From Janibacter hoylei PVAS-1 (GTDB lineage Bacteria; Actinomycetota; Actinomycetes; Actinomycetales; Dermatophilaceae), in contig NZ_ALWX01000004.1 in the NCBI RefSeq assembly GCF_000297495.1, positions 1-64,000 on the forward strand: 64,000 bases of DNA, read 5' to 3'. This document shows, in pieces, positions 1 to 64,000 of this stretch (positions are counted from its first letter, which is position 1; each line of letters begins with the position of its first letter). A program made the position numbers and the translations under genes. The notes under the pieces were generated by a model. That model saw nothing but the letters and a program-made list of their open reading frames with translations, had not been told where the DNA came from and made no database searches.

Positions 1-504
1 CGGAGCGAGCTCGCCTTCACCGCACCGCCGCTCGTGGCGCACGGGGCCGTTCGGACGACGCCGATCTCGACCGGCTCGTCGCGGCTCTGGGGATCACCCG
101 CGCCGACGTCGTCGGACACCAGTGGGTCGACAACGGCCCGGGCTGGGCCGCGGTGCGGCTGCGCTCCGCCGAGCAGGTGCGGGCTCTCAAGCCGGACTGG
201 TCGCGCGCCCCCGACGCCAAGGTCGGGGTCATCGGCTGGCACGAGGACGGCGGCGAGCACCTCTACGAGACGCGGGCCTTCGTCCCGGGCCTCGGCGTCG
301 GCGAGGACCCCGTGACCGGCAGCCTCAACGCCGGCATCGCCCAGTGGCTCGCGGGCGAAGGGGAGGTCCCGCACCGCTGGAGCGTCACGCAGGGTGGGTG
401 CATCGGTCGGGCGGGGGGTGCTGTCGCTGACGGCTGCTGACGACGGCGAGGTGCGGGTCGGCGGCGCAGTCGTCTCGCTCGTGGAGGGGACGATCAGGCT
501 CTGA
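1..504 (+). CDS. PhzF-family isomerase/epimerase, 3' part, frame-disrupted
   Basis: C-terminal part of a PhzF (phenazine biosynthesis-like) protein that runs in from before the window. The motif EDPVTGSLNAGIAQWL, encoded near 303-350, is the PhzF glycine loop that closes over the active site; WVDNGPGWAAVRL precedes it. The frame is broken. At 413-418 a run of six G ends the product early, whereas five G restores a natural end (GGAVVSLVEGTIRL) at the stop at 502-504. A second disturbance lies at 43-54, where two extra G or one missing base would join the frames. Substrate unknown; PhzF homologues are mostly uncharacterised epimerases/isomerases. Confidence 0.7.
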
Positions 505-519
505 GCCTAGGCTGGGGCC

Positions 520-753
520 ATGCCACGCATCGTCACCGACCAGAAGACCCGAGTCGTCAGCGCCCCGGTGGCGATCATCGTCGCCATCCTCTCCGCCGGC
601 TACATGCTCCCGTGGGCCATCGCGGCCGTGCGCGGCAACCGCAACGCGTGGTCCGTAAACTGGGTCAACCTGCTCCTCGGCTGGACCGTCATCGGCTGGA
701 TCATCGCGCTCGTCATGTCGATCAAGGAGCACCGCATCCTCGAGGTGCGCTGA
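520..753 (+). CDS. Small membrane protein, superinfection-immunity (Imm) family
   Basis: 77 residues with two hydrophobic segments (about residues 13-36 and 46-66) separated by a short polar RGNRNAWSVN loop, and a basic C-terminal tail. The pattern GYMLPWAIAAVRG ... NLLLGWTVIGWIIALVMS matches the superinfection immunity family (Pfam Imm_superinfect), named after phage T4 Imm, which blocks DNA entry by superinfecting phage. Bacterial members are common and mostly uncharacterised, so immunity is a family name and not a demonstrated role here. No phage genes surround it. It is followed immediately by a tandem repeat array. Confidence 0.65.
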   Translation: MPRIVTDQKTRVVSAPVAIIVAILSAGYMLPWAIAAVRGNRNAWSVNWVNLLLGWTVIGWIIALVMSIKEHRILEVR

Positions 754-914
754 CCCTTCGAGACGGCCGCGGGCGGCCTCCTCAGGGACCGGCCCTTCGA
801 GACGGCCGCGGGCGGCCTCATCAGGGACCGGCCCTTCGAGACGGCCGCGGGCGGCCTCCTCAGGGACCAGCCCTTCGAGACGGCCGGCCGCAGACGCCTC
901 GCTCCTCAGGGAGC
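754..914. repeat. Tandem 39-bp repeat, about four units, hairpin-forming
   Basis: Units start at 754, 793, 832 and 871, an exact 39-bp period. The first three are nearly identical; the fourth diverges in its middle. Each begins CCCTTCGAGACGG and ends CCTCCTCAGGGACC, with an inner inverted repeat GGCCGC/GCGGCC and an outer CCCT/AGGG pair, so each can fold as a hairpin. It directly follows a stop codon and precedes the ABC-F gene. The same family, with a changed but still paired stem, occurs near 41.1-41.3 kb. No protein coding is evident. Confidence 0.85.
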
Positions 915-969
915 GTGGGGGCCGAAATGCGGTTGGTGACACCGGGCGGATCGGGGAGGATCCCCCTTC

Positions 970-2655
970 GTGGGACATGTCGACGTCGCCGGTGTCAGGT
1001 ACGAGCTCTCGGACGGGCGGGTGCTGCTCGACGAGGTCTCCTTCCGCGTCGGTGAGGGGGCCAAGGTCGCGCTCGTCGGGGCCAACGGCGCCGGCAAGAC
1101 GACGCTGCTGCGCATCGTCACCGGCGAGCTGACCCCGCACGCGGGATCCGTCGCCCGCAGCGGTGGTCTCGGTGTGATGCGCCAGCACGTCGGCGCCGGC
1201 CTGGGGGAGGCGCCCACCGTCGCCGACCTGCTCATGTCGGTCTCTCCGCAGCCGGTCCGCGATGCGGCGGCGGAGGTCGACCGGCTCGAGCTGGCCCTCA
1301 TGGAGACCGAGGACGAGCGCACGCAGATGCGCTACGCCACGGCCCTCACCGACTACGTGGACGCCGGTGGCTACGACCAGGAGGTCGTGTGGGACGTGTG
1401 CACGACGGCCGCGCTGGGCGTGCCCTTCGAGCGGTGCAAGTACCGGGAACTGAGCACCCTCTCCGGCGGCGAGCAGAAGCGGCTCGTCCTCGAGTACCTG
1501 CTCCGCGGACCCGACGAGGTGCTGCTCCTCGACGAGCCGGACAACTACCTCGACGTCCCCGGCAAGATCTGGATGGAGGAGCAGATCCGGGCCAGCGACA
1601 AGACGATCCTCTACATCAGTCACGACCGCGAGCTGCTCGCCAACACCGCCACCCGCGTCGTCACCGTCGAGCTGGGCAGCGCGGGCAACCGCGTGTGGAC
1701 CCACCCCGGTGGGTTCGGGACCTACCACGAGGCGCGGCAGGAGCGCTTCGCCCGCTTCGAGGAGCTGCGCAAGCGGTGGGACGAGGAGCACGCCAAGCTC
1801 AAGGCGCTCGTGCTCATGTACAAGCAAAAAGCCAAGTACAACTCCGACATGGCCACCCGCTACCAGTCGGCGCGGACCCGGCTGGAGCGCTTCGAGGCCG
1901 ACGGGCCACCCACCGAGCAGCCACGCGAGCAGAGGGTGACGATGCGGCTGCACGGCGGCCGCACCGGCAAGCGCGCCGTCATCTGCGAGCGGCTCGAGCT
2001 CACCGGGCTCATGCAGCCCTTCGACCTCGAGGTCTGGTACGGCGAACGGGTCGCGGTGCTCGGCTCCAACGGCTCGGGCAAGTCGCACTTCCTGCGGCTG
2101 CTCGCCGCCGGTGGCAGCGACCCCGAGGTGGACAACCTGCCGGTCGGCGAGGCGGTCATCGCGCCCGTGGCGCACACCGGCCGGGCGAGGCTCGGAGCGC
2201 GGGTGCGCCCGGGGTGGTTCGTCCAGACCCATGAGCACCCCGAGCTCATCGGCCGCACCCTGCTGGCGATCCTCCACCGCGGCGACGATCACCGGTCGGG
2301 CCTGGGCCGCGAGGCGGCCAGCCGGGTCCTCGACCGCTACGAGCTCGCGCACGCGGGGGAGCAGACCTTCGAGTCGCTGTCCGGCGGGCAGCAGGCGCGC
2401 TTCCAGATCCTGCTGCTCGAGCTGTCCGGGGCGACGCTCCTCCTGCTCGACGAGCCGACCGACAACCTCGACGTCGAGTCCGCGGAGGCGCTCGAGGAGG
2501 GTCTGGCCGCCTTCGAGGGCACGGTCCTCGCGGTGACCCACGACCGGTGGTTCGCGCGCGGCTTCGACCGCTTCCTCGTCTACGGGGCCGACGGTCGGGT
2601 GCGCGAGAGCGACGGCCCGGTCTGGGACGAAGGGCGCGTCGCCCGCGGGCGGTGA
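970..2655 (+). CDS. ABC-F family ATP-binding protein
   Basis: 561 residues, two ABC ATPase cassettes and no membrane domain: the ABC-F architecture of ribosome-associated translation factors and antibiotic-resistance proteins. Walker A GANGAGKTT (about 37-45), signature LSGGEQKR (about 163), Walker B LLLDEPDNYLD (about 185), then a charged inter-domain linker (about 255-310), second Walker A GSNGSGKSH (about 364), LSGGQQAR (about 469) and LLLLDEPTDNLD (about 492). The chosen start is GTG at 970. Whether it is housekeeping or protects against a drug cannot be told from sequence. Confidence 0.9.
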   Translation: MGHVDVAGVRYELSDGRVLLDEVSFRVGEGAKVALVGANGAGKTTLLRIVTGELTPHAGSVARSGGLGVMRQHVGAGLGEAPTVADLLMSVSPQPVRDAAAEVDRLELALMETEDERTQMRYATALTDYVDAGGYDQEVVWDVCTTAALGVPFERCKYRELSTLSGGEQKRLVLEYLLRGPDEVLLLDEPDNYLDVPGKIWMEEQIRASDKTILYISHDRELLANTATRVVTVELGSAGNRVWTHPGGFGTYHEARQERFARFEELRKRWDEEHAKLKALVLMYKQKAKYNSDMATRYQSARTRLERFEADGPPTEQPREQRVTMRLHGGRTGKRAVICERLELTGLMQPFDLEVWYGERVAVLGSNGSGKSHFLRLLAAGGSDPEVDNLPVGEAVIAPVAHTGRARLGARVRPGWFVQTHEHPELIGRTLLAILHRGDDHRSGLGREAASRVLDRYELAHAGEQTFESLSGGQQARFQILLLELSGATLLLLDEPTDNLDVESAEALEEGLAAFEGTVLAVTHDRWFARGFDRFLVYGADGRVRESDGPVWDEGRVARGR

Positions 2656-2686
2656 GCGGCGCGGCCGTGGCGTGGCCCCGGTCGCG

Positions 2687-4630
2687 CTAGAAACTGGCCA
2701 GGTCCGACATCATCTCGGTCGTCAGCCACGAGTCGGGGATGCCGAAGCCGGAGATGAGCGTCCCCGCGTGGGGGCGCAGCTGGCCACACAGCTCGTTGAC
2801 CCGGGCGACGACCGCCTTGGACTGGCTGGCGCTCAGCCGGCCGTGCTCGATGAACCACGCGCGGTTGGCCTCGACGGTGCTGAAGACGAAGAGGTCGCAC
2901 ACGAGGTTGAGCAGGTCCCGTCCGGGCCCGTCGGGGGCCTCCTCGATCGCGGTGACGAAGGCCTCGAGCGCGATCCGGTCGATGTGCGCGCGGGCCGACT
3001 CGAGCAGGTGGTCCTGCGCCTCGTTGAAGACGCGGAAGGAGTCGGCGCCCTCCTCGCCGGCGCGACGCAGGCGCATCGCGAGCGTCTCGGTGAGGTGCGA
3101 CTCCCGGTCCTCGAAGAAGGCGAGCTGACCGCCGCGGTCCTCGAGGGCGTTGTCGCCGTCCTTGCCCGGCGCGCCGGAGATCAGCCGCTGGATGATCGAC
3201 CCGCCGATGGTGTGCTCGATGACCGAGGTCGTCACCTGCCGGGCCCCGAAGAGGATCGCGCCACGGGTGTCGAGCTCCTGGAAGTCGCTCTTGTAGTCGG
3301 TGAGCATGCCCTTGGCGAGCAGCTGCAGCAGCACCGTGTTGTCGCCCTCGAAGGTCGCGAAGACGTCGGTGTCGGCCTTGAGGTCGGCGAAGCGGTTGAG
3401 CGCCATGTAGCCGGCCCCGCCGCACGCCTCGCGGCAGGCCTGGATGGTGTCGTTGGCGTGCTCGGTGGTGATCGCCTTGAGGCCGGCGGCGCGTGCCTCG
3501 AGCTCGCGCTGCGACGACTCGTCGGTGATCTCGCCGGTGTTGATGTCGGCGAGCTTGCCGGTCAGCGCGTTTTGCGCGAAGGCCAGCGCGTAGGACTTCG
3601 CGAGCCGGGGCAGGAGCTTGCGCTGGTGGGCCCGGTAGTCCATGACGACGACCTCGTGCTCGCCGTCGGGGTAGGTGAACTGCGTGCGCTGCAGTCCGTA
3701 GCGCACCGCGAGGGTCAGGGCGCTGCGGGTGGCCGCACCCGCGCCGGCGGCGACCGTCACCCGGCCGCGCACGAGGGTGCCCAGCATGGTGAAGAAGCGC
3801 CGGTTGACGCTCTCGATGGGCGAGGAGTAACGGCCCTGGTCGTCGATGTCGCCGTACTTGTTGAGCAGGTTGGCCCGCGGCACACGGACCTGGTCGAACA
3901 TCAGCCGGCCGTTGTCGACCCCCTTGAGCCCGAGCTTGGCCCCGCAGTCGCCGATCGTCACGCCGGGCATCGGCTGCCCCGCCTCGTCGCGCAGGGGGAC
4001 GAGGACGCAGTGCACGCCGTGCTGCTCCTCGCCGACGACGAGCTGGGCGAAGACCGCTGCGAGCCGGGCATCGCGCGCGGCACCACCGATGTAGTCCTTG
4101 CGGGCGGCGGGCGAAGGGGAGTGGACGACCAGCTCGTCGGTCGCGGGGTCGTAGGTCGCGGTGGTGAGGATCGACTGCACGTCGGAGCCGTGGCCGGTCT
4201 CGGTCATCGCGAAGCACCCGGGCAGCGACAGGTCGGCCATGCCGGGCAGGTACTCGCGGTGGTGGCGCTCGGTGCCGAGGTTGGCGATGGCCCCGCCGAA
4301 GAGACCGAACTGCACGCCCGCCTTGACGAAGACCGACAGGTCGCCGTGGCCGATCATCTCCAGCCCGGTGACCGAGGCCCCGACGTCACCCGTGCCACCG
4401 AGGTCGACCGGCAGGGTCGCCCGGACGAGCTCGCTGTCGGTGAGTGCGGTGACGAGCTCGAGGGTGCGCGCCCGGTGCGCCTCGAGGTCGAGCCGCAGGT
4501 CGGGCTCGGCGACCGGGAAGCGCGGGTCCGCGCGCAGCTGCTGCCGGATGGCCTCCCACCGACCGTCGAGGACGGATCGGATCTGCTCGGCGACGGGGTC
4601 CTTGGTCTGCTCGGCGCTCATGCTCCGCAT
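2687..4630 (-). CDS. Acyl-CoA oxidase/dehydrogenase family flavoprotein
   Basis: 647 residues, the length of acyl-CoA oxidases rather than about 380-residue acyl-CoA dehydrogenases. The segment CFAMTETGHGSD at about 139-150 is the flavin-binding motif typical of acyl-CoA oxidase, and helical middle and C-terminal domains follow. Expected role: FAD-dependent alpha,beta-desaturation of an acyl-CoA, the first step of beta-oxidation. It is the last gene of a minus-strand cluster after an acyl-CoA synthetase and an APH-like gene, 97 bp downstream of the latter. Start could be the second ATG (MSAEQ, 4621); neither has a clear ribosome-binding site. Confidence 0.87.
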   Translation of the reverse strand: MRSMSAEQTKDPVAEQIRSVLDGRWEAIRQQLRADPRFPVAEPDLRLDLEAHRARTLELVTALTDSELVRATLPVDLGGTGDVGASVTGLEMIGHGDLSVFVKAGVQFGLFGGAIANLGTERHHREYLPGMADLSLPGCFAMTETGHGSDVQSILTTATYDPATDELVVHSPSPAARKDYIGGAARDARLAAVFAQLVVGEEQHGVHCVLVPLRDEAGQPMPGVTIGDCGAKLGLKGVDNGRLMFDQVRVPRANLLNKYGDIDDQGRYSSPIESVNRRFFTMLGTLVRGRVTVAAGAGAATRSALTLAVRYGLQRTQFTYPDGEHEVVVMDYRAHQRKLLPRLAKSYALAFAQNALTGKLADINTGEITDESSQRELEARAAGLKAITTEHANDTIQACREACGGAGYMALNRFADLKADTDVFATFEGDNTVLLQLLAKGMLTDYKSDFQELDTRGAILFGARQVTTSVIEHTIGGSIIQRLISGAPGKDGDNALEDRGGQLAFFEDRESHLTETLAMRLRRAGEEGADSFRVFNEAQDHLLESARAHIDRIALEAFVTAIEEAPDGPGRDLLNLVCDLFVFSTVEANRAWFIEHGRLSASQSKAVVARVNELCGQLRPHAGTLISGFGIPDSWLTTEMMSDLASF

Positions 4631-4727
4631 GCTCGCAGATGCACGGTCGTCACGGGCACCGGGGCGGGTGCCGAGCGCGTCACGCGGACCCCAAGGGCGT
4701 CACGCAGACCTCAGCGCAGCCGCCGGG

Positions 4728-5771
4728 TCAGGCGTCGCGGGCGGAGTCGAGCAGGTGGGGCACGAGCGGGCCGAGCCGCTCGAATCCCTCACCGACCGTG
4801 AGCCCCTCGTCGTGCCGGTGCCGGATGCCCTCGAAGATCGCGGCGACCTTGTACAGGGCGAAGCCGACGTACCAGTCGAGGCCGGAGAGGTCGAGCGTGG
4901 AGACCTCGGCGTAGGCCGCGACGAGCTCGCGCCGGTCCGGGTAGCCGGGCACGTCGCCCGGGTGGGCCGCCACGGGGGAGTCCAGCCCACGCATGCCGTC
5001 CCACCACACGAGCGTGGAGGCGACGTCGGCCAGGGGGTCGCCCCTCGTCGCCATCTCCCAGTCGAGCACGGCGTCGATCTGGTCGTCGGGGCCGACGACG
5101 ACGTTGTCGAGCCGGTAGTCGCCGTGCACCAGTCGGGTGCGCTGGGTCGTGGGCAGGCTCCGCCGCAGGCACCGCGCGACGTCCTCGAAGTCCCCCAGCA
5201 GCGGCGAGCCGACGGCCGAGACCTGACGCAGCCAGGTGTCGAGCTGGCGGGAGAGGTAGCCGTCGGGCCGGCCGAGGCCGGCGAGCCCCACCTCGTCGGG
5301 GACGACCTCGTGGAGGTCGGCGAGGCACCGCATGAGGTGGCGGGCGAGCCGCCCCGGCTCCGGCACCGCGGCGAGCTGCTCCCGATCACGCAGGACCTCC
5401 CCTTCGGCGAAGCCCATGACGAAGAAGGGGGTGCCGAGCAGATCCTCGCCCTCCGGCCCCGCGAGGTGCACAGGGCGGGGGACGGGGACGGCGGTGGGGT
5501 GGAGCGCCGAGATCATCCGGTGCTCCCGCCCCATGTCGTGCGCCGTCTCGAGCGCTGCCCCGAGCGGGGGCCGACGCAGCACCCAGCGCCGCTGCCCGTC
5601 GGTGAGCAGGTAGGTGAGGTTGGACCGTCCCCCGGAGATCAGCGACGCCGTGAGGGGGACGTCGCCGATCTCCGGTACGTGCCGGGCGAGGTACGGCGCC
5701 AACCGACGGAGGGGGAGCCCCGGCAGGTCCTCGCCGGCGACGGCGATGGTCGGCTCAGCCACGCAGCTCAC
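4728..5771 (-). CDS. APH-family phosphotransferase (FadE36/ACAD10-like)
   Basis: 347 residues with the aminoglycoside-phosphotransferase fold: the catalytic loop reads HGDYRLDN (about 215) and the metal-binding segment VLDWEMATRGDP (about 232). Members lying beside acyl-CoA dehydrogenase genes resemble the kinase domain of ACAD10/11 and mycobacterial FadE36, which are linked to fatty acid or hydroxyacyl-CoA catabolism and not to drug resistance. The position between acyl-CoA synthetase and acyl-CoA oxidase supports that reading. The start overlaps the end of the upstream synthetase gene by about 17 bp; an in-frame GTG at 5762 is an alternative. Translational coupling is likely. Confidence 0.85.
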   Translation of the reverse strand: MSCVAEPTIAVAGEDLPGLPLRRLAPYLARHVPEIGDVPLTASLISGGRSNLTYLLTDGQRRWVLRRPPLGAALETAHDMGREHRMISALHPTAVPVPRPVHLAGPEGEDLLGTPFFVMGFAEGEVLRDREQLAAVPEPGRLARHLMRCLADLHEVVPDEVGLAGLGRPDGYLSRQLDTWLRQVSAVGSPLLGDFEDVARCLRRSLPTTQRTRLVHGDYRLDNVVVGPDDQIDAVLDWEMATRGDPLADVASTLVWWDGMRGLDSPVAAHPGDVPGYPDRRELVAAYAEVSTLDLSGLDWYVGFALYKVAAIFEGIRHRHDEGLTVGEGFERLGPLVPHLLDSARDA

Positions 5772-7402
5772 GCCGCAGGATCTTGCCGGTCACCGTCTTG
5801 GGCAGCTCGTCGAGGACCTCGACCTGACGCGGGTACTTGTAGGCGGCCATGCGCTCCTTGCAGAAGGCGATGATCTCGTCGGGCTCCACCTGTGCGCCCG
5901 CCCGGGTGGAGACGAAGGCCTTGACCGTCTCGCCGCGCTTGTCGTCAGGCACGCCGACGACGGCCGCCTCACGGACGGCCGGGTGCTCGGCGAGGACGTC
6001 CTCGACCTCGCGCGGCCACACCTTGTAGCCCGAGGCGTTGATCATGTCCTTCTTGCGGTCGACGATGAAGATCCAGCCCTGCTCGTTCATGAAGCCCACG
6101 TCGCCGCTGTGCAGGGCACCGCCGGGCAGCGAGGCCCGGGTCTCCTCGGGCTTGTCCCAGTAGCCGGCGACGACCTGCGGGCCCTCGGCCACGATCTCGC
6201 CGATCTCGCCGAGCGGCAGGTCCCTCCCTTCGTCGTCCTGGATCCGCACGATCGTCGACGGGACCGGTGCCCCGACGGACAGGGCGCCGGATGCCGGGTC
6301 GATCGGCGACTGCACGCCGAAGGGGGTGAGCGTCATCGGGCTCGTCGTCTCGGTCAGGCCGTAGGCGTTGTGGACCTGGCGGCCGGTGACCTCGTGGAAG
6401 CGCCGCTCCGCCGTCGGGGAGATGGGCGCGCCACCGGAGTAGACCGTGTCGAGCGAGGCGAAGTGCTCCGGCGTGACGTCGGGGTGGTCGAGCAGTGCGT
6501 TGAGCGCGGTGATCGCCCCGATCGTGCACGTCGGCCGGTGGCGCTCGAGGGTGTCGAGCATGACGCCCGGCTCGAAGCGGTAGGCCAGCACGAGCGGCAT
6601 CGGCGCGAGCAGGCTCAGCGCGATGTGCCCGATGAGTCCGGTGATGTGGAAGAGCGGCGCGATGGCCAGGACCGACCCGCCGGGCGCAAACATCGCGCAG
6701 TCGCGGTAGACCATCGCGGTGAAGACGACGTTGCCGTGCGTGTTCATCGCGCCCTTGGGGCGGCCGGTCGTGCCGGACGTGTAGGTGAGGAAGGCGATGT
6801 CGTCCGCGCTCGGGCTGACCGGTGGTGGCACCTCGCCGCGGTGGCGCGCGATGAGCTCGGCGAGGTCGCTCGTCCCCTCGTGCCGCGCCCGGCTGCTGCC
6901 GGCGAAGAGCCGCTCGTCGGCCTCGGTCTGGTGCTCGAGCTCGCTCGTGGTGAGCACCAGCTGCACGGGGGGAGTCGGGCACGACGTGGCGGGCGACCTC
7001 GTCGTAGAGCCCCTCCTGCGACAGCAGGACGCGCGCGCCCGAGTCCTCGAGCAGGTAGCGCAGCTCGCGCTCGCGACTCATCGGGTTGATCGACACGAGC
7101 ATCCCGCCCGCCTTCCACGCGGCGACCATTGCGATGACGAACTGCGGGATGTTTTGCAGGTACACCGCCAGCCGGTCACCTGCGGCGAAGCCCTCGGCGA
7201 GCAGCCCGACGGCCAGGGCGTCACTCATCTCGTCGAGCTCGCGCCGCGAGATCACCCCGTCGAAGTAGCGGATGGCGTCGCCGTTGGGGTCGGTCTGCAC
7301 GCCGGCGCGAAACATCTCCAGGGCAGAGGTGTGCTCCGGGTCGAGCGTCTCCGGCATCTCGCCGTAGAGCCCCAGCCAGGGCTTGTCGTCGTAGGCACTC
7401 AT
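5755..7402 (-). CDS. Acyl-CoA synthetase (AMP-forming), +1 frame break
   Basis: ANL-superfamily ligase that activates a carboxylic acid to its CoA thioester through an acyl-AMP. Visible motifs are the P-loop YTSGTTGRPKGAMNTH (about residue 204), YGLTETTSPMT (about 344) and the C-terminal lysine region KTVTGKILRREL. The span is 3n+1: at 6967-6972 a run of six G (C on the coding strand) breaks the frame after VVPDSP, and five would give an intact protein of about 548 residues. The indel lies outside any motif and looks like a sequencing error. The gene follows the cyclase gene by 7 bp and overlaps the APH gene. Substrate unknown. Confidence 0.87.
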
Positions 7403-7409
7403 CCACGCC

Positions 7410-8366
7410 TCACTTGATGACGATCGGGTTGACCGGCGAGCCGGAGCCTTGGTGCACCTTGAGCGGGGCCGCGGCGTAGAAGACGTCGTAGGCGCCGTCC
7501 GCGGCGCAGTCGGCGGCGAGGTCCTCGAGGTCGACGATCTCGGTGAAGGCGATGCCGAGGTTGCGCATCAGGGCGTTGTGCAGCGTCAGCGCGACGCCGG
7601 TCTCGGGGTCGGTCGTTACCTCGTTGGCGATGGTGTCGGTGACGAGGTTGGGGATCTCCATGTCGGCGAACCACTGGACGAGCTCGGAGCTGTAGATCAG
7701 GCCCGGCTCGCAGAAGTCGTCGTAGAAGGCGGCGCCGAGCTCGTGGAAGCGGGCGAGGTAGTTGGTGCGGATGAGGATGATGTCGCGCTTGCGCAGTTCG
7801 ACGCCCTGTTGCGCGGCGCACGCGAGCAGGTCCTCATGGGTGTAGGTCTCGGCGGAGTCGAGGCTCCCCTTGCCACGGTAGCGGGCCATGTCGAGCAGCA
7901 CCGCACGGCCGACGACACCGCGCTCGGCGATGGGCTGGACGCTGGCCTTGTCCATCCCGCCGACGGTGGTGCGGGCGTCGTAGCCGTTCCACAGCTTGCC
8001 GCCGTACCAGACGTGTCCGAGGGCGTCGTACTGCGTCGACCCCTGGAGGAAGGCCTCGATCTTGTCGTCCGCGTAGTGCAGGCCGCCGGGGAAGACCGGC
8101 GCGTCGTCGCCGTCCCAGGTGGACTCGTCGAAGATCTGCGTGCGGGTCGCCGGCTCGCGGCTCGGCCACACCGGATCCCCCTTCGGGTCGCCGATGAGTC
8201 GCTGGATCGGGAAGACCTTGCCGCTGCGGATCAGGCCGGCCGCCGCGATCACCTGCTCCGGGCCGAGGTAGTTGAGCGAGCCCACCTCGTCCTCAGGGCC
8301 CCACTTGCCCCAGTTGGTGGGAGCGTCCTTGAGCAGGTCGGTCAGGTCGGGCGCAGCGTCGGTCAT
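7410..8366 (-). CDS. Cyclase-family (kynurenine formamidase-like) hydrolase
   Basis: 318 residues matching the cyclase/kynurenine formamidase family (PF04199), usually Mn/Zn-dependent hydrolases that open cyclic amides or esters. The usual metal motif HxGTHxDxPxH is here a divergent GSTQYDALGHVWY (about residues 106-118), as in a sub-branch of the family, so the chemistry may differ. First gene of the cyclase-synthetase-APH-acyl-CoA oxidase operon; an AGGAG-type ribosome-binding site precedes its ATG. It diverges from the XRE-TetR regulator, which probably controls it. A ring-opening or ester-cleaving role feeding a carboxylate to the synthetase is inference. Confidence 0.82.
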   Translation of the reverse strand: MTDAAPDLTDLLKDAPTNWGKWGPEDEVGSLNYLGPEQVIAAAGLIRSGKVFPIQRLIGDPKGDPVWPSREPATRTQIFDESTWDGDDAPVFPGGLHYADDKIEAFLQGSTQYDALGHVWYGGKLWNGYDARTTVGGMDKASVQPIAERGVVGRAVLLDMARYRGKGSLDSAETYTHEDLLACAAQQGVELRKRDIILIRTNYLARFHELGAAFYDDFCEPGLIYSSELVQWFADMEIPNLVTDTIANEVTTDPETGVALTLHNALMRNLGIAFTEIVDLEDLAADCAADGAYDVFYAAAPLKVHQGSGSPVNPIVIK

Positions 8367-8420
8367 GGCTCCTCCTTGAGCACAACGGTCTGAACAATCA
8401 CTTGGTCGATCCGTGATGTG

Positions 8421-8437
8421 CCTACCGTGCTGGTAGG
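8421..8437. promoter_or_regulatory. Inverted repeat CCTACC-N5-GGTAGG, candidate operator
   Basis: Perfect 6-5-6 inverted repeat in the divergent promoter region between the cyclase operon and the XRE-TetR regulator. It lies about 55 bp upstream of the cyclase start codon. Sequence and spacing suit a dimeric helix-turn-helix protein. Confidence 0.5.
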
Positions 8438-8463
8438 GCCTCTAGGGTGTCAACGACGATCTT

Positions 8464-8480
8464 GTTCAGTATCGCTGAAC
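8464..8480. promoter_or_regulatory. Inverted repeat GTTCAG-N5-CTGAAC, candidate operator
   Basis: A second perfect 6-5-6 inverted repeat, unrelated in sequence to the one at 8421, lying 23 bp before the regulator start. A matching half-site CTGAAC recurs at 8390-8395 near the cyclase gene. Confidence 0.55.
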
Positions 8481-8503
8481 ATCTGGGACGAAGGGAGCCG
8501 GCC

Positions 8504-9412
8504 GTGGGCGTGCCCGAGGAACCGTCGCTGCACCGGGTCGCCATGGGCCGCGCGGTCCGTGATCTGCGCACGAGGCGTGGCCTCACCGTGCGTCAGCTCG
8601 CCGACCAGCTCGGGGTGAGCATCGGCACCGTCAGCGCCGTCGAAAACGGCCGTGTCGCGACCTCCACCGAGCGTGCTGTCCAACTCGCCGACGTGCTCGG
8701 CGTGCGGCCCGAGCGGCTGCTGCAGGGCGTCGCCGAGCCGATCCGCGACGAGCGGTGGCGCGTGACCGCGGGCGAAGGGGAGGCCGCCGGGGCCGGGCAC
8801 TGGCGCCGCTTCGAGCCGCTCGACCTCGACCCCGCCCTGCGCGGCGCGCTCGCGTGCTTCCTCGAGCTGGGTTACCACGGCTCGACGATGCGGGGAGTCG
8901 CCGAGCGCGCCGGGCTGTCGGTCGCCGGCCTGTACCACTACTCCTCCTCCAAGCAGCAGCTGCTCGTGTCACTCCTCGACCGCACCATGGACGACCTGAC
9001 CCGTCGCACCTCCGCAGCGCAGGCCGAGGCGGAGGACCCGTGGACCCGGTTCGCCCGGCTCGTCGAGTGCCAGGCGCTCTTCCACAGCCACCGGCGCGAG
9101 CTCGGCTTCATCGGGGCGACCGAGATGCGCAGCCTCGCCGGCCCGGCCCGGGCGCGCATCGCGCGGGTCCGTCGGGAGGAGCAGGCGCGCATCGACGACG
9201 AGGTGCGGGCCGCTTGCCGGGCTGGGGCCTTCGCCACGCCGCTGCCGCACGAGGCCGCCCGCGCGGTCGTGACGATGTGCACGGCCATCCCGCAGTGGTA
9301 CCGGCACGAGGGTGACTCCACGCCCGAGCAGGTCGCGCAGTGGTACGTCGACTTCGCCCTCGACCTCGTGCGCTGCGACCCGGCGCTCCGGCCCGGGGTC
9401 GCCCTGACGTAG
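8504..9412 (+). CDS. XRE-TetR fusion transcriptional regulator
   Basis: About 302 residues with two DNA-binding domains: an XRE/HTH_3 domain (about residues 16-70, core LRTRRGLTVRQLADQLGVS) followed by a TetR-type HTH (about 105-165, core GVAERAGLSVAGLYHYSSS) and a helical ligand-binding C-terminus. GTG at 8504 is chosen because a GAAGGGAG ribosome-binding site lies just before it. An upstream in-frame GTG at 8447 would place the coding sequence across a palindromic operator. It is divergent from the acyl-CoA catabolic operon and is probably its repressor, sensing an acyl-CoA or aromatic acid. Confidence 0.85.
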   Translation: MGVPEEPSLHRVAMGRAVRDLRTRRGLTVRQLADQLGVSIGTVSAVENGRVATSTERAVQLADVLGVRPERLLQGVAEPIRDERWRVTAGEGEAAGAGHWRRFEPLDLDPALRGALACFLELGYHGSTMRGVAERAGLSVAGLYHYSSSKQQLLVSLLDRTMDDLTRRTSAAQAEAEDPWTRFARLVECQALFHSHRRELGFIGATEMRSLAGPARARIARVRREEQARIDDEVRAACRAGAFATPLPHEAARAVVTMCTAIPQWYRHEGDSTPEQVAQWYVDFALDLVRCDPALRPGVALT

Positions 9413-9504
9413 GGCATCGGGACAGGGGACGCACGTGCGGAGTCAAAGACGTCCCGCGTGTCGGGGCGCGCGGGCTGTCTCTGAGCTGCCCGCTCGGAGA
9501 CGAC

Positions 9505-10923
9505 TCAGACCTCGACGGGCTCACGTTCCCGATCGGTCGCCGGCAGTCGCGAGAGGGCGATCGCCGCGAGCAGTGCCGACCCGGCACACACGCCCCACAC
9601 GGTGAGGTAGCCCGACATCGGGGCGTGCCCCGCGGCCGGGTCGGAGATGCTGCCGGTGGAGGCGAGGGCGACGGCGAAGATCGCCGAGGCGATGCAGCCG
9701 CCCACGGTCTTGGTCGCATTGGTCAGCCCCGCTGCCTCGGCGGTGCCGCCGTGGGCGGCGACCGCGGCCGCTGCGGCCGGCAGGGAGGCGACGAGGGCCC
9801 CCGAGCCCAGGCCGGCCACCCCCATGGCGAGCATCGTGTGCGCCAGGGCGGTGTGGAGCGGCAGGAAGGTCGCGTAACCGAGGGCGACGAGCCCGGCGGC
9901 GCCGACGAGCATCCACCGGACTCCCACCCAGCGTGCCGCGACGGGGGAGAGCAGCGCCCCGACCGCCATGCACGCGACGTAGAGGCCGATGAGGTTGGCG
10001 ATCGCACCGGCGTCGACACCGAGCCCGTAGCCCACCTCCGCCGGGTCGGTCCGGGCGAAGGTCGACAGGGGGATCTGCGCACCAAGCACACTCATGCCGA
10101 AGAGGGCCGCGGCCAGCTGCACCGGCCACATGCCCGGCGCAGCCAGGGCCCGCACGTCGACGAGCGGCGAGTCGGCCCGCGACTCGACGCGGACGAAGGC
10201 CCACATGACGAGGCATCCCCCGATGACGAGTGCCCACGCGAGCCCGCTCGTCAGACCCTGCAGCCGGATGACGACCAGACCGCCGAGCACGAGGAGCAGC
10301 CCGCTCGAGAGCAGGGCGGTGCCGGCGAGGTCGAGCCGGCCGGTGGCCGGCGCCGACTCGTCGCGCACGCCGAGGACGATCGCCACGAGCGCCAGGGTGG
10401 TCGCCGCCGCCGGGACGGCGAGCAACCCGGTCATCCCGATCACGGGCTGGAGCGCGCCCGCCCCGAGCGCACCGATGATGACGCCGACCTCGAGGGCGAG
10501 CACGAGCAGCGCGGCCCCTCGACGCACCAGGGCGGGTTGGTCGGGGCGGTCGCGCGTGCGCTCGTGGAGGATGGCGATCTCCATCGGCAGCCACACGGTG
10601 TAGGCGCCCTGGATCGCCCAGCCGACGAGGAAGGTCCAGAAGCCCGGGGCGAGTGCGACGAGCCAGCCGCCGATGGCCGTGATGAGCGTCGCGACGATGA
10701 GCACCCGTCGGTGACCGTGCAGGTCGCCGAGGCGGGAGAGCACGGGTACGGCGAGGGCCGCGACGATGAGCTGGGCCGCCTCGAACCAGTTGACGTCGCC
10801 GTCGGGGATCGCGAGGTGGTCGGCGATGTCGGAGTAGATCGGCGTGTAGTACCCCTGCAGGACGCCGGAGGCGATCTCGACCGCCGCGAGGAAGCCGACG
10901 ATCCGCCAGATGGCCGGGCTCAT
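9505..10923 (-). CDS. MFS transporter, 14-TM-like drug/metabolite exporter
   Basis: 472-residue polytopic membrane protein of the major facilitator superfamily. The N-terminal half contains LSRLGDLHGHRRVLI, the loop 2-3 MFS signature (G-D-x-x-G-x-R/H-R-x-x pattern). Repeated alanine/leucine-rich hydrophobic segments fill the chain, consistent with the DHA2-type family. The start overlaps the stop of the upstream M20 peptidase by ATGA, so the two are translationally coupled. Coupling suggests transport of a peptide-like or acylated compound, but the substrate is unknown. Confidence 0.85.
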   Translation of the reverse strand: MSPAIWRIVGFLAAVEIASGVLQGYYTPIYSDIADHLAIPDGDVNWFEAAQLIVAALAVPVLSRLGDLHGHRRVLIVATLITAIGGWLVALAPGFWTFLVGWAIQGAYTVWLPMEIAILHERTRDRPDQPALVRRGAALLVLALEVGVIIGALGAGALQPVIGMTGLLAVPAAATTLALVAIVLGVRDESAPATGRLDLAGTALLSSGLLLVLGGLVVIRLQGLTSGLAWALVIGGCLVMWAFVRVESRADSPLVDVRALAAPGMWPVQLAAALFGMSVLGAQIPLSTFARTDPAEVGYGLGVDAGAIANLIGLYVACMAVGALLSPVAARWVGVRWMLVGAAGLVALGYATFLPLHTALAHTMLAMGVAGLGSGALVASLPAAAAAVAAHGGTAEAAGLTNATKTVGGCIASAIFAVALASTGSISDPAAGHAPMSGYLTVWGVCAGSALLAAIALSRLPATDREREPVEV

Positions 10924-12296
10924 CCGGCCACCGCCGCAGCGACGGACTCGTGGGTGAGACCGTCGAGCAGGGTGCGGTACCACCGCACCCCGTCGAGGAA
11001 GTCCTGCACGCCCAGACGTTCGTCGTAGCTGTGGATCGACTCGCGCTGCTCGGCGCTCATCCGGAAGGGGGCGAAGCGGTAGACGCGCGGGCAGATCGTC
11101 GTGAAGTGCCGGGCATCGGTCGCCGCGTACATGACGTACGGCACGGGGACGGCCTCGGGGAAGACCGTCGTCACCGTCCGCTCGAGCAGGGCGAAGGCGG
11201 GGTCGTCCGTCGGGGAGAGCGGGCTCGGCTCGTGCGCTTCGGCGACCTCGACATCGATGGTCCGACCGACGACGCGGCGGATGCGCTCGGTCGCCGCCGC
11301 GGTCGTCTCGCCGACGGCGATGCGCAGGTTGAGCCCGGCGACGACGGAGGTCGGGTTGACGTTGATCGCCGGCGAGCCGCTGAGCGTCGTCACGGCGACC
11401 GTCGTCCGCGCGAGGGCAGCGGCCTCGGGGCCTGCCGCCACGAGGACGCGTGCGAGGAGCGAGGGGGGCGCGCTCCGCGCGAGCCACGACCGGCCGCAGT
11501 GCGCGCGGCAGGTGCGGCACCAGGCGCCCGAGCATCTCGAGCGTCGCGGGGGGAGACGTGCGCGGGGAAGGGGTGGCGCTCCAGTCGGGTGATGGCCGCG
11601 GCGATGCGGGCGGCGGGTCCCCCCCTTCGCCGGTCGTGAGGCGTGGCCGCCGCGGCCACTGGCGGTGAGTCGAAGGGAGAGCACCCCCTTTTCGGATACG
11701 CCGACGACGCCCAGGGAGCGGGTCACGCCGGGGAAGGCGTCGGAGGCGACGGCACCCCCTTCGTCGAGCACGAACCACGGCCGCACCCCGCGCTCGCGGA
11801 GCAGCTCGACCGCGGCGAGCGCGCACGTGCCCATGACCTCCTCGTCGCTGCCGAAGGAGAGCCACACGTCGCGTGCCGGGGCCAGGCCCTCGGCGAGGAG
11901 GGACTCGACCGCTGCCATGACTGCGACGAGCTGGCCCTTGTCGTCGAGCGTGCCGCGCCCCCAGATCATGCCGTCGACGACCTCGGCAGCCAGCGGCGGG
12001 TGGGTCCACAGCGACTCGTCACCGATGGGCACGACGTCCATGTGGGCCATGAGGACCACGGGGTCGGCGTCGCAGGTCGGGGAGCCGGGGTCGGCCGGGA
12101 CCCGGATCAGTAGCCCGTGGGGAGGAACGTCGACGACCTCCCCGGCCTCGTGCACCCGCGGGAAGTGCCGGCGGAGCACCGCGTGCAGCTCGACGAAGGG
12201 GGCCGGGTCTGTCCGGTCCGGGTCGTCCGAGGCGACGGTGTGGAGTCGCAGGACCTCCCTGAGGGCGGTGACGGACGGTGCCTCGGTGGTCGCCAT
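10920..12296 (-). CDS. M20 family metallopeptidase, three +1 frame breaks
   Basis: ArgE/DapE/CPG2-type zinc peptidase. Readable blocks include VVLMAHMDVVP, MIWGRGTLDDKGQ and FGSDEEVMG (zinc ligands His, Asp, Glu-Glu) and a late ATDARHF block carrying the last metal ligand. Three separate extra bases break the frame, at C/G runs 11619-11625 (7), 11548-11553 (6) and 11463-11468 (6). Removing one base from each rebuilds a continuous protein of about 457 residues. Three independent errors in homopolymers favour a data artefact over a pseudogene. Overlaps the MFS gene downstream. Confidence 0.83.
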   Translation of the reverse strand: MATTEAPSVTALREVLRLHTVASDDPDRTDPAPFVELHAVLRRHFPRVHEAGEVVDVPPHGLLIRVPADPGSPTCDADPVVLMAHMDVVPIGDESLWTHPPLAAEVVDGMIWGRGTLDDKGQLVAVMAAVESLLAEGLAPARDVWLSFGSDEEVMGTCALAAVELLRERGVRPWFVLDEGGAVASDAFPGVTRSLGVVGVSEKGVLSLRLTASGRGGHASRPAKGGTRRPHRRGHHPTGAPPLPRARLPPRRSRCSGAWCRTCRAHCGRSWLARSAPPSLLARVLVAAGPEAAALARTTVAVTTLSGSPAINVNPTSVVAGLNLRIAVGETTAAATERIRRVVGRTIDVEVAEAHEPSPLSPTDDPAFALLERTVTTVFPEAVPVPYVMYAATDARHFTTICPRVYRFAPFRMSAEQRESIHSYDERLGVQDFLDGVRWYRTLLDGLTHESVAAAVAG

Positions 12297-12321
12297 GGCC
12301 CGACCCTACCCACGCCGGGCG

Positions 12322-12996
12322 TCAGGAGGAGGGGCGTTTCCAGGCGATCTTCGTGCCCGACCAGGCGAGGTCGGTGAGCCGCTCGGTCAGCTCGCCGCGA
12401 GTGAGGTCACCGGCGAGCCCGGCGAGCCAGGCATCGGCGCCGGCCCGCACGAGCCCGACGAGGGAGTGGCCCCACAGGCGGGCGGGGGCCGGGTCGTTGC
12501 CGCGGTCGACGAGCGCCGCGGAGATGAGGTCGCTGATCTGGCCGGCGATCTTGCCGGTGGCGGTGGCGACGGCCTCCGCCGCATTGCCGGACCGGTCGGA
12601 GACGACGATGGGTGCGGAGACGATGAAGCGGTAGAGCTCGGGGTCGCGCTCGACGAGCTGGAGGTAGGCGTCGATGGCCGCGCGGACGACGGAGCGGGGG
12701 TCGACGTCGAGGGCGCTCAGGCCCGTGCGCTTGGTGTTTTCGCCCAGGACCTTGCCGATGTCGCGCAGGATCAGCTCGTCGACCCGCTCGGCGACGGCCT
12801 GGTAGAGGCCGTGACGGTCGCTGAAGTGGCGGTAGAAGACGGTCTTGGAGGTGCCGGCCTCCGCGGCGAGCTCGTCCATGCCGACGGAAGCGCCCCGCGC
12901 GCGGATCGTGCGGATCGCGGACTCGACGAGCGTGCGTCGTCGCTCCTGTCGATGCGCCTCCCAGCGGGAGCTGCGGCCGTCGGTGGTGGTGCTCAC
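12322..12996 (-). CDS. TetR-family transcriptional regulator
   Basis: 224 residues. The N-terminal HTH (MDELAAEAGTSKTVFYRHFSD, shown in part as AAEAGTSKTVFYRHF, about residues 43-57) is typical of TetR, followed by an all-helical ligand-binding domain. Start is GTG at 12996. A long perfect inverted repeat begins 4 bp upstream and lies between it and the divergent thiolase-fabG-maoC operon, so autoregulation and control of the operon are likely. An acyl-CoA ligand would be expected from the context (inference). Confidence 0.88.
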   Translation of the reverse strand: MSTTTDGRSSRWEAHRQERRRTLVESAIRTIRARGASVGMDELAAEAGTSKTVFYRHFSDRHGLYQAVAERVDELILRDIGKVLGENTKRTGLSALDVDPRSVVRAAIDAYLQLVERDPELYRFIVSAPIVVSDRSGNAAEAVATATGKIAGQISDLISAALVDRGNDPAPARLWGHSLVGLVRAGADAWLAGLAGDLTRGELTERLTDLAWSGTKIAWKRPSS

Positions 12997-12999
12997 AGG

Positions 13000-13040
13000 A
13001 CGGACGGTAGCAGGTACCGCGAGTACCTGCTACCGTCCGT
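13000..13040. promoter_or_regulatory. Perfect 18-5-18 inverted repeat, TetR operator
   Basis: Two 18-bp arms, the left reading ACGGACGGTAGCAGGTAC, separated by CGCGA and mirrored perfectly on the right. It sits between divergent TetR and thiolase genes. The arm is long enough to hold two overlapping TetR dimers. A TATAAG-like -10 candidate for the thiolase operon follows at about 13044-13049. Confidence 0.75.
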
Positions 13041-13120
13041 ATCGTATAAGTGCACACTCGGGGGCGCCGGCATCCGCCCGGACCGTCCCGACTCCAACAC
13101 TCACGACCAGGAGACCTGTG

Positions 13121-14410
13121 GTGGCTAACAACCTGCCGCGTCGCGCCGCCGTCCTCGGTGGCAACCGCATCCCCTTCGCCCGTCAGTTCGGCGCCTACGC
13201 CGAGGCGTCCAACCAGGACATGTTCACCGCTGCCCTCGACGGGCTCGTCGCGCGCTACAACCTCGGCGGCAAGCACATCGACGAGGTTGCCGGCGGTGCC
13301 GTCATCAAGCACTCCCGCGACTTCAACCTCGTCCGTGAGGCCGTCCTCGGCTCCGCGCTGGCCCCGACGAGCTCCGCCTACGACCTGCAGCAGGCCTGCG
13401 GCACCGGCCTCGAGACCGCGATCCTCGTCTCCAACAAGATCAAGCTCGGCCAGATCGAGTCCGGCATCGCCGGTGGCGTCGACACCGCCTCCGACGCCCC
13501 GATCACCGTCACCGAGTCCCTGCGCAAGAAGCTGCTCAAGGTCAACCGCGCGAAGGGCGGCAAGGCGCAGGCCCTCGCCCTCACCAAGATCCGTCCGACG
13601 GACTTCGGCATCGCGACCCCGGCCAACGTCGAGCCGCGCACCGGCCTGTCGATGGGTGACCACATGGCCATCACGGCCAAGAAGTGGGGCATCACCCGCG
13701 AGGCGCAGGACGAGCTGGCGATGAAGAGCCACCACAACCTGGCCCGCTCCTACGACGAGGGCTTCCAGGACGACCTCGTCACGAGCTTCATGGGTCTGGC
13801 CAAGGACCAGAACATGCGGGCCGACTCCTCGATGGAAAAGCTCGCGAAGCTCAAGCCGGTCTTCGGCAAGGGCGATGACGCGACGATGACCGCCGGCAAC
13901 TCCACGCCCCTGACCGACGGCGCCTCCGTCGTCCTCCTCGGCTCCGAGGAGTGGGCCGCCGAGCAGGGCCTCACCCCGCTCGCGTGGTTCGTCGACGGCC
14001 AGGCCGCGGCGGTCGACTACGTCCACGGTGCCGAGGGTCTGCTCATGGCCCCGGCCTACGCCATCCCGCGCATGCTCGAGCGCAACGGCCTGACGCTGCA
14101 GGACTTCGACTACTACGAGATCCACGAGGCCTTCGCCGCGACCGTGCTGTCCACCCTCAAGGCGTGGGAGGACGAGGACTTCTGCCGCGAGAAGCTCGGC
14201 CGCGACGCCCCGCTCGGGTCGATCGACCGCGACAAGCTCAACGTCAACGGCTCCTCGCTCGCCGCGGGCCACCCCTTCGCCGCCACCGGTGGCCGCATCG
14301 TCGCCGCGCTGTCGAAGATGCTCCACGCCAAGGGTCCGGGCAGCCGCGGCCTGATCTCCATCTGCGCCGCGGGTGGACAGGGCGTCGTGGCCATCCTCGA
14401 AGGCGCCTGA
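13121..14410 (+). CDS. Acetyl-CoA C-acetyltransferase (FadA2/FadI-like thiolase)
   Basis: 429-residue thiolase. Visible catalytic parts: LQQACGTGLETA with the nucleophilic Cys, the YYEIHEAFAA block containing the His of NEAF-type motifs, and ICAAGGQGVVAIL at the end with the second catalytic Cys. It cleaves 3-ketoacyl-CoA, or condenses acetyl-CoA units, using CoA. Start chosen at the second of two adjacent GTGs, 7-8 bp after an AGGAG; 13118 is the alternative. First gene of a three-gene operon whose order thiolase-FabG4-MaoC mirrors mycobacterial fadA2-fabG4-htdX. Probably regulated by the adjacent TetR. Confidence 0.92.
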   Translation: MANNLPRRAAVLGGNRIPFARQFGAYAEASNQDMFTAALDGLVARYNLGGKHIDEVAGGAVIKHSRDFNLVREAVLGSALAPTSSAYDLQQACGTGLETAILVSNKIKLGQIESGIAGGVDTASDAPITVTESLRKKLLKVNRAKGGKAQALALTKIRPTDFGIATPANVEPRTGLSMGDHMAITAKKWGITREAQDELAMKSHHNLARSYDEGFQDDLVTSFMGLAKDQNMRADSSMEKLAKLKPVFGKGDDATMTAGNSTPLTDGASVVLLGSEEWAAEQGLTPLAWFVDGQAAAVDYVHGAEGLLMAPAYAIPRMLERNGLTLQDFDYYEIHEAFAATVLSTLKAWEDEDFCREKLGRDAPLGSIDRDKLNVNGSSLAAGHPFAATGGRIVAALSKMLHAKGPGSRGLISICAAGGQGVVAILEGA

Positions 14411-14444
14411 GCCTTCCACCGACACACCTCCTAGGAGACATCAC

Positions 14445-15782
14445 ATGGGATTCGAGTACGGCAAGTTCGTCAGCTCCGGCCTGGGCAAGCAGATCGCCAA
14501 CACCCTCGGCCTGCCCCGCCCGACGACACTGCGTCGTCACAAGGCCGGTGGCTCGCTCATCAACGGCGCGGTGCTGCTCGCCGGTCACGGTGACGCCCCC
14601 GTCGCGGCGCTGCTCACCGAGGCCCTCTCGGCCGACGGCGTCCAGATCGCGACCTCCCCGTCGACCTCGGTCGCGGGCGTCGTCGTCGACATGACCCAGG
14701 CGGCCACCCCGGCCGACCTCGAGACGCTGCGCGGCATCCTCGCCCCGGCGCTGAAGACGCTGGCCCCGACCGGTCGCGTCATCGTCATCGGCCGCCCGGT
14801 CGAGGAGACCGAGGACGTCGCCGAGGCCGCGGCCCGCCGCGCCCTCGAGGGCATCGTCCGGTCGGTCGGCAAGGAGATGCGCGCGGGTGGCACGGCCAAC
14901 CTCGTCTACGTCTCCGAGGGCGCCGACGCCAACGTCGAGGCGACGATCCGCTTCTTCCTCTCCGGCCGCTCGGCCTACGTCTCGGCGCAGGTCGTGCACG
15001 TCGGTGACGCCGTCGCCGACATCGACGTGCCCGAGAGCTGGGACGCCCCGCTCGCCGGCAAGGTCGCCGTCGTCACCGGTGCCGCTCGCGGCATCGGCGC
15101 GGCCATCGCCGAGGTGCTCGCCCGCGACGGCGCGACCGTCGTGTGCGTCGACATCCCGGCTGCCGGTGGCCCGCTCTCCGCGGTCGCCAACAAGCTCGGG
15201 GGCTCGGCCCTCCAGGTCGACGTCACCGCCGAGGACGCGGGCGCCAAGATCGTCGAGCACGCGCGCTCGCTGCACGGCGGCTTCGACATCGTCGTGCACA
15301 ACGCCGGCATCACCCGCGACAAGCTCCTCGTCAACACCGACGCGGACCGTTGGGGCTCGGTGCTCAACGTCAACCTGCTGTCGATCCTCAAGATGAACGA
15401 GGCGCTCGTCCCGGCCATCAACGAGGGCGGGCACATCGTCAACGTCGCCTCGATCGCCGGCATCGCGGGCAACCGCGGTCAGGCCAACTACGCGGCGAGC
15501 AAGGCCGGCGTCATCGGCATGACCTCGAGCCTGGCCAAGGACCCGCAGGTCCTCGCCAAGGGCATCACGGTCAACGCCGTGGCCCCGGGCTTCATCGAGA
15601 CCGAGATGACCGCCAAGATCCCGCTCGCCACCCGCGAGATCGGTCGCCTGACCAACTCCCTGTCGCAGGGCGGTCAGCCGATCGACGTGGCCGAGACGAT
15701 CGGCTGGTTCTCCTGGGACGCCAACCGCGCCGTCACGGGCAACACCGTGCGGGTCTGCGGCCAGATGATCCTGGGCGCCTGA
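14445..15782 (+). CDS. fabG: High-molecular-weight 3-oxoacyl-ACP/CoA reductase (FabG4-like)
   Basis: 445 residues, roughly double the normal FabG. The first about 205 residues form a degenerate Rossmann-like domain; the second half is a classical SDR with cofactor motif TGAARGIG, NNAG-type motif HNAGITRDK, the catalytic Ser in VNVASIAGIAG and YAASK (Tyr and Lys). This matches HMwFabG enzymes such as mycobacterial FabG4, which reduce 3-oxoacyl-CoA with NADH. AGGAG precedes the ATG. It lies between the thiolase and the MaoC dehydratase and would do the reduction step in the same chain-processing sequence. Confidence 0.9.
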   Translation: MGFEYGKFVSSGLGKQIANTLGLPRPTTLRRHKAGGSLINGAVLLAGHGDAPVAALLTEALSADGVQIATSPSTSVAGVVVDMTQAATPADLETLRGILAPALKTLAPTGRVIVIGRPVEETEDVAEAAARRALEGIVRSVGKEMRAGGTANLVYVSEGADANVEATIRFFLSGRSAYVSAQVVHVGDAVADIDVPESWDAPLAGKVAVVTGAARGIGAAIAEVLARDGATVVCVDIPAAGGPLSAVANKLGGSALQVDVTAEDAGAKIVEHARSLHGGFDIVVHNAGITRDKLLVNTDADRWGSVLNVNLLSILKMNEALVPAINEGGHIVNVASIAGIAGNRGQANYAASKAGVIGMTSSLAKDPQVLAKGITVNAVAPGFIETEMTAKIPLATREIGRLTNSLSQGGQPIDVAETIGWFSWDANRAVTGNTVRVCGQMILGA

Positions 15783-16627
15783 TGTCGGTCACGACCGTCA
15801 AGAGCATCCCGGCGCTCGGGCCGATCTACGCCAAGGCGGCACTGCCGGGCAAGGGTGGCGGCAGCTCGCTGCCGGACGTCACCCTGCGCCTGGAGGGGCA
15901 CGCGATCGACCGCTCGGACCTGCTGGAGTACCAGCGGATCTGCGGCTTCAACAACAGCGACGTCCTGCCGCACACCTACCCGCACGTCGTGGGCTTCCCG
16001 CTCCAGATGCAGCTGATGTCCGGCAAGGGCTTCCCCCTGCCGCTCATGGGTCTGGTGCACGTCGAAAACGTCATCACGGTCCACCGTGAGATCCGCTTCG
16101 ACGAGGCCCTCGACATCACCGTGCGTGCCGAGGCCCTGCGGCCCCACCCCAAGGGCAAGGTCGTCGACCTCGTCACCGAGGTGGACGTCGAGGGCGAGCG
16201 GGTCTGGGAGGGGCGCTCGACCTACCTCGCCCGTGGCAAGGGTGACGCCGACGCCGAGCGGGGGGCCCAGCCCCCGGCGATCCCGACCGGTCAGGCCGCC
16301 GCCACGTGGAGCCTGCCGGCCAACCTCGGGCGCACCTACGGGCTCGCCTCCGGCGACATCAACCCGATCCACATGAGCGGGCTGACGGCCAAGGCGATGG
16401 GTTTCCCGTCGGCGATCGCCCACGGGATGTGGACCTATGCCCGGGTCCTGGGCGCCATTGGTCCGCGTACCAGCGGCCCGTGCACGAGCCACGTGTGGTT
16501 CAAGAAGCCGGTGCTCCTGCCGGCCAAGGTCGACTTCGTCATCGACACCGATGGTGCGGAGACGGTCGCCGGGCTGCGCAGCACGCGCAAGCCGGAGATC
16601 GAGCACCTCGTGCTCACCCTCGTCTGA
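15782..16627 (+). CDS. MaoC-like (R)-3-hydroxyacyl dehydratase (HtdX-like)
   Basis: 281 residues with a double hot-dog fold. The C-terminal half carries the hydratase-2 motif as SGDINPIHMSGLTAKAMGF (catalytic Asp and His), followed by AHGMW. The N-terminal half is a degenerate hot-dog. Start overlaps the fabG stop by one base (TGATG), so the genes are coupled. It would hydrate or dehydrate the 3-hydroxyacyl intermediate made or used by the neighbouring reductase. The operon ends at a strong hairpin at 16639. Confidence 0.9.
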   Translation: MSVTTVKSIPALGPIYAKAALPGKGGGSSLPDVTLRLEGHAIDRSDLLEYQRICGFNNSDVLPHTYPHVVGFPLQMQLMSGKGFPLPLMGLVHVENVITVHREIRFDEALDITVRAEALRPHPKGKVVDLVTEVDVEGERVWEGRSTYLARGKGDADAERGAQPPAIPTGQAAATWSLPANLGRTYGLASGDINPIHMSGLTAKAMGFPSAIAHGMWTYARVLGAIGPRTSGPCTSHVWFKKPVLLPAKVDFVIDTDGAETVAGLRSTRKPEIEHLVLTLV

Positions 16628-16638
16628 CGAGTCGTCGA

Positions 16639-16679
16639 CACGATGGCCCGCACCCTCGACCGGGGTGCGGGCCATCGTG
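16639..16679 (+). terminator. Strong hairpin terminator after maoC
   Basis: Perfect 17-bp stem (left arm CACGATGGCCCGCACCC) with a 7-nt loop, starting 12 bp after the maoC stop. There is no T tract, which is normal for very GC-rich actinobacteria. Confidence 0.8.
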
Positions 16680-16746
16680 CGTCCCGTGCCGTCTCGCGTC
16701 GCGTGCCGGCGGCCTCCCCGGACGATCCGTGCGAGACGATGGGGGC

Positions 16747-17211
16747 ATGACGTCCCCGCCGCTGCCGCCACCCCCGCAGGTCCAGCAGTTCCAGCAGCCC
16801 GTGCCGGGACCCGGCCGCGGGACGATCGCCTGGGCGATGGGCCTGGCCGTCCTCATGTGCCTGCCCTTCGTCGGCAGCGTGCTCGCGAGCGTCCTCATGA
16901 TCACCGTCGGCCTGTCCCTGCGGTCGAAGGGAGGGCTCGCCGCGCGCAACGGTGTCCATGCGGCCAACTGGGGTCTGACCTACCTCGTCCTCACGGTCGT
17001 CCTCGTCGGTACGCACTTCGGGCTGCTCTGGTACCTCACCGCCGACGACCCCGACGGGATCGAGGGCTTCTTCCCCTTCGGCCTCATCATCACGGCCTGG
17101 GCCCTGGTCTCGCTCTGGCACCTCGTGCTGTGCACGTGGGGCATCGTCGCGAGCGGTCAGGGGCGTGAGCTGCGCGGCACCGGCCTGCCCGTCTGGCGTG
17201 CCTCAGCCTGA
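16747..17211 (+). CDS. Four-TM DUF4870-like membrane protein
   Basis: 154 residues: a proline/glutamine-rich cytosolic start (residues 1-25) followed by four hydrophobic segments at about 27-52, 72-95, 107-125 and a final one ending near 140. The layout resembles small DUF4870/TM2-type membrane proteins of unknown function. Its last 9 bp overlap the end of the convergent beta-glucosidase gene, and both stop codons lie inside a small palindrome. No functional inference is possible. Confidence 0.7.
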   Translation: MTSPPLPPPPQVQQFQQPVPGPGRGTIAWAMGLAVLMCLPFVGSVLASVLMITVGLSLRSKGGLAARNGVHAANWGLTYLVLTVVLVGTHFGLLWYLTADDPDGIEGFFPFGLIITAWALVSLWHLVLCTWGIVASGQGRELRGTGLPVWRASA

Positions 17212-18580
17212 GGACCGCAGGGTCCGGGTGCGGTCGCGCAGCCAGGCGTAGGAGTCCTTGGGGACCCGCTCCTGGTCGGCGCCGACGTGGACGAGGCCGA
17301 AGCGCTGCGTGTAGCCCTCGGCCCACTCGAAGTTGTCGAGCAGCGACCACACGAAGTAGCCCCGGACGTCGACTCCCGCATCGATCGCGGCGGCGACGGC
17401 CTCCAAGTGCCGGTCGAGGTATCGGATGCGCGCCTCGTCGTGGACGGTGCCGTCCTCGACGACGTCGTCGGTCGAGCACCCCGACTCGGTGACGTGCACG
17501 GGTGGCAGGCGGTCGCCGTAGCGGTCCCGCAGCTGGACGAGCACCTCGGTCAGTCCCTCGGGGGCGACCGGCCAGCCGAAGGCCGTGTACTCGTCCGCCG
17601 CCATCGGCACGACGTCGAAGGGGATGCCCTCCGGCACGCTCAGCTGCGCCTCGAGCCGGGGCGCCGCAGCCCGGGCGGCGACGGTCGCCGGTAATCCGGG
17701 TGCCCCGACGAGGGTGGGGTTGTAGTAGTTGACGCCGTAGGCGTCGAGCGGCTCGCTGATGACCGCCAGGTCCTCGGCGACGGGACCGGGCATGCCATCG
17801 CCCATGCCGTTGGGGTACTCGCCGAGCAGGATCGGCTCGGCGAAGGCGCGGTTGTGGATCGTGTCGTAGAGCGCGGCGGCGGCGACGTCCTCGTCGGCAT
17901 CGCCCACCGCGTGCACGGGCGTGTGGTTGTTGGCGGTCCCGACAGCGCGCGCCCCCGCGGCCCGCAGCGCCCGGGTGGCCAGGCCGTGCCCGAGGAGGAG
18001 GTGGTGGCCGGCGGCGAGCGCCTCGAAGCCACGCGACTCACCGGGCGCGTGGATGCCGATCGCATGCCCGAAGAGGGTCGAGACGACCGGCTCGTTGACC
18101 GGCATCCACATCGCGACCCGGTCGGCCAGCCGAGCGGCGACGAGAGCGGCGTAGTCGCCGAAGCGCTCGGCGGTCTCGCGGGCCATCCAGCCCCCCCTTC
18201 GCCTGGAGGGCCGACGGCAGGTCCCAGTGGTAGAGCGTGGCGAAGGGAGCGACCCCCGCCTCGCACAGGGCGTCGACCGCCCGGTCGTAGAAGTCGAGGC
18301 CGACAGGGTTGGCCGCGCCGTCACCCGTCGGCTGGATGCGGGGCCAGGCGATCGAGAAGCGGTAGGCATCGACACCAAGGCCGCGCAGCAGGTCGACGTC
18401 CTCGTCCCAGCGGTGGTAGCTGTCGCAGGCGACGGCACCCGACGACCCGTCGGCGATCGCGTCGGGCCGGTCGCAGAAGTCGTCCCAGATGCTGCGGCCA
18501 CGACCACCGGCGGTCACACCCCCTTCGATCTGGTAGCTGGCGGTCGAGGTGCCGATCACGAGGTCACGGGGCAGGGGCAC
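17203..18580 (-). CDS. GH1 beta-glucosidase, +1 frame break
   Basis: Glycoside hydrolase family 1 (TIM barrel). Diagnostic pieces: [12 protein letters not shown] at the N-terminus, TLYHWDLP, the acid/base NEP in MPVNEPVV, and the nucleophile motif VTESG (usually TENG), plus [12 protein letters not shown] near the end. It cleaves terminal beta-glucosides. Start is GTG at 18580 with AGGAG just upstream. A run of seven C at 18191-18197 breaks the frame after QAKGG; six would give an intact 458-residue enzyme. It lies 8 bp downstream of an MFS sugar-type transporter, suggesting uptake plus hydrolysis of oligoglucosides. Confidence 0.87.
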
Positions 18581-18588
18581 GGGCTCTC

Positions 18589-19880
18589 CTAGTCGACGGA
18601 GCGGATCTTGCGGATGAGCAGGGCGGCGGCGACACCGATGGCGGCCGCGAGGAGGTAGAGGGTGCGGTAGCCGTCGGCGTGCGTGCCGTGCCTCGCCGAC
18701 CACGTGATGATCGGGCCGGCGAGTGCGGGCGCGAGGACCTGGGGCAGGGCGTTGGCGATGTTGATGACCCCCAGGTCGCGCGCCCGGTCGCCGGCCCGGG
18801 GGGAGGACCTGGGTGATGAGCGCGAAGTCCACGGCGAGGTAGATGCCGTAGCCCACCCCGAGGATCACCGCGCCGACCAGCGCGGCCGGCCACGTCTGGA
18901 CGAGGGCGAGGAGGACCGCGGCCGACGACATGACGAGGCCGGAGACCATGACGAAGGGCTTGCGTACGCCGAGACGGTCGGACCACATCCCGGCGACGAT
19001 CGCGGAGACGACGAGGCAGGCGGCGTAGAGCAGGGTGAGCACGAGGACGCCGAGCTCGGGGTCGTCGACACGCACCGCGTCGGTGAGGAAGAAGAGCAGG
19101 TACATCGTGCAGATCGAGTTGGCGATCGTCGCGAGGAAGCGGGTGGCCCAGGCCCACGCGAAGTCGGGATGCTGCCGGGGCGAGATCCAGAAGCCCCGGA
19201 GGAAGTCCGCGACGCGTGTCGGCGGCAGGTGGCCGCGGGGGAGCGGGCGATCCATCGAGCGCAGGACGAAGGGGGTGACCGCCGCGACGACGAGCACGGC
19301 CAGGACGAGGTAGGCGCCGGTGGTGCCGGCGACGAGCGTCGCCACGCCGGTGCCGACGACGATGCCGAGGGTCTGGGTCATGCCGACGACGCCGCTCACG
19401 AGACCGCGCTGCTCGACCGGCACGAGGTCGGGCACGGCTGCGGTGAGCGCCGCGAGCGTGCCGTTGAGCCCGGCCTGGACGAGGCACCAGCCGAGCACCA
19501 TGACGGGCACCGTGTCGGCGAGGGCGAGGACGACGAGCCCGAGCGCGCCGACGACGGTCCCGCCGACGAGCCACGGCACGCGACGGCCCAGCCGCGATGT
19601 CGTGCGGTCGCTGAAGGCTCCCGCGAGCGGGTTGGCGAGTGTCGACACCGCGGCGCCGATGCCCGTGACGAGGGAGAGGGTCGCCTCCTTGTGGTCGGGT
19701 GTCAGGGCGGCGGCCTGCAGCCCGAGGAGCACCTGGATCGGGCCGAACCAGCCCGGCGCACATCCCGACCCCGGCGAGCCCGAGCCGGGCGATCCACCCT
19801 GCGGGGACGGGCGTCGTCGGCTCGGCGAAGGGGTCGTGGCCGTCTGCGTCGACGACCCGTGCGGGCTGCATGGAGCGCAT
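18589..19880 (-). CDS. MFS transporter (sugar-type), two +1 frame breaks
   Basis: About 430-residue, 12-TM major facilitator protein. [15 protein letters not shown] in the loop between TM2 and TM3, and PLAGAFSDR before it, suit glycoside-pentoside-hexuronide/sucrose-type transporters. Two extra bases break the frame: C at 19752-19754 near the first TM and G at 18798-18803. The span is 3n+2, as expected for two insertions. It is immediately upstream of the GH1 glucosidase on the same strand, so the pair probably forms a beta-glucoside utilisation operon. Start ATG 19880. Confidence 0.82.
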
Positions 19881-20064
19881 GCTACTCGCCGGTAGCCCCG
19901 CTCGGGTAGGTGTGGCTGCCGGTGATCGCCTCGATGACCGCGGCCACCGCGGGCAGGCCCTCGCTGCCGGCGCGGTGGACGAGGTGGTGGCGTCGCCCGA
20001 GGGTGACTCGACCGTTCACCTCACGGCTGTGGTGGCTGTCACACCCTGCCGCCATGCTTGGTCC
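19881..20064. other. Intergenic region, no confident gene
   Basis: About 184 bp between the divergent MFS and VOC genes. A minus-strand reading frame through it ends at 19882 but starts inside the VOC gene, and no start or family was recognised. It may hold promoters for both genes or the tail of a decayed gene. Confidence 0.4.
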
Positions 20065-20430
20065 ATGGCACACGGAGACATCACGCACATCGACATCCCG
20101 GTCAGCGACCCGCAAACAGGAGCGGCCTTCTACGGTGGGCTCTTCGGCTGGCAGATCGCCGAGATCCCCGGCTTCGAGGGCTACCCCATGTGGCAGGCGC
20201 CCAACAAGATCAGCGGGGGCGGCCTCGCGCCACGCGGCGACGGCTTCGAGCACCCGCGCTCCTACGTCGAGGTCGACTCGATCGAGGAGGTCCTGGCCCG
20301 GGCGACGCAGTCGGGCGGCTCGGTCGTCATGGACAAATCGCCGATCAGCGAGACGAGCTGGTTCGCCGTGATCGCCGACCCTGACGGCAACCACATCGGT
20401 CTCTACGAGGGGACGACCGAGGCCTCCTGA
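20065..20430 (+). CDS. VOC (glyoxalase/bleomycin-resistance fold) protein
   Basis: 121 residues, one glyoxalase-like unit pair: begins HGDITHIDIPVSDPQTGAAFY, typical for VOC enzymes, and ends FAVIADPDGNHIGLYE, the characteristic C-terminal strand. His10 or His11 and the C-terminal Glu could be metal ligands. Family functions range from isomerases to drug-binding proteins, so the role is unassigned. Monocistronic in appearance. Confidence 0.85.
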   Translation: MAHGDITHIDIPVSDPQTGAAFYGGLFGWQIAEIPGFEGYPMWQAPNKISGGGLAPRGDGFEHPRSYVEVDSIEEVLARATQSGGSVVMDKSPISETSWFAVIADPDGNHIGLYEGTTEAS

Positions 20431-20545
20431 CCAAGGCTGTCCGGCACGCGTGCCGACGAAGGCCGGCCGGGTTCGGTCCCCGTCCGGCGAGGGGTCCCGG
20501 GGCCGTCCGACGAGTGGTGTCCCGGACCCGCTGAGCCCGGGGCGC

Positions 20546-21280
20546 TCACCCAGGACTGGGCACGGGGGTGACCGCGTCCCCGAGGCGCGCCTCGCCGGGC
20601 GTCACGACATCGGCATCGATCCCGAAGGGGACGTCGCGCTCCGCTCGCCCCTGCCCGGCGATCGTGTGGAGGTGGCGTGTGTCGAGGGCGGCGGTGTCCG
20701 GGTTGATGTCGACGACCCGGCAGCGGGGGACCGGGCCGCGCACGCGCACGGTCGCGCCACCGACCTGCAGGAATGTCCCCGGCTCCGGGTCCTGCTCGGC
20801 GGCGACCGTGAAGGTGGCCCTAAAGCGGGAGTCCTGAGCCTCGCACAGGCGGCGCAGGGCGCCGGTCGTCACGAGGGTCACCGAGCCGCCGTAGACGACC
20901 TCGCCCGCCGTGCGGATCCGCGCTAGCCGGACGTGCCGACCGAGGTGGGCCGACAGCTGGTCGGCGTGCGGTGACGTCATGACCTCCAGCCGCGCTGCGC
21001 GGTCCCAGTAGCTGCAGGTGCGGACCTCGCCCGTGGGGAGGGGTGCGGCGGTCACCGTGCCCTCGCCCGGGGTGGTCACCGTCAGGTCCGCCCCGTCCCA
21101 GGCGGCGGTGACGAGGACCATCGTCGGGTTGTCGACGGTGCGCAGCACCCGGTCGCGGCCGGTCTCCAGCAGGCAGTAGAGGCGGTCGCCGCGCGGTCCC
21201 GTCGGGTCGAGATGCACCCGGTCGAGGTCGGTGTGGCGGGCGCCCTTGAGCGGGGTGAGGCCGATGCGGGTCAGGTGCAC
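20546..21280 (-). CDS. MOSC-domain protein
   Basis: 244 residues. N-terminal beta-barrel (MOSC_N, LTPLKGARHTDLDRV ... PRGDRLYCL) followed by the MOSC domain with the conserved C in GPVPRCRVVDINPDTA, near the end DVPFGIDADVV. MOSC proteins bind a molybdenum cofactor or sulfur-carrier cysteine and reduce N-hydroxylated compounds (YiiM/mARC-like) or sulfurate Moco. Start GTG at 21280. No molybdenum genes are adjacent, so substrate and partners are unknown. Confidence 0.85.
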   Translation of the reverse strand: MHLTRIGLTPLKGARHTDLDRVHLDPTGPRGDRLYCLLETGRDRVLRTVDNPTMVLVTAAWDGADLTVTTPGEGTVTAAPLPTGEVRTCSYWDRAARLEVMTSPHADQLSAHLGRHVRLARIRTAGEVVYGGSVTLVTTGALRRLCEAQDSRFRATFTVAAEQDPEPGTFLQVGGATVRVRGPVPRCRVVDINPDTAALDTRHLHTIAGQGRAERDVPFGIDADVVTPGEARLGDAVTPVPSPG

Positions 21281-21352
21281 GCCCGTCAGTGAACCATGTT
21301 CAGGACGCGCCAGTACCCCCGACCGGGGTGGTCGGGGGCGGGGCGGGGGTCG

Positions 21353-21787
21353 CTAGACGTGCCAGGTCACGCCGCGGGCCGTGGCGGTCAGGTCGGGGAC
21401 GTGGACATGGGTGTGGTGTCGTTCGCAGAGCAGGGCGGCGTTGGCGATGTCGGTGTGTCCACCGCGGGACCAGTGGGTCAGGTGGTGGGCGTCGGTCCAC
21501 TGGGCGGGCATGGTGCACCCGGGGTAGGTGCACCCGCCGTCGCGCAGGACGAGGAGGCGGCGCTGGCCAGGGGTGAAGTAGCGGGTCGCGCGGCCCAGCT
21601 CGAGGGGTTCGCTCTCGGTGCCGAGCATGACGGGGACGATCCCGGCGGCGCAGGCCAGCGCCTCCGACACGTCACCGTCCGGCAGCTGCCACGTCGTGCC
21701 CTCGTCCATCACCAGCAGCGCACGCACCGCATCACGCACCCCGGGAAGCACTCCCGGATCGTGGTGGCGCGCCGTCAGCTCTGACAT
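21353..21787 (-). CDS. HNH endonuclease domain (13E12/DUF222-type), truncated
   Basis: 144 residues. The C-terminal part is a complete HNH nuclease fold: CTYPGCTMPAQWTDAHH with zinc cysteines, HWSRGGHTD, then LCERHHTHVH. In 13E12/DUF222 proteins this domain follows a long N-terminal DUF222 region of about 250 residues, which is missing here: upstream of the ATG at 21787 no such sequence is seen before the next gene at 21917. Probably a remnant of a mobile-type family that is multi-copy in actinobacteria, though a stand-alone nuclease is possible. Confidence 0.65.
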   Translation of the reverse strand: MSELTARHHDPGVLPGVRDAVRALLVMDEGTTWQLPDGDVSEALACAAGIVPVMLGTESEPLELGRATRYFTPGQRRLLVLRDGGCTYPGCTMPAQWTDAHHLTHWSRGGHTDIANAALLCERHHTHVHVPDLTATARGVTWHV

Positions 21788-21916
21788 TCCGTTGACCCTA
21801 TGAGCGACCCCCGACAACGCTCTGCGCGCGACCTCGAGCCCCGGTCCGGACCCTGCCGCGCCAGACGCGGGACCCGCACCGGCCAAGGTCCGCCGGGTAC
21901 CGCGTAGCCTGCCCGC

Positions 21917-23266
21917 ATGAGCGAGATTCCCCCGCACGCGGGTGGTGCCCCCACCGCGCCCGAGCACGAGGTCGTCCGCATCTGCCGCGACCTGCTGCGC
22001 ATCGACACGAGCAACTACGGCCCCGGCCAGGACGGGCCGGGGGAGCGCGAGGCCGCGGACTACGTCGTCGCCCAGCTGCGTGAGGTGGGGCTGGACCCGC
22101 AGGTCTTCGAGTCCGACCCGGGCCGCACGACCGTCGCCGTGCGCATCGCCGGCGCCGACCGCGACCGCGGGGCGCTGTGCATCCACGGCCACCTCGACGT
22201 CGTGCCGGCCCATGCCGAGGACTGGAGCGTCCCTCCCTTCGCCGGGGAGGAACGCGACGGCTGCCTGTGGGGACGCGGCGCCGTCGACATGAAGGACATG
22301 GTCGCGATGATGCTCGCCTGCGTCCGCCACCTCGCCCGCACCGGGACGGTGCCGCCGCGTGACCTGCTCTTCGTCTTCTTCGCCGACGAAGAGGCCGGCG
22401 GGGTCCTCGGCAGCCAGTTCATGGTCCGCGAGCACCCGGAGGTCTTCGAGGGGGTCACGGAGGCGATCAGCGAGGTCGGCGGGTATAGCGTCACCGTCGA
22501 GGACGCGCAGGGGGAGCCCCACCGCGCCTACCTGCTCCAGACCGCGGAGAAGGGCATCGCCTGGCTCAAGCTCGTGGCCCGCGGCACGGCCGGCCACGGG
22601 TCGGTCCCGACCTCCGACAACCCGATCGTCCACCTCGCCGAGGCCATCGCCCGGATCGACGCGCACAAGTGGCCCCGCGAGTTCATCGCCAGCGTCCGGG
22701 GGCTGCTCGACGGCCTGTCCGAGATCACCGGCGTCGGCTACAGCGACGAGGACGCCGAGGAGCTGCTCGAGCGGATCGGCCCAGCCGCAGGCTTCGTCCG
22801 GGGAGCCCTGCAGGACACCGCCAACGTCACGATGCTCGACGCGGGGTACAAGCACAACGTCGTCCCGCAGAGCGCCACGGCATCGCTGGACTGCCGCTTC
22901 CTCCCCGGCCACGAGGAGGACCTCATGGCCACGATCCGCGACCTCGCCGGCGAGCACGTCGAGGTCGTCGTCGACCACAAGGACATCTCGCTGGACTCGC
23001 CCTTCGCCGGCGACCTCGTCGAGCGGATGCGTGGGGCGCTGCTCGCCGAGGACCCCGAGGCGTCGATCCTGCCCTACTGCCTCTCCGGGGGGACGGACAA
23101 CAAGGCGCTGTCGACGATGGGCATCGTCGGGTACGGCTTCGCGCCGCTGCGGCTGCCGGCCGACCTCGACTTCGCGCCGATGTTCCACGGCATCGACGAG
23201 CGGGTCCCGCTGGAGTCGCTCGAGTTCGGCGCCAAGGTCCTGTGGCGGCTCGTCGGCGACTGCTGA
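21917..23266 (+). CDS. M20/M28-type dipeptidase
   Basis: 449 residues, intact. Zinc-peptidase motifs: HGHLDVVPA (His, Asp), WGRGAVDMKDMVAM (bridging Asp), FFADEEAGG (catalytic Glu-Glu) and a late SGGTDNKALSTMGI/MFHGIDE pair with the last ligands. A lid domain (about residues 195-330) interrupts the catalytic domain, as in CPG2-type enzymes. Similar genes in actinomycetes are annotated as M20/M25/M40 peptidases of unknown substrate. It follows the truncated HNH gene divergently, with about 130 bp between. Confidence 0.88.
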   Translation: MSEIPPHAGGAPTAPEHEVVRICRDLLRIDTSNYGPGQDGPGEREAADYVVAQLREVGLDPQVFESDPGRTTVAVRIAGADRDRGALCIHGHLDVVPAHAEDWSVPPFAGEERDGCLWGRGAVDMKDMVAMMLACVRHLARTGTVPPRDLLFVFFADEEAGGVLGSQFMVREHPEVFEGVTEAISEVGGYSVTVEDAQGEPHRAYLLQTAEKGIAWLKLVARGTAGHGSVPTSDNPIVHLAEAIARIDAHKWPREFIASVRGLLDGLSEITGVGYSDEDAEELLERIGPAAGFVRGALQDTANVTMLDAGYKHNVVPQSATASLDCRFLPGHEEDLMATIRDLAGEHVEVVVDHKDISLDSPFAGDLVERMRGALLAEDPEASILPYCLSGGTDNKALSTMGIVGYGFAPLRLPADLDFAPMFHGIDERVPLESLEFGAKVLWRLVGDC

Positions 23267-23314
23267 CGGTCCGACGTGGCGGCGACGCTCGGCGTCAGCG
23301 CAGCGCCGGTGCGC

Positions 23315-23515
23315 TCAACGTGAGGGCAGCGCCGGCGGGCGCGGTACGCGGATGATCTTGCGACGCAACCAGGCCTTCTGCCGACCACTGATGTACACGA
23401 CGGTGCGGTGCAGCTCCCAGCGGCCGTACTCGGCGTGGTCGGCCAGCTCCTGGCGGATCGCGGCGCGGCCTGCGCCGCGCGGGAACTGGATGGTGCGGAA
23501 CTCGTACTCGGGCAT
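23315..23515 (-). CDS. DUF5703 small protein
   Basis: 66 residues from MPEYEFRT; a longer start at 23524 adds three residues. Begins PEYEFRTIQFPRGAGRAAIR and is rich in basic residues at the C-terminus (WLRRKIIRVPRPP). It matches the small actinobacterial DUF5703 family, of unknown function, often beside M20 peptidase genes. Divergent from the acidic protein gene. Confidence 0.7.
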   Translation of the reverse strand: MPEYEFRTIQFPRGAGRAAIRQELADHAEYGRWELHRTVVYISGRQKAWLRRKIIRVPRPPALPSR

Positions 23516-23547
23516 CGGTGCCATTGTGGCCCACGGGCGGTAGCGTC

Positions 23548-23862
23548 ATGCCCATGAGCGACCCGCGCCCCGCCCTGAACCAGCTGATCGCCGCCTTCGA
23601 ACGTCACCTCGAGGCCTCGGCACAGCGCCGTGGTGAGGACGACCCCACCGTCGTGGCGGCCTACGAGGATCTCGCCGACGCCTTCGAGGCCTACGACGAC
23701 GCCCTGCACGACGCCACCGGCGAGATGACGCCTCTCGTCGTCGTCGACGAGCAGTTCATGGTCGATGACGACGAGTCCGACGACTACGACGACGACGAGG
23801 ACGAGCAGTCCTACTCCGGCCTCGACGACGAGGACTACGACGCGGACGACGCCCGGCGCTGA
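23548..23862 (+). CDS. Acidic hypothetical protein
   Basis: 104 residues (102 if the second ATG at 23554 is used). An alpha-helical N-terminal half (LNQLIAAFERHLEASAQRR) is followed by a strongly acidic tail rich in Asp, Glu and Tyr from about residue 70. It resembles conserved primosome- or cell-division-like small acidic proteins only in composition; no family is recognised. The stop codon lies inside an inverted repeat shared with the convergent corA gene. Confidence 0.65.
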   Translation: MPMSDPRPALNQLIAAFERHLEASAQRRGEDDPTVVAAYEDLADAFEAYDDALHDATGEMTPLVVVDEQFMVDDDESDDYDDDEDEQSYSGLDDEDYDADDARR

Positions 23863-23875
23863 GTCGGCCTCCGAC

Positions 23876-24880
23876 TCACAGCCAGCCGGAGCGCCGGAAG
23901 AGCCGGTGGAGCACGACGCAGGCCAGCACCATGACGAGCAGCGCCAGCGGGTAGCCGTAGTGGATCTCGTGACCCCCGACGCTCACGCTGGCCGACAGCT
24001 CCGGCATGCCCTCGAAGTTCATCCCGTAGATCCCGGCGATCATCGTCGGGAGCGCGAGCATCGCGGCCCAGGCCGAGATCTTGCGCATGTCCTGGTTCTG
24101 CTGCACGCCGACCTGGGCCAGGTGCGCGCTCAGCACGTCTGACAGCAGCCGGTCCTGGGACTCGGTGTTGTCGTTGACGAGCGACAGGTGGTCGTTGACG
24201 TCGCGGAAGCGCAGGCGCAGCTCCTCGGTCGGCACCGGCGTCCCCGTGCCGACGAGCAGCGCCAGTGGTCGGGCCAGCGGCAGAGCGGCCCGCTTGAACT
24301 CGAGGACCTCGCGCTTGAGCGCGTAGATCTCGGCGGTCGACACCGACCCGTCGGGGGAAAAGACCCCGGCCTCGATGTCGTCGAGGTCCTGCTGGATCTC
24401 GTCCTCGATCTCGAGGTACTGGTCGACGACGAAGTCGATGATCGCGTGGAAGACCCCCCACGGCCCGTGCCGCAGGGCATCGTGGCCGTCGGCCTCGAGC
24501 CGGCTGCGCAGGCCCGCCAGCGGACTCGCCTCTCCCTTGCGGATCGTGACGATGTGGTCGGCGCCGATGAAGACCATGATCTCGCCCGACTCGACGTCCG
24601 AGCTCGCCTCGACGTAGCGCAGCGGCCGCAGGACGACGAAGTGCCCGTCGCCGTACCGCTCGATCTTGGGTCGCTGGTCGCCCGTGACGGAGTCCTCGAT
24701 GGCCAAGGGGTGCAGCCCGAGCTCCTCGGACACCCGCTCGAAGGTCTCGTCCGATGGGTCGCGCATCCCGATCCACAGGAAGTCCGAGCTGCCACTGGCC
24801 CGGATGTCGTCCAGGGTCTCGCTGATGTCCCCACAGGGCAGGCGTCGTCCGTCGTGGTACCGGGCCTGGTCGACGATCAC
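23876..24880 (-). CDS. corA: CorA-family Mg/Co channel
   Basis: 334 residues. Large cytosolic N-terminal domain with a long stalk helix, then two C-terminal TM segments with the signature IYGMNF between them and a short basic tail (HRLFRRSGWL). CorA pentamers conduct Mg2+ and Co2+ and gate by intracellular Mg2+. Start chosen at GTG 24880 (VIVDQARYHDGRR), leaving about 49 bp to the divergent phosphatase gene. An upstream extension to 25150 would run through that gene and is rejected. Confidence 0.9.
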   Translation of the reverse strand: MIVDQARYHDGRRLPCGDISETLDDIRASGSSDFLWIGMRDPSDETFERVSEELGLHPLAIEDSVTGDQRPKIERYGDGHFVVLRPLRYVEASSDVESGEIMVFIGADHIVTIRKGEASPLAGLRSRLEADGHDALRHGPWGVFHAIIDFVVDQYLEIEDEIQQDLDDIEAGVFSPDGSVSTAEIYALKREVLEFKRAALPLARPLALLVGTGTPVPTEELRLRFRDVNDHLSLVNDNTESQDRLLSDVLSAHLAQVGVQQNQDMRKISAWAAMLALPTMIAGIYGMNFEGMPELSASVSVGGHEIHYGYPLALLVMVLACVVLHRLFRRSGWL

Positions 24881-24929
24881 CCCCGCATCGTTGCAGGTGC
24901 GGCGCCGCCCTGCGCCTAGGGTGAGGCGC

Positions 24930-25646
24930 GTGGCGTACTGCATCCTCATCAGGCACGGCCGGTCCACGGCCAACACCGCGGGTGTGCTCGCCGGGTGGAC
25001 CCCCGGCGTGGCCCTCGACGACACCGGGCGGGAGCAGGCCGCCGCGCTCGTGACGCGGCTGGAGGGCACCCCCTTCGTCCACGTGGCGACGAGTCCGCTG
25101 CAGCGGTGCCGGGAGACCGCACAGCCCCTGCTCGAGGCCCACGGGCTCACCGCCCAGGTCCACGAGGGGCTCGGTGAGTGCCACTACGGCGCCTGGACCG
25201 GTCGCCCCCTGTCCGAGCTCGCGGGCGAGCCGCTGTGGCGGGTCGTGCAGGACCAGCCGAGCCTGGCCACCTTCCCCGACGGGCTGGAGCACCCGGGGGA
25301 GTCGATCCGGTCGATGGCCGACCGCGCCGTCGCGGCGGTCCGGGAGATCGATGCCGCCGTCACGGCCGAGCACGGCGAGCACGCCGTGTGGGCCGCCGTG
25401 AGCCACGGGGACGTCATCAAGTCCGTGCTCGCGGACGCGACGGCCACGGCGCTCGACGACTTCCAGCGCCTGCACGTCGACCCGGCGTCGGTCTCCGTCG
25501 TCCACTACACCGCGACCCGCCCCATGCTGCTGCGCAGCAACGACACCGGCCGGTCGGCCCTCACCCCACCCCGGCCGAAGGGGGACACCCCGCCAGCAGG
25601 GGACGCGCCCGTCGGTGGCGGAGCAGGACTAGGGTCGACGCCATGA
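24930..25646 (+). CDS. Histidine phosphatase family protein (MSMEG_4193-type)
   Basis: 238 residues. LIRHGRSTANT near residue 7 is the RHG motif whose His is phosphorylated; HYGAWTGR and VSHGDVIKSVLAD carry the remaining catalytic residues. A proline/glycine-rich tail follows residue 205. Start GTG 24930. The stop overlaps the ATG of DUF3090 as ATGA. This subfamily recurs next to DUF3090, SCO1664-type and mshC genes in actinomycetes, implying a shared but unknown pathway. Substrate unknown. Confidence 0.88.
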   Translation: MAYCILIRHGRSTANTAGVLAGWTPGVALDDTGREQAAALVTRLEGTPFVHVATSPLQRCRETAQPLLEAHGLTAQVHEGLGECHYGAWTGRPLSELAGEPLWRVVQDQPSLATFPDGLEHPGESIRSMADRAVAAVREIDAAVTAEHGEHAVWAAVSHGDVIKSVLADATATALDDFQRLHVDPASVSVVHYTATRPMLLRSNDTGRSALTPPRPKGDTPPAGDAPVGGGAGLGSTP

Positions 25647-26167
25647 GCCTCGTCGAGTTCGATCCGCCGGAGCGCTTCGTCCTCGGGACGGTGGGACCGC
25701 CCGGACAACGCACCTTCTTCCTCCAGGCCAACGACGGGTCCCGGCGGGTGCAGGTCTCCCTCGAAAAGCTGCACGCTCAGATCCTCGCCGAGCGCATCGG
25801 CGAGCTGCTCGACCAGGTGGGCGGGGCCGCAGCGACCGTCGCGGCCGCCGTGGAAGCGGCGGACAACGCACCGCTCGACACCCCGATCTACGAGGACTTC
25901 CGGGTCAGTGCCCTCGCCCTCTCGTGGGACGACGAGCGGCAGGTCGTCGTCATCGAGGCCCATGACCACGACCCGGACGAGGTCGAGGAGGACATCATGG
26001 TGCAGCTCAACAGCCTGCGCGTCTCGTTGCCCCCGGCGCAGGCGCGGGCCTTCGCCCAGCGGTGCGAGACCGTCGTGCGCGCCGGCCGTCCGGCCTGCCC
26101 CTTCTGCGGTGGCCCGGTCGACGAGGACGGGCACATCTGCCCCCGAGCCAACGGCTACAAGCGCTGA
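25643..26167 (+). CDS. DUF3090 protein with C-terminal zinc-ribbon-like motif
   Basis: 174 residues. N-terminal segment MSLVEFDPPERFVLGTVG is typical of DUF3090. The C-terminus holds CPFCGGPVDEDGHICPR, a four-ligand CxxC...HxC pattern suggesting a zinc ribbon. Overlaps the phosphatase gene by 4 bp, and is 2 bp from the SCO1664-family gene. Function unknown; the tight coupling within a phosphatase, kinase-like and mshC cluster suggests a common process. Confidence 0.85.
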   Translation: MSLVEFDPPERFVLGTVGPPGQRTFFLQANDGSRRVQVSLEKLHAQILAERIGELLDQVGGAAATVAAAVEAADNAPLDTPIYEDFRVSALALSWDDERQVVVIEAHDHDPDEVEEDIMVQLNSLRVSLPPAQARAFAQRCETVVRAGRPACPFCGGPVDEDGHICPRANGYKR

Positions 26168-26169
26168 CG

Positions 26170-26959
26170 GTGGCAGGTCCCCCTTCGCTCGTCGACGGTG
26201 AGCTCGCGGTCCTCGGCCGGCACCCTCTCGCGAGCAATGTCGTGCTCGTCGCCGAGGTCCGCGCCGCCGGCCACGAGCCGCTGCTCGTCGCCTACAAGCC
26301 CGTCGACGGCGAGCGGCCGCTGTGGGACTTCCCCGACGGGACGCTCGCGGCCCGCGAGGTGGCCGCCTCGGTCGTCGACCGGCTCGGTGGCTTCGACCTC
26401 GTGCCCGAGACCGTGTGGCGCGACGGACCGGCCGGCCCCGGAGCGGTGCAGCGGTGGGTCGGCGACGCGACCAGCCTCTGCCCGACCCCGGTGGCCGTGA
26501 CGCCACCCGATGCCGTGCCCGACGGCAACATCGTCGTGCTCGAGGGCGAGGACGCCGAGGGGGGCGCCCCTGCTCGTCTCCCACCCGGACGACCCGCGCC
26601 TGCGCACGATGGCTGTCCTCGACGCGGTGCTCAACAACTCCGACCGCAAGGGTGGGCACATCCTCGAGCACGACGGTCGCCTCTGGGGCATCGACCACGG
26701 CGTCGGCCTGCACGCCGAGCCCAAGCTGCGCACGGTCCTGTGGGGGTGGGCGGGTGACCCGATCCAGCCGGCTGACCTGGAGCGGCTCTCCCGCCTCGAC
26801 GCGGCGTTGGACCGGGCCGAGGTACGGGCCGAGCTGACCGTGCTCATCACCCCCGTCGAGCTGGCGGCCCTCGCCGAGCGGGTCGCCGACCTGCTGGGCG
26901 AAGGGCGTCATCCAGAGCCGTCGGGGGAGTGGCCTTCGATCCCGTGGCCACCACTGTGA
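26170..26959 (+). CDS. SCO1664-family protein, PI3/4-kinase-like, +1 frame break
   Basis: About 262 residues when repaired. The C-terminal half has SDRKGGHIL and GIDHGVGLH, resembling the catalytic and metal-binding loops of PI3/PI4-kinase-like enzymes (D-R-...-H/N and I-D-F/H-G). An N-terminal ATP-binding-like strand VLVAEV...LVAYKP lies at about 20-40. Start GTG 26170 follows the DUF3090 stop by 2 bp. A run of six G at 26559-26564 breaks the frame; five joins LEGEDAEGAPLLVSHP. Family function is unknown; the kinase resemblance is family knowledge from memory. Confidence 0.82.
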
Positions 26960-26982
26960 GCCGCACCTCGTAGGCTGTGCGC

Positions 26983-28224
26983 GTGAGAGCCTGGCCGTCC
27001 CCCCACCTACCCGTCGTCCCCGGAGAGCCGATCTCCCTTCGCCTGCACGACGTGGCCCGCGACGAGGTGGCACCGGTGGAGCCGACGGACCCCGCTCGGC
27101 TCTACGTCTGCGGCGTCACCCCCTACGACACGACGCACATGGGGCACGCCGCGACCTACGTGACCTTCGACCTGGTCAACCGGGCGCTGCGTGACGGCGG
27201 CCGTCAGGTCACGTACGTGCAAAACGTCACCGACGTCGACGACCCGCTCTTCGAGCGGGCCGCCCGTGACGGGGTCGACTGGCGCGACCTCGGGCAGGAC
27301 CAGATCGCGCTCTTTCTCGAGGACATGACGGCGCTCGGGGTCATCCCGCCGGAGCACTTCATGGGCGTCATGGAGTCGATGCCGCAGATCATCGCGGCTG
27401 TGCAGCAGCTCGTCGCCCGAGGTGTGACCTACGAGGTCGTCGAGGACGGGGTCCGCGACATCTACCTCGACCTGGGTGCGGCCGGCGGGCTCGGCGAGCT
27501 GAGCCATCTCGACCGCGAGACGATGCTCGGCTACTCGGCCGAGCGCGGCGGCGACCCGCAGCGTGCCGGCAAGCGTGACCCCCTCGACCCGATGCTCTGG
27601 CGGGGTGAGCGCGCGGGCGAGCCGGCTTGGGACGCAGGCGATCTCGGCCCTGGCCGCCCCGGCTGGCACATCGAGTGCACGGCGATCGCCATGGCGCACC
27701 TCGGCGACCACGTCGACGTGCAGGGCGGCGGCACCGACCTCGTCTTCCCGCACCACGAGATGTCGATCGTGCAGGCAGAGGCGCTCACGGGGGAGCGACC
27801 CTTTGCCTCTCACACGACGCACCAGGCGATGGTCGCCTACGACGGCGAGAAGATGAGCAAGTCCAAGGGCAATCTCGTGCGCGTGTCGACCCTGCGCGGC
27901 GAAGGCGTCGACCCAATGGCCATCCGACTCGTGCTCCTCGCGCACCACTACCGCAGCGAGTGGGAGTGGACGGACGCCGACCTCGACGAGGCGAGGGCTC
28001 GCCTCGAGCGGTGGCGGGCCGGCCTGTCCACCGACGGCGGGCCCGACGCGACCGCCACCGTCGCCGCCGTGCGTGCCGCCATCGCCGACGACCTCGACAC
28101 GCCGCAGGCCCTGGCCGCGGTCGACGCCTGGGTGGAGCAGTCGCTCGGGCAGGGTGGGCAGATCCGCTCGGCACCCGGCGAGCTGGCCCGAGCGATCGAC
28201 GCGCTGCTCGGCATCCGCCTCTGA
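26983..28224 (+). CDS. mshC: L-cysteine:1D-myo-inosityl glucosaminide ligase
   Basis: 413 residues. MshC is a cysteinyl-tRNA-synthetase paralogue that joins cysteine to GlcN-Ins in mycothiol synthesis. Seen: CGVTPYDTTHMGHAATYV (HIGH-like, first zinc Cys), GWHIECTAIA and HHEMS (zinc Cys and His) and KMSKSKGN (KMSKS). The C-terminal tRNA anticodon-binding part of CysS is missing, as expected. Start GTG 26983 gives RAWPSPHLP, matching the family start; 26977 is in frame but less likely. Downstream genes are convergent. Confidence 0.95.
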   Translation: MRAWPSPHLPVVPGEPISLRLHDVARDEVAPVEPTDPARLYVCGVTPYDTTHMGHAATYVTFDLVNRALRDGGRQVTYVQNVTDVDDPLFERAARDGVDWRDLGQDQIALFLEDMTALGVIPPEHFMGVMESMPQIIAAVQQLVARGVTYEVVEDGVRDIYLDLGAAGGLGELSHLDRETMLGYSAERGGDPQRAGKRDPLDPMLWRGERAGEPAWDAGDLGPGRPGWHIECTAIAMAHLGDHVDVQGGGTDLVFPHHEMSIVQAEALTGERPFASHTTHQAMVAYDGEKMSKSKGNLVRVSTLRGEGVDPMAIRLVLLAHHYRSEWEWTDADLDEARARLERWRAGLSTDGGPDATATVAAVRAAIADDLDTPQALAAVDAWVEQSLGQGGQIRSAPGELARAIDALLGIRL

Positions 28225-28254
28225 ACCCACCTCCCCGCCGAGGGACTGGGGTCC

Positions 28255-28350
28255 GCATTTCCCCCAGGGAAATGTCGCCCTGAGCTGGGATTTGCCTAGG
28301 GAAATGCGTCTGGATGGGGCTGTAGTCCGCATCTCCCTAGGGAAATGCGG
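28255..28350. repeat. Three copies of the CCTAGG palindrome family
   Basis: Copies at 28255-28275, 28290-28308 and 28327-28350, each a variant of GCATTTCCCTAGGGAAATGC, placed between the convergent mshC and PAC2 genes. They are imperfect: the first has CCCCCAGGG in the middle, the second lacks the initial CC, the third begins GCATCTCC. They form short hairpins and may act as bidirectional terminators or protein sites. Confidence 0.85.
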
Positions 28351-28387
28351 CGGGTGGGGGGCGGGCGGAAGGGGGAGGAGCGCCGGG

Positions 28388-29245
28388 TCAGCCCTTGCCG
28401 GGGGCGCCGTCGCCCCGGCGGCGAAGGTACCGCTCGAACTCCTTGGCGATCGCATCGCCGCTGGCCTCGGGCAGCTCGGTCGTGTCCTGGGCGCTCTCCA
28501 GGGCGGAGACGTAGTCGGCGACGTCCTCGTCGGTGCGGGCCAGCTCGTCGACGCCCCGCTCCCAGGCCTGGGCCTCGTCCTCGAGGTCGTCGTGGTCGAT
28601 GACGGTGTCGAGCAGGTCCTCGAGCCGCACGAGCATCGCGAGGGTCGCCTTGGGGCAGGGCACCTGCGCGGCGTAGTGGGGGATCTCGGCCCACACGGCG
28701 ATCGAGGCCATCTCGGCCTGACGGGCGCCGTCGGCGACGACACCGGTGATGCCGGTGGGGCCTTCGTAGCGGGCGGGCTCCAGGTCGAAGCGGTAGGCCG
28801 TCGCCTCGTCGTCGCTCGTGCACGACACCGGGATCGGGCGGGAGTGCGGCACGTCCGAGAGCAGTGCGCCGAGGGTGATGACCGTGCGCACCCCGTGCGA
28901 GGCCGCCAGGTCGAGGATCTCGGTGGTGTAGGCCCGCCACCGGAAGGAGGGCTCGGTGCCGACGACGAGGATGACGTCGCGACCGAGGCTGTCCGGGGAG
29001 GCCAGCATGATGCGCGTGGTGTCCCAGTGGATGCCCCGGCCCTGCCCCTGGTTGGTCACCCGCGGGCGGTTGACCTGGAAGTCGTAGTAGTCCTCCGGGT
29101 CGATCGCGGCGACGATCTCGGCGTCCCACAGCGAGGCGAGGTGCCCGACGAGGCGGGAGGCGGCCTCACCCGCGTCGTTCCATCCTTCGAAGGCGCAGAT
29201 CATCACCGGGTCGTGCAGTTCGGGTAGCTCCTCGATCTGGATCAC
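28388..29245 (-). CDS. PAC2-family proteasome-assembly-chaperone-like protein
   Basis: 285 residues. Starts with VIQIEELPELHDPVMICAFE and contains FEGWNDAGEAAS, the signature of the PAC2 family (archaeal/actinobacterial homologues of proteasome assembly chaperone 2). A C-terminal acidic, helical tail (about 225-285) follows. GTG at 29245 is chosen because it starts the conserved block. Convergent with mshC. In actinomycetes a PAC2 gene often lies next to this cluster. Its link to the bacterial proteasome is unproven. Confidence 0.85.
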   Translation of the reverse strand: MIQIEELPELHDPVMICAFEGWNDAGEAASRLVGHLASLWDAEIVAAIDPEDYYDFQVNRPRVTNQGQGRGIHWDTTRIMLASPDSLGRDVILVVGTEPSFRWRAYTTEILDLAASHGVRTVITLGALLSDVPHSRPIPVSCTSDDEATAYRFDLEPARYEGPTGITGVVADGARQAEMASIAVWAEIPHYAAQVPCPKATLAMLVRLEDLLDTVIDHDDLEDEAQAWERGVDELARTDEDVADYVSALESAQDTTELPEASGDAIAKEFERYLRRRGDGAPGKG

Positions 29246-29279
29246 GTCGACCAGCCTACGACGCGTACGGTGGGGCCTC

Positions 29280-29978
29280 GTGAGCACCGACACCACGCGG
29301 TCCGACGTCCGCGACCTGCCCGCCGCGGTCCTGTGGGACATGGACGGGACCCTCGTCGACACCGAGCCCTACTGGATCATCGCGGAGCACGAGCTCGTCG
29401 AGGAGTTCGGCGGCACCTGGACCCACGAGCTGGCGCTCCAGCTCGTCGGCAACCCGCTCCTGGTCTCGGCGCAGTTCATCATCGACAACTCGCCCGTCGA
29501 CCTGCCCGCGGAGCAGGTCGTGCACCGGCTGCAGTCCCGGGTGATCGAGCAGATCGCCGACGAGGTGCCGTGGCGCCCCGGGGCCCGCGAGCTGCTCGCG
29601 GCCTGTCGCGAGCTCGACATCCCGCAGGCGCTGGTGACGATGTCGTGGGCCGATCTCGCCGGTGCGGTCGTCGACGCCACGGAGCCCGGCTCCTTCGGCC
29701 TGGTCGTCTCCGGCGACCAGGTGACCCACGGCAAGCCGCACCCGGAGCCCTACGAGACCGCGGCCGAGCGACTGGGGGTGGAGCCGGCGACCTGCGTCGC
29801 CATCGAGGACTCGCCGACGGGCGTCCGGTCGGCCGCTGCGGCCGGCGTGCCGACCCTCGCGGTCCCTCACGTGGTCGAGGTGCCCGACATCGCGGGCTCG
29901 GTGCGGATCCCGACGCTCACCGGGGTCACCCCCTTCGACCTCATGCCGCTCGCGCTGGGCGCGGTCGCGCGGCCTTAG
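29280..29978 (+). CDS. HAD-superfamily beta-phosphoglucomutase-like phosphatase
   Basis: 232 residues. Motif I WDMDGTLVDTEP (nucleophile and acid Asp), motif II VTMSW, motif III GKPHPEPY and motif IV IEDSPTGVRSA. A four-helix cap lies between motifs I and II, so it belongs to subclass IA, like phosphoglycolate or sugar phosphatases. Start GTG 29280. Convergent with the RecB-like gene, overlapping by 4 bp at their stops. Substrate unassigned. Confidence 0.88.
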   Translation: MSTDTTRSDVRDLPAAVLWDMDGTLVDTEPYWIIAEHELVEEFGGTWTHELALQLVGNPLLVSAQFIIDNSPVDLPAEQVVHRLQSRVIEQIADEVPWRPGARELLAACRELDIPQALVTMSWADLAGAVVDATEPGSFGLVVSGDQVTHGKPHPEPYETAAERLGVEPATCVAIEDSPTGVRSAAAAGVPTLAVPHVVEVPDIAGSVRIPTLTGVTPFDLMPLALGAVARP

Positions 29979-30810
29979 GACCCGGCAGGCGAAGGGGGCG
30001 GCTCGGCCTCCGGGGTGACGATCTCGATCGTCTCCGGCAGGGCCGGCGGCGTGCCGCCGAAGGCGGGGCACAGCGGCTTGAAGTCGCACCAGCCGCACAG
30101 CTTCGACGGGCTCGGCCGGAAGTCGCGCGTGGCGACGGCCTGCTCGATGGCGGTCCAGACGGCGCGGACGTTGCGCTCGAGCGCCAGCAGGTCCGCCTCG
30201 TCCGGCTCGTAGCGCACGATCGTGCCGTCCTTGAGGTAGACGAGCTGCAGCAGGTCGGGGACCCGCCCGGTCCGTCGCCACATGACGAGGCCGTAGAACT
30301 TCATCTGGAAGAGCGCCTTGCCCTCGAAGCCCGCGGCCGGGGTGCGGCCCGTCTTGTAGTCGACGATGCGGACCTGACCCGTGGGCGCGATGTCGACCCG
30401 GTCGATGATGCCGCGCAGCAGCAGTCCGTCGAGCTGGGTCTCGACCTGTACCTCACGTTGAGAGGGCTCGAGCCTCGACGGGTCCTCGAGGGTGAACCAC
30501 CGGTCGACGAGGCGCTCGGCGGCAGCGAACCACGACTCCTCGGAGAGTGACGGGTCGTCGGCGATCAGGTCGGCCAGCTCGGGGCGCTCGGCGACGAGCG
30601 CCGCCCAGCACCCCGGCACGAGGGCGCGGGCTGCCTGCGGCGTGCGCTCGGCCGCCGGCAGGTCGAAGACCTCCTCGAGGACCGCGTGGACGAGGGTCCC
30701 GCGGGCCGCCACCGGGGACGGGACTTCGTCGAGGCGGTCGATCGTCCGCAGGCGAAACTTCAGCGGGCACTGCTTGAAGTCGGCGGCCCGCGAGGGGGAG
30801 AGCGCGGCCC

Positions 30811-30814
<4 letters not shown>
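29975..30814 (-). CDS. RecB/Cas4-like PD-(D/E)xK exonuclease domain protein
   Basis: 279 residues. [17 protein letters not shown] at the N-terminus gives the first cysteine; the nuclease core reads GIIDRVD ... VRIVDYKTG; and [10 protein letters not shown] supplies the remaining three cysteines of an iron-sulfur cluster. This is the stand-alone RecB-family nuclease of actinobacteria, about a quarter of a full RecB. Its start lies 4 bp inside the end of metH on the same strand, so they are co-transcribed, although no functional link is obvious. Confidence 0.85.
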
Positions 30815-36751
<5,937 letters not shown>

Positions 36752-36811
36752 GGCGAAGGGGGACACTGGGACCCAGAGCGCCGTCACCTCGGCGGGAAGG
36801 GAGCACGACAG

Positions 36812-38471
36812 ATGACGACAGAGCCCACCCCCCAGGACGTGCGGGCACTGCAGGACAAGCTCACCCACCAGCAGTCGCAGATGGCGAGCGTGGCCTCGCA
36901 GAACGAACGACTCGTGCGGACCCTCAAGGATGCTCGCCAGCAGATCGTCACCCTGCGTGAGGAGATCGAGCGCCTGGCCCAGCCCCCTTCGTCCTACGCG
37001 GTGGTCGTTGACGTCCACGACGACGGCAGCGCCGACGTGCTGAGCGGGGGCCGCAAGATGCACGTCGCGGTCTCGCCGGCGGTGGAGTCGGGGGGAGCTC
37101 GGGGTCGGCCGCGAGGTGCGGCTCAACGAAGCGATGAACATCGTGTCGGTGCACCCGGAGGACGTCGCCGGCGAGGTGGTCGTCGTCAAGGAGGTGCTCG
37201 ACGAGGATCGGCTGCTCGTCCTCATGCGCCAGGACGAGGAGCGGGTCGTGCGCCGCGGCGCCCGGGTCACGGGCACGCAGGTGCGGGTCGGTGACGCCGT
37301 CCTCGTCGACCAGCGCAGCAACATCGCGGTCGAGCGGATCCCGCGGGCGGAGGTTGCCGACCTGGTCCTCGAGGAGGTCCCCGACCTCGGCTACGACGAC
37401 ATCGGGGGGCTGAGCGAGCAGATCGAGGCGATCCGCGATGCCGTCGAGCTGCCCTACCTGCATGCCGACCTCTACGAGCGGCACCAGCTCAAGGCGCCGA
37501 AGGGGGTCCTGCTCTACGGTCCTCCCGGCAACGGCAAGACGATGATCGCCAAGGCGGTCGCGGCCTCGCTGGCCCGCAAGGTGGCCGAGCGCACCGGTCA
37601 GGAGAGCGCGACGGCCTACTTCCTCAACATCAAGGGCCCGGAGCTGCTCAACAAGTACGTCGGCGAGACCGAGCGGCACATCCGCCTGATCTTCCACCGG
37701 GCCCGGGAGAAGTCGAGCGACGGCACCCCCGTCGTCGTCTTCTTCGACGAGATGGACAGCCTCTTCCGCACCCGCGGCTCGGGGGTCTCCTCGGACGTCG
37801 AGACGACGATCGTCCCGCAGCTGCTCGCCGAGATCGACGGCGTGGAGGGCCTGGACAACGTCATCGTCATCGGGGCGACCAACCGCGAGGACATGATCGA
37901 CCCCGCGATCCTGCGGCCGGGGCGGCTCGACGTGAAGATCAAGATCGAGCGCCCCGACGCCGAGGGCGCGCGGGACATCTTCACCAAGTACCTCACCGCG
38001 GACCTGCCGCTGCACCCGGAGGACCTCGAGGAGCACGACGGCGACCGGCAGGCGACGGTCGACGGGATGATCGAGGCGGCCGTGGACCACATGTACGCGG
38101 AGTCCGACGACAACCAGTTCCTCGAGGTGACCTACCAGGGCGGCGACAAGGAGATCCTCTACTTCAAGGACTTCAACTCGGGCGCGATGATCCAAAACAT
38201 CGTCGACCGCGCGAAGAAGTCCGCGATCAAGGACTTCCTCGGCACCGGCACCGAGGGTGTGCGCGTGGGGCACCTGCTCGACGCCTGCGTCGCGGAGTTC
38301 AAGGAAAACGAGGACCTGCCCAACACGACCAACCCGGACGACTGGGCGCGGATCTCGGGCAAGAAGGGCGAGCGGATCGTCTACATCCGCACCCTCATCG
38401 GCGGCAAGTCCGGGGGCGCGGAACCGGGGCGCTCGATCGACACTGGCTCGCGCACCGGCCAGTACCTCTGA
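36812..38471 (+). CDS. arc: Proteasome-associated AAA ATPase ARC (Mpa), +1 frame break
   Basis: About 552 residues repaired. Order: N-terminal coiled coil (residues about 8-55, captures Pup), two OB folds, AAA module with [19 protein letters not shown] and the arginine-finger region [15 protein letters not shown]. It ends GQYL, the C-terminal tail that docks into the 20S core. An extra G in the run 37090-37095 (6 vs 5) breaks the frame after the first OB fold. AAGGGAG precedes the ATG at 36812. It unfolds pupylated substrates for PrcBA. Confidence 0.95.
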
Positions 38472-38488
38472 CGGCCGGGGCGGTCCCC

Positions 38489-39098
38489 TCAGCGGTCCTC
38501 GGGCGAGCGGGGCTGGCGGATCCCGAGCTCGTCGACGACCCGGTCGCGGTCGGCCGGGTCGACGAGCCCGCGCCCGCGGGTCTCGTCGCGCGGTCCCTCG
38601 AGCGACTCGAGGTCGAGCGGGTCGCCGACGCGGGTGTGCTGCGTGGGCACCCGGCCGCGACGCTGGCTGCGCGGGCGCTCCTGCGGGGCGGGGGGTGGGG
38701 CGGCGCCGATCGATCGCCCACAGGACGAGGCGCCAGCCCACGAGGGTGACCCCGAGGAAGATCGTCGCGACGATGACGAAGGGCAGGGCCGTGCCCTGAC
38801 CGACCATGTCGCGCAGGGCCATCCCGCCGAAGACCGTGGCGATCCAGACCGTCAGGCCGTGCCACCAGCGGGTCGGCCAGGTCTGGCTCGACAGGAGGAC
38901 GACGAGCCAGCCGAGAGCCAGCCCGCCGAGGAAGGGCCAGGCCGTGTCCCACCAGCCGGCGGGGTCGAGCGGCTCCTCGTGGGTGCGCCGCCCGATGAGC
39001 GTGAAGACGGCGACGACGAGCACGTCGAGGCCGGCCGCGAGGGCGGTCCGGCCCCGCGGGGCGGTGAGGGGCTCGTCCCGCTCACGCACGGCCGTCAC
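38489..39098 (-). CDS. DUF3054 membrane protein, +1 frame break
   Basis: About 202 residues. Four TM segments lie in residues about 18-135 (LDVLVVAVFTLIGRR, FLGGLALGWLVVLL, GLTVWIATVFGGMAL, LPFVIVATIFLGVTLVGW), then a polar C-terminal region that reads REDETR-like acidic/basic sequence ending RQPRSPEDR. A G run at 38690-38695 (6 vs 5) breaks the frame at the membrane/tail junction. The N-terminal part fits DUF3054, a family of unknown function. The first codons overlap the esterase gene upstream. Confidence 0.72.
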
Positions 39099-40086
39099 CC
39101 CCGACGAGGTGCCGTCGGATCTCGGTGACGAGCTCGTGGCGGCTCTGCGCGCCGGCTCGGGCCACCCCCGGGAAGCTCGCGAAGCCGTGCGGCAGCCCGA
39201 GGTAGTTGGTGACGCGCACCTCGACGCCGACGGCGCGCAGGGCCTCGGCGTAGCGCAGGCCGTCGTCGCGGATCGGGTCGAGGTCGGCGGTCTGCACCAG
39301 GGCCGGGGCGACTCCGGTGACGTCGCCGAAGAGCGGCGAGACGATCGGGTCGGTGTAGGCGACCGCGTCCTGCGCGTCGCCGATGTAGAGCGTGCGGAAG
39401 GCGATGATCTTGTCCTCGGTGAGGATCGCCCCGTCGGCGTGCTCCCTGATCGAGGGCGAGGCCATCGTCAGGTCCGTCGCAGGGTAGATCAGCGCCTGGT
39501 GGCGGATCACCGGCTCGCCGGCACTCGTGCGCAGGTCCCGCAGCTGCTGGGCGACGATGGCGGAGAGGTTGCCGCCGGCGGAGTCGCCGCACAGACCGAT
39601 CCGGTCCCGGTCGACGCCGTGGTCGGCATGGTCGTGGAGCCAGCGCACGACGTCGATCGCGTCGTACGAGGCGGTAGGCGCCCGGTGCTCGGGCGCCATC
39701 CGGTAGTCGACGCTCACGACGACCGCGTCGAGCTCGGCCGCGAGGTGGCCGCACAGCGGGTCGTACATCCGGGTCGACCCCTGGACCCAGCCGCCGCCGT
39801 GGAGGTAGACGAGGAGGGGGCGGTCCTCCCTTCGTCCGGCCGGCGTGTACCAGCGCAGGGGGATGCTCGCCCCGTCGCGGGCCGGCGCGGAGCTCTCGTC
39901 GATCGTCACGCCCGAGGGCACCCGCCCGGTGATCCACGAGAAGGGGGGAGTGGTCGGGTAGACCCTGGCGCGGGCTGCGCGGATGTCGTCGAGCGTGGCG
40001 TCGACGATCGAAACCCGACCGATGTTGTCGAGGAAGGTCGTCAGGGCCGCGACGAGCGGGGGCAGGCCGGGGTAGGGGCGCTTCAC
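39082..40086 (-). CDS. Alpha/beta hydrolase (HSL-family esterase) 1
   Basis: 334 residues. Hormone-sensitive-lipase family: oxyanion HGGGW (about 94), nucleophile GDSAGG (about 166), Asp near 250-260 (LVQTADLDPIRDDG) and His in PHGFASF. Substrates are short-chain esters or acylated steroids. 44-50% apparent similarity in layout to the adjacent second esterase indicates tandem duplication; I estimate this by eye. Overlaps the next esterase by 4 bp and DUF3054 downstream. Lies on the minus strand, opposite to the proteasome genes. Confidence 0.88.
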   Translation of the reverse strand: MKRPYPGLPPLVAALTTFLDNIGRVSIVDATLDDIRAARARVYPTTPPFSWITGRVPSGVTIDESSAPARDGASIPLRWYTPAGRREDRPLLVYLHGGGWVQGSTRMYDPLCGHLAAELDAVVVSVDYRMAPEHRAPTASYDAIDVVRWLHDHADHGVDRDRIGLCGDSAGGNLSAIVAQQLRDLRTSAGEPVIRHQALIYPATDLTMASPSIREHADGAILTEDKIIAFRTLYIGDAQDAVAYTDPIVSPLFGDVTGVAPALVQTADLDPIRDDGLRYAEALRAVGVEVRVTNYLGLPHGFASFPGVARAGAQSRHELVTEIRRHLVGGDGRA

Positions 40087-41051
40087 GGGTGCTCCTCGTG
40101 CAGGTGGTGGGCGATCTCGCCGATGAGCTCTTCGAGAGCGGGCTGGGCGGCCGGTGCGAGCCCGGGGAAGGTCTGGTAGCCGTGGGGCGCGCCGCGGTAG
40201 GTCGTGTGGCGGACCTCGACCCCCGCCTCACGCAGCGCCTGCGCGTAGGCGTCGCCGTCGGGACGAAGGGGGTCGACCTCCGCCGTCTGCACGAGCGCCG
40301 GCGGCAGACCGGTGAGGTCACCGAGAGCGGGTGAGATGACGGGGTCGCGGTCGTCGCCCTCCTCACCGAGGTAGAGGCTGCGGAAGGACCGCATCATGTC
40401 GGGGGTGAGCACCGGGTAGCGCTGGTTGAGCAGCTGCAGGTCGTCGGTCTCGCGGTCGGTGAGGTCCGGCGCGGGGTAGACGAGGGCCTGGTGCCGCAGC
40501 CCCGGGAAGCCCTCGTCGCGCAGGACCTGGGCGATGCCGGCGGCGAGGTTGCCACCGGCGCTGTCGCCGGTCACCCCGACGGCATCGGTGCGCGCGCCGA
40601 TCTCGGCAGCGTGCTCGATCGCCCAGCGGGTGGCGTCGAGGCAGTCGTGGGCCGCCAGGGGAGCGCGGTGCTCGGGAGCCATCCGGTAGCCGACCGTGAC
40701 GACGACGACCCGTGCCTGCGCGGCGATCCGCGTGCACAGCGGGTCGTAGACGCCCATGTGGCCGAGGACGAAGCCGCCGCCGTGGAAGTGCATGAGCAGC
40801 GGGAGCGGCCCGTCGGCCTCGGGGCGGTGGACCCGGATCTTCAGCTCGTGGCCGTCGCGGGCCGCGATCCGCCGGGTCTGCGAGGTCACGCCGCGCTCGG
40901 GGCGTCCGAAGAACCACGTGTACGGGGCCCGCATCGGGATGTTGGCGCGCATCCGCGACAGCTGGGCGGCCGTCATCTCCTCGGCGGGCACGCCCTTGCG
41001 GGTCAGCCACCCCAGCACCCGCGTCCGCCAGGGCATCCACGTCGTCCTCAT
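40083..41051 (-). CDS. Alpha/beta hydrolase (HSL-family esterase) 2
   Basis: 322 residues from ATG 41051 (MRTTWMPWRTRVLG). HGGGF, GDSAGGN and PHGYQTF make the catalytic set, with Asp in VQTAEVDPLRPDG. A longer in-frame start at 41315 would run through hairpin repeats and is rejected. Likely arose by duplication with the downstream esterase; the pair together with DUF3054 forms a minus-strand unit inserted between arc and the GNAT-dop genes. Substrate unknown. Confidence 0.87.
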   Translation of the reverse strand: MRTTWMPWRTRVLGWLTRKGVPAEEMTAAQLSRMRANIPMRAPYTWFFGRPERGVTSQTRRIAARDGHELKIRVHRPEADGPLPLLMHFHGGGFVLGHMGVYDPLCTRIAAQARVVVVTVGYRMAPEHRAPLAAHDCLDATRWAIEHAAEIGARTDAVGVTGDSAGGNLAAGIAQVLRDEGFPGLRHQALVYPAPDLTDRETDDLQLLNQRYPVLTPDMMRSFRSLYLGEEGDDRDPVISPALGDLTGLPPALVQTAEVDPLRPDGDAYAQALREAGVEVRHTTYRGAPHGYQTFPGLAPAAQPALEELIGEIAHHLHEEHP

Positions 41052-41084
41052 CGCCCCATTCCAGCATGCGGCCTCCTCGTCCGA

Positions 41085-41260
41085 TCCCTGAGGAGGTCTC
41101 GGGCTGGCTGGTGCGCGCATCTCCCTAGGCAAATTCGCTTTCCTCCGGTTCCTGAGCAGGTCGCCCAGCGAGACCTCCCCCCCGATCCCTGAGGAGGTCG
41201 CCCAGGAGACCCGCCCCCCCGGTCCCTGAGGAGGTCGCCCAGCGACCGTCTCGAAGGGAT
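41085..41260. repeat. Hairpin repeats (39-bp family) and one CCTAGG palindrome
   Basis: Reverse-complement copies of the 754-914 family: CCCTGAGGAGGTCGCCCAGC at 41222-ish and two further degenerate copies, each with inverted repeat GGTCGC/GCGACC replacing GGCCGC/GCGGCC. At 41114-41137 lies one GCATCTCCCTAGGCAAATTC copy of the CCTAGG family. The region is between divergent esterase and GNAT genes. No coding signal was seen. Confidence 0.8.
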
Positions 41261-41313
41261 CTGGCCCCGAAAGTCGGTGGTGCCCCGGGGCCCGTTGCAC
41301 GAGCATGGCCGTC

Positions 41314-41871
41314 ATGAGTCTGGTGACCCCGACCCTGGTGACCGAGCGGCTGCGGCTGCGCCCGGTGGAGGATGAGGACGCAGGCTTCCTCTGGGAGCTG
41401 ATGTCCGCCCCCTTCGTCCTGCGCTACTGGGACGAGCCGCCGTGGAGGGATCCGTCGCGGGCCCAGAGGTTCGTCGACCAGTCCCGCAGCGCCGCCTCCG
41501 ACGGGAGTGGTGCGCGGGTGCTGGTCGAGAGGGCGCAGGACGGTGAGCGGCTGGGGTGGTGCGGGGTGAGCAGCTGGGACCCGGCCTTCCGCAGCGCGGA
41601 GCTGACCCTGTGCTTCGGGCATGCCTCCTGGGGGCACGGTCACGCGACCGAGGCGGGCGCGGCCCTGCTCGACTGGGCCTACGCCACCCTCGACCTCAAC
41701 CGCGTCCAGGCCATGGCCGACACGCGCAACATCGCCTGCGGGCGCGTCCTGCACAAGCTGGGCTTCGTCCTCGAGGGCACCCTGCGGGAGGACTGCGTCG
41801 TCGACGGGGTCGTCTCCGACTCGTGGGTCTCGGGCTGCTCGCGAGGGACCGCACCTAAGGTGGGCCCATGA
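41314..41871 (+). CDS. GNAT N-acetyltransferase (RimJ/RimL-like)
   Basis: 185 residues from ATG 41314 (MSLVTPTLVTERLRLR); an in-frame ATG at 41305 adds three. Has VTERLRLRPVEDEDAGFL at the start and the acetyl-CoA-binding region ASWGHGHATEAGAALLDWA, with LHKLGFVLEGTLRED as the last beta-alpha element. Typical of RimJ/L and drug acetyltransferases; substrate unknown. Its stop overlaps the dop ATG as ATGA, so dop is translated from the same message. Confidence 0.85.
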   Translation: MSLVTPTLVTERLRLRPVEDEDAGFLWELMSAPFVLRYWDEPPWRDPSRAQRFVDQSRSAASDGSGARVLVERAQDGERLGWCGVSSWDPAFRSAELTLCFGHASWGHGHATEAGAALLDWAYATLDLNRVQAMADTRNIACGRVLHKLGFVLEGTLREDCVVDGVVSDSWVSGCSRGTAPKVGP

Positions 41872-43364
41872 GCGTGCGGCGGGTCATGGGCATCGAGACC
41901 GAGTACGGCATCGCGGTGCCCGGGCAGCCCTGGGCCAACCCGATGACCGCGTCCGGCGAGGTCGTCACGACATATGCGCGGGCGCACGGACTGCGCTCCG
42001 GTCACGGGGCGTGGGACTACAGCGACGAGCACCCGCTCGTCGACGCGCGCGGCTTCGAGCTGCCGCGCTCGCGCGCCGACGCCTCCCAGCTCACCGACGT
42101 CGAGGACCCGACGCTCGCCAACGTCGTGCTCGTCAACGGCGCGCGCCTCTACGTGGACCACGCCCACCCCGAGTACTCCTCGCCGGAGGTGACCTCGCCG
42201 CGCGACGCGCTCGTCTGGGACCGCGCGGGCGAGCTGGTCATGCGCGAGGTCGTCGCCCGGCTGGCCGGACGCGAGCCGGGCATCAACCTCTACAAGAACA
42301 ACACCGACGGCAAGGGCGCCTCCTACGGCACGCACGAAAACTACCTCGTCGAGCGGAGCACCCCCTTCGAGCGGATCGTCGCGCAGCTGACCCCCTTCTT
42401 CGTCGCCCGGCAGGTGCTCTGCGGTGCCGGGAGGGTCGGCATCGGCCAGGAGAGCGAGCGGGCCGGCTACCAGATCTCCTCGCGCAGCGACTTCTTCGAG
42501 GCGACCGTCGGTCTCGAGACGACCTTCAAGCGGCCGATCATCAACACCCGCGACGAGCCGCACGCCGACCCCGACCGCTGGCGCCGGCTGCACGTCATCA
42601 TCGGCGACGCCAACCAGGCCGACGTCGCGGGTCTGGTCAAGGTCGGCGCGACCTCGCTCGTCCTGCGGCTCATCGAGGCCGGCGCCGTGGACCGCGACCT
42701 CGAGGTGCTCCACCCCGTCGAGGCGCTGCGGGTGGTCTCGCACGACCCGACCTGCCGCGCGACGGTGCGGATGCGCGACGGCCGCGACCTCACGGCGGTG
42801 CAGATCCTCGCCGAGTACCTCGAGATGGCGCGCGCCTTCGTCGATCGCGAGGGCAGCGACCCGGCGACCGACGAGGTCCTCGACCACTGGGAGCGGCTGC
42901 TCGGCCTGCTGGCCCACGACCCGCTCGACGCTGCCGCAGACATCGACTGGGTCGCCAAGCTCGCTCTCCTGCAGCGCTACCGCGACCGCGACGGCCTGGC
43001 GTGGGACGACCACCGGCTGCGCGCCATCGACATCCAGTGGTCGGACGTGCGCCCGGACAAGGGCGTCTTCCACAAGCTCGAGGCCGCGGGACGGATCACC
43101 CGGCTGACGACCGACGCCGAGGTCGAGGCGGCCGTCTCGACCCCACCGGCCGACACCCGCGCGTGGTTGCGCGGGCGGGTGGTCGGGGCCTTCGGCGAGC
43201 AGGTCGTCTCCGCGTCCTGGGACGCCCTCGTGCTGCGGCTCCCGCGGGCCGGGCGCGTGGTCCGCGTGGCGATGCCCGACCCGCTGGCCCTTGGTCGGGA
43301 CGGCACGGAGGCCCTCGTCTCGGCCGGTGACGTGGACTCCCTCGTCGCCGGCCTCGGGGCATAG
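41868..43364 (+). CDS. dop: Depupylase/Pup deamidase
   Basis: 498 residues. Opens with MGIETEYGIAVPG, the Dop/PafA glutamine-synthetase-like ATP/Mg site, and includes NNTDGKGASYGTHENYLV and [20 protein letters not shown]. Dop deamidates C-terminal Gln of Pup to Glu and removes Pup from proteins. ATG overlaps the upstream GNAT stop (ATGA), and pup begins 34 bp after its stop, as in other actinobacteria. The Dop-specific loop after IAVPG (about 40-60) distinguishes it from PafA. Confidence 0.95.
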   Translation: MSVRRVMGIETEYGIAVPGQPWANPMTASGEVVTTYARAHGLRSGHGAWDYSDEHPLVDARGFELPRSRADASQLTDVEDPTLANVVLVNGARLYVDHAHPEYSSPEVTSPRDALVWDRAGELVMREVVARLAGREPGINLYKNNTDGKGASYGTHENYLVERSTPFERIVAQLTPFFVARQVLCGAGRVGIGQESERAGYQISSRSDFFEATVGLETTFKRPIINTRDEPHADPDRWRRLHVIIGDANQADVAGLVKVGATSLVLRLIEAGAVDRDLEVLHPVEALRVVSHDPTCRATVRMRDGRDLTAVQILAEYLEMARAFVDREGSDPATDEVLDHWERLLGLLAHDPLDAAADIDWVAKLALLQRYRDRDGLAWDDHRLRAIDIQWSDVRPDKGVFHKLEAAGRITRLTTDAEVEAAVSTPPADTRAWLRGRVVGAFGEQVVSASWDALVLRLPRAGRVVRVAMPDPLALGRDGTEALVSAGDVDSLVAGLGA

Positions 43365-43397
43365 GGTCGGGGCACGACCCGTAGCGAAGGAGCAACG

Positions 43398-43595
43398 ATG
43401 GCCCAGGAGCAGATCCGTCCCCAGTCGAGCGGTGGCGGCGACGACGTCGAGCCGGACACGGGCTTCGGTCAGGTCGCGGCGACCAACGCCGCGCGCGACG
43501 AGGAGGTCGACTCCGTGCTCGACGAGATCGACGGTGTCCTCGAGGCCAATGCCGAGGAGTTCGTCAAGGGCTTCGTGCAGAAGGGCGGCCAGTGA
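43398..43595 (+). CDS. pup: Prokaryotic ubiquitin-like protein Pup
   Basis: 65 residues, the normal size. The C-terminus reads [11 protein letters not shown], ending GGQ, so Dop must deamidate the terminal Gln before ligation. The central helix region ([22 protein letters not shown]) binds Arc. An AAGGAG site precedes the ATG at 43398. Stop overlaps the prcB GTG by 4 bp. Confidence 0.97.
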
Positions 43596-44416
43596 GCCGC
43601 GACCCCGTCGACGGACGACTGCCGGCCGCCTATCTCGCGGCCGGCAGCTCCTCCTTCACGGACTTCGTCGCCGCGGTCGACCCTGGCCTGCTGCCCGGGG
43701 GCCGGGCGACGGGAGCGGCGGGAGTCGTCGACGCGCCGCACGGCACGACGATCGTCGCGCTGACCTGCAGCGGCGGTCTGGTCATGGCCGGCGACCGCCG
43801 CGCGACCATGGGCAGCCTCATCGCCAACCGTGACATGCGCAAGATCCACGCGGCCGACGACAGCTCGCTCATCGGCATCGCCGGCACGGCGGGCGTGGCC
43901 CTGGAGATGGTGCGCCTCTTCCAGGTAGAGCTCGAGCACTACGAAAAGGTCGAGGGCGTCAACATGTCCGTCGAGGGCAAGGCCAACCGTCTGGCGGCGA
44001 TGCTCCGCGGCAACCTCGCCCTGGCCATGCAGGGCCTGTCCGTCCTGCCGGTGCTCGGCGGGTACGACGCCGCGTTGGGGGCGGGCCGCATCTTTTCGTA
44101 CGACGTCACCGGCGGGTGCTACGAGGAGCAGGAGCACCACAGCGTCGGCTCCGGCTCGCTCTTCGCGCGCGGCTCCCTGAAGAAGCTCTGGCACCCGGAC
44201 CTCGACCGGGCAGCCGCGGTGCGGGTCGCGGTCGAGGTGCTCTACGACGCCGCCGACGACGACTCCGCGACCGGTGGCCCGGACTTCCACCGCCGGATCT
44301 GGCCGGTCGTCGGGGTCGTCGACGCGTCGGGGGTCTCCTTCGTCAACGAGGCAGAGTGCGAGCAGGTCGTCACGCAGGTCCTCGCCGACCGTCACGGGGG
44401 AGGTGCCCGCGCATGA
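43592..44416 (+). CDS. prcB: 20S proteasome subunit beta
   Basis: 274 residues, GTG start at 43592. A 51-residue propeptide ends ...DAPHG before TTIVALTC, so autoprocessing would expose Thr52, the catalytic nucleophile. [10 protein letters not shown] carries the conserved Asp/Arg and Lys follows. Overlaps pup by 4 bp and prcA by 4 bp (ATGA), indicating an operon. Forms the inner beta rings that cut unfolded substrates. Confidence 0.96.
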
Positions 44417-45108
44417 CGCAGCCACCCTTCTACGTCTCCCCGGAGCAGGTCATGGCCGACCGGGCGGAGTTCGCCCGCGCCGGTATCGCCCGCGGCCGCT
44501 CGGTCGTCGTCCTCGGCTACGACGATGGCATCCTCCTCGTCGCCGACAACCCGAGCAGCCGCTCGCTCAACAAGATCAGCGAGATCCACGACCGCATCGC
44601 CTTCGCCGGGGTCGGCAAGTACAACGAGTTCGAAAACCTGCGGGTCGCCGGCATCCGCTACGCCGACCTGCGGGGCTACTCCTACGACCGCTCCGACGTC
44701 ACGGCCCGTGCCCTGGCCAATGCCTACGCGCAGACGCTCGGCACCGTCTTCACCCAGGACCAGAAGCCCTACGAGGTCGAGATCGTCGTCGCCGAGGTCG
44801 GTCGCGCCGTCGCCGACGACCGGATCTACCGCCTCACCTACGACGGGTCCGTCGCCGACGAGCGCGGCTGGGTCGCGGTCGGCGGCGACAGCGCCCGGCT
44901 CAACGAGTTGCTCGACGAGCAGTGGCGGCCGGGCATGGACCTCGAGGACGCCCACCGGCTCGCTGTGGAGGTCCTCTCCGGCTCGGCCGAAGGGGGCGAC
45001 GCCGGCGGTCTGCTGCCGACCGACGCCCTCGAGGCCGCAGTGCTGGAGCGGCACCGTCCCCGGCGGTGCTTCCAGCGGGTGCGTGGCTCCCTTCGCGGCG
45101 ACGGTTAG
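44413..45108 (+). CDS. prcA: 20S proteasome subunit alpha
   Basis: 231 residues starting [20 protein letters not shown], the gate region and first helix of PrcA. Lacks a processed Thr, as expected of alpha subunits. EHxYDR-type structural sequence [15 protein letters not shown] follows. Stop is 9 bp before the pafA GTG. The alpha rings gate entry and receive the ARC tail. Confidence 0.95.
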
Positions 45109-45117
45109 CCTGCAGAC

Positions 45118-46506
45118 GTGGACAGGCGCATCTTCGGCATCGAGACCGAGTTCGGCATCACGGCGGTCTCGGACGGTCAGCGGCGGCTCACGCCCGACGA
45201 GGTGGCGCGCTACCTCTTCCGCAAGGTGGTCACCTGGGGCCGCTCGAGCAATGTCTTCCTGCCCAACGGGTCCCGCCTCTACCTCGACGTCGGCAGCCAC
45301 CCGGAGTACGCGACCGCCGAGTGCGACGACCTGACCACGCTCATCGCCCATGACCGGGCCGGTGAGCTCGTCGTGCAGGACCTCGTCGACGACGCCCAGG
45401 CACGGCTCGAGGAGGACGGCGTCGCGGGGGAGATCTACGTCTTCAAGAACAACGTCGACTCCGCGGGCAACTCCTACGGCTGCCACGAAAACTTCCTCGT
45501 GCAGCGCACCTCGGACTTCGCGTCCGTTACCGACGGGCTGCTGCCCTTCCTCATCACCCGCCAGCTGATCGCCGGCACCGGCAAGATCATGCCCTCACCC
45601 CGCGGCGCGCGGTTTTCGGTCAGTCAGCGAGCCGACCACATCTGGGAGGGGGTGTCGTCGGCGACGACCCGCTCGCGGCCGATCATCAACACCCGCGACG
45701 AGCCGCACGCCGACGCGGAGCACTACCGCCGGATGCACGTCATCGTCGGTGACTCGGCGATGACCGAGACGACCACGCTGCTCAAGGTGGGCGCCGCCCA
45801 CCTCGTGCTGCGGATGCTCGAGGAGGGCGTCGCCCTGCCGGACATGGCGCTCGACAACCCGATCCGGGCGATCCGCGACATCAGCCTCGACCCTACCGGA
45901 CGCACCCCGGTCAAGCTCGCCGACGGGCGGCGGATGAGTGCCCTCGAGATCCAGGGGGAGTACCTCGCCCGGGCCACGGAGCACGCGGCCCGCGAGGGCA
46001 TCGACGACGAGGTGAGCACACGGGTGCTCGACCTCTGGGAGCGCACGCTCGACGCGATCGAGCGTGACGACCTGGTCGCCGTCGGCACCGAGATCGACTG
46101 GGTCATCAAGTACCGCCTGCTCGACGCCTACGCGAGCCGCCACGGGCTCGACCTCGACGACCCGCGTCTGGCCCAGCTCGACCTCGCGTACCACGACATC
46201 AACCCGCGCCGCGGCGTCCACCACGTGCTGCAGCGCGCGGGCAAGATCGCGCGCGTCGTCACCGACGAGCAGATCCGCGAGGCGGTCGACGTGCCGCCGC
46301 AGACGACGCGTGCCCGGCTGCGCGGCGACTTCGTCCGCACGGCACGCGAGCACGGGCGTGATGTCACCGTCGACTGGGTGCACCTGAAGATCAACGACGA
46401 GGCGCAGCGCACCGTGCTGTGCAAGGACCCCTTCCGCGCGGTGGACGAGCGGGTCGACCGGCTGCTCGAGCTGCTGGCGTCGCGGCCCACCCCGGCGGGC
46501 CCCTGA
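45118..46506 (+). CDS. pafA: Pup ligase PafA
   Basis: 462 residues, GTG start. Begins [15 protein letters not shown] and includes [20 protein letters not shown] and [18 protein letters not shown], the glutamine-synthetase-like ATP site. PafA attaches Pup, through the terminal Glu, to substrate lysines. It lacks the Dop loop. Follows prcA by 9 bp. The catalytic Asp lies in the [10 protein letters not shown] region. Confidence 0.96.
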
Positions 46507-46576
46507 GTCAGGCAGTGTCCAGACTCGGTGGTTAGGCTGCCGGGGCCAACGCGTTTCCCACACATCGAGGTTGATC

Positions 46577-47626
46577 GTGCCGAAGTCCCCCCGACTGACC
46601 ACCGCTGCCGCGGTGTCCGCCGCCGCCGTGCTCGCGCTCAGTGCCTGTGGCGGTGACTCCGACACCGACGCGACGAGTGACGGCAAGACCGACGCGTCGG
46701 CCTCGTCGGCCTCGTCGTCCGAGTCCTCGCCGGTGACCCTCGCGGACCCCAAGCCGGAGGACACCAAGAAGGTCGAGGACATCGAGATCACGGAGGCCAA
46801 GGGCAAGAAGGCGCCGTCGATCTCGATCGAGGACAAGCCGCTGAGCGTCACCGAGACGACGCGCAAGGTGCTCGACGAGGGGTCCGGCGAGACCCTGCCG
46901 GACGACGCCTACGTCGAGGTCGACCTCGCCATGTTTTCCGGCAAGGACGGCAAGGCCATCGAGGGCTCCGAGACGTACACGAGTGCCCCGATCGTCCTCT
47001 CCCTCGGCAACGAGGGCGCCCTGCCGGGCCTCGTGAAGTCGATCAAGGGGCAGAAGGTCGGCGCCCACGGCGTCTCCGTCATGCCGCCCAAGGACCTCTT
47101 CGGCGACCAGGGCATGCCCCAGTACGGCGTCGACGGCAAGGACAACCTCGTCCTCGTCTACGACGTGCGCGGCATCATGCCGCAGGAGGCGAAGGGCAAG
47201 GCCGTCACGCCCAAGGACAAGACCCTGCCAACCGTGAAGTGGAAGGCCGACGCGCCCGCCGACATCACCATCCCCAAGGACGCGAAGAAGCCGAAGAAGC
47301 TCGTCACCGAGAAGCTCATCGAGGGCACCGGCAAGACGGTCAAGAAGGGCGACCAGGTGTACGTCAGCTACACCGGCGTGAAGTTCAAGAGCGGTGAGGT
47401 CTTCGACAGCTCCTTCAAGGAGGGCCGCGGGCCCTTCCCCTTCGTCGTCGGTCAGCAGGGCGTCATCCCTGGCTGGGACAAGGCCGTGGAGGGCTCCAAG
47501 GTCGGCGACCGTCTGCTCGTCGTCGTCCCGTCCAAGGAGGGCTACGGCGAGCAGGGCACCCCGGACGGCTCGATCAAGCCCAACGAGGACCTCGTCTTCG
47601 TCGTCGACATCCTCAGCGCACCCTGA
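46577..47626 (+). CDS. FKBP-type peptidyl-prolyl isomerase lipoprotein
   Basis: 349 residues. GTG 46577, 6 bp after a GAGG. Signal peptide with lipobox LALSACGG (lipid Cys about residue 25), then a Thr/Ser/Asp-rich linker and two FKBP-like domains. The second (GDQVYVSYTGVKFKSGEVF ... FFVDIL-type end) keeps the canonical hydrophobic pocket residues; the first is more divergent. The two-domain membrane-anchored FKBP after pafA matches the SCO1639-like position. It probably assists folding of exported proteins. A link to proteasome function is unproven. Confidence 0.88.
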   Translation: MPKSPRLTTAAAVSAAAVLALSACGGDSDTDATSDGKTDASASSASSSESSPVTLADPKPEDTKKVEDIEITEAKGKKAPSISIEDKPLSVTETTRKVLDEGSGETLPDDAYVEVDLAMFSGKDGKAIEGSETYTSAPIVLSLGNEGALPGLVKSIKGQKVGAHGVSVMPPKDLFGDQGMPQYGVDGKDNLVLVYDVRGIMPQEAKGKAVTPKDKTLPTVKWKADAPADITIPKDAKKPKKLVTEKLIEGTGKTVKKGDQVYVSYTGVKFKSGEVFDSSFKEGRGPFPFVVGQQGVIPGWDKAVEGSKVGDRLLVVVPSKEGYGEQGTPDGSIKPNEDLVFVVDILSAP

Positions 47627-47667
47627 CCCGACCCCACCCCCGCCACACCCACGACAAGGAGAGCCAC

Positions 47668-48054
47668 ATGCCCTTCGACCCCAGCACCACCAAGCCCGAG
47701 ATCGACTTCCCCGAGGGCGAGGCGCCCACCGACCTCGTCGTCGAGGACATCACCGTCGGTGACGGTGCCGAGGTGACCCCCGGGTCGCCCATCCAGGCGC
47801 ACTACGTCGGCGTCGCCCACTCGACCGGTGAGGAGTTCGACGCGTCGTGGAACCGCGGCGCCCCGCTCGCCTTCACCGCCGGCATCGGCCAGGTCATCAA
47901 GGGCTGGGACGACGGTCTCCTCGGCATGAAGGAGGGTGGTCGCCGCAAGATCACCATCCCGCCGCACCTCGGCTACGGCGACCGCGGCGCCGGCGCTGCC
48001 ATCAAGGGTGGCGAGACGCTGATCTTCGTCGTGGACCTCGTCAAGGTCGGCTGA
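47668..48054 (+). CDS. Cytosolic FKBP-type peptidyl-prolyl isomerase
   Basis: 128 residues, no signal peptide. Standard FKBP fold: ITVGDGAEVTPGSPIQAHYVG, DASWNRGAPLAFTAGIGQVI (Trp and Ile pocket), GWDDGLLGMKEGGRRKITIP and GYGDRG. It isomerises Xaa-Pro bonds. Start ATG with AAGGAGA. Probably co-transcribed with the lipoprotein FKBP (41 bp gap), matching the pafA-FKBP-FKBP pattern also known in Streptomyces. Confidence 0.92.
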   Translation: MPFDPSTTKPEIDFPEGEAPTDLVVEDITVGDGAEVTPGSPIQAHYVGVAHSTGEEFDASWNRGAPLAFTAGIGQVIKGWDDGLLGMKEGGRRKITIPPHLGYGDRGAGAAIKGGETLIFVVDLVKVG

Positions 48055-48086
48055 CCCCGACCTCACCTCTGCTCCACCCGCCCCCG

Positions 48087-48171
48087 GCGCATCTCCCCAG
48101 GGAGGTGTCGCCGGGGGCCGCATCTACATGGGGGAATGCGGCTGGCGTGCGCATATCCCTAGGGAGATGCG
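48087..48171. repeat. Three copies of the CCTAGG palindrome family
   Basis: Copies at 48087-48109 (CCCCAGGG centre), 48119-48140 (CATGGGGG centre) and 48149-48171 (CCCTAGGG centre) between the convergent FKBP and DUF3866 genes. They vary in the arm but keep GCATNTCC...AATGCG. Confidence 0.8.
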
Positions 48172-48176
48172 GGAGT

Positions 48177-49274
48177 TCAGGGGAGCAGTGCGGCGGCGTG
48201 CCGGCCGGCCAGGGCCGCGGTGACGAAGGGGGTGACGTCCTCCGTCGCACTCCGGCCCATGCTCGTCAGCGGGACCGGGCTCGTGGCGAGCGCTTCGGCG
48301 ACCCCGTCGAGGGGCAGCGGTACCAGGTGCGGCGCGCCGGCCGACGTGCTGATCGCCGTCTCGAGCTGCTCACGGACATCCGGCCAGGGCGCATCGGTCG
48401 AGTCCGCGACGACGACGTCGGCCCCACCGAGCAGCGCCCGCGAGAGCACGGTGGCCGTGTGGTGCGAGAGTCCGACGTGCCGTGGGCGCGGGTCGCTGCC
48501 GGAGACCCGCGGCACGACGACGCCCCGCCCGCGCAGGACGTGGACGGCGTTGAGCACGTCGCCGGTGGACAGCCCGGACCAGCCCCACGTCGTCGACGAG
48601 CCGGCATTGCCCGGCCCCTGGGCGACGACGACGACGTCGCAGCGGAGGACGTGCCGGGCGGCGAGGAGCGCCGAGTGCACCGTGATCGCCTCGTGCTCCC
48701 CGCCGTAGGCCTGCCCTGCCGTGATCGTCGTCGCGAGCCAGCCGGCCTCGACGAGCCGGGCCGCGCTGTCGGACAGGGCGAAGGGGAGTGCCGCCGAGTC
48801 GGTCATGACGTACCCGACTCGCGCCTGCGGCGCGACCGACCGGATGCCGGCGAGGACGGCTGGCAGGGCCGAGTGCAGCTCGGCCACGACGACCGGCAGC
48901 CCGCGCAGGTCGCCGCCGGCGATGTCGGGGTGCTCGCGCATCGTCTCGTGGTGGGGTGACTCCTGCTCCTCGAGGGTCTGGACCATCTGCTGCAGCGGTG
49001 TGTAGCGCGCCTTGACGATGTGCCCGGGGCCGTCTGCCGGGTCGGCGGGCGGGCGGGTGACGTCGGCGACGACGAGCGCCATGCCGCCCGTCCCGAGACC
49101 TCGGCGCAGGGCCGAGATGTTGAGCAGCACCTCGTCGCCGGGCTCCGGAGAGCCGACGACCTCGGTGAGGGCCAGCGCGGGGACGTCCGCCCCGTCGACC
49201 TCGACGCGCAGCCGGACCGCGCCGCGCCGGGCACGGGTCACCTCGCGGACCACGCCGCTGCGCCAGTGGATCAT
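48177..49274 (-). CDS. DUF3866 protein
   Basis: 365 residues from ATG 49274 (MIHWRSGVVREV). No membrane segment or known catalytic motif. YTPLQQMVQTLEEQESPHH and VVVAQGPGNAGSSTTWGWSG are conserved-looking blocks typical of DUF3866 in actinobacteria. Always near pafBC in this type of locus, but its function is unknown. An upstream in-frame start (49322) overlaps the pafB start and is rejected. Convergent with the FKBP gene. Confidence 0.82.
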   Translation of the reverse strand: MIHWRSGVVREVTRARRGAVRLRVEVDGADVPALALTEVVGSPEPGDEVLLNISALRRGLGTGGMALVVADVTRPPADPADGPGHIVKARYTPLQQMVQTLEEQESPHHETMREHPDIAGGDLRGLPVVVAELHSALPAVLAGIRSVAPQARVGYVMTDSAALPFALSDSAARLVEAGWLATTITAGQAYGGEHEAITVHSALLAARHVLRCDVVVVAQGPGNAGSSTTWGWSGLSTGDVLNAVHVLRGRGVVVPRVSGSDPRPRHVGLSHHTATVLSRALLGGADVVVADSTDAPWPDVREQLETAISTSAGAPHLVPLPLDGVAEALATSPVPLTSMGRSATEDVTPFVTAALAGRHAAALLP

Positions 49275-49312
49275 GTGCGGCAGGTTAGCCTCAGCGTGAC
49301 GAAGGGAGCGAC

Positions 49313-50299
49313 GTGGCAGCACCCAACACCCCCGCGGCCAAGACGGAGCGACTGCTCAACCTGACGATGAGCCTGCTCTCGTCGCGGATGCCGTTGCCCA
49401 AGCAGCGGATCCGTCGCATGGTTGAGGCCTACCAGCTCGTCGAGTCCGACGAGGCCTTCGACCGGATGTTCGAGCGCGACAAGGAGGACCTGCGCGCCAT
49501 GGGCATCCCGCTCGTCACCGAGGACATCGGCTCCTTCGAGGACGAGCAGGGCTACCGCATCGACCAGCGCGACTACGCCCTGCCGCCCGTCGAGCTCACC
49601 GCCGACGAGCGCGCCGTCGTCGGGCTCGCGAGCCGCGCCTGGGCGCACGCGACGATGGCCGGCACCGCCGCGACGGCCTGGCGCAAGGTCGCGGCCGACG
49701 ACGAGGTGGGGGAGGACCCCTTCGCCGGTCTCGAGCCGCGGCTCGGTGGCGCGGAGCCGGCCTTCGAGCCCCTCAAGGACGCCGTGCTGTCGGGGGTCGC
49801 CGTCCGCTTCGACTACGCCCGCCCCGGGACCGGCGGAGCCTCCCCGCGCCGGGTCGAGCCCTGGTACCTCACCGCGTGGCACGGTCGGTGGTACCTCGTC
49901 GGCCACGACCTCGACCGCGAGGCTGCGCGCGTCTTCCGCCTGTCGCGGATCACCTCGACGGTCACGGTCACCCGCGAGTCGATCACCGTCGCCGCGCCCG
50001 ACGACGTCGACCCGGTGCGCATGATCGCCGCCGTCGACGGCCGCGAGCCCCAGCCGCTGCCGGCGGTGCTGCGCGTGCGCGTCGGCACGGGCCACGGGCT
50101 GCGCCGACGCGCCGTGCGCGTCGAGGACGCCGAGCCGCAGTGGGACCGCCTGCACCTCGAGCACGGTGACCTGCGCTGGCTCGCCGACGAGATCGCCAGC
50201 CACGGCGCCGACGTCGTCGTCGAGGAGCCCACCGAGCTGCGCCAGGCCGTCGTCTCCCGGCTGCGGGCCGTCGCCACCCACGAAGGGAGCCCCCGATGA
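49313..50299 (+). CDS. pafB: WYL-domain regulator PafB
   Basis: 328 residues. GTG start with GAAGGGAG in the ribosome-binding position. Winged-helix N-terminus (SLLSSRMPLPKQRIRRMV), then the WYL domain (RVEPWYLTAWHGRWYLVGHD, W-Y-L at about 184-186) and WCX extension. PafB works with PafC as a DNA-damage transcription activator. Overlaps pafC by 4 bp (ATGA). Confidence 0.93.
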   Translation: MAAPNTPAAKTERLLNLTMSLLSSRMPLPKQRIRRMVEAYQLVESDEAFDRMFERDKEDLRAMGIPLVTEDIGSFEDEQGYRIDQRDYALPPVELTADERAVVGLASRAWAHATMAGTAATAWRKVAADDEVGEDPFAGLEPRLGGAEPAFEPLKDAVLSGVAVRFDYARPGTGGASPRRVEPWYLTAWHGRWYLVGHDLDREAARVFRLSRITSTVTVTRESITVAAPDDVDPVRMIAAVDGREPQPLPAVLRVRVGTGHGLRRRAVRVEDAEPQWDRLHLEHGDLRWLADEIASHGADVVVEEPTELRQAVVSRLRAVATHEGSPR

Positions 50300-51258
50300 G
50301 TCGTCAGGGTGTCGAGTCCGCGACGAGCCGCGTCCAGCGGCTGCTGACGATGGTCCCGTGGCTCGTGAGCCGCCAGGGGATCGAGATCTCCGCGGCGGCC
50401 GCCGGGCTGGGGATCAGCGAGGAGCAGCTGACCAAGGACCTCGACCTGCTCTTCATGTGCGGGTACGGGCAGATGCCCGACGAGATGATCGAGGCGAGCT
50501 ACGAGGGCGGCCGCGTCTTCGTCACCAATGCCGATGCCATCGCCCGACCGCTCCGGCTCACCGTCGACGAGGCGATCTCGCTGATCGTCGGGCTGCGCTC
50601 GCTCGCCGCGAGCGGCGCCGGCGACTCCAGCGCGGTCGAGCGTGCCCTGGCCAAGCTCGAGGAGGCGACCGGGGCGATCCCCGGGGTCGACCGGGTGGTG
50701 GTCGTCGAGGACGACACCGAGGTCGGACGCACCACAGCGGCCCTGCGCGACGCCGTGACCGCCGGCCGCCGCGTGCACCTGTCCTACGTCGTCCCGAGTC
50801 GCGACGAGCGCACCGAGCGCGATGTCGACCCGATGCGGCTGGCCCACGTCGACGGTCACTGGTACCTCGAGGGCTGGTGCCACCGGGCGCAGGACGTGCG
50901 CCTCTTCCGCGTCGACCGGATCGAGGACCTCGAGGTGCTCGACGTGCCGGCCCGCCTGCCCGAGGGCATCACCGGTCGCGACCTCAGCGCCGGCGCCTAC
51001 CAGGCCAGCGACGCCGACCTGCCGGTCACCCTGCGCCTCGCGCCGTCCGCCCACTGGGTCGCGGAGTACTACCCGGTGACATCTCGCGAAACGGCGGGTG
51101 AAGATCTGCTCGTCACGCTCCCGACGAGCAATGAGGGATTCCTCCGCCGTCTCGTGCTGCGGCTGGGCGGCGGAGCGCAGGTCGTCGCGCCGGAGTCAGC
51201 TCGAGCTGCCGTCGAGGGAGCCGCCGAGCAGGCCCTGAGCGGCTACGACGCACACTGA
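50296..51258 (+). CDS. pafC: WYL-domain regulator PafC
   Basis: 320 residues, N-terminal HTH (LVSRQGIEISAAAAGLGIS) followed by WYL domain (PMRLAHVDGHWYLEGWCHR). Pairs with PafB, whose product it resembles in layout. GAAGGGAG occurs in the ribosome-binding position. Followed 70 bp later by tatA. Confidence 0.93.
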   Translation: MSRQGVESATSRVQRLLTMVPWLVSRQGIEISAAAAGLGISEEQLTKDLDLLFMCGYGQMPDEMIEASYEGGRVFVTNADAIARPLRLTVDEAISLIVGLRSLAASGAGDSSAVERALAKLEEATGAIPGVDRVVVVEDDTEVGRTTAALRDAVTAGRRVHLSYVVPSRDERTERDVDPMRLAHVDGHWYLEGWCHRAQDVRLFRVDRIEDLEVLDVPARLPEGITGRDLSAGAYQASDADLPVTLRLAPSAHWVAEYYPVTSRETAGEDLLVTLPTSNEGFLRRLVLRLGGGAQVVAPESARAAVEGAAEQALSGYDAH

Positions 51259-51328
51259 CGCCTCACGGCTCGCGCACAGGGTCGAGGCATACACTGACAA
51301 CGTTGGTCGCCACCTGAAAGGTCTTGCC

Positions 51329-51598
51329 ATGCCCAATCTGGGTCCCATGGAAATCATCCTCATCCTGCTCGTCATCCTGCTGCTCTTCGGCTTCAAGAAG
51401 CTCCCGGACGCCGCGCGCAGCGTCGGCAAGTCCGCCCGCGTCTTCAAGGCCGAGGTCAGCGAGATGAAGGAAGAGGACCGCCAGCGCGAGGAGGCCAGGA
51501 AGCAGGGGCAGGCCGGCAGCACCCCGACCGCCGACGGCAACGCCGTCATCGACGAGGCCAAGCCCCGCACGGACAACCAGTCCGGCCCGGTGGCCTGA
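51329..51598 (+). CDS. tatA: Sec-independent protein translocase TatA
   Basis: 89 residues. One N-terminal TM (LGPMEIILILLVILLLFGF) with the FGFKKLPDAARSVGKSARVFK amphipathic helix, then a polar tail. TatA forms the Tat pore for folded proteins. Upstream at about 51289 a TACACT -10-like box is present. Followed by tatC (26 bp). Confidence 0.92.
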   Translation: MPNLGPMEIILILLVILLLFGFKKLPDAARSVGKSARVFKAEVSEMKEEDRQREEARKQGQAGSTPTADGNAVIDEAKPRTDNQSGPVA

Positions 51599-51624
51599 GC
51601 CACCCCCCTTCGTCCACAACCCGC

Positions 51625-52452
51625 ATGGCTCGTAGCCCACGCACGCCCAAGGACCCCGAGGGGCGGATGCCGCTCAAGGCGCACCTCATCGAGTTCCGCA
51701 ACCGGCTGATGGTCTCGGCCGCGGCGATCGTCCTCGGCGCGATCGTCGCGTGGATCATCTACCCGACGGTCTACGAGCAGCTCACCCTGCCCTTCACGGA
51801 GTACAAGAGGGCCAACCCCGACAGCGTCGTCACGCTGAACTTCGGCAACGCGACCTCGGCCTTCACCACCCAGCTCGGGCTCTCCCTCTTCACCGGGGTG
51901 ATCCTCGCCAGCCCGATCTGGGTCTGGCAGATCTGGGCCTTCATCCTCCCCGGGCTGACCAAGCGTGAGAAGCGGATGTCGATCGGCGTCTTCGCGACGG
52001 CGCTGCCGCTCTTCCTCGGCGGCTGCTACTTCGCCTACGTCACCCTGCCCAAGGCGCTGCTCATCCTCTTCGGCTTCACGCCGGACGACGACAAGTCGAG
52101 CAACATCCAGCAGGCGAGCGACTACTTCACCTTCATCACCCGCTTCATCCTCGCCTTCGGCCTGGCCTGGCTGCTGCCGGTCTTCCTCGTCGGTCTGTGC
52201 GCCATCGGCGTGCTCTCGGGCAAGACGCTCAAGAAGTCCTGGCGGGTGGCGATCCTGCTGATCTTCATCGCCTCCGCGGTCATCACGCCGACGCCGGACC
52301 CCTTCACGATGTTCCTGCTCGCCGGTCCGCTGTGCCTGCTGTACTTCATCGCGCTCGGCGTCTGCCTGCTCATCGACAGGCGGCGGGTCGAGGCCGGCGA
52401 GGAGCCGGACTGGTCGGACCTGCCGGACGACCAGGCCTCACCGCTGCGCTGA
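51625..52452 (+). CDS. tatC: Sec-independent protein translocase TatC
   Basis: 275 residues and six TM segments. N-terminal HLIEFRNRLMVSAAA matches TatC, including the Glu of the signal-peptide site, and later FILPGLTKREKRM and a P-loop IITPTPDPFTMF. Binds twin-arginine signals with TatB/TatA. tatB is absent nearby, as in other actinobacteria. Confidence 0.94.
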   Translation: MARSPRTPKDPEGRMPLKAHLIEFRNRLMVSAAAIVLGAIVAWIIYPTVYEQLTLPFTEYKRANPDSVVTLNFGNATSAFTTQLGLSLFTGVILASPIWVWQIWAFILPGLTKREKRMSIGVFATALPLFLGGCYFAYVTLPKALLILFGFTPDDDKSSNIQQASDYFTFITRFILAFGLAWLLPVFLVGLCAIGVLSGKTLKKSWRVAILLIFIASAVITPTPDPFTMFLLAGPLCLLYFIALGVCLLIDRRRVEAGEEPDWSDLPDDQASPLR

Positions 52453-52475
52453 CGCCGCTGGCATAGCGTGGGGGC

Positions 52476-55305
52476 ATGTCCTCGCCCGCCGACCGATATG
52501 CCGCCGCCCGCCGTCGCAGCAGGGGCCAGCTGGCCACCTTCGCCGACTCGCTGGGGTTCGAGCTCGACCCCTTCCAGCGCGACGCCTGCGAGGCCGTGGA
52601 GGCCGGGCACGGCGTGCTCGTCGCCGCGCCGACCGGCGCGGGCAAGACGATCGTCGGCGAGTTCGCAGTCCACCTGGCGCTGGTCCGGGGGCAGAAGGCC
52701 TTCTACACGACGCCGATCAAGGCGCTGAGCAACCAGAAGTACCACGAGCTCGCCGCCCGCCACGGCCACGACAACGTCGGGCTGCTCACCGGCGACACCT
52801 CGATCAACGGCGAGGCACCGATCGTCGTCATGACGACCGAGGTCCTGCGCAACATGATCTACGCGGGGTCGACGACCCTCGACACCCTCGCCTTCGTCGT
52901 CATGGACGAGGTGCACTACCTCGCCGACCGCTTCCGCGGCGCCGTGTGGGAGGAGGTCATCATCCACCTGCCGCGCTCGGTGCAGGTGATCTCGCTCTCG
53001 GCGACGGTGAGCAATGCCGAGGAGTTCGGTGACTGGCTCGCCGAGGTGCGCGGCGGTACCGAGGTCATCGTCTCCGAGGTGCGTCCAGTCCCGCTGTGGC
53101 AGCACATGCAGGTGGGTCGCGAGGTCCATGACCTCTTCGTCGACGAGGCCGGCGCCGCCGAGGGTTCGCCGGCCAAGGTCAACCCCGAGCTCCTCGACGC
53201 GATCCGCTCGCGGCTGCGCTCCACCGGTGACGAAGGGGGACCCGGTCGCGGTGGTCGAGGTGGGCACGGCCGCGGTGGTCGTGACCGGCGCGGTGGCCGC
53301 GACCGTCGCGACGCGCGGGGTCGGGGTGAGCACACCGCGCCGGGTCCGCGTGGCGGGGGAGGCCGCTTCGGTGGCGCCGCGTCGCGCACCGAGGTCATCC
53401 GCGAGCTCGACCGCGACGGGCTGCTGCCGGCCATCACCTTCATCTTCAGTCGGGCGGGGTGCGAGGGCGCCGTCGGGCAGCTGCTCGGTAACGACGTGCG
53501 CCTGATCTCCGAGCGAGAGGGCGAGCGCAACCGGCGCACGGTCGAGGAGCGGGCCGCGGTGCTCGCGGGGGAGGACCTCGACGTCCTCGGCTACCACCAG
53601 TTCGTCGAGGGGCTGTCGCGAGGATTCGCGGCCCACCACGCCGGGATGCTCCCGCTCTTCCGCGAGGTCGTCGAGGAGCTCTTCACCGCCGGCCGCATCC
53701 GGGCGGTCTTCGCCACGGAGACCCTGGCCCTGGGCATCAACATGCCGGCGCGCACGGTCGTGCTCGAAAAGTTGGTGAAGTTCAACGGCGAGTCCCACGT
53801 GGAGATCACCCCGGCGGAGTACACGCAGCTGACCGGCCGCGCGGGCCGGCGCGGCATCGACGTCGAGGGGCACGCCCTCGTCGTGTGGTCGCGGGGGATG
53901 GACCCGATGGCCGTGGCCGGGCTGGCCCAGACCCGCACCTACCCGCTGCGCTCGAGCTTCCGCCCGACGTACAACATGGCGGTCAACCTCGTCGCCCAGG
54001 TGGGGCGGCAGACGGCCAAGGAGGTGCTCGAGACCTCCTTCGCGCAGTTCCAGGCAGACCGGGCGGTCGTCGGGCTGGCGACCCAGGTCCGCGACCAGCA
54101 GGAGTCGCTGCAGGCCTACGCCGAGGCGATGCACTGCCACGTCGGTGACTTCCGCGAGTACGCCGCGCTGCGGCGACGCATCACCGATCTCGAGAAGGAG
54201 GGCTCGCGCAAGCGCAGTGCCAACCGGCGGGCGGAGATCGCCGTGTCGCTCGAGGAGCTGCGGGTCGGTGACATCGTCCGGCTCGGCGGCCGACGCGCCG
54301 GCCTGGCGGTCGTCATCGCCCCGCCACGCTCGTACAAGGGGGAGTCGAGCGCACCGACGGTGCTCACCGAGGGCAAGCAGGTGCGACGCCTCACCGCCGC
54401 CGACCTCGACCGGCCGCTGGCCCCCTTCGGCCGTCTGGCGATCCCGAAGGGATTCAACCCCAAGTCGGCCAAGCAGCGGTCCGACCTCGCGGCGACGCTG
54501 CGGATCAAGGCGCCGCACGAGGACGCGCCGAGCGTGCGGCGGGAGGCCGTCGAGACGGCGAAGGGGGAGGACGAGCGGATCGAGCAGCTGCGCCGCGAGC
54601 TCAAGGCACACCCCTGCCACCAGTGCCCCGAGCGCGAGGAGCACGCCCGTTGGGCCGCGCGGTGGTGGAAGCTCAAGCGCGAGACCTCCGCGCTGCAGCG
54701 CAAGGTCGAGCTGCGCACCAACTCGGTGGCGCAGACCTTCGAGCGCATCTGCACGGTGCTCGTCGGCCTGGGGTACCTCGGTGAGGACGGCGAGAGCGTC
54801 ACCGACCTCGGCACCCGACTTCGGCGGCTGTACACCGAAAAGGACCTGCTCACCGCCGAGTGCCTGCGCGGGGGGCGCGTGGACGCGGCTGGACCCGGCC
54901 GAGCTCGCGGCGGTCGTGTCGATGCTCGTGCACGAGCCCCGACGCGACGAGCACGACGCCTTCCCGCGGATGCCCACGGACGGCGTGGCCGACGCCTGGC
55001 AGGACATGGTGCGCCGCTGGAGCGAGCTCGAGGAGCTCGAGGGCGCGCACGCCCTGCAGCAGACCGGCGAGCCGGACGGTGGGCTGGCGTGGGCGGTGCA
55101 CCGGTGGGCCAGCGGCCGGCGCCTCGACGAGGTGCTCTCGGGCTCGGACCTGACCGCGGGCGACTTCGTCCGGCGGTGCAAGCAGGTCGTCGACCTGCTC
55201 GACCAGATCGGAGACGCGGCCCCGCAGCCGCACCTGCGCGGCGTGGCCCGCACGGCCGTCGACAAGGTGATGCGGGGGGTTGTCGCCGCCGACCGCCTCG
55301 ACTGA
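52476..55305 (+). CDS. helY: DEVH-box helicase HelY with RGG-rich insert, +1 frame break
   Basis: About 942 residues repaired. Walker A APTGAGKTI (about 50), DEVHYL (about 145), SATVSNAEEFGDW (SAT motif) and a C-terminal accessory region like Ski2/Mtr4 helicases. Between the two RecA domains, residues about 251-300 form a Gly/Arg/Asp-rich insert with GRGG and RGG repeats. A six-G run at 54870-54875 (five expected) breaks the frame near residue 798, after LRGG. ATG at 52476. Follows tatC by 23 bp, as in Mycobacterium/Streptomyces. Confidence 0.93.
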
Positions 55306-55320
55306 CCCCGTCCCCACCCC

Positions 55321-55403
55321 GCATTTCCCTAGGCAAATCACCAGGCTGGCGGTCATTTCCCTAGGGAAATACGGGGCCTGTGCGCATTTCCCTAGGGAAA
55401 TGC
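55321..55403. repeat. Three copies of the CCTAGG palindrome family
   Basis: Copies at 55321-55339, 55353-55371 and 55383-55403. The last contains the perfect 20-bp palindrome GCATTTCCCTAGGGAAATGC. They lie between the convergent helY and exonuclease genes. Confidence 0.9.
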
Positions 55404-55427
55404 GGGAGTCCGTGGTCGCGGGTGGGG

Positions 55428-56363
55428 TCAGCCGCGCAGGGCGGTCGCCACCCGGTCGAAGGGGGAGGTGAGACCGTGCTCGACGGCGAGCCGGCTCATC
55501 GCGGCTGGATCGACGATGTCGCGGGGGAGGCGGATGTCGCCGTCGCCCACTGGGACGTCGTGCGCGACGCGCACGACGAGCGGCGCGACGTCGAGGTAGT
55601 CGCTCGCGGCCTCGAGGTTGGCCCGTCGAGCGCCCTTGATCCGCGGGTCGCCGGCGGCCAGGGCCTCGCGGACCCCGGCCAGGCTGCCGAAGTCGGCGAT
55701 GAGCGCGGCCGCGGTCTTGTCCCCGATGCCCTTGACTCCGGGCAGGCCGTCGCTCGTGTCACCTCGCAGGGCGGCCATGTCGGCGTAGGCGTCGCCGGAT
55801 GCCACGGCGTACTTCTCCCGGAGGAAGGCCTGCGTCACGAGGTCGGGGTCGCGCACCCCACCGCGTGCGGTGTAGACGACCCGGGTGGCCGAGGCGTCGT
55901 CGACGAGCTGGAAGAGGTCGCGGTCACCGGTGACCACGTCGACGGGCATGACCCCGCGGTAGCGCATGCCGTAGGTGCCGATGACGTCGTCCGCCTCGTA
56001 GCCCGCCGCGCCGACCCGGGCGATGCCGATGGCTGCGAGCGCCTCGGCGATGACGGGTACCTGGGGGCTCAGCTCGTCGGGCACCTCCTCGCCCTCGGCG
56101 GGGTCCTCGGCGACGCGGTGGGCCTTGTACGTCGGGATCGCGTCGACGCGCCACTGCGGACGCCAGTCGTCGTCCCAGCAGGCGACGACGTGGCTCGGGC
56201 GGTAGCGGGTGACGAGGGTGGCGATCATGTCGAGGAAGCCGGCGATCGCGTTGGTCGGCAGCCCCGACGGGCCGGGCGTGCGTGCGGGCACCCCGTAGAA
56301 GGCCCGGAAGTACAGCGAGGCGGAGTCGAGCAGGAGCAGACGGTCACCAGCTGGATCGGACAT
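55428..56363 (-). CDS. 5'-3' exonuclease (PolA N-terminal-like)
   Basis: 311 residues, a stand-alone FEN-type nuclease. LLLLDSASLYFRAFYG is the start with the first metal Asp, CWDD and YEADDVIGT/TGDRDLFQL supply further Asp, and GDTSDGLPGVKGIGDKTAAAL is the helix-hairpin-helix with DNA-binding Gly residues. It removes primers or flaps. Divergent from the Lrp gene. Confidence 0.92.
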   Translation of the reverse strand: MSDPAGDRLLLLDSASLYFRAFYGVPARTPGPSGLPTNAIAGFLDMIATLVTRYRPSHVVACWDDDWRPQWRVDAIPTYKAHRVAEDPAEGEEVPDELSPQVPVIAEALAAIGIARVGAAGYEADDVIGTYGMRYRGVMPVDVVTGDRDLFQLVDDASATRVVYTARGGVRDPDLVTQAFLREKYAVASGDAYADMAALRGDTSDGLPGVKGIGDKTAAALIADFGSLAGVREALAAGDPRIKGARRANLEAASDYLDVAPLVVRVAHDVPVGDGDIRLPRDIVDPAAMSRLAVEHGLTSPFDRVATALRG

Positions 56364-56398
56364 GCCCCGACCCTATGTCCCTGACCTATGGTTTACCC

Positions 56399-56821
56399 AT
56401 GGAAGCCGCTGACCGACGCATCATCGAGCTCCTGCGCGGCGACGGGCGGATGAGTTACACCGACCTGGGCAAGGCCGTCGGGCTCTCCACCTCAGCCGTC
56501 CACCAGCGGGTGCGGCGCCTCGAGGAGCGCGGCGTCATCACCGGGTACGCCGCGACGATCGACCCGACCGCGCTCGGCACCCCGCTGACGGCCTTCGTCT
56601 CCGTCGCCCCGCTCGACCCCCGCGACCCTGACGACATCCCCGAGCGGCTGCGCGACATCCCCGAGATCGACGCCTGCTACTCGGTGGCGGGCGATGCCAA
56701 CTACCTGCTCCGGGTCCGCGTCGGCACCCCCCAGGACCTCGAGGAGCTCCTGGCGCGGGTCCGCAGCGAGGGCGGCGTCTCGACGCGCACGACGATCGTC
56801 CTCACCACACCGTGGGAGTGA
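56399..56821 (+). CDS. Lrp/AsnC-family regulator
   Basis: 140 residues. HTH at about 20-45 (SYTDLGKAVGLSTSAVHQRV), then the RAM ligand domain (SVAPLDPRDPDDIPERL, DACYSVAGDANYLLRV). Senses an amino acid as a dimer or octamer. Stop overlaps the GTG of lnt, so it is coupled to the lipoprotein/dolichol genes, an unusual location for Lrp. Confidence 0.9.
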   Translation: MEAADRRIIELLRGDGRMSYTDLGKAVGLSTSAVHQRVRRLEERGVITGYAATIDPTALGTPLTAFVSVAPLDPRDPDDIPERLRDIPEIDACYSVAGDANYLLRVRVGTPQDLEELLARVRSEGGVSTRTTIVLTTPWE

Positions 56822-58401
56822 CCCTCAGCCGCCTGCCCGTCCGGCTGCTGCTCGCCCTCGTCGGCGGCCTGTGCCTGTGGCTGGCCTTCCCCGACCACGA
56901 CCTGGGCTACCTCGCGATCGTCGGCGTCGCCCTCGTCGGCATCGCGCTGTGGGATGTCACGGCCCGGGTCGGCTTCCTCCTCGGGCTCGTCGCCGGCCTG
57001 GCCTGCTTCGTCCCGACCCTCAGCTGGTCGGGGATCTTCGTCGGCAAGTTCCCGTGGTTCGCCCTGGCGACCTTCGAGGCGCTCTACGTGGCCCTCATGG
57101 GGGCCGTGCTCGCGGCGGTGCAGCGCCCGCTGCTGCGGGCCGGGCACCAGCTGACCGCCGCCCTCCTCGTCCCCGTGCTGTGGGTCCTGCAGGAGTGGAT
57201 GCGCGGCACGCTGCCCTACGGCGGCTTCCCGTGGGCCCGCATCGCCTTCGCGCAGGCGGAGACCCCCTTCGCCCGCTGGGCAGCGATCGGCGGGGCGCCG
57301 CTCGTCACTGCCGCCGTCGCCCTCGTCGCGGTCCCGCTCGTGCTCGTGGTCGTCACCCGGCGACCGCCTGTGGTCGCGCTCGCCATCGCCGTGGTGGCCG
57401 TCGTCGGCACCGCTCTCGTCCCGATCCCCACGAGCGGTGACGCGACGGCCCGGGTCGGCCTCGTGCAGGGCAACGTGCCGCGCGCCGGTCTGGACTTCAA
57501 CGCGGAGCGGCGCCAGGTCCTCGACAACCACGTCACCGGGACGGAGGCGCTGGCCGCCCGCCACGACGAACTCGACGTGGTCATCTGGCCGGAAAACTCC
57601 TCCGACATCGACCCGCTGCGCAATGCCGACGCCGCCGAGCAGGTCCAGCGTGCCCTCGACGCCACGGACACCCCGCTCATCATGGGGGCGATCATCGACG
57701 AGCCGGCGCCAGCCGTCTCCAATGCCTCGCTGTACTACCGGCCCGGCGGCGGCGAGCCCGAGCGGTACGTCAAGCAGCACCCCGTCCCCTTCGCCGAGTA
57801 CGTCCCGCACCGTGACTTCTACCGGCTCTTCAGCGACAAGGTGGACCTCGTGCGCGTCGGCTTCGCGAAGGGAGACCGCAATGCCGCCTTCACCGTCCCG
57901 GGCCGCGAGGGTGACTTCTCCGCGGTGCCCACGATCTGCTTCGAGGTGGCCTACGACGGTCTGATGCGCTCGGCCGTGCGCGAGGCCGACGCGAAGGGGG
58001 ACCCCAGCCTCCTCGTGGTGCAGACCAACAACGCCACCTTCGGCTACACCGCGGAGTCGACCCAGCAGTACGCGATCTCGCGGATCCGGGCCATCGAGCA
58101 CGGGCGCAGCGTCGCCCACGTGTCGACCGTCGGGGTCTCCGGATTCGTCCACCCCGACGGCAGCACCACCCCGACGACCGACCTCTTCACCGCGGCGCAG
58201 CCCGTCGAGGACGTCGTCCTGCGCAGCGGGCTGACGATCTCCGACCGGCTCGGTCCCTGGGTCGAGTGGGGGAGTGCCCTGTTGCTCGCCCTCGCCGTGG
58301 CGTGGCGCCTGCGCCACCGCCCCGAGGGTAGGGTCGAGGACCAGCCCCCGTCCGATGACGAGCCGTCCGACCAGACCGAGGAAGCCTCCGCAGGTGCCTG
58401 A
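56818..58401 (+). CDS. lnt: Apolipoprotein N-acyltransferase
   Basis: 527 residues. Eight or so TM segments in the first about 200 and one at the end, with a nitrilase domain between. Catalytic triad: Glu in WPENSSD, Lys in YVKQHPVPFAEY, Cys in TICFEVAYDG. It transfers an acyl chain from phospholipid to the N-terminal Cys of lipoproteins. Start GTG 56818; an in-frame GTG at 56812 is possible. Overlaps the Lrp gene. Confidence 0.92.
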   Translation: MTLSRLPVRLLLALVGGLCLWLAFPDHDLGYLAIVGVALVGIALWDVTARVGFLLGLVAGLACFVPTLSWSGIFVGKFPWFALATFEALYVALMGAVLAAVQRPLLRAGHQLTAALLVPVLWVLQEWMRGTLPYGGFPWARIAFAQAETPFARWAAIGGAPLVTAAVALVAVPLVLVVVTRRPPVVALAIAVVAVVGTALVPIPTSGDATARVGLVQGNVPRAGLDFNAERRQVLDNHVTGTEALAARHDELDVVIWPENSSDIDPLRNADAAEQVQRALDATDTPLIMGAIIDEPAPAVSNASLYYRPGGGEPERYVKQHPVPFAEYVPHRDFYRLFSDKVDLVRVGFAKGDRNAAFTVPGREGDFSAVPTICFEVAYDGLMRSAVREADAKGDPSLLVVQTNNATFGYTAESTQQYAISRIRAIEHGRSVAHVSTVGVSGFVHPDGSTTPTTDLFTAAQPVEDVVLRSGLTISDRLGPWVEWGSALLLALAVAWRLRHRPEGRVEDQPPSDDEPSDQTEEASAGA

Positions 58402-59182
58402 CTCCACCCCCGTGCAGCGTCCGCCGATCGAGCGGGTCGCTGTGCTGATCCCCACGTACAACGAGCGCGACAACCTCCCGCTCATCGTCGAGCGGACCCG
58501 CGCCGCGGTCCCGAGTGCCGACGTCGTCGTCCTCGACGACAACTCGCCGGACGGCACCGGTGACGTGGCCGACGCCATGGCCGCGGCCGACCCCCAGGTC
58601 AAGGTGCTGCACCGCAAGGGCAAGGAGGGGCTCGGCGCCGCCTACCTCGCCGGCTTCGCCTGGGCACTGGAGCACGGCTACGACGCAGTGGTCGAGATGG
58701 ATGCCGACGGGTCGCACCGCCCCGAGCACCTGCCGCAGATGCTGGCGGAGGCCGCCGACGCCGACCTCGTCATCGGTTCGCGCTACGTCCTCGGCGGCAA
58801 GATCGTCAACTGGCCGCTGGACCGCAAGGCGATCAGCATGGCCGGCAACCTCTACATCAAGCTGATCCTGGGCATGCCGGTCAACGACGCGACCGCCGGC
58901 TACCGCGTCTACCGCGCCGACACCCTGCGCACGATCGGCCTCGACGAGGTCGAGAGCGCCGGCTACGTCTTCCAGACCGATCTGACGGTGCGCACCGTCC
59001 GGGCTGGGCTCAAGGTCGTCGAGTTCCCGATCACCTTCATCGAGCGGGAGATCGGCGACTCCAAGATGGACGGCGACGTCGTGCGCGAGTCCATGGCCCG
59101 GATCACCGGCTGGGGCATCGCGCACCGCAAGGGCCAGGTGCGCCGTCTCCTCGACCGCGAGCCCACCTGGCACCGGCTGTGA
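58394..59182 (+). CDS. ppm1: Polyprenol monophosphomannose synthase
   Basis: 262 residues. GT2 fold: VAVLIPTYNERDNLPL (DPM1-type start), VVLDDNSPDGTG, EMDADGSHRPEHL and RKGKEGLGAAY. Makes polyprenol-P-mannose for lipoglycan and glycoprotein synthesis. Separate from lnt here, where mycobacterial Ppm1 is fused to it. GTG 58394 has GAGGAAG upstream; an ATG at 58355 is an alternative. Confidence 0.9.
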   Translation: MPDSTPVQRPPIERVAVLIPTYNERDNLPLIVERTRAAVPSADVVVLDDNSPDGTGDVADAMAAADPQVKVLHRKGKEGLGAAYLAGFAWALEHGYDAVVEMDADGSHRPEHLPQMLAEAADADLVIGSRYVLGGKIVNWPLDRKAISMAGNLYIKLILGMPVNDATAGYRVYRADTLRTIGLDEVESAGYVFQTDLTVRTVRAGLKVVEFPITFIEREIGDSKMDGDVVRESMARITGWGIAHRKGQVRRLLDREPTWHRL

Positions 59183-59670
59183 TCCACGGGCCGACGCCGC
59201 GCCGCCGCCGTCGGGTGGCGTGGATCCCGCTCGTTCTGATCGTGTGGGCGATCGTCGAGATCGCTGCGCTCATCGCGGTCGGCCGCTGGATCGGCTTCTG
59301 GCCGACCCTGCTGCTCGTCATCGCCCTCTCGGCCCTCGGTGCGTGGTTGCTCCGACGCGAAGGACGGCGCACGGCCACCGCGCTGCGCACGACCCTGCGC
59401 AGCGGGCAGATGCCCAGCCGCGAGATCGCCGACGCGATCCTCGTCTTCGTCGGTGGGCTGCTGCTCACCTTCCCGGGCTTCGTCTCCGACGTCGTCGGGC
59501 TGGTCTTCGTCCTGCCCTTCACCCGTCCGATCGCGCGCATCGGGCTGGAGGCCGTCGTCGCCCGCAAGCTGCTCGCGGTCGGCCTCGACGTCGCCCCGGG
59601 GGAGGCGCGGGTGCGGCGCACCCGCGACCACGACGGAGACGTCGTCGAGGGCGAGATCGTCGACGACTGA
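59179..59670 (+). CDS. fxsA: FxsA-family membrane protein
   Basis: 163 residues. Two TM helices near the start (PLVLIVWAIVEIAALIAV and FWPTLLLVIALSALGAWLL) and another at about 95-118 (ILVFVGGLLLTFPGFVSDV), with the FxsA signature GGLLLTFPGFVSDVVGL. Function unknown (suppresses F-exclusion of phage T7 in E. coli). GTG overlaps the ppm1 stop. Strong terminator follows. Confidence 0.9.
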   Translation: MIHGPTPRRRRRVAWIPLVLIVWAIVEIAALIAVGRWIGFWPTLLLVIALSALGAWLLRREGRRTATALRTTLRSGQMPSREIADAILVFVGGLLLTFPGFVSDVVGLVFVLPFTRPIARIGLEAVVARKLLAVGLDVAPGEARVRRTRDHDGDVVEGEIVDD

Positions 59671-59681
59671 GGCGGGACACA

Positions 59682-59728
59682 GACGAAGGGGGCCGCCGCA
59701 CCGATCCGGTGCGGCGGCCCCCTTCGTC
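59682..59728. terminator. Bidirectional terminator hairpin
   Basis: Perfect 22-bp stem with a 3-nt loop (ATC) between convergent fxsA and rbpA. Each arm contains the word CGAAGGGGG, and the right arm ends CCCCCTTCGTC. It should terminate both genes. Confidence 0.9.
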
Positions 59729-59739
59729 ATCCGCGTGGG

Positions 59740-60096
59740 TCAGGCGGAGCGCTTGCGCGGCTTCTCGCCACGCTTGGCGCGCAGCAGCGCCAGACGCTCC
59801 TCGAGGAGTTCCTCGAGCTCGGGGATCGAGCGACGCTCGAGCAGCATGTCCCAGTGGGTGCGCACGTGCTTCGCCGGCTTGATCTCCGGCTCGGGGCCGT
59901 CAACGAGCTTGCCGAGCTTGCCGCAGCGGCACTCCCAGGTGCCGGGGATGTCGGCCTCGACCGAAAAGGGCAGCTCCGTCTTGTGGCCGTCGTCGCAGAC
60001 GTAGGCCGTGATCTGACGGTCGCTGGGCACGACGTTGTCCGTCGTCTCCATGCTGAAACTGACCATGCGCGTACCGCGCAGCGTGCGCTCTGCCAT
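59740..60096 (-). CDS. rbpA: RNA polymerase-binding protein RbpA
   Basis: 118 residues from ATG 60096 (MAERTLRGTRMVSFSM), with a CAGGAGA ribosome-binding site. N-terminal tail, core domain with the Cys pair in WECRCGK, then the basic linker and sigma-interacting C-terminus (THWDMLLERRSIPELEELL). Stabilises RNA polymerase-sigma complexes. A sigma-R-type promoter lies upstream. Confidence 0.95.
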   Translation of the reverse strand: MAERTLRGTRMVSFSMETTDNVVPSDRQITAYVCDDGHKTELPFSVEADIPGTWECRCGKLGKLVDGPEPEIKPAKHVRTHWDMLLERRSIPELEELLEERLALLRAKRGEKPRKRSA

Positions 60097-60161
60097 GTGG
60101 CTGTCTCCTGGTGTCTCTCTCGATGTCTGCGCCCCTGCGCACAGACCTCTCATGTCGTGTC

Positions 60162-60187
60162 AACGCCGTGGGTGCGTCTCGTGTTCC
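60162..60187 (-). promoter_or_regulatory. Sigma-R-type promoter GGAAC-N18-GTT
   Basis: On the minus strand GGAAC is followed after exactly 18 nt by GTT, matching the actinobacterial SigR/SigH consensus GGAAT/C-N18-19-GTT. It lies 66 bp upstream of the rbpA start. rbpA is a SigR target in Streptomyces coelicolor. Confidence 0.7.
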
Positions 60188-60335
60188 TGCCACACGCGTC
60201 CTTGCGGTGCAGTGGCCCCTCCAGCCCGCCGCCACGCACCGGACCGTCAGGGTCGTGCGGGGCAGGATCTGGGGCGACCCCACAGGATAGCGCGTCCTAC
60301 CGTCCGAGCGCACATCGACGAGATAGCCTCACCTC

Positions 60336-61691
60336 GTGACTGATGTGACCACGCCTCCGGGGCCGACCACCGCGCTGCGCGCCGAGCCCCAGGGCGGGTG
60401 GCGACGGATCCTCGGCTGGGCCATGTGGGACTGGGGCTCGCAGCCCTTCAACACGGTCATCACGACCTTCGTCTTTGCCGTCTACCTGACGAGCGAGAGC
60501 TTCGGGTCGACCAACACCACGTCGACGGCCCTGGCCGTCTCGACGGCCGTCAGCGGACTGCTCGTCGCCCTGCTCGCGCCCGTGCTGGGGCAGAACTCCG
60601 ACCGCTCCGGCAAGGGAGTGCGCAACCTGCGGCTGCAGACCTGGCTGCTGGCGGCGCTGTCGGCCTCGCTCTTCTTCGTCAAGCCCGAGCCCGGCTACCT
60701 CGTGCTCGGTCTGGTGCTCCTCGGCGCCGGCTCGATCGTCTCCGAGATCGCCAGCGTCAACTACAACGCCTCGATCGAGCAGGTGGCCTCGCCCCGCAAC
60801 GTCGGCCGGGTGTCCGGCTTCGGCTGGGGGATGGGCTACCTCGGCGGCATCCTCGTGCTCCTGCTGCTGTACTTCCTCTTCATCCAGCCCGAGGTGGGCC
60901 TCTTCGGCGTGAGCGACGAGGGCGCGATCGACATCCGCGTCTCGATGCTCGTCTGCGGTTTGTGGATCCTGCTCTTCACCCTGCCGACCTTCGCGGTGCT
61001 GCGTGACGCGCCCAAGGAGCCGGGTCCCCGGGTCGGCGTGGTCGCGTCCTACAAGCTCGTGTGGGCCTCCCTTCGCCGGCTGTGGGGGCAGTCCCGGCAC
61101 ACGGTCTACTTCCTCGGTGCCTCCGCGCTCTTCCGCGACGGCCTGGCCGGCGTCTTCGCCTTCGGCGCGGTGCTCGCCGCCGGGACCTTCGAGCTGACGG
61201 CCGGCGAGGTCATCATCTTCGGTGCGGTCGCCAACATCGTGGCGGGCATCGCGACGATGCTCTTCGGTCTGCTCGACGACGTCCTGGGACCCAAGCGGGT
61301 CATCCTCATCTCGCTCGTCTCGCTCGTCGCCATCGGGATGGCGATCTTCGTCCTCCACGACGGGGGCAAGATGGTCTTCTGGACCCTCGGGCTGACGATG
61401 ACGGCCTTCGTCGGGCCGGCCCAGGCCGCCTCCCGCAGCTTCCTGGCCAGGGTGATCCCCGAGGGGCAGGGCGGTGAGATCTTCGGTCTCTACGCGACGA
61501 CCGGGCGAGTGGTGTCCTTCCTGTCCCCGGCGGCCTTCGGCCTCTTCATCTGGATCGGGTCGCTCGTGACCGGCCAGGACAACACGCAGTACTGGGGCAT
61601 CCTCGGTATCGCCCTCGTCCTCGCGGCGGGACTGGCTGTGCTCGTCCCGGTGAAGACCCCGCAGGCACAGGTGGGGTCACAGGCCGGCTGA
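60336..61691 (+). CDS. MFS transporter, UMF1/Atg22-type
   Basis: 451 residues, about 12 TM. The N-terminus GWAMWDWGSQPFNTVITTFVF is typical for the UMF1 (Vps/Atg22-related) MFS family. TM segments follow as GLLVALLAPVLGQNSD and so on. Substrate unknown. GTG 60336. Its stop abuts the stop of the convergent M15 gene inside a palindrome. Confidence 0.88.
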   Translation: MTDVTTPPGPTTALRAEPQGGWRRILGWAMWDWGSQPFNTVITTFVFAVYLTSESFGSTNTTSTALAVSTAVSGLLVALLAPVLGQNSDRSGKGVRNLRLQTWLLAALSASLFFVKPEPGYLVLGLVLLGAGSIVSEIASVNYNASIEQVASPRNVGRVSGFGWGMGYLGGILVLLLLYFLFIQPEVGLFGVSDEGAIDIRVSMLVCGLWILLFTLPTFAVLRDAPKEPGPRVGVVASYKLVWASLRRLWGQSRHTVYFLGASALFRDGLAGVFAFGAVLAAGTFELTAGEVIIFGAVANIVAGIATMLFGLLDDVLGPKRVILISLVSLVAIGMAIFVLHDGGKMVFWTLGLTMTAFVGPAQAASRSFLARVIPEGQGGEIFGLYATTGRVVSFLSPAAFGLFIWIGSLVTGQDNTQYWGILGIALVLAAGLAVLVPVKTPQAQVGSQAG

Positions 61692-63044
61692 TCAGCCGGC
61701 GAACTCCCAGTGCCACGGCTCGGGGAGGCTGCCACCGGCCGCGGCCCACGAGGGGTGGAACCAGCCGTAGAGCGGCGCGTTCTGCTGCATCCAGGCGTGT
61801 GCCGGGTGGCCGAAGTTGTTGATGCCGCCGCACAGGTCGAGCGCCTTGCCCAGACCGTGGTTGCTCGTGCCGGGGGCCGCGGCCCAGCCACCGCGGTTTT
61901 GCTTGGTGACGACCTGCTCCGCGTACGAGCGGTAGCTGTCGGTGACGCACAGCAGGTTGCCCGTGTCGCGCTGGTAGGCCTTGCTCATCGCGTTGAAGGC
62001 CGCCGCCGCCTTGGGCCGCAGCGACTCACCCGGAGCGCCGAGCAGCGGGCAGAGGGCACTCGGCGGGATCTGGCCGTTGGGGTAGGTCTCGGTGTTGGTC
62101 GAGCAGGGCTTGGCGTCCTCGAACTCGCTGATGTCCTGCCCGAGGTCCTCGAGCGCGCCCGTCAGCCGGTCGCTGGCGCCCTGGGCCCGGGAGTCCGGCT
62201 GGCCGATGAGCGCGTTGACGATCGGGCCGGCCTTCTTCAGCTCGTCGGCGTGCTTGCGGCGCAGCGCGGCCAGCTCGGTCTTGCGCTCCGTGAGGACCTT
62301 GTCGGCGCGGGCCTTGGCCCGGTCGGCGCGCTTCTTCGCCGCGGAGGCCCGAGCGAGGGCCTTGTCCTTCTTCTTCGTCAGGGACGCCTGCGTGACGGTG
62401 TCCTCACGGACGAGGTCGACGGTGCGGATGCGCTCGTCGGTGAGGTAGGAGAGGTCACCCGCCGAGTTGCCCGAGGTCTGCGAGCCGCCGGTGATGGTGC
62501 CAAACATCGTCATCGTGTCGGTGTAGCCACCACCCTGCGTGTAGGTGTCGAAGGCCCAGCTGCGCAGGTCCTTGCGCCCCTTCGACAGCCGTGACCTGAA
62601 GGCGTCGAGGTCCTTCTGCGCCTGGTCGGCCTCGCTCTTGGCGTCGTCGTACTCCTCCTGCGCCTTCGCCTTCTTCTGCAGCAGCGAGTTGGCCTTCTTG
62701 GAGTAGGACCTGAGCGACTTCACCGCAGCGGCGATGTCCTTGTTGTCCTTGAGCAGGTCGGCCGCCAAGGCGTCGGCCTCGGCGATCTGGCTGTCGAGGT
62801 CCTCGCCACCGAGCGGGGTGTCGTTGTTGTCACCCTGCGGGGAGGTCGTGTCCTCGGTCCACGCGACGCTCGGGCTCGTGCCGCCGGTGCTGGAGGGGGA
62901 GGAGGAGGGGGCCGGCGTCGTCGACGGGGTCACCGGGTCGGTGGGCTCGGCGGATGCCGAGGGCGCCAGGGCCAGACCTGTGGCGCAGCCCAGCGCGAGC
63001 ACGGCCCGGACGGTCGCGGTGGGGCAACGGGTGGCACGACGCAT
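61692..63044 (-). CDS. Secreted M15 D,D-carboxypeptidase with coiled coil
   Basis: 450 residues. Signal peptide (AVLALGCATGLALAPSASA), low-complexity Pro/Ser/Thr linker, a long coiled coil (about 85-290, Lys/Glu/Ala-rich heptads) like NlpC/P60 and RipA partners, then a VanY-type catalytic domain with TSNHGLGKALDL (His, Asp) and EPWHWEF (His). It trims D-Ala-D-Ala of peptidoglycan. Start ATG 63044. Confidence 0.9.
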   Translation of the reverse strand: MRRATRCPTATVRAVLALGCATGLALAPSASAEPTDPVTPSTTPAPSSSPSSTGGTSPSVAWTEDTTSPQGDNNDTPLGGEDLDSQIAEADALAADLLKDNKDIAAAVKSLRSYSKKANSLLQKKAKAQEEYDDAKSEADQAQKDLDAFRSRLSKGRKDLRSWAFDTYTQGGGYTDTMTMFGTITGGSQTSGNSAGDLSYLTDERIRTVDLVREDTVTQASLTKKKDKALARASAAKKRADRAKARADKVLTERKTELAALRRKHADELKKAGPIVNALIGQPDSRAQGASDRLTGALEDLGQDISEFEDAKPCSTNTETYPNGQIPPSALCPLLGAPGESLRPKAAAAFNAMSKAYQRDTGNLLCVTDSYRSYAEQVVTKQNRGGWAAAPGTSNHGLGKALDLCGGINNFGHPAHAWMQQNAPLYGWFHPSWAAAGGSLPEPWHWEFAG

Positions 63045-63145
63045 CGAATGACTCTCCTGACGACAAGCAGACCGGCGACATCCTAGGCCGGAAGTGCGCG
63101 CGGGTATACGCCACCGTGACCGGCGACGCAGCCCGACGCGGCGGG

Positions 63146-63922
63146 TCAGTCCCCCTTCGAGCGGCCGGAGTTGCGGCGCGACCGCAGGCGCACCTGCCGC
63201 AGCGAACCTTCCGCGCGGGTCTCGAGGTACGGCTGCTCGTCGACGAGGGTCGACAGCTTCTGGTGGCCGAAGGCGCGCGGGTCGAAGTCGGCGTGGGCGC
63301 GGCTCAGGTGCTGCCCGACGGTGCCCAGGGTGCTCCACCCGTCGTCACCGGAGGTGGCGTTGACCGCCTTGGTGAGCGCCGACTGGAGGTTGACGCTCGG
63401 CTCGGGGGAGTCGCCCTTCGGCTCGGGCCGGCTGCTGTCGTCGGGGGCGACCTCGTCCTCTCGGGCCTGCTCCTGGAGCAGCTCGAGGAAGACGAACTGG
63501 TCGACGGCCCGGCGCAGCGACTCGGGGGTCTTGCGCAGACCGAGGCCGTAGACCCGCTTGCCCGACTCGCGCAGCCGGGTGGCCAGGCGGGTGAAGTCGG
63601 AGTCGGACGAGACGAGGGCGAAGGCCTCGACGTTGCCCTGCCACAGCAGGTCCATGGCATCGATGATCAGCGCGGAGTCGGTCGAGTTCTTGCCCGTCGT
63701 GTAGGCGAACTGCTGGACCGGCTGGATCGCATTGCGGTGCAGCTCGGGCTTCCACCCGCCGAGCTGGGTCGTCGTCCAGTCGCCGTAGGCGCGCTTGACG
63801 GTGGGCGTGCCGTAGGTGGCGAGCTCCTCGAGCACCGCGCCGATGTGCTTGGCCGAGACGTTGTCGCAGTCGATGAGGACGGCGATGCGGGTCGTGGTGG
63901 CGGGGGTCGTCCATGACCGCAA
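63146..63922 (-). CDS. NYN-domain (LabA/PIN-like) protein with OST-HTH/LOTUS
   Basis: About 258 residues. NYN (PIN-like RNase) domain: IAVLIDCDNVS (Asp), SALIIDAMDLLW and LVSSDSDFTRLA (acidic triad), then a linker rich in Glu/Pro and a C-terminal OST-HTH/LOTUS domain (about 185-240). Predicted RNA-binding nuclease. In-frame start is TTG 63922. A likely truer start is ATG 63914 (MDDPATTTRIAV), which needs one base removed from the G run 63902-63906. Confidence 0.85.
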   Translation of the reverse strand: MRSWTTPATTTRIAVLIDCDNVSAKHIGAVLEELATYGTPTVKRAYGDWTTTQLGGWKPELHRNAIQPVQQFAYTTGKNSTDSALIIDAMDLLWQGNVEAFALVSSDSDFTRLATRLRESGKRVYGLGLRKTPESLRRAVDQFVFLELLQEQAREDEVAPDDSSRPEPKGDSPEPSVNLQSALTKAVNATSGDDGWSTLGTVGQHLSRAHADFDPRAFGHQKLSTLVDEQPYLETRAEGSLRQVRLRSRRNSGRSKGD

Positions 63923-64000
63923 CCTATCGCGTGGCCCCTCGGCCGAAAGGGGAGGACCGCGGGGGTGCGAGGCGACCTGCCGGTCCCGACGGCCACCGCG

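Follow-up and report, generated by a model that had tools for sequence, protein, structure and literature searches.

The genome of Janibacter hoylei PVAS-1 (3.14 Mb) carries 199 copies of a 20-bp palindrome, GCATTTCCCTAGGGAAATGC, at up to three mismatches, arranged in rows of one to five at the 3' ends of genes and mostly between convergent genes. Related species keep a scaffold of the palindrome and some of its positions while its other letters change. We tentatively read the units, at close to even confidence, as dyad sites for a putative dimeric protein that would coat the phased arrays and might form a boundary in both directions where genes end.

A palindrome family at gene ends

We started from a window of 64,000 nucleotides (contig NZ_ALWX01000004.1, positions 1 to 64,000), in which ten copies of the palindrome were located at four loci. 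Genes were called with a codon-usage caller written for this analysis, not a published one.

28256..28275, no strand: unit 1 of array A, degenerate, with an extra C in the centre (weight-matrix score 13.8 bits)
28288..28307, no strand: unit 2 of array A, GGATTTGCCTAGGGAAATGC, 2 mismatches, 32 bp on from unit 1
28329..28348, no strand: unit 3 of array A, GCATCTCCCTAGGGAAATGC, 1 mismatch, 41 bp on from unit 2
Setting of array A: a tRNA-synt_1e-type gene (class I, C type; + strand) and PAC2 (- strand), convergent
41117..41136, no strand: single unit, 3 mismatches, between Abhydrolase_3 (- strand) and a GNAT acetyltransferase (+ strand), divergent
48089..48108, no strand: unit 1 of array B, more degenerate (weight-matrix score 17.1 bits)
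48120..48139, no strand: unit 2 of array B, degenerate (weight-matrix score 15.5 bits)
48151..48170, no strand: unit 3 of array B, GCATATCCCTAGGGAGATGC, 2 mismatches; spacing in array B 31/31
Setting of array B: FKBP (+ strand) and DUF3866 (- strand), convergent
55321..55340, no strand: unit 1 of array C, 3 mismatches
55353..55372, no strand: unit 2 of array C, 2 mismatches
55384..55403, no strand: unit 3 of array C, identical to GCATTTCCCTAGGGAAATGC (0 mismatches); spacing in array C 32/31
Setting of array C: a DEAD-DSHCT helicase (+ strand, end of stop codon at 55305) and a 5'-3' exonuclease (- strand), convergent

Seven of the ten copies lay within three mismatches of GCATTTCCCTAGGGAAATGC, where 0.00 were expected from 100 shuffles. 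The copies at 28256, 48089 and 48120 are more degenerate but keep register with the good ones; their scores above come from a weight matrix built from family members. The sequence-only reading of this DNA had reported the same ten copies at four loci, with starts at most 3 bp from those of the 20-mers, and the gene calls confirmed its description of three triple rows between convergent genes and one single copy between divergent genes. No Rfam family matched at gathering score in positions 28000-56000. A genome-wide search with up to three mismatches, which the same reading had suggested, gave the 199 copies and none for the reversed control, so the palindrome is neither a product of chance nor confined to the window; an 18-mer version at up to two mismatches gave 190.

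Placement was strongly biased. Among classifiable arrays 22 of 35 were convergent, compared with 69 of 428 gaps, bearing out the view of a clustered intergenic family that favours convergent gaps. For the window and the long stretches the figure was 9 of 16 arrays (Fisher p 2e-4), the 20 long stretches having been drawn from contigs already known to bear sites and two of them placed over sites; in a second set of 20 stretches, 17 were centred on exact sites of this genome. All nine arrays in tandem gaps were located 1-32 bp past a stop codon, and a single unit out of 40 sampled fell inside a called gene. In the window and long stretches an array was present in 9 of the 69 convergent gaps, which means that the arrays are no general terminator.

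Two explanations are usually given for palindromes dispersed in bacterial genomes: RNA hairpins, and REPs that RAYT transposases copy. The second of these forms the main rival to a protein-read array: the units would be REP/BIME-like selfish or semi-domesticated palindromes, copied by a putative transposase and tolerated only at the least harmful places, past stop codons between convergent genes, a reading that we regard as doubtful but as a serious possibility. PMC3733652 and PMC2817692 describe REP, BIME and REPIN elements as extragenic palindromes of 20-40 bp with more than 100 copies, in regularly spaced pairs or clusters and in species-specific families, placed 3' of genes or between convergent genes. 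The Janibacter units resemble the REPs of PMC3733652 in size, copy number and 3'-end placement; they too are extragenic and lie 3' of genes in convergent or unidirectional gaps. The enzymatic hallmarks pointed the other way. A profile for Y1_Tnp/RAYT (PF01797) found no match in the 16 genomes of the genus, whereas the control was positive in 5 of 14 known genomes, and when 212 unit ends were inspected over 6 bp, a GTAG tag occurred 0 times and a CGTC tag twice. The suggestion of a RAYT-driven REP was therefore not upheld. According to PMC3733652, CGTC-type REPs too have no dedicated transposase.

Constraint on letters and spacing

We examined which letters of the unit are held. In 107 units collected at up to five mismatches (214 half-sites), changes at half-site positions 1 to 8 numbered 45, 54, 0, 1, 38, 4, 21 and 0, and the centre was CTAG in 101 units. 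The two arms did not covary. Double arm changes were seen 15 times against 16.0 expected under independence, with pairing restored in 5 of the 15, and pairing within units was 7.64 of 9 compared with 7.68 for permuted arms (p 0.80), so the window's genome gave no compensatory arm change that would point to maintenance of a hairpin stem. Nor did the first and last units of arrays pair above permutation (p 0.18 for outer arms, 0.24 for whole units). Changes confined to one side gave 5 G-U and 11 A-C pairs in the sense of transcription.

These observations bear on the idea that the units are transcribed and fold into RNA hairpins, which would either terminate transcription from both sides or shield the 3' ends of mRNAs. 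The location at gene 3' ends would suit it, and all six arrays that were folded did so far better than shuffles (z -3.0 to -8.4). In the FKBP gap, exact dyads with 18-bp arms were found in three species and 19-bp arms with one mismatch in a fourth; in J. indicus, 11 of 22 counted neighbouring pairs were inverted as CTAC...GTAG, always with CTAC first. Against this, no stem-loop followed by a T-run was called in positions 47000-56500, the region that holds arrays B and C. In the relative G012 (164 exact units), moreover, the middle letters of the two halves, GCA-TYT-CC and GCA-CGA-CC, do not complement each other, and the units favour neither strand: 84 of 86 neighbouring units had the same orientation, yet 5 arrays in tandem gaps were sense and 8 antisense. 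On the strength of covariation, G-U bias, G012 orientation and the terminator scan we reject a hairpin terminator as the main constraint, and find no support for the bidirectional terminator that the sequence-only reading had proposed; we consider a hairpin role in its wider form quite unlikely.

The missing covariation also weighs on a REP origin, as IS200/RAYT-type enzymes are held, according to PMC2817692, to recognise hairpins. A REP-like reading would take the conserved letters as enzyme recognition. The position-specific constraint may also mirror what a mobilising enzyme can copy.

The distance between neighbouring units was in most cases close to 31.5 or 42 bp (31-32 or 41-43), which corresponds to three or four helical turns. 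For 87 spacings from four genomes the Rayleigh R at 10.5 bp was 0.845, whereas none of 20,000 uniform draws from 22-52, the range searched, exceeded 0.347, and a period scan showed a broad peak at about 10-11.5 bp. The 87 were taken from listed pairs: 50 of the 53 in J. indicus, of which one was kept for each array (42), and, without such reduction, 20 of 36 in G010, 11 of 11 in J. anophelis and 14 of 14 in the window's genome. The test did not include G007, G008, G012 or the three pairs of G009. In G012, 86 pairs were spaced by 20, 30-32, 40 or 42, with nothing at 21-29 or 33-39. Spacing was looser in G010 (30-32, 37 and 40-45), and odd single values occurred in G000 (34 and 65) and J. anophelis (46). 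Within a length class, linkers resembled one another more than shuffled linkers did (about 0.50 versus 0.35), a result that survived trimming and the removal of one subclass, and neighbouring units spread by direct tandem duplication, which speaks against copying by a REP mechanism. The units are thus set at whole helical turns as a protein array would have them, with the caveat of shared descent: the likeness of linkers within a class means that a few inherited founder lengths could mimic helical phasing. F-plasmid sopC and iteron arrays likewise consist of palindromic or repeated protein sites, whose constant period comes close to full turns of the helix; unlike these, which occupy one plasmid locus, the Janibacter arrays sit at an estimated hundred chromosomal gene-end loci.

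Dialects and shared positions among relatives

The word of this genome is nearly absent from relatives: the 18-mer at up to one mismatch was found in 3 of 57, at 1-2 copies each. The exact 20-mer gave 0 matches in a genome-contig collection from which near records may be absent, and with two free central bases it gave 30 stretches, of which 19 were from J. anophelis, 1 from J. indicus and 10 were single sites in unrelated organisms. By contrast, 8 of 16 Janibacter genomes, among them that of the window, hold more copies of the scaffold GCA-N3-CC-N4-GG-N3-TGC than of its reversed control, and no clear excess was seen in any of 170 other genomes of the family. The other seven genomes use mainly different letters, in species-specific dialects, partly in the same gene gaps. 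Absence from relatives, named in advance as grounds for rejecting the family, thus had an unexpected outcome: it holds nearly for the word itself and fails for the scaffold.

Orthologous gaps were occupied above chance although the dialect differs. Across 13 convergent gaps and seven species we counted 37 co-occupied species pairs, compared with at most 26 in 20,000 shuffles (27 versus 21 without the window's genome), from a table typed by hand in which the mapping of several gaps extended to only two to four species, one 789-bp gap of G008 with a single near-scaffold match was set to missing and the exonuclease gap of G010 was filled separately. G009 lay outside the seven species; two of its gaps have a single near-scaffold match apiece, and one of these matches is an exact dyad. 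It is nearly free of arrays, so any role is dispensable. G012 showed the convergent bias as well (14 of 29 arrays, compared with 41 of 209 gaps, after arrays lacking a unit at up to two mismatches were dropped), but its arrays keep a less strict distance from the closest stop codon than those of the window's genome.

On a REP-like reading the dialects would be successive waves, and some comparisons favour such turnover. Of the window's genome and 14 readable relatives, only the former has an array at the PAC2 gap, in keeping with species-specific families, and one clean filled/empty pair was found, a segment of about 78 bp in J. indicus that is missing in G008, with no clear target duplication; five other aligned pairs were not clean. 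Low-scoring single 'units' in the J. indicus pair listing are mostly chance. The co-occupied gaps count against that reading. Compared with REPs as these two papers portray them, the Janibacter arrays differ in lacking RAYT, the GTAG/CGTC tag and, in the window's genome, arm covariation; further differences are a dialect that is not self-complementary, the direct units of G012, the spacing in helical steps and array positions common to species with different dialects.

Two other kinds of scattered site were compared. A species-specific self-DNA tag resembling an uptake sequence would account for dialects around a conserved core, since Neisseriaceae DUS, according to PMC3630211, vary their letters among related species in this manner and form inverted pairs at gene ends. 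Such a tag would be expected in about a thousand copies or more and also within genes, whereas the Janibacter units are far fewer, about 200 rather than thousands, almost absent from genes, and built as 20-bp dyads in phased arrays, which are unexpected for a tag; we think this very improbable. Slightly less probable still is a chromosome-organising site of the matS/parS type, which the sequence-only reading had raised and which palindromic, intergenic, many times scattered copies might suggest. Sites for matS/MatP, SlmA and Noc are scattered palindromes for a dimeric DNA-binding protein, conserved across genera and regional; the Janibacter motifs are neither, as half of the genus has no scaffold excess and the letters are not conserved. 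The J. hoylei assembly is in 122 contigs and the chromosomal map comes from relatives only, where the sites listed span 13 kb-2.95 Mb of a 3.55-Mb single-contig genome and, in another of 3.23 Mb, the stretch from 97 kb to 2.97 Mb, instead of one region.

Foreign origins were rejected: the 18-mer occurred in 0 viral contigs, a looser pattern in 31 with one site each and the G012 dialect in one; there was no plasmid match, and phage matches extended over only 26 bp (E 0.3, 9 records). Within the literature searches made, and as far as the listings show, nothing was found on the 18-mer, its 14-mer core or a fitting Janibacter repeat, in agreement with the proposal that the family is undescribed.

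A candidate protein-coated boundary

We propose that a sequence-specific protein, acting as a dimer (or heterodimer), would recognise the 20-bp dyad, with each half-site contacted by one subunit. With two to five units on one helix face, adjacent dimers could touch and coat the array; the arrays lengthen by direct tandem duplication. Lying directly past stop codons, a coated array could act in either orientation as a roadblock limiting read-through, as an insulator separating the supercoiling of adjacent transcription units, or both. The half-site middle (N3) and centre (N4) differ by species while GCA...CC and some array positions persist; drifting letters at kept positions are what is expected if the specificity of a protein drifts and its sites follow. 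Predicted proteins encoded next to eight arrays (two long ones and six from divergent gaps) were read in search of a DNA-binding gene under its own control, and nothing convincing emerged. A gene read from its predicted protein as TetR-like lies beside one J. indicus array.

The hairpin and RAYT tests came out negative here, yet some positions are kept, letters are specific to species and the units are spaced in step with the helix. Should there be a cognate protein, co-evolution of protein and DNA would become tractable at hundreds of sites, and proteins might prove to be a means of separating convergent genes in GC-rich bacteria. A bolder version, which we hold to be unlikely but worth stating, is a chromosome-wide 'boundary code', in which a DNA-binding protein of one Janibacter clade would coat helically phased arrays at perhaps a hundred gene ends and co-evolve rapidly with them, arrays at kept positions being rewritten in a new dialect whenever its specificity shifts. 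If true, this would be a bacterial counterpart of fast-evolving satellite-binding proteins.

Palindrome arrays at gene ends

The sequence-only reading had proposed a dispersed family of 20-bp palindromes, and this was confirmed: 7 of the 10 reported copies were within three mismatches of the 20-mer against 0.00 expected, and the remaining three were degraded members lying in register with the good ones. In the whole genome (3.14 Mb, 122 contigs), the 18-bp core gave 190 matches at up to two mismatches and the 20-mer gave 199 at up to three, with 0 for both reversed controls (motif read backwards). A weight matrix run on 463 kb (the window and 20 long stretches of the same genome) detected 42 units, compared to one with the reversed matrix.

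The 37 arrays contained one (4), two (8), three (14), four (10) or five (1) units, and the step was mostly 31 or 32 bp, at times 41–43 bp, and 34 and 65 bp once each. Arrays with called genes on both sides (n=35) occupied 22 convergent, 9 tandem and 4 divergent gaps, against a background of 69, 292 and 67 in the window and long stretches. All nine tandem-gap arrays lay 1–32 bp downstream of a stop codon, and 1 of 40 sampled units was wholly within a called gene. This exception, unit 55321–55340, was in called frame 52476–55364, which overruns the true helicase stop (55305) via a frameshift. The frameshift, at about 54800–54900, splits the DEAD/DSHCT helicase gene (52476–55305), placing the helicase domains and the DSHCT domain in different frames; the cause is a misassembly or else a real disruption of the gene. 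Since just 9 of the 69 convergent gaps held an array, arrays are not a general gene-ending device. Arrays of J. indicus with at least one exact-arm unit (n=20) were in 14 convergent, 5 tandem and 1 divergent gaps, many of these stretches having been picked over already known sites; the relative G012 had 14, 13 and 2, with convergent gaps making up 41 of 209 in its background.

Spacing was analysed across species. First spacings in 42 J. indicus arrays were 31–32 bp (19) or 41–43 bp (23), with no others between 22 and 52 bp among the 50 of 53 pairs listed. The values were 31–32 (12), 41 and 43 bp in the window's genome and 32 (2) and 41–44 bp (9) in J. anophelis, and were looser in G010 (30–32 (11), 37 (1) and 40–45 bp (8)). 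Pooling these four genomes gave R=0.845 at 10.5 bp, the best period being bracketed only to about 10 to 11.5 bp. The 86 pairs of G012 were spaced by 20, 30–32, 40 and 42 bp. Linkers of equal length resembled one another more than shuffled ones, so that a few founder lengths may have been inherited. Neighbouring units were more alike in direct orientation than permuted ones (17.63 versus 17.20 of 20 positions, reached by 0 of 5,000 permutations), and therefore arrays grow by tandem duplication. In an eight-match array of G012 (L188:2474), some units follow one another directly, with no linker, at 20-bp steps, and others at 31-bp steps.

Species dialects, shared gaps and other repeats

At up to one mismatch the 18-mer was almost private to the window's genome, which had 121 copies; of the 58 genomes, three congeners had 2, 2 and 1 and the remaining 54 lacked it. 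The units of relatives, GCATTTCCCCGGGGAAATGC (J. anophelis), GCATTGCC-CTAC/GTAG-GGCAATGC (J. indicus), GCATTGCCCTAGGGCAATGC (G010), GCAGGACCCTAGGGTCCTGC (G008) and GCATYTCCTTRAGGTCGTGC (46 exact copies in G015 and 164 in G012), all matched one scaffold, GCA-N3-CC-N4-GG-N3-TGC. The form GCATTKCCNNNNGGMAATGC was present in 10 of 186 genomes of the family, Intrasporangiaceae, nine of them Janibacter and the tenth with a single copy.

Full-scaffold matches and reversed-control matches in Janibacter genomes
G000 (the window's genome): 86 and 54
G005 (J. indicus): 160 and 54
G007: 117 and 72
G008: 207 and 57
G010: 199 and 51
G011 (J. anophelis): 150 and 54
G012: 279 and 64
G015: 83 and 36

The scaffold was not above its control in the other 8 Janibacter genomes, and among the other 170 family genomes it exceeded the control in G068 alone, slightly (28 versus 23). 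In the array-poor species G009, a dyad, GCACGACC-ATCC-GGTCGTGC, with matching outer arms (contig C2, about 63.7 kb; L215:3692) carries the G012-type half-site in palindromic form.

The same gaps were occupied in different letters. The FKBP/DUF3866 gap (array at window 48089–48170) held units in all seven mapped array-positive species and in G015, in several dialects, and was 13 bp long in G009. Units were found in the exonuclease gap of G000, G007, G010, G011, G012 and G015, and none were seen in G005, G008, G009, G002 and six other congeners. The convergent gap at window 29978 had units in G005, G010, G011 and G012, none in G000, G007 and G008, and one inexact near-scaffold match in G009. The synthetase/PAC2 gap contained units in G000 and in none of the 14 relatives, out of 15, in which it was readable. 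Nine further convergent gaps had no array in array-positive species wherever mappable, apart from one near-scaffold match in a 789-bp G008 gap, which was treated as missing data. Counting co-occupied species pairs across the 13 gaps in 7 species gave 37, against a maximum of 26 in 20,000 shuffles (27 against 21 without G000). The shared gaps are either ancestral sites that were rewritten or hot spots refilled independently. J. anophelis had five mixed-dialect neighbouring pairs, four spaced 42 bp and one 46 bp.

Other repeats were also noticed. The word CGAAGGGGG occurs at 34 places on both strands of the window (for example 6318, 12194, 29990, 36754, 48224, 55457 and 59684), and 214 times in 463 kb against 15.9 expected (fourth-order Markov) and 3 for the reversed word; it often reads GNCGAAGGGGG (G in 164 of 214). 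Copies were also counted in G008 (132 over 205 kb), G012 (53 over 140 kb), G009 (24 over 60 kb) and G013 (9 over 20 kb), where the reversed word gave 0–1. Called genes contained 155 of the 214 copies, and 32 were no more than 40 bp from the 3′ end of one. The word resembles a genus-wide signal of Chi-like or uptake type. At 41080–41260, several copies of a short CCCTGAGGAGGTCGCCCAGCGACCGTCTCGAAGG-like repeat adjoin the single palindrome at 41117, and three of the five CTGAGGAGGTC copies in the 463-kb sample lie there. The tandem gap at 757–874 carries CGTCTCGAA four times on the minus strand at exact 39-bp steps; its orthologous gap has eight near-scaffold matches in G012 (one mismatch, 0 exact) and one in G010, which are perhaps this repeat.

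Conserved letters and the hairpin reading

A hairpin code was considered for the palindromes. Arrays do fold well as RNA, the FKBP gap has dyads around the unit with perfect 18-bp arms in G008 (L152:1433–1472), J. indicus (L151) and J. anophelis (L147) and with 19-bp arms and one mismatch in G007 (L150), and 11 of 22 counted J. indicus neighbour pairs were inverted, CTAC always first. Palindromic repeats give good RNA folds irrespective of their role. The outer base pairs of the FKBP-gap dyads vary by species, save AACCCTGCA, common to J. indicus and G008.

On the pattern of changes, the code was rejected as the chief constraint, as 107 units showed 133 one-sided changed pair positions versus 15 two-sided. 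The latter compare to 16.0 expected under independence, pairing was restored in 5 of the 15, and arm pairing within units was no higher than with permuted arms. One-sided changes in tandem gaps, read on the transcribed strand, comprised 5 G-U, 11 A-C and 20 others. The middle of the G012 unit is not self-complementary, neighbouring units shared orientation in 84 of 86 pairs within its arrays, and its tandem-gap arrays were sense in 5 cases and antisense in 8. Across 214 half-sites of the window's genome, positions 3, 4 and 8 had 0 or 1 changes, and positions 1, 2 and 5 had 45, 54 and 38. What is conserved in this genome is letters at given positions, the behaviour of a dimer's DNA site.

Known systems and a possible boundary role

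The main rival, at roughly one chance in three by our estimate, is a selfish REP-like repeat. Janibacter units share size, copy number and location with REPs as portrayed in PMC3733652 and PMC2817692; the tests for a tag, a transposase and a paired stem were negative, and hence the units are not filed as REPs. They may still work in REP fashion. DUS dialects, as portrayed in PMC3630211, are the best parallel in evolution, not in anatomy. We favour, at close to even chances, a reading in which a putative dimeric DNA-binding protein would coat the phased arrays cooperatively and would act as a boundary at gene ends.
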